Source: Candidatus Hydrogenedentota bacterium (GTDB taxonomy: Bacteria > Hydrogenedentota > Hydrogenedentia > Hydrogenedentales > JAGMZX01). From it: a DNA stretch of 15,787 bases. The first letter of the stretch is position 1; each line of letters begins with the position of its first letter. The DNA lies in the NCBI GenBank assembly GCA_029556545.1, contig JAKQEQ010000026.1, forward strand, positions 1 through 15,787, given 5' to 3'. Below are positions 1-15,787 of this stretch, in pieces. A program made the translations under genes and the position numbers. The notes beneath the pieces are model-generated. The model made no database searches. It was not told the origin of the DNA and worked only from the letters and a program-made list of their open reading frames with translations.

Positions 1-1290
<1,290 letters not shown>

Positions 1291-1301
1291 AAGGAAAGAA
1301 A

Positions 1302-1333
1302 GGACGAAAAGGACGAAAAGGACGAAAGGGACG
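1302..1333 (+). repeat. GGACGAAAA tandem repeat
   Basis: Three 9-bp units GGACGAAAA (the last with one change) plus a partial fourth lie directly after the stop of the upstream gene and before the leader of fibre-like gene 1. It is purine-rich on the coding strand and has no visible coding role. Confidence 0.85.
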
Positions 1334-1358
1334 CATCCCCGATCCCCGAGGGGGCAGG

Positions 1359-1382
1359 GGGCGGGACGCCCATGCCACGAAG
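1359..1382 (+). repeat. Interspersed palindrome GGGC-GGGAC-GCCC with conserved tail
   Basis: Stem GGGC/GCCC with loop GGGAC, followed by ATGCCACGAAG. The same 24 bases occur upstream of fibre-like gene 5 on the minus strand (15232-15255), in the same orientation relative to the gene. Read through, this repeat family yields peptides of the 'HGRDARAT' type often seen in spurious annotations of environmental bacteria. Confidence 0.8.
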
Positions 1383-1388
1383 GACTCG

Positions 1389-1440
1389 TATATTGGCAGG
1401 TTTGAGACAACGCGCAATGGATGCGCAGGAGGACATGGCA
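1389..1440 (+). promoter_or_regulatory. Leader of fibre-like gene 1: -10 box, RBS hairpin, Shine-Dalgarno
   Basis: TATATT (1389-1394) resembles a -10 box; no good -35 is seen. A hairpin with stem GCGCA/TGCGC and a 5-nt loop (1412-1426) abuts a perfect AGGAGG (1427-1432), which sits 8 nt before the ATG at 1441. The block from TATATT through the Shine-Dalgarno is nearly identical to the leader of fibre-like gene 5 (15120 down to 15077, minus strand), with the stem kept and the loop changed. Promoter activity is inferred. Confidence 0.5.
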
Positions 1441-2928
1441 ATGATATCGAAGAGTAACAGGACCAGGACATGGGGCCTGCTGGCGGCGCTCGTATTCGTG
1501 AGCGGCGTCGCGTTGGCGCAGGCGAACACGGTGACGTATCAGGGTGTCCTGCGGGACGCCGTCGGGGACCCCGTCGCGGACGGGCCCTACGCGATGAGTT
1601 TCGGTGTCTTCGCGGCGGAATCCGGCGGGTCACCCCTCTGGACGGAATCGCAGACCGCCACGACGTTGAACGGCGCGTTCTCCGTCGAGTTGGGCGCGGT
1701 GACGCCGCTGGGGACGTTGTTTGTTGACAACGCGGGCGGGGCGTTGTGGCTGGAGGTGTCGGCGGACATCGGGGGCGGCATGCAGGCGTATTTGCCGCGC
1801 GTGCCATTGACCCGCGCGCCCTACGCCTTTCACGCGACCCATGCCGACAGCGCGGACACCGCGGACAGCGCCGGTAACGCGGACACGGTGGACGGCAAGC
1901 ACGCGGCGGACATCGACGCTGATATCGGCACGGCGGTAAGCGCGCACGACGTGAGCGGCGCGTCGCACGGCGACATTCGCGGGCAGATCGGCACGGATAT
2001 CGCGGCGCATGACGCGAGCGGCGCGGCCCACAACGATATCCGCACGCAAATTGGGACGGACATCGCGGCGCACGACGCGGATACCGGGGCGCATGCGGCG
2101 CTCGAACTGGATGCGGCGCAGATTACTTCGGGCAAACTCAGCAATGATCGCCTGACCATGGGCCATGGCGGCGGGATCGACGCGGATAAGCTGGACGGCC
2201 TGGAGTTGAGCAGTATCCAGGGCTTTGTGACCACGAACATCACTAACAACATCAACGCGCATAACGGCAACCCAACGGCGCACCAGGACATACGGGACAA
2301 GATCGGTACGGACATCGACACGCACGACGACGACAGCGGCGCGCATGCAAACGCGTTCAGCGCCCATAACGGCGACGCCGCCGCGCATCCCGCGCTCCAT
2401 ATGCCGCCCGGCGTGGTCATGCCGTACGCCGGGGCGGCCGCACCGGCCGGTTATCTCCTGTGTGCGGGGCAGGCCGTCTCGCGCACGACCTATGCGGCGC
2501 TCTTCGCGGTGGTCGGGACTACCTACGGCGCGGGCGACGGCAGCACGACGTTCGGCCTGCCGGACCTGCGCGGGCGCGGTCCCATCGGCCTCGACAACAT
2601 GGGCGGGAGTTCCGCCAATCGCGTCACCGCCGTGGAGGCGGACGCGCTCGGCGGGGCCGCGGGCGCGGAAACACACACGCTCAGCGTGGCCCAGATGCCC
2701 GCCCACAACCACGGCGTCAACGACCCGGGACACGCACATACGTATTATCGCCCCCGGGATGAGAATCTGTGCGTGAACTGGGGTATTGGTTGTGATAACG
2801 GCAACTGGATGGACCCGATTGGTTCCTCGACGAACACCACGGGCATCACGATTGCGAACGCGGGGAGCGGGCAGGCGCACAACAACATGGCGCCGTACAT
2901 GGCGATGAATTACATCATCAAGCACTGA
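1441..2928 (+). CDS. Secreted fibre-like protein 1 with phage tail-collar C-terminal tip
   Basis: A 495-residue protein. The start at 1441 is chosen because AGGAGG lies 8 nt upstream and the N-terminus MISKSNRTRT then matches its paralogues; an in-frame ATG at 1372 would only prepend non-conserved leader. Residues 1-27 form a signal peptide ending ALA-Q. Residues 28-133 are the conserved head (TVTYQGVLRD to PYAFHA), a domain common in secreted bacterial tail-fibre-domain proteins. Residues 150-315 form a stalk with DTVDGKHAADI, 21-residue DIR.QIGTDIAAHD repeats and DADKLDGLELSS, recalling phage fibre shafts. Residues 323-495 match the phage tail-collar family: PAGYLLCAGQ, GDGSTTFGLPDLRGR, MPAHNHGV and a terminal NMAPYMAMNYIIK. 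No phage assembly genes lie nearby, so a cell-surface or exported fibre is more likely than a virion part. The partner or receptor is unknown. Confidence 0.88.
   Translation: MISKSNRTRTWGLLAALVFVSGVALAQANTVTYQGVLRDAVGDPVADGPYAMSFGVFAAESGGSPLWTESQTATTLNGAFSVELGAVTPLGTLFVDNAGGALWLEVSADIGGGMQAYLPRVPLTRAPYAFHATHADSADTADSAGNADTVDGKHAADIDADIGTAVSAHDVSGASHGDIRGQIGTDIAAHDASGAAHNDIRTQIGTDIAAHDADTGAHAALELDAAQITSGKLSNDRLTMGHGGGIDADKLDGLELSSIQGFVTTNITNNINAHNGNPTAHQDIRDKIGTDIDTHDDDSGAHANAFSAHNGDAAAHPALHMPPGVVMPYAGAAAPAGYLLCAGQAVSRTTYAALFAVVGTTYGAGDGSTTFGLPDLRGRGPIGLDNMGGSSANRVTAVEADALGGAAGAETHTLSVAQMPAHNHGVNDPGHAHTYYRPRDENLCVNWGIGCDNGNWMDPIGSSTNTTGITIANAGSGQAHNNMAPYMAMNYIIKH
2128..2243 (+). repeat. Near-identical block shared with fibre-like gene 3 (inverted copy)
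   Basis: This stalk segment matches the minus strand of 10846-10961 at 114 of 116 bases. The core also matches 4671-4744 in gene 2. Silent positions are conserved here but not in flanking parts of the same genes, which suggests gene conversion or recombination. Confidence 0.85.
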
Positions 2929-3008
2929 GCCGGAATTCGCTTCCTTAGACCGATCCGGCAGTGTGACGCATCTCCGCGGCGCCGCACGCGAGCGTCATGG
3001 ACCTGTGC

Positions 3009-3069
3009 TATAATAGGTGTCGGTGAGCCAAGGGAGGTTGCGTCTTCAGCGCAACGCAACAGAAGGAGG
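3009..3069 (+). promoter_or_regulatory. Promoter -10, structured leader and RBS of the 41-residue gene
   Basis: A consensus TATAAT lies at 3009-3014, without a clear -35. A 7-bp hairpin GTTGCGT/ACGCAAC (3037-3043 and 3054-3060, 10-nt loop) is followed at once by AAGGAGG (3063-3069), 9 nt before the ATG at 3079. The hairpin would sit next to the ribosome site and could modulate translation. Confidence 0.5.
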
Positions 3070-3078
3070 CATGGGACG

Positions 3079-3204
3079 ATGGACAAGTTCAACCCCCAAC
3101 CCGAGCCGCCCGGACGAGAAAGTAACGTTCTTGACTGGATCTCCTTCATTTTTCAGTACCTATTGTGGATCGTGACCCTTCCCTTCCAGTGGATTGCGGT
3201 CTGA
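3079..3204 (+). CDS. Small single-span membrane peptide, 41 residues
   Basis: ATG at 3079 is preceded by a strong AAGGAGG with 9-nt spacing and by a TATAAT 65 nt upstream. The peptide begins MDKFNPQPEPPGRESN, a polar, proline-rich N-terminus. It continues with one strongly hydrophobic aromatic segment from about residue 17 to 41 (VLDWISFIFQYLLWIV, then TLPFQWIAV), ending at TGA. The out-of-frame ATG at 3071 sits only 1 nt from the Shine-Dalgarno and gives a low-complexity Ser/Thr/Pro product, so it is rejected. I do not recognise the family. Length and topology fit small regulatory membrane peptides or a type I toxin-like peptide, but no antisense RNA or antitoxin is evident. It lies between fibre-like gene 1 and the MITE-like element. 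Confidence 0.6.
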   Translation: MDKFNPQPEPPGRESNVLDWISFIFQYLLWIVTLPFQWIAV

Positions 3205-3527
3205 CCGCGCCAAGTACGCCTGTCTGTTGTCATCTCGGCGCCGGCGTCCCAGCACCGGGGTTCTCCCGGCGCCGCGGACCTGGAATCGTTTTGCGCATCC
3301 GGTCGGAGATGACGTACCCACGAGGCGTGCGGCGCGGGTAAGGGCGAATTCCGCACGCAGATCCGCACGGGCATGGCGACGCACCCCGGGAGTGCCTCGT
3401 CCGTTTGCGTGGGAGGGGGCGTCTTGTTACACCGCGGAAGCGGTCTGTCGGTTTAGACCACCGTGGCTGTGAGCAGGAACCGACGGCGGCTATTCCACTA
3501 GTGATCTTGGGTAAGCGCACTTCATTT
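3205..3527. other. Non-coding stretch with inverted repeats
   Basis: No convincing gene: the open frames here are short and arginine-rich, lacking RBS and domain signs. It contains GTCATCTC (3229-3236) facing GAGATGAC (3306-3313), and inside this GGCGCCGG (3237-3244) facing CCGGCGCC (3266-3273). Further stems lie at 3431-3484 (described separately). Confidence 0.6.
3425..3527 (+). ncRNA. Candidate structured RNA upstream of a terminator-like hairpin
   Basis: ACCGC-GGAA-GCGGT (3431-3444) is a hairpin closed by a GNRA-type tetraloop. It is followed by GTCGGTT (3447-3453) pairing with AACCGAC (3478-3484) around an internal CCACCGTGG. A terminator-like hairpin with a T-rich tail follows at 3528-3552. 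It matches no RNA family I can name (not tRNA, tmRNA, RNase P or SRP by motif). It could equally be the 3' UTR of the 41-residue gene or random GC-rich pairing. Confidence 0.25.
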
Positions 3528-3552
3528 AGCCCGCCTTGGCGGGCTCTTCTTT
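3528..3552 (+). terminator. Rho-independent terminator-like hairpin
   Basis: AGCCCGCC TT GGCGGGCT followed by CTTCTTT on the plus strand. It would end transcripts from the 41-residue gene or the candidate RNA. It is also the outermost part of the left arm of the MITE-like element. Confidence 0.55.
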
Positions 3553-3752
3553 GCACCCGCATTTATGCGGGGTGAAACGGGGACCGCATATACAGATAAG
3601 CGCGCTTCAGCGCGGCATTTCAACGGCTTCAGCATTGTTTCCACGCTGAAGCAGTTCGCCAAGCGGCGCTGAAGCGCCCTCTTCGCGAAAGAAACAGCCG
3701 CTTACACCCCGCGTGAACGCGGGTGCAAAGAGGAGCCGCGCTAAAGCGCGCT
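3528..3752. mobile_element. MITE-like non-autonomous element with 47-bp imperfect inverted termini
   Basis: The left arm 3528-3574 and the reverse complement of the right arm 3705-3752 align at about 38 of 48 positions, including an unbroken CTTTGCACCCGC. Each arm itself folds into two hairpins: a GC stem at the outer end, then CCCGCAT/ATGCGGG (3556-3571) or CCCGCGT/ACGCGGG (3708-3723). Differences in the inner hairpin keep pairing. The interior holds GGCTTCAGC (3625-3633) facing GCTGAAGC (3645-3652), CGCGC-TTCA-GCGCG (3601-3614) and GGCGCT-GA-AGCGCC (3665-3678). It has no coding capacity and no clear target duplication. A transposase-mobilised MITE or an REP-like cassette is inferred. Confidence 0.6.
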
Positions 3753-3874
3753 GACAAATCCGGCACGCTTCTCGATAAGAAACATGGCGGAATATGGTTG
3801 CCCATTCGCATATGCTTGGGCGGTCTCCGGTGAATTCGACAGACCCGGGCGCGATGTCACGAGGCGGATGCCCC

Positions 3875-3956
3875 TATTGCAAAATCGGGGGAAATGATAT
3901 AATCCGTCTTTCGAGGTTTGAGGGAAGGCCCGGAGCCTATACAGGAGAGTACGGCA
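3875..3956 (+). promoter_or_regulatory. Promoter and leader of fibre-like gene 2
   Basis: TATAAT at 3898-3903 has TATTGC (3875-3880, 17-nt spacer) or TTGCAA (3877-3882, 15-nt spacer) as possible -35. GGTTTGAGG downstream is shared with the leaders of genes 1 and 5. A small hairpin AGGC-CCGGA-GCCT (3926-3938) again has a 5-nt loop and precedes AGGAGAG (3943-3949), 7 nt before the ATG. Confidence 0.5.
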
Positions 3957-5453
3957 ATGATATCGAAGTGCAGCAAGGTCAGGACATGCGCCGTGGCGGC
4001 GGCGCTCGTATGCGTGAGCGGCGTCGCATTGGCGCAGGCGAACACGGTGACGTATCAGGGCGTGTTGCGCGACGTCGCGGGAGACCCCGTAGTGGACGGT
4101 CCCTACGCGACGAGTTTTGGGATATTCGCGGCGGAATCGGGCGGGTCGCCGCTGTGGACGGAATCGCAGACGGCGACGACGTCGAACGGGGCGTTCTCCG
4201 TTCAATTGGGCGCGGTGACGCCGCTCGGCACGCTGTTCGCCGATAATGCGGGCGGGGCACTGTGGCTGGAGGTGTCGGCGGACGTCGGGTCGGGCATGCA
4301 GGCGTACTTGCCGCGCGTGCCGGTCACGCGCGCGCCTTATGCCTTCCACGCGACGCGCGCGGACAGCGCGGACACGGCCGCAAGCGCCGGTGACGCCGAC
4401 ACGGTGGACGGCAAGCATGCCGCGGACATCGACGCGGACATTACTGGCGCGGTGGGCGCGCACGACGTCAGCGTGACGGCGCACAGTGACATTCGAACCC
4501 AGATCGGTGCGGACATCGGCGCGCACAACGTCAGCGGGACGGCGCACAGCGATATTCGCGCGCAGATCGGGACGGACATTACCGCGCACGACGGCGATTC
4601 GGGCGCGCACGCGACCATCGAACTGGACGCGGCGCGGATTACTTCGGGCACGCTCAGCAATGCTCGCCTGAACATGGGCCATGGCGGCGGGATCGACGCG
4701 GATAAGCTGGACGGCCTGGAGTTGAGCAGTATCCAGGGCTTTGTCACGAGTCACAACAGCAACGCGGCGGCCCACGCAAATATCGAATTGGACGCCGCGC
4801 GAATCACTTCGGGCACGATCGATATAGGGCGGCTGCCCACGGGCACCACCGGGTCCGACGTTGCGCTGGGGGATCACGTGCATGACGGGGCGCACATCGC
4901 GACGGGCACGGTCAGCACGGACCGTTTTTCGGCCTACAACGACCTGACGGCGGAGAGCAAGATTGGGGCCGGCGCGGCGCAGGTGGCGGCGGGCAACCAT
5001 GTCCATGACGGGGCGCATATCACGACCGGGACCATAGATTTCAACCGGCTCCCGGTCGCGGGCACCGGTTCGGCGAGCACCGTCGCCCGGAGCGACCATA
5101 CGCACCCGCAGAAGTGGCTCGTGACGAAAGCGATTCCTTATGCCGGATCGGGCTACCCAAGGAGCGGCAATTTCTCGTGCAGCACAGGGAGTACCATACT
5201 ACTCTTTGCCTCGGCGAGCGCGTACCTCGGCGGCGCGGGGACGATGCAGGTCGATGTCCGCGTGGACGGCAGCACACGGGGCTCGCTGAGGGCGTTCACC
5301 AACGAAGGTCTCAGTCATAAAGCGCTCAACTCCGATGCAATCATAGTAACTGGACTTGGCGCCGGATTACACCAGGTTTCACTCGTGCTTGTCAGCGGCG
5401 CCGCGGATACCAATGACTATTCGCACGTGACCGTCGTCGAGTTAATACCGTAG
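3957..5453 (+). CDS. Secreted fibre-like protein 2 with unique C-terminal tip
   Basis: A 498-residue paralogue of protein 1. The ATG at 3957 follows AGGAGAG with 7-nt spacing and gives MISKCSKVRT, like the paralogues. Residues 1-27 are a signal peptide (GVALA-Q); 28 to about 133 are the shared head; then come DTVDGKHAADI, two 21-residue DIR.QIG.DI.AH repeats and the DADKLDGLELSS motif. The shaft continues with phage-fibre-like units, GDHVHDGAHIATGT and GNHVHDGAHITTGTIDF. The tip (386-498, from KWLVTKAIPYAGSG to VTVVELIP) is beta-rich and has no paralogue in the window; its layout (variable core, VDVRVDG, GLGAGLHQVSLVLV) resembles the tips of proteins 3-5 in outline. Ligand unknown. It converges with the propeller gene, whose end is 45 nt away. 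Confidence 0.85.
   Translation: MISKCSKVRTCAVAAALVCVSGVALAQANTVTYQGVLRDVAGDPVVDGPYATSFGIFAAESGGSPLWTESQTATTSNGAFSVQLGAVTPLGTLFADNAGGALWLEVSADVGSGMQAYLPRVPVTRAPYAFHATRADSADTAASAGDADTVDGKHAADIDADITGAVGAHDVSVTAHSDIRTQIGADIGAHNVSGTAHSDIRAQIGTDITAHDGDSGAHATIELDAARITSGTLSNARLNMGHGGGIDADKLDGLELSSIQGFVTSHNSNAAAHANIELDAARITSGTIDIGRLPTGTTGSDVALGDHVHDGAHIATGTVSTDRFSAYNDLTAESKIGAGAAQVAAGNHVHDGAHITTGTIDFNRLPVAGTGSASTVARSDHTHPQKWLVTKAIPYAGSGYPRSGNFSCSTGSTILLFASASAYLGGAGTMQVDVRVDGSTRGSLRAFTNEGLSHKALNSDAIIVTGLGAGLHQVSLVLVSGAADTNDYSHVTVVELIP
4671..4744 (+). repeat. Gene 2 copy of the conserved stalk block
   Basis: 74 bases match gene 1 (2155-2228) and gene 3 (minus strand) with one mismatch each, while the sequence immediately downstream diverges completely. 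It encodes the MGHGGGIDADKLDGLE region. Confidence 0.85.
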
Positions 5454-5498
5454 AGCGGCAGGCGAAACACGGGGACGCGAATGCGGGCGCGCCGTCGA

Positions 5499-6746
5499 TC
5501 AGGGTTCTTTGGTCGGCGGCGGGAGGAACGGGAGCGGGCCGGGGGCCAGGTCCGCGCAGAGCGCGGTGATGCGTTCGAGTTCGTCGGGTGTAATCTCGCG
5601 ACGCCTCATGCGGATGCACCCGTAGCGGAAGTCGCCGCGCCGCTGGCCCGCGTAGGCGAGGTATATCCAGGTCTTGCCCGCGTCCTTAATGACCGTAGCC
5701 TCGGGGACATGGTTGGCCTGCACGTCGTCGTCCGCGTCGATGTAGCCGAGCAATATCCAGTCGCGGCCGTTAATCGAGGCGGCTTCGGTGGTCTTGCGCC
5801 GGGTCCATCCGTCGCCGGGGTGTCCGCCGGGGTCGGCGTAGGCGTAATAGACGTCGCCGACGCGGACCACGTCGGGATTCGGGAATTCGTAGATGCAGGG
5901 GTTGTCCATGCCGCGGAGAATCTTCCAGTCCGCCGGATTCATGAAGTCGCCCACGTTCTCGGCGTAGAGCATCATGCAGGGCTTGCCGTAGACGCAGGAA
6001 TCGAACCAGATTTTGAACCGGCCGTCTTCGTGCAGGATCGAGGGCCGGTGATAAATCCCGGTGGGATGCTGATAGCCGCCGGGCTCGACGGGTGCCTGGC
6101 CGATGTTCGCCGCGTCCACGAGGATGGGCGCGTCCGAGATGCGCCAGCGCAGCCCGTCGTCGGAGGTCGCGCCCATGATGCAACTGATATCCGAGTCGGT
6201 GTCGCCGGGCCGGCCGTAGGGGATGCCGTCGAGGTTGAAGCCCGTGGCGCTGTAGGCCATGTGGAAGGTGTCGCCCACGCGCACGACCGAGGGGTCGCCG
6301 ATGTGCCAGTTGTTGTAATAGCGGTCGCCGCCCGCGATGACCGGGACCCAGCGCGCGGGCGTCATGGTCGCGTCCCAGGCCGCTTTGCCGTCCTGTTCCC
6401 CCGCATAGACCTCCCAGGGGCCCGTGATGGCCGGGGCGCGCGCCGCGCAGATGGCGTCGCAACCGGGATAGCCGGGATTGCAGTCCTCGACCATCCAGCC
6501 GAAGAACCAGCCCTTGAAGGGATAGGCCGGGTCCTCGGGCGTTTCGAGAACGTGGAGGTTGTACATGTTGTGGAAGCGGTGGAGGAGGTTGCCGCCGACG
6601 GGCGTCCACTCCGCGGTGCGATTCACGTAGCGGCCATAGTCCTGCGCTTGGGTCGCCGCCGTTGCCGTGCATAGCAGGACGACCAGGAGGCTTCGCGCGG
6701 AAGCCGCGCCCGGCGGTGTCATGAGTCGAGCGCGATTCTTCTTCAT
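5499..6746 (-). CDS. Secreted beta-propeller glycosidase-like protein (GH43/GH32-type fold)
   Basis: A 415-residue protein. The ATG at 6746 (MKKNRARLM) is preceded by AAGGAA at good spacing; a longer frame upstream is not signal-like. A signal peptide (about 1-35) ends ATQAQ. Recurrent blade openings of the five-bladed propeller seen in GH32/GH43-type enzymes are visible: HNMYNLHVLE (about 59-68), GDPSVVRVGDTFHMAY (150-165), HRPSILHEDGRFKIWF (233-248), FPNPDVVRVGDVYYAYAD (288-305) and VPEATVIKDAGKTWIYLAYAG (347-367). Acidic residues in GDPSV, ADPGG and PEATV are candidate catalytic or ligand positions. It probably acts on extracellular polysaccharide, but the exact family and activity cannot be assigned. 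It is divergent from the DUF1080-like gene and the two share an upstream region. Confidence 0.7.
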   Translation of the reverse strand: MKKNRARLMTPPGAASARSLLVVLLCTATAATQAQDYGRYVNRTAEWTPVGGNLLHRFHNMYNLHVLETPEDPAYPFKGWFFGWMVEDCNPGYPGCDAICAARAPAITGPWEVYAGEQDGKAAWDATMTPARWVPVIAGGDRYYNNWHIGDPSVVRVGDTFHMAYSATGFNLDGIPYGRPGDTDSDISCIMGATSDDGLRWRISDAPILVDAANIGQAPVEPGGYQHPTGIYHRPSILHEDGRFKIWFDSCVYGKPCMMLYAENVGDFMNPADWKILRGMDNPCIYEFPNPDVVRVGDVYYAYADPGGHPGDGWTRRKTTEAASINGRDWILLGYIDADDDVQANHVPEATVIKDAGKTWIYLAYAGQRRGDFRYGCIRMRRREITPDELERITALCADLAPGPLPFLPPPTKEP

Positions 6747-6914
6747 GCGATATCGTTCCTTACGGTTACCCCCGAGTCGGGGGCAGTGTATCACAGTCCG
6801 CGAGACGGCGAGGCGGTTGTTTTGCGCATTGTCCGGGAAATGCTATGTTGATCGGCGGCGTTCGCCGTGTCCGCTGCCGGGCGGGCCCTGATCAACGCCA
6901 GTGGAGGTTCGAGA
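6747..6914. promoter_or_regulatory. Divergent promoter region with palindromes
   Basis: Lies between the propeller gene (-) and the DUF1080-like gene (+). A 15-base palindrome CCCCCGA-G-TCGGGGG (6769-6783) sits 23 nt from the propeller start. GTTGATC (6847-6853) faces GATCAAC (6890-6896). TTGCGC (6822-6827), 16 nt, TATGTT (6844-6849) is a weak promoter candidate for the plus gene. GGAGG (6903-6907) is the Shine-Dalgarno for the ATG at 6915. The palindromes could be operator sites or leader hairpins. Confidence 0.4.
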
Positions 6915-7685
6915 ATGCGAAACCGCGCGGGGAATCTGAAATGGTATCGTGTGGCGTGCCTGCTGTTGCCGGCGCTTGTGCTGCTATCGCCGTCCGACGG
7001 GTGGGCGGCATCTGACGAGGCGGAGGAACCTGCCGAGGCGCGGGAGACGCCCGAGGCGCTCGAACCGGTTGCGGGATTCGCGCTGCGGCACAACGCGGGG
7101 ACGGACGGTCAGGCGCAGCCGGGGCCGATGCGGGAGAGCGCGGACTGGCGCGTCTCCGATTTCGCGGGGAAGGGCGCGGTGCGGGTCGAGGACGGGGTGC
7201 TGTACCTCGAGGAGGGCAACGACATGACGGGTGTGACGTGGCGGGGTCCGCTTGTCCGAAAGGATTACGAAATCACGTTGGAGGCGATGCGGGTGGACGG
7301 CAGCGACTTTTTCTGCGGGCTGACGTTTCCCGTTGGGGAGGACCCGTGTTCGCTGATACTCGGGGGCTGGGGCGGGTCGCTGGTCGGCATATCGAGCATC
7401 GACTATCAGGATGCGGCGAACAACACGACGACGCGGATCATCGACTTCGAGAATGGGCGATGGTACCGGGTACGGCTGCGGGTGTACGGGGAGAAGATCG
7501 AGGCGTGGCTGGACGATGAGAAGATCGTCGACGTGGTTACCACGGGGCACAAGATCGGCATTCGGTGGGAGGTCGAGCCGTCGGCGCCGCTGGGCATCGC
7601 CACGTGGCGGACCACGGGCGCTATCCGCAATATGGAACTTCGGGCGCTGACGGCGACGCCGCCGGATTATGAGGTGAAGCGGTAG
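6915..7685 (+). CDS. Secreted DUF1080/LamG-like (concanavalin-fold) protein
   Basis: A 256-residue protein. The ATG at 6915 is chosen for GGAGG 7 nt upstream and for the signal peptide it creates (about 1-32, MRNRAGNL then a long hydrophobic run ending GWAA). A Glu/Ala/Pro-rich spacer follows (33-55). Residues about 70-245 look like the 3-keto-disaccharide hydrolase/DUF1080 or LamG-type jelly roll: GVLYLEEGND, RKDYEITLEAMR, then the typical tail FENGRWYRVRLRVYGEKIEA and WLDDEKIVDV, and GAIRNMELRAL at the end. Such domains bind or cleave sugars outside the cell; the substrate is not deducible. Its position back-to-back with a propeller glycosidase-like gene suggests a common polysaccharide-related role. 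Confidence 0.72.
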   Translation: MRNRAGNLKWYRVACLLLPALVLLSPSDGWAASDEAEEPAEARETPEALEPVAGFALRHNAGTDGQAQPGPMRESADWRVSDFAGKGAVRVEDGVLYLEEGNDMTGVTWRGPLVRKDYEITLEAMRVDGSDFFCGLTFPVGEDPCSLILGGWGGSLVGISSIDYQDAANNTTTRIIDFENGRWYRVRLRVYGEKIEAWLDDEKIVDVVTTGHKIGIRWEVEPSAPLGIATWRTTGAIRNMELRALTATPPDYEVKR

Positions 7686-7703
7686 GACCGCGCGGTTGCG
7701 GCC

Positions 7704-7843
7704 GGGGAGAGGGGATGCGTAGCCCTCACCCTGACCCTCTCCCACGGGGAGAGGGGATGCGTAGCCCTCACCCTGACCCTCTCCCGCGGGGAGAGGGGAT
7801 GTGTCACCCTCACCCTGACCCTCTCCCACGGGGAGAGGGGGTG
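7704..7843. repeat. 42-bp tandem repeat with strong hairpins
   Basis: Exact 42-bp spacing (units start at 7704, 7746, 7788, 7830): three full units and a partial fourth. Each junction holds CCCTCTCCC facing GGGAGAGGG across a 2-3 nt gap, a 9-bp stem. The sequence belongs to a widespread intergenic repeat type that translates as PHPDPLPRGEG. It lies between converging genes, so it may help end transcription from both sides. It is not CRISPR: there are no unique spacers. Confidence 0.9.
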
Positions 7844-7850
7844 CGTCCTT

Positions 7851-9932
7851 TTAAGCGGGGCCGGGGCAGAAGCCGTCCTCGGTGCCTTCGCCGGGGCAGG
7901 GGTGGTATCCGCCGCTATTGTAGAACTGGATAAGCCGCAGCAGTTCCGTCAGGTTGATGGTCCAGTCCGGGCCGGAGGGGGCGTAGTCGCTCGCGTGGGG
8001 CGTGCAGGCATGGTTTTCGCCGGGGCCGGGGACATAGCCGTCTTCGGTATCGCCGGGATTTGCCGCGCAGTGGAGCCCGCCCGAGTTATAGAACTGGATC
8101 ACGCGCAGCAACTCCGTCAACTCGATCAAGCCGTTCCCGTTCTGGTCCGCGGTGTGATTCGCCGGTTGTCCTTCGCCTTCACCCTCGCCTTCACCTTCGC
8201 CTTCACCCTCGCCCTCGCCCTCGCCTTCGCCTTCACCTTCGCCCTCGCCCTCACCTTCGCCTTCGCCTTCGCCCTCACCTTCACCTTCACCCTCACCTTC
8301 TCCTTCGCCCTCGCCTTCTCCTTCGCCCTCGCCCTCGCTCGGCGGGACCTCGACAAAGACGCCCGTTACGGTCTTGTCAGCGTCCATCAGCAGGAAGAGG
8401 GGATTTGTCGTTCCGCTTGCGTCGCCTTCCCAATGGTCGAATGCCCATTCTTCCTCGGGAATCGCGACGATGCGAACGGTTGCGCCCTGAGCGTGGTTGG
8501 TGACGCCCGCGGGCGTGATGGTTCCGTTGCCGACAACCTCGGTCGTGAGGGTGTGCATGACTTGGACGAAGACCGCCGTGATCGCCTTGTCCACGTCCAG
8601 GACTATCGTAGTCGGATTCTCGGAACCGGTAAGGTCCCCTTCCCAGTGGTCGAAGAACCAGCCGGCGGCCGGGGTGGCGCTGACGGTGATTTCGGCGCCG
8701 CCCGGGTGGGTCGTGGTGCCGATGGGCGGCGTGGTGGTTCCGCTGCCGACAATGGTCATGGTCACCGTGCGCGTGGGCAATTCGGAGAACAAGGCGGCGA
8801 CTATCTTGTTGCCGTCCATCAGGAGCGAGGTCGGGTTCTCGGAGCCGGTGACCGCGCCCTGCCACTCGACGAATTCCCAGCCGACGTGGGGCGTGGCGGT
8901 CAGGATGACCGTCGAGCCGGGATCATGGTACGTTTCGCCGGGCGGGTCGATGTCGCCGCCGCCCACGGCGGTGGTCGTCAGGGTGTACTGCATCCCGAGT
9001 TCCTGGAAGACCGCCGTGACCGTCATGTCGTAGTACATGGTCACGGTCGCCGGGTTCTCCGACCCGGTCACGTCGCCGAGCCACTCGATGAATTCCCAGC
9101 CTTCGTCCGGCGTTGCGGTCAAGACGACCTCCGCGCCGGGGGCGTGACTGGTCGAGCCGGGCGGGTCCACCGAACCGTTCCCCTGGACAAAGGTGGTGAG
9201 GTTGAAGCTGACGGCGGTGGTGGCGAATACGGCCGTGACCGCCTTGTCGCTATCCATGAGGAGCGATTCGGGATTATTCGAGCCGGCCAGGTCGCCCTCC
9301 CAATGGTCGAAGTACCAGTCCATCGAAAGAATAGCGGCGCGCACCTGCGTCACGCGGCCATCAAGGAACCCGGTCTCGCCCACGGGGGGCAGCGTCGCGC
9401 CGTACCCCTCAACAGACATGGTGAGCGTATGCGCCTGCGGTGAGAATACGGCCGTGACTTCCTTGTCGGCGTCCATGAGCAGGAATTGATGGTACGGGTC
9501 CGTGCCGGTCAGGTCGCCTTCCCAGTGGTCGAAAGCCCAGCCGGGGTCGGGTGTTGCGGACAGCATGGCGGTCTGCCCGCCGATGTATTCGTGGGATCCG
9601 GCAGGGGGCGATGTTACGCCGTTGCCGACAATGGCGATCGTAAGCGTGTAATTGGCCAGCTCGACGAAGACCGCCGTCACGTTCTTGTCGGCGTCCATGA
9701 CCAGCGGCACCAACGAAGATTGTGTTCCCGTGAGGTCGCCTTCCCAGTGGTCGAAGCGCCAGCCGGGGGCGGGGTTTGCAGACAGGAATACGGTCTGTCC
9801 GCTCTCGAATTCGTGGACCCCGGCCTCGGGTATGGTCGTGCCCTCCCCGACTATCGTAAGCGTTAACGTTTCCGCTCCGGCGACGGACGCGATTGTCGCC
9901 GCACACAAGATGAGAAGCCATTCCCCGCGCAT
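7851..9932 (-). CDS. Secreted seven-B-repeat protein with GE linker and EF-hand-like C-terminal module
   Basis: A 693-residue protein. The ATG at 9932 (MRGEWLLILC) has GAGGG upstream and starts a clean signal peptide (1-20, ending VAGA). Seven divergent InlB B-repeat-like units of about 73 residues fill 21 to about 529. Each runs TLT..V.GNG...P..G to FDHWEGDLTGS and ends MDADK.VTAVF; units 4 and 5 carry FIEWLGD/FVEWQGA instead of FDHWEGD. An acidic linker E(GE)27 spans 533-587. The C-terminus (588-693) is nearly identical to that of the first gene: the EF-hand-like loop DQNGNGLIELTE, two LTELLR.IQFYNSGG elements, and the ending DGFCPGPA. B-repeats of this kind are typical of large surface and adhesin-like proteins. 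It is last in a minus-strand run behind fibre-like genes 5, 4 and 3, 138 nt from gene 3. Confidence 0.88.
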   Translation of the reverse strand: MRGEWLLILCAATIASVAGAETLTLTIVGEGTTIPEAGVHEFESGQTVFLSANPAPGWRFDHWEGDLTGTQSSLVPLVMDADKNVTAVFVELANYTLTIAIVGNGVTSPPAGSHEYIGGQTAMLSATPDPGWAFDHWEGDLTGTDPYHQFLLMDADKEVTAVFSPQAHTLTMSVEGYGATLPPVGETGFLDGRVTQVRAAILSMDWYFDHWEGDLAGSNNPESLLMDSDKAVTAVFATTAVSFNLTTFVQGNGSVDPPGSTSHAPGAEVVLTATPDEGWEFIEWLGDVTGSENPATVTMYYDMTVTAVFQELGMQYTLTTTAVGGGDIDPPGETYHDPGSTVILTATPHVGWEFVEWQGAVTGSENPTSLLMDGNKIVAALFSELPTRTVTMTIVGSGTTTPPIGTTTHPGGAEITVSATPAAGWFFDHWEGDLTGSENPTTIVLDVDKAITAVFVQVMHTLTTEVVGNGTITPAGVTNHAQGATVRIVAIPEEEWAFDHWEGDASGTTNPLFLLMDADKTVTGVFVEVPPSEGEGEGEGEGEGEGEGEGEGEGEGEGEGEGEGEGEGEGEGEGEGEGEGEGEGEGEGQPANHTADQNGNGLIELTELLRVIQFYNSGGLHCAANPGDTEDGYVPGPGENHACTPHASDYAPSGPDWTINLTELLRLIQFYNSGGYHPCPGEGTEDGFCPGPA
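8172..8336 (-). repeat. GE-encoding hexanucleotide repeat, 27 units
   Basis: 165 nt encode E(GE)27 on the minus strand by mixed GG(C/T/A)GA(A/G) hexamers; the longest complete run in the window. Confidence 0.92.
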
Positions 9933-10070
9933 GATGTTTACCCTCGCGTTGTTTCCCTGGACCGCCGAATCAATATTCAAATCCCTTCTCGGCGCATCGC
10001 GCCGTGCGACGGCGGCGTCGCCGGGACCGCCCCGGTTCCCGCCTGCACCGTCGCGGCGTTCCGCGTTGCT
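9933..10070 (-). other. Intergenic gap between fibre-like gene 3 and the B-repeat gene
   Basis: 138 nt without a coding sign. It holds GGCGC-ATC-GCGCC (9991-10003) and an AT-rich patch near 9970-9985 that could host a weak minus-strand promoter. No T-tract terminator follows gene 3, so read-through into the B-repeat gene is possible. Confidence 0.4.
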
Positions 10071-11630
10071 CTACTCAAAGATAATGATATCAATATATCC
10101 CGAAGGTGGAGCATTGCTGCACCCCCAGATATTCGCCTGCGGACTCTGGAGCCACACGTTGTGCGTGCCCGCGGCCAGCACGCCGGACCAGGCCACGTGC
10201 GCGTTAACCCACTGTAAATCGGGGGTATAGGTTAGGGCGCGCGTCCGCCCGCTGCCGTCCACGACGAGCCACAGATCGGCCCGGCCCGTGTGGTAGCGCA
10301 TCATGTCGCCTGAGATACTCACGGCCGCGGGCCTGGTCAGTTCAAAGGTGACGGTCCAGAACGCGGTGGCGGCCGGATGGGGGTTGACCGGACAACCGCT
10401 GCGTGGGTCGTTGCTGTGGATGACGCGGGGAGATCTGGAAATGATGCCCGTCTTCTCATTCGCGACGGCTGCGTCGCCGGTGAATGCCAATGTGCCGTTG
10501 ACCTCAAGTCTCGCTCCGGGCGCAATCGTGCCTACCCCGACATTGCCCGCATTATCCACCGAGAGCGCGGGCGCGGGGCTGCCGTCCGGCGCATCGAGGG
10601 AGGAGTGGACGTGATTGCCGCGGGCTACTTGGTTCGCGGCGGCGCCCACGTTGAGCCGAGCCGTGTCGATGGTCCCGGTGGTGATGTGCGCGCCGTCATG
10701 GACATGGTCGCCCAGCGCGACCTGGTTCGGGGCCGTTCCCGTGGGGAGCCGGGCGATGTCCATCGTGCCCGTGATGATCTGGCCGGCGTCGATATCGAGG
10801 TTCGTGTGCGCCCCCGCCGTGTTGTTGTGGGCGTTGATGCCGTTGGTGATGTTCGTGGTCACAAAGCCCTGGATACTGCTCAACTCCAGGCCGTCCAGCT
10901 TATCCGCGTCGATTCCGCCGCCATGGCCCATGTTCAGGCGATCATTGCTGAGTTTGCCCGAGGTGATCCGAGCCGCGTTCAATTCGATGGTTGGGTGGGC
11001 GCCGGGATCGGCGTCGTGGGCGGCGATGTCCGTGCCGATCTGGGATCGGATATCGTCATGGGCCGAGCCGCTGGCGTCGTGGGCGGCGATGTCCGTGCCG
11101 ATCTGCGTGCGGATATCGCCGTGGGCCGCGCCGCTGGCGTCGTGCGTGCTTACGGCGGCGGAAATGTCCGCGTCGATGTCGGCGGCATGCTTGCCGTCCA
11201 GCGTGTCGGCGTCATCGGCGGTGGCGGCATGGGTTGCGTGGAAGGCGTAGGGCGCGCGGGTGAGGGGTACGCGCGGCGTATAGGCCTGCATACCCGCGCC
11301 GACGTCCGCCGAGACTTCGAGCCAGAGCGTCGCGCCCGCGTTGTCGGCGAACAGCGTGCCGAGCGGCGTGTCCGCGCCGAGTTCGACGGAGAACGCGCCG
11401 TTCGAGGTTGTCGCCGTCTGCGATTCCGTCCAGATGGGCGTGCCGCCTGTGTCCGTCGCGAAGATACCGAAACTCATCGCGTAGGGACCGTCCGCGACGG
11501 GGTTGCTGGCGACGTCGCGTAATACGCCTTGATACGTCACTGTGTTTGCTTGGGCCCAGATAACGCCCGTCATGAGGATGAGCGCCGCGAGAAAGCCACA
11601 GGTTTTAATCGTGCCGCCTTGTCGAATCAT
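10071..11630 (-). CDS. Secreted fibre-like protein 3
   Basis: A 519-residue paralogue. ATG at 11630 is preferred over the adjoining GTG at 11633; GGGAG lies 8 nt upstream. The signal peptide (about 1-27) ends VIWA-Q; the head runs to about residue 132 with the same TVTYQGVLRD to PYAFHA pattern, carrying the 'ATDTGGTPIW' variant shared with proteins 4 and 5. The stalk has DTLDGKHAADI, two 21-residue DIR.QIGTDIAAHD repeats and DADKLDGLELSS like proteins 1 and 2. GDHVHDGAHITTGTID units follow, then NVGVGTIAPGARLEVNGTL, a motif usual before tail-fibre tips. The tip (393-519) starts TGIISRSPRVIHS, has Cys in SGCP and WGC, and ends IDIIIFE. The tip family is unknown to me. Probably exported and displayed at the surface. 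Confidence 0.86.
   Translation of the reverse strand: MIRQGGTIKTCGFLAALILMTGVIWAQANTVTYQGVLRDVASNPVADGPYAMSFGIFATDTGGTPIWTESQTATTSNGAFSVELGADTPLGTLFADNAGATLWLEVSADVGAGMQAYTPRVPLTRAPYAFHATHAATADDADTLDGKHAADIDADISAAVSTHDASGAAHGDIRTQIGTDIAAHDASGSAHDDIRSQIGTDIAAHDADPGAHPTIELNAARITSGKLSNDRLNMGHGGGIDADKLDGLELSSIQGFVTTNITNGINAHNNTAGAHTNLDIDAGQIITGTMDIARLPTGTAPNQVALGDHVHDGAHITTGTIDTARLNVGAAANQVARGNHVHSSLDAPDGSPAPALSVDNAGNVGVGTIAPGARLEVNGTLAFTGDAAVANEKTGIISRSPRVIHSNDPRSGCPVNPHPAATAFWTVTFELTRPAAVSISGDMMRYHTGRADLWLVVDGSGRTRALTYTPDLQWVNAHVAWSGVLAAGTHNVWLQSPQANIWGCSNAPPSGYIDIIIFE
10846..10961 (-). repeat. Gene 3 copy of the conserved stalk block (inverted relative to genes 1 and 2)
   Basis: Differs from 2128-2243 at only two of 116 bases, on the opposite strand 8.6 kb away. 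Confidence 0.85.
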
Positions 11631-11753
11631 CACCCTTTCTCCCTGTGTATGCCGCCTTGTCCAAGCCTTGCCTCGTGCAAGGCAACCTTCATCATCGGGG
11701 GCACGATGCCCCCGATCCTGTCGTGGGCGCTCCAGCGGACGGACCGCGCCGTC
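11631..11753 (-). promoter_or_regulatory. Gene 4-gene 3 intergenic leader with two hairpins
   Basis: A perfect 10-bp stem ATCGGGGGCA-CGA-TGCCCCCGAT (11694-11716) is followed, towards gene 3, by GCCTTGC/GCAAGGC with a 5-nt loop (11665-11683). GGGAG then precedes the ATG. No T-run follows the stems on the minus strand. The arrangement parallels the gap in front of gene 4, so it is a conserved structured leader rather than random sequence. Confidence 0.55.
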
Positions 11754-13295
11754 CTATTCGAAAATCATGGTCGTGATGCGCCCATAGGAGGAACCGCAAC
11801 CGAAGACGTTTGCGCCGATTGCACTCCTTAACGAAACCGTGTGGGAACCCGCGGCAAGCACGCCGCCCCAGTGGGTATGGCTGTCGGTCCATGCCAAGTT
11901 GTAGGTATCGGCAATGTTGCGGTCGCGAAAGGCACCGTCCACGTATAATTCGAGATCGCGCCGGCCGGTGGCATAGCCTATGGTTTCGCCATGGATGATG
12001 ACAACCGCCGACCGGGTCAAGGTGAACGACTGTGTCCAGAGGTCGGTGCCTACCGCCGCGGCCGGCGGGCAACCGACGCGGGTGTCAGGCGTCATGATGA
12101 CGCGCGGCGACCTGGAGATGATGCCGGTCGTCTGACCCGCGACAGGCGCGTCGCCCGTGAACTTCAACGTGTTATTGACTTCAAGCTTGGCGCCGGGTGC
12201 GACGGTGCCTATGCCGACATTTCCAGCGTTGTCCACGGCGAGCGCTTGTGCGGGGTCGCCGTCCGCAGCGGCGAGGGAGGAGTGGACGTGGTTACCGAGG
12301 GCGACTTGACTCCCGCCGGTTCCGGTGGGGAGGCGCGCGATATCGATAGTTCCGGTGGTGATGTGCGCGCCGTCGTGGACGTGGTTGCCCAGCGCGACCT
12401 GGTTCGGGGCCGTCCCCGTGGGCAGCCGGGAGATGTCCATCGTACCCGAGATGATCTGTCCGGCGTCAATATCGAGGTTCGGGTGCGCCGACGCGGTGTT
12501 GTTATGGACACTGATCTTGTTGTCGGTGTTTATGCCGATATTGACGAGATGCGTGCCGTCGAGGGTGTCGGCGTCCAGCCCGCCGCCGGGCCCCGTGTTC
12601 AAGCGGAGATTGCTGATCTTGCCGGAAGTGATTTGCGCACCGTCTATTTCCAGGACCGAGTGCGCGCCGGGATCGGCGTCGTGAGCGGCGATGTCCGTGC
12701 CGATCTGCGATCGGATGTCGCCGTGGGCGGTCCCGCTTGCGTCGTGGGCGGCGATGTCTGCGCCGATTTGGGTTCGAATGTCACTGTGGGCCGCGCCGCT
12801 GGCGTCGTGCGTGCTTACGGCGGCGGCAATGTCCGCGTCGATGTCGGCGGCGTGCTTGCCGTCCAGCGTGTCGGCGTCATCGGCGGCGGCAGCCTGGCTC
12901 GCGTGGAAGGCATAGGGCGCGCGGGAAAGGGGCACGCGGGGCGTATAGGCCTGCATGCCCGCGCCGACGTCTGCCGAGACTTCGAGCCAGAGCGCGGCGC
13001 CCGCATTGTCGGCGAACAGCGTACCGAGCGGGGTTACCGCACCCAGTTCGACGGAGAATGCGCCGTTCGACGTCGCGGCGGTCTGCGACTCCGTCCAGAT
13101 CGGCGCGCCGCCGGTGTCCGTCGCGAAGATGCCGAAACTCATCGCGTAGGGGCCGTCCGCGACGGGGTCTCCGGTGACATCGCGCAGGACGCCCTGGTAC
13201 GTCACCGTGTTTGCCTGGGCCAGTGTGACGCCGCTCACGCACACAAGCGCTGCCAGCAGGCCCCATGTCCTGAATGTGTTTCCAATCTGAATCAT
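11754..13295 (-). CDS. Secreted fibre-like protein 4
   Basis: A 513-residue paralogue. ATG at 13295 (MIQIGNTFRT) has AGGGAG 8 nt upstream. The signal peptide ends VTLA-Q and the head is as in protein 5. The stalk has DTLDGKHAADI and two 21-residue repeats, then a segment absent from proteins 1-3: LRLNTGPGGGLDADTLDG, THLVNIGINTDNKISVHN. Two GNHVH units and NVGIGTVAPGAKLEVNNTL lead to the tip (389-513): TGIISRSPRVIM, Cys in VGCP and FGC, ending TTMIFE. The tip is homologous to those of 3 and 5 but well diverged, whereas 12341-12758 is 96% identical to gene 5 in DNA. Function unknown; probably a surface fibre. It lies 156 nt behind gene 5 and 123 nt ahead of gene 3. Confidence 0.86.
   Translation of the reverse strand: MIQIGNTFRTWGLLAALVCVSGVTLAQANTVTYQGVLRDVTGDPVADGPYAMSFGIFATDTGGAPIWTESQTAATSNGAFSVELGAVTPLGTLFADNAGAALWLEVSADVGAGMQAYTPRVPLSRAPYAFHASQAAAADDADTLDGKHAADIDADIAAAVSTHDASGAAHSDIRTQIGADIAAHDASGTAHGDIRSQIGTDIAAHDADPGAHSVLEIDGAQITSGKISNLRLNTGPGGGLDADTLDGTHLVNIGINTDNKISVHNNTASAHPNLDIDAGQIISGTMDISRLPTGTAPNQVALGNHVHDGAHITTGTIDIARLPTGTGGSQVALGNHVHSSLAAADGDPAQALAVDNAGNVGIGTVAPGAKLEVNNTLKFTGDAPVAGQTTGIISRSPRVIMTPDTRVGCPPAAAVGTDLWTQSFTLTRSAVVIIHGETIGYATGRRDLELYVDGAFRDRNIADTYNLAWTDSHTHWGGVLAAGSHTVSLRSAIGANVFGCGSSYGRITTMIFE
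12341..12758 (-). repeat. Direct repeat with fibre-like gene 5
   Basis: Matches 14051-14468 at a fixed offset of 1710 with 17 mismatches in 418 bases; 12450-12758 has only 8 in 309. Tips and leaders on either side are much more diverged. Confidence 0.88.
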
Positions 13296-13451
13296 GGTCC
13301 TTGCTCCCTTTGGTAGTCATGACGTCTCGTCCAATGTCTTGCCAAAGGCAAAACTATCTTCATCTGCCGCGGGCGTCCCGCCCGGCATTTTCGGGAGCAA
13401 GATGCCCCCGCTCCTGTCACGGGCGAGACGCCCGTGCCACGATAGCGCGAC
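13296..13451 (-). promoter_or_regulatory. Gene 5-gene 4 intergenic leader with interspersed palindromes
   Basis: In plus-strand order: TTGCC-AAA-GGCAA (13339-13351); CGGGC-GTCCC-GCCCG (13370-13384), the same loop as the palindrome at 15243-15255; and CACGGGCG-AGA-CGCCCGTG (13418-13436) followed by CCACG next to the 3' end of gene 5. The set resembles the gaps before genes 3 and 5. Confidence 0.6.
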
Positions 13452-15068
13452 TCACTCGAAGATGATGATATCCAGGGCGCCCCACGGCGCGGTGCAGCCC
13501 CAGACACTTGCCGAGGGGCTCTGCATCCACACGTTGTGCGAGCCCGCGTCGAGCACGCCGCACCAGAACACGTGGGCATCCACCCATTGAGTGTCGTAGG
13601 ATAGCGTCAGGGTGGTATCGCGCCACGAGTCCACGAACAGGTCCAAGTCCACGCGGCCCGCCGCGCTTCGGATGATATTGCCCGTCACGAACACGGCCGC
13701 GGGTTGGGCCAGCGTGAAGTTCACCGTCCAGAGCGGCGTACCGGCCGCACGGGCCGGCGGACAGCCCGATCCGTCCGGGTCGGCGCTGTGGATAACTTTC
13801 GGGGACCTTGTAATTTGCCCGGTTGACGTGCCCCCCGCCGCGTCGCCTACGAACGTCAGCGGCCCGCCCACGCGGAGCCCACCGTTAACATCGAGCTTCG
13901 CGCCGGGCGTGGTCGTGCCTATGCCGACATTTCCGGCGTTATCCACGGCGAGCGCGGGGGCGGGGTTGCCATCCGGGGCATCGAGGGAGGAATGGACGTG
14001 ATTGCCCCGGGCTACTTGGTTCGCGGCCGGTCCCACGTTGAGCCGAGCCGTATCGATGGTCCCGGTGGTGATGTGCGCGCCGTCGTGGACGTGGTTGCCC
14101 AGCGCGACCTGGTTCGAGCCGATTCCCGTGGGCAGCCGGGCGATGTCCATCGTACCCGTGATGATCTGTCCGGCGTCAATATCGAGGTTCGGGTGCGCCG
14201 ATGCGGTGTTGTTATGGACACTGATCTTGTTGTCGGTGTTTATGCCGATATTGACGAGATGCGTGCCGTCGAGCGTGTCGGCGTCCAGCCCGCCGCCGGA
14301 CCCCGTATTCAAGCGGAGATTGCTGATCTTGCCGGAAGTGATTTGCGCGCCGTCTATTTCCAGGACCGAGTGCGCGCCGGGGTCGGCGTCGTGGGCGGCG
14401 ATGTCCGTGCCGATCTGCGATCGGATGTCGCCGTGGGCGGTCCCGTTTGCGTCGTGGGCGGCGATGTCCGTACCGATCTGGGATCGGATATCGCTGTGGG
14501 CCGCGCCGCTGGCGTCATGGGCGGCGATGTCCGTGCCGATCTGCGTGCGGATATCGTCGTGGGCCGTGCCGCTGGCGTCGTGCGTGCTCACGGCGGAGGT
14601 GATATCGGCATCGATATCGGCGGCGTGCTTGCCGTCCAGCGTGTCGGCGTCATCGGCGGCGGCCGCCTGGCTCGCGTGGAAGGCATAGGGCGCGCGGGTG
14701 AGGGGTACACGCGGCGTATAGGCCTGCATACCCGCGCCGACGTCCGCCGAGACTTCGAGCCAGAGCGTGGCGCCCGCATTATCGGCGAACAGCGTACCGA
14801 GCGGGGTTACCGCGCCGAGTTCGACGGAGAACGCGCCGTTCGAGGTTGTGGCCGTCTGCGACTCCGTCCAGATCGGCGCGCCGCCGGTGTCCGTCGCGAA
14901 GATGCCGAAACTCATCGCGTAGGGGCCGTCCGCGACGGGGTCTCCGGCGACGTCGCGCAGGACGCCCTGATACGTCACCGTGTTTGCCTGGGCCAGTGCG
15001 ACGCCGCTCACGCACACAAGCGCCGCCAGCAGCCCCCACGCTCTGGTCCTGTCATTCCTCGGAATCAT
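13452..15068 (-). CDS. Secreted fibre-like protein 5 (longest stalk)
   Basis: A 538-residue paralogue. The frame extends upstream to 15299, but ATG at 15068 is chosen: AGGAGG lies 8 nt before it, the leader matches gene 1, and the extra 77 residues read an interspersed repeat (GMETLRSG and ILAGLRQRARDAQ types). The signal peptide ends VALA-Q. The head is as in protein 4. The stalk has three 21-residue DIR.QIGTDIAAHD repeats, one more than proteins 3 and 4; the extra unit accounts exactly for a 63-nt shift in alignment with gene 4. LRLNTGSGGGLDADTLDG, GNHVHDGAHITTGTIDTARL and NVGIGTTTPGAKLDVNGGL follow. The tip (415-538) starts TGQITRSPKVIHS, has Cys in SGCP, FWCGV and WGC, and ends LDIIIFE. 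Role inferred as surface fibre. Confidence 0.87.
   Translation of the reverse strand: MIPRNDRTRAWGLLAALVCVSGVALAQANTVTYQGVLRDVAGDPVADGPYAMSFGIFATDTGGAPIWTESQTATTSNGAFSVELGAVTPLGTLFADNAGATLWLEVSADVGAGMQAYTPRVPLTRAPYAFHASQAAAADDADTLDGKHAADIDADITSAVSTHDASGTAHDDIRTQIGTDIAAHDASGAAHSDIRSQIGTDIAAHDANGTAHGDIRSQIGTDIAAHDADPGAHSVLEIDGAQITSGKISNLRLNTGSGGGLDADTLDGTHLVNIGINTDNKISVHNNTASAHPNLDIDAGQIITGTMDIARLPTGIGSNQVALGNHVHDGAHITTGTIDTARLNVGPAANQVARGNHVHSSLDAPDGNPAPALAVDNAGNVGIGTTTPGAKLDVNGGLRVGGPLTFVGDAAGGTSTGQITRSPKVIHSADPDGSGCPPARAAGTPLWTVNFTLAQPAAVFVTGNIIRSAAGRVDLDLFVDSWRDTTLTLSYDTQWVDAHVFWCGVLDAGSHNVWMQSPSASVWGCTAPWGALDIIIFE
14051..14468 (-). repeat. Direct repeat with fibre-like gene 4
   Basis: Partner of 12341-12758 (96% identical). 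The neighbouring part of gene 5 (about 13947-14117) instead resembles gene 3 (about 10560-10730), giving a mosaic pattern. Confidence 0.85.
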
Positions 15069-15295
15069 TGTCGTGTCCTCCTGCGCATCTCGTGCGCGTT
15101 GCCTCAAACCTGCCAATATACTCGTTGTGGCCGGTCTCCTGCTTGCCCGCCGAAGTCGCGCGCCACGCGTGACGAAGGCGGGACCGTGCCACGGCCCCGA
15201 CCGCAAGGTCTCCATCCCAGTTCCGGCCGGTCTTCGTGGCATGGGCGTCCCGCCCATGATCCACCACGGGCAAGATGCCCGTGCCACGTCCGTTC
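15069..15295 (-). promoter_or_regulatory. Leader of fibre-like gene 5 with palindromes
   Basis: On the minus strand, towards gene 5: CACGGGC-ATCTT-GCCCGTG (15265-15283), CATGGGC-GGGAC-GCCCATG (15240-15258), an unremarkable stretch of about 110 nt, then TATATT (15115-15120), a hairpin GCGCA/TGCGC with 5-nt loop (15083-15097) and AGGAGG (15077-15082). The part from TATATT onward matches the leader of gene 1. Compared with gene 1, an extra stretch separates the palindrome from the -10-like box. Confidence 0.55.
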
Positions 15296-15787
15296 TCACG
15301 CCGGCCCGGGACAGAAGCCGTCTTCGGTGTCGTCGCAGACATGATATCCGTTCGAATTATAGAGCTGAATCAGCCGCAGTAATTCCGTTAACCCGATCCG
15401 CCAGTCCGGCCCGGTGGGCGCGTAATCGCTTGCGTGGGGGCAACACGTCGTATCCGCGCCCGGGCCGGGGATATAACCGTCCTCCGTATCGCCCGGGTTT
15501 GCCGCGCAGTGGAGTCCGTCGGAATTGTAGAACTGAATCACCCGGAGCAGTTCGGTCAACTGGATGAGGTAATCATGATTCTGGTCCGCCGTATGCCACA
15601 GGCTTTCACAGGGGTCCGGCGGCGCCCCTTCGCCCTCGCCCTCGCCCTCACCTTCGCCCTCGCCCTCGCCCTCGCCCTCACCTTCACCCTCGCCCTCGCC
15701 CTCGCCCTCGCCCTCGCCCTCACCCTCGCCTTCGCCTTCGCCCTCGCCCTCACCTTCGCCCTCACCCTCACCCTCACCTTCGCCCCC
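15296..15787 (-). CDS. GE-linker protein with EF-hand-like C-terminal module (5' partial)
   Basis: The frame is open to the window edge, so the N-terminal domains lie beyond it. 163 residues are visible. Residues 1-53 are the (Gly-Glu) run; a short linker follows (APPDPCESLWHTA). The EF-hand-like loop here is DQNHDYLIQLTE, keeping D1, N3, D5 and E12 but with Tyr for the usual Gly at position 6. Two LTELLR.IQ.YNS.G elements and the ending DGFCPGPA match the other two proteins of this type. An extra Cys pair (TTCCPHASDY) is specific to this copy. It lies directly upstream of fibre-like gene 5 on the same strand (227-nt gap). The domain at its N-terminus cannot be seen, so its activity is unknown. 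Confidence 0.85.
   Translation of the reverse strand, partial: GGEGEGEGEGEGEGEGEGEGEGEGEGEGEGEGEGEGEGEGEGEGEGEGEGEGEGAPPDPCESLWHTADQNHDYLIQLTELLRVIQFYNSDGLHCAANPGDTEDGYIPGPGADTTCCPHASDYAPTGPDWRIGLTELLRLIQLYNSNGYHVCDDTEDGFCPGPA
15629..15787 (-). repeat. GE-encoding hexanucleotide repeat (continues past window)
   Basis: At least 26 Gly-Glu units on the minus strand made of GG(C/T)GA(G/A) hexamers, running to the last base. Confidence 0.92.

Follow-up and report, generated by a model that had tools for sequence, protein, structure and literature searches.

Does an array of five secreted fibre-like genes in a Candidatus Hydrogenedentota bacterium belong to a phage or to its host, and, in the second case, which known system does it resemble and what would hold the fibres to the cell? 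We addressed this question in the window, the whole stretch of 15,787 nucleotides, which is one entire contig (G000:C133) and inside whose ends gene context can be read. Our point of reference is the mosaic adhesive trimer (MAT) fibres of Bdellovibrio bacteriovorus, with which this predator recognises its prey, of which HD100 encodes 21, and whose chains typically, but not by definition, measure ~1000 aa, with short forms of 626-843 aa; they are intertwined homotrimers with beta-helix/prism stalks, are displayed on the cell surface and bind other cells (Caulton et al., 2024, PMC10769870).

Five fibre genes share a head and a stalk

The five reading frames of the original prediction are all present, and the architecture that it described, a common signal peptide, head and repeat stalk followed by divergence, was confirmed by head identity and by the tandem units. 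The fibre genes and their coil-unit arrays, the latter delimited with Tandem Repeats Finder and a listing of units, are as follows.

1441..2928, + strand: fibre gene 1; signal peptide, MAT-like head, two coil units, stalk, Tail-Collar tip
1942..2079, + strand: 63-bp (21-residue) coil units of gene 1
3957..5453, + strand: fibre gene 2; head and stalk as in gene 1, four ITSGT-type shaft motifs, C1q/TNF-like tip
4455-4593, + strand: coil-unit array of gene 2
10071..11630, - strand: fibre gene 3; head, two coil units, beta stalk, Cys-containing C1q/TNF-like tip
11010-11144, - strand: coil-unit array of gene 3
11754..13295, - strand: fibre gene 4; tip class as gene 3
12675-12809, - strand: coil-unit array of gene 4
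13452..15068, - strand: fibre gene 5; tip class as gene 3, three coil units
14385-14582, - strand: coil-unit array of gene 5

All five chains (495-538 aa) begin with a signal peptide and a head of ~105 residues that is 82-96% identical in pairwise amino-acid comparisons, and over the N-terminal 178 columns of the five-fibre alignment the mean column identity is 86%. The tandem units of the stalk measure 63 bp (21 residues) and number two in genes 1-4 and three in gene 5. Genes 1 and 2 have a nucleotide identity of 75-90% through roughly their initial 900 bases, after which it drops to 39-46% for most of the remaining sequence. In the structure model of gene 3, head strands (31-123) follow residues 1-28, a long helix spans 145-207 and tip strands lie at 402-518, while the stalk (209-400) is disordered in this single-chain prediction from a shallow alignment; all our models are of monomers and were built in this way.

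Two predicted tip folds

Three tip types had been proposed for the array; they stand as three sequence classes, but are predicted to represent only two folds, the phage Tail-Collar and a C1q/TNF-like jelly roll. The tip of gene 1 (residues ~324-495) is a Tail-Collar, with a PF07484 match at residues 324-379 (E 3.6e-24) and a match to the long tail fibre of PDB 8KEC (E 4.6e-15). The tips of gene 2 and of genes 3-5 share 19-23% identity and are hence separate sequence classes, the gene 4 tip matching that of gene 3 by blastp (E 3e-59). Both classes are predicted to be C1q/TNF-like jelly rolls, with VIA-align Z scores of ~10-11: the gene 2 model (pLDDT 72, pTM 0.66) gave Z 10.9-9.6, its best 50 matches being almost all C1q/TNF-fold proteins, and the gene 3 tip matched Cbln1 (Z 11.4) and the PLTL lectin (Z 11.2). 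A profile-profile comparison only hinted at a relationship between the two classes (probability 12%, E 0.0023), and it was the structural models that decided for a common predicted fold. The solved Bdellovibrio tips were absent among the best 50 fold matches, which is informative neither way. Solved members of the C1q/TNF and collar folds are trimers or trimeric fibre tips.

Tips are exchanged among fifteen paralogues

A search of the genome for the head domain, together with clustering by tip, had been suggested as a check, with the expectation of head-stalk paralogues bearing unrelated tips away from prophages. Such paralogues do occur: we found 15 head proteins at 7 loci, all carrying the head domain by sequence, with at least seven tip classes among them. 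The head of the C25 fibre is 94% identical to that of gene 1, yet their tips are unrelated, and the same holds for the C134 and C190 fibres (heads 87% identical); conversely, the C25 and C124a fibres have heads that are only 44% identical and tips that share 52% (blastp, E 7e-45). Global end-free identities of unrelated tips are noisy (shuffled mean 29%, maximum 100%), and tip relatedness was therefore judged by blastp. These sequence comparisons make a clear case for tip exchange onto a common head in this genome.

Fibres of this type are sporadic in the phylum (10/68 Hydrogenedentota genomes). A full-length alignment search for close relatives returned no matches because its patterns derived from near-identical paralogues, whereas a head-only alignment succeeded and located head proteins on genome contigs of about ten phyla. 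In the resulting wider set of 39 proteins, the relatives, of which the longest reach 1011 aa, end in S74, collagen, YadA-head or beta-helix modules; S74 occurs in four of the 39 and in none of those of the genome's own fibres that were scanned individually.

The heads and stalks link these proteins to the Bdellovibrio system. Of the 39 head proteins, which represent about ten phyla, 34 match NCBIfam NF053851 (Bdello_MAT_N; best 2e-11), and the window fibres match it with E values of 6.6e-6 to 4.8e-9 (gene 1, 6.6e-6; gene 4, 1.6e-8; gene 5, 4.8e-9), at scores of 26-36 bits for the window proteins and 18-26.5 bits in the genome-wide search, under the curated cut-off of 60 bits. Sequence searches of the PDB by phmmer related the stalks of genes 3 and 5 to MAT stalks with modest scores: the sole matches of gene 3 were the Bdellovibrio MAT proteins 8OND (E 1.9e-4), 8OL4 and 8OJN, and that of gene 5 was MAT Bd2439 (8OL4, E 1.2e-4). 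A profile from the 39 diverse fibres found no match in the PDB because the set is too heterogeneous.

A surface-protein gene adjoins every fibre locus

Three more genes of the window encode surface proteins that combine a (Gly-Glu)n, or (GE)n, linker with a C-terminal duplicated domain, here called TELLR.

1..1290, + strand: partner-type surface protein whose 5' end lies beyond the contig edge; has an InlB-B-like domain, the (GE)n linker and TELLR (match at 985-1284); 151 bp upstream of fibre gene 1
7851..9980, - strand: partner-type surface protein; ~6 InlB-B repeats (PF18998, E 3.4e-74), (GE)n, TELLR; downstream of gene 3
15296..15787, - strand: partner-type protein whose 5' end lies beyond the contig edge; carries (GE)n and TELLR; located 228 bp upstream of fibre gene 5

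A gene with a TELLR tail lies directly beside each of the 7 fibre loci, an association that is new. The genome holds 112 copies of the tail (~2% of genes), and the chance of such a neighbour at all 7 loci is ~3e-10, assuming 5000 genes. Against EF-hand and dockerin models, TELLR gave sub-threshold EF-hand matches only (best E 0.005); Cohesin-family matches are present in the genome. We found nothing relevant in the literature on Hydrogenedentota adhesins, dockerins or sorting domains. The neighbouring surface proteins may serve to anchor the fibres.

In 16 genomes from other phyla, MAT-like heads are linked to another element, an unnamed domain of ~50 residues with the pattern Y-x-L...SGGG...TxGQ...GGFW and no Pfam model, here called SGGG. 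It lies beside heads in 16 of 21 independent copies, vs 0.19 expected, while the window's own loci have the InlB/TELLR neighbour instead. The linkage is strong, not exclusive: we dropped the idea that SGGG partners are confined to fibre loci, since 3/10 copies in Hydrogenedentota and 5/29 in other phyla lie where no head was detected. We thus put SGGG forward, as a new proposal, as a candidate surface partner of MAT-like heads. More tentatively, and with considerable doubt, SGGG on small surface-sorted proteins might be a dedicated head-docking partner across many phyla, delivered by the sorting tail of each lineage; if true, the SGGG protein would be the "surface element" left open by the Bdellovibrio authors. 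The sorting tails concerned are the type IX tail in Bacteroidota and the (GE)n/TELLR tail in Hydrogenedentota.

Discussion

The whole is best explained, and in our opinion probably so, by five genes for MAT-type cell-surface adhesive fibres. The signal peptide would export each chain, although no dedicated outer-membrane export route for the fibres was identified; the conserved N-terminal beta head would remain at the producer's cell surface, the coiled-coil and beta stalk would extend outward, and the C-terminal receptor-binding module, of phage-collar or C1q/TNF type, would grip a surface ligand, most likely glycans on other cells or on polysaccharide particles. The active fibres are most likely homotrimers. 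Attachment to the surface would probably be provided by the neighbours, InlB-repeat/(GE)n/TELLR proteins here and SGGG-domain proteins elsewhere, and duplication and recombination would move tips onto the common head and stalk, giving the repertoire of ~15 fibres. The earlier suggestion of a host-encoded system with different tips displayed on a common stalk is supported by the paralogues, the tip classes and the host flanks, and the signal peptides suggest surface display.

A phage origin, in which the fibres would be tail fibres or collar proteins of a prophage remnant or cargo or of a phage-derived contractile particle, is brought to mind by the Tail-Collar tip of gene 1, with its many PHROG tail-fibre matches, and by weak matches of the stalk motifs of genes 2-5 to phage minor tail proteins. 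It is nevertheless highly improbable. Phage tail fibres lie among virion genes and lack signal peptides, virion proteins being assembled in the cytoplasm, whereas the window fibres have signal peptides and, as originally predicted, no phage gene beside them within the window. Nor do the six other loci, which are flanked by housekeeping, carbohydrate or secreted-protein genes. Neither two pattern scans covering 2.9 million viral contigs nor a search of 50,697 phage records detected the MAT-like head, its occurrence on genome contigs in about ten phyla also speaks against a phage, and terminase-like matches (one family tested) are confined to unrelated contigs other than that of the window.

Two further readings keep the fibres with the host. 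Extracellular carbohydrate-binding, scaffold-like proteins in a dockerin-like surface assembly, tethering secreted enzymes or the cell to polysaccharide instead of serving cell-cell recognition, would fit the protein with a 3-keto-disaccharide-hydrolase domain among the neighbours, the GH10 xylanases at locus C190, the EF-hand/dockerin-like TELLR tail in its many copies alongside the Cohesin-family matches, and the presence of the bacterial lectins PLTL and BC2L-C among C1q/TNF folds. We find this rather unlikely, as the fibres themselves have no TELLR or dockerin domain, diverse tips on one head are the MAT pattern, and the majority of fibre loci do not adjoin polysaccharide genes; it is nonetheless compatible with MAT-type adhesion, the ligand being what differs. 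Structural fibres of a matrix or biofilm, which would make cells cohere by binding surface polymers of the producer itself, would suit the elaborate outer coat suggested by the adjacent surface proteins with InlB repeats, Ig and (GE)n, but tip diversification and sporadic presence in the phylum better fit variable foreign ligands, and we regard such a role as improbable.

As MAT-type adhesive fibres, the proteins would make Bdellovibrio-type repertoires a wider bacterial strategy, one that also occurs in uncultured phyla for which no predatory lifestyle is known and that employs tips of the C1q/TNF and phage-collar types. A concrete candidate for the attachment of the fibres to the cell, a question left by the Bdellovibrio work, would be the linked partner gene.

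Comparison with known systems

Judged by sequence, the window fibres stand nearest, among known systems, to the Bdellovibrio MAT fibres, of which they are distant relatives: a Hydrogenedentota branch of MAT-like fibres, homologous to the Bdello_MAT_N subfamily and not a member of it. Both have a signal peptide, a conserved beta-rich N-terminal head and a stalk, here with homology to Bd2133, Bd2439 and Bd3182; both show the mosaic pattern of a conserved N-terminus with exchanged C-terminal tips, including TNF-like ones, and many copies per genome (15 here vs 21 in HD100). Unlike their Bdellovibrio counterparts, the Hydrogenedentota fibres come from a different phylum with no known predation, have chains of ~320-600 aa, about half the typical length, carry collar tips and a coil of 21-residue units, and are co-encoded with surface-protein partners.

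Other systems resemble the window fibres in parts. Phage tail fibres with a Tail-Collar (PF07484, e.g. PDB 8KEC) share the tip module of gene 1, but the window fibres are secreted and host-encoded, have another head and lie away from virion genes. Bacterial C1q/TNF-like lectins and spore fibres (the BC2L-C N-domain, PLTL, BclA) have the fold predicted for the tips of genes 2-5, but lack a MAT-type head or stalk and show a sequence identity of ~6-13%. Trimeric autotransporter adhesins such as YadA follow the trimeric stalk-and-head logic that is proposed here, and one relative of the MAT-like heads bears YadA-head repeats; however, their C-terminal YadA anchor was not found in the window fibres and their polarity is opposite, the variable end of the window fibres being the C-terminus.

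Shared architecture and tips of the five fibre genes

The window is one complete contig (C133, 15,787 bases) of a 6.1-Mb genome that is 96% complete and comprises 195 contigs. All five reading frames of the original prediction are present:

1441-2928 (+), fibre gene 1
3957-5453 (+), fibre gene 2
10071-11630 (-), fibre gene 3
11754-13295 (-), fibre gene 4
13452-15068 (-), fibre gene 5

The predicted common signal peptide, head and repeat stalk were borne out, as every protein possesses a signal peptide, a ~105-residue head (82-96% pairwise identity), a run of 21-residue units (63-bp tandem repeats in the DNA), additional shaft motifs and a C-terminal tip. At the nucleotide level, genes 1 and 2 are 75-90% identical in the first ~900 bases and mostly 39-46% thereafter, the signature of a common front and an exchanged back.

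The gene 1 tip is a Tail-Collar domain (PF07484, E 3.6e-24) and matches 8KEC, a long tail fibre of known structure (E 4.6e-15). Genes 3-5 have a single tip class in common (blastp E 9e-52 to 1e-59), to which the gene 2 tip is 19-23% identical. In our model of gene 3 (mean pLDDT 55 overall, about 65-80 across most of the head and tip), residues 31-123 form a beta head and 145-207 a long helix, the stalk comes out disordered, and the tip is a beta-sandwich resembling jelly rolls of the C1q/TNF family (Z 11.4 to Cbln1, 11.2 to PLTL lectin and 10.6 to BC2L-C). The separately modelled gene 2 tip (pLDDT 72) falls in this fold family as well (Z about 10.9 to Pgp3 and EDA-A1, 10.5 to BC2L-C), although its alignment included the gene 3-5 tips as rows, so that the two results are partly dependent. 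Thus, the three tip types originally described hold as sequence classes but reduce to two predicted folds, the collar and a C1q/TNF-like fold for genes 2-5.

Other features of the window

5499-6794 (-), secreted protein with a very weak match to beta-1,2-mannobiose phosphorylase (E 0.0016), possibly a propeller-type carbohydrate enzyme
6867-7685 (+), secreted protein with a 3-keto-disaccharide hydrolase domain (PF06439, E 1e-9)
7703-7846, intergenic tandem repeat with 3.4 copies of the 42-bp unit CGGGGAGAGGGGATGCGTAGCCCTCACCCTGACCCTCTCCCA (93% matches), which may be a REP-like element

Tip exchange across the genome

A genome-wide head search clustered by tip, the check proposed with the original prediction, revealed at least seven tip classes on related heads: 15 heads at seven loci, with five on C133, three each on contigs C132 and C124 (a-c), and one each on C25, C42, C134 and C190. 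The tip groups are Pfam collar (gene 1, C124c), collar-like (C25, C124a, C124b), the gene 3-5 class, the C132 class, and the tips of gene 2, C42, C134 and C190. Sequence comparison of three pairs gives a direct reading of tip exchange: C25 and gene 1 have 94% identical heads and unrelated tips, C25 and C124a have heads only 44% identical and tips 52% identical (blastp, E 7e-45), and C134 and C190 share 87% head identity and no common tip. Of 68 Hydrogenedentota genomes, only 10 have a head at E 1e-6, and the others among these have at most three, so the expansion here is local.

The C190 fibre (L044:6859-8652) and the G001 fibre (L050:687-2390) have in common a ~170-residue terminal tip (58% identical) that, judged by eye, resembles an autoproteolytic chaperone tip. 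A relative, G060, encodes two short head proteins in tandem (L086:6009-8226, -; frames of ~340-360 aa) with collar-like ends (...PDTHPVNAYVNYIVKY).

Chromosomal context

The genes were proposed to be host encoded with no phage around them, and the surroundings agree. Flanking genes at the other six loci, assigned partly by inspection, include a B12-binding radical SAM protein, NrfD, phosphofructokinase, a glycosyltransferase, DNA polymerase III delta and GH10 xylanases. No head was found in viral contigs by two pattern scans or in 50,697 phage records by tblastn, and terminase-like matches (one family searched) are confined to C114, C119 and C66, contigs that carry no fibre gene. Head-bearing contigs come from Hydrogenedentota, Deltaproteobacteria, Eisenbacteria, Bacteroidota, Sumerlaeota, Neomarinimicrobiota, Acidobacteriota, Myxococcota, Phycisphaerae and other Planctomycetota.

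Genes linked to the fibres

A gene for a surface protein with a TELLR tail directly adjoins all seven fibre loci, upstream and co-directional at six by inspection. We count 112 matches to such tails here, and two relatives have 78 and 97; the chance of 7/7 adjacency is near 3e-10, with TELLR genes taken as ~2% of an assumed 5,000 genes. Three lie in the window:

1-1290 (+), TELLR-tail gene, domain at 985-1284
7851-9980 (-), TELLR-tail gene, domain at 7857-8156
15296-15787 (-), TELLR-tail gene, domain at 15302-15595

At their C-terminal end, the products have a (Gly-Glu)n linker followed by a ~100-residue duplicated domain that contains two EF-hand-like TELLR repeats (motif LTELLRxIQFYNSGG; weak EF-hand likeness, E 0.005) and has no Pfam or NCBIfam model. 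It appears to be a phylum-specific tail for surface sorting or docking. Five Cohesin-family matches occur in the genome, and a dockerin-cohesin relation is a guess.

SGGG, our name for a ~50-residue domain also lacking a Pfam model, occurs in a neighbour gene at C134, C190 and C124. Head and SGGG profiles were run against 16 whole genomes, which were picked for having a head, so that the counts describe linkage within head-bearing genomes. A head lies within 3.5 kb on the same strand of 24 of 29 SGGG genes or, leaving out eight profile-building copies, of 16 of 21, against 0.19 expected. This adjacency shows a functional association; the link is looser in Hydrogenedentota, where 3 of 10 copies are without a head. 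In Bacteroidota and Eisenbacteria, a type IX secretion tail (Por_Secre_tail) follows SGGG. Over many phyla, SGGG is strongly linked to head genes resembling those of mosaic adhesive trimer (MAT) fibres and is followed by lineage-specific sorting tails.

SGGG loci

L043:8856-9467 (-)
L044:8696-9433 (-)
L041:7031-10885 (+)
L055, L056, L059, L060, L065, L066

Proposed function and kinship with Bdellovibrio fibres

We propose that the fibre proteins are exported to the outer surface, that their chains form a trimer anchored by the neighbour protein, and that the tips bind a ligand. Candidate ligands are other bacteria, a substrate polysaccharide and the matrix of the organism itself; variable foreign ligands are favoured because the tips are diverse and the distribution is patchy.

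The NCBIfam model Bdello_MAT_N (NF053851) matches all five window proteins (E 6.6e-6 to 4.8e-9, 26-36 bits) and 34 of 39 heads of a wider set. Since its subfamily cut-off of 60 is not reached, we regard the window genes, as judged from these matches, as MAT-like relatives and not as members. By sequence, gene 3 has relatives in the PDB only among Bdellovibrio fibres, namely 8OND (Bd2133), 8OL4 (Bd2439) and 8OJN (Bd3182), the protein names being those of PMC10769870, and Bd2439 is the sole match of gene 5. B. bacteriovorus has 21 MAT proteins with a single conserved N-terminal domain and S74, novel beta-sandwich, TNF-like or C-type lectin tips; MAT proteins were shown on the predator surface, and one binds prey glycans (PMC10769870). 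The wider head family carries S74 (4), collar (2), collagen, YadA-head and parallel beta-helix tips and thus follows the same logic as the Bdellovibrio fibres, varied ends on one head type.
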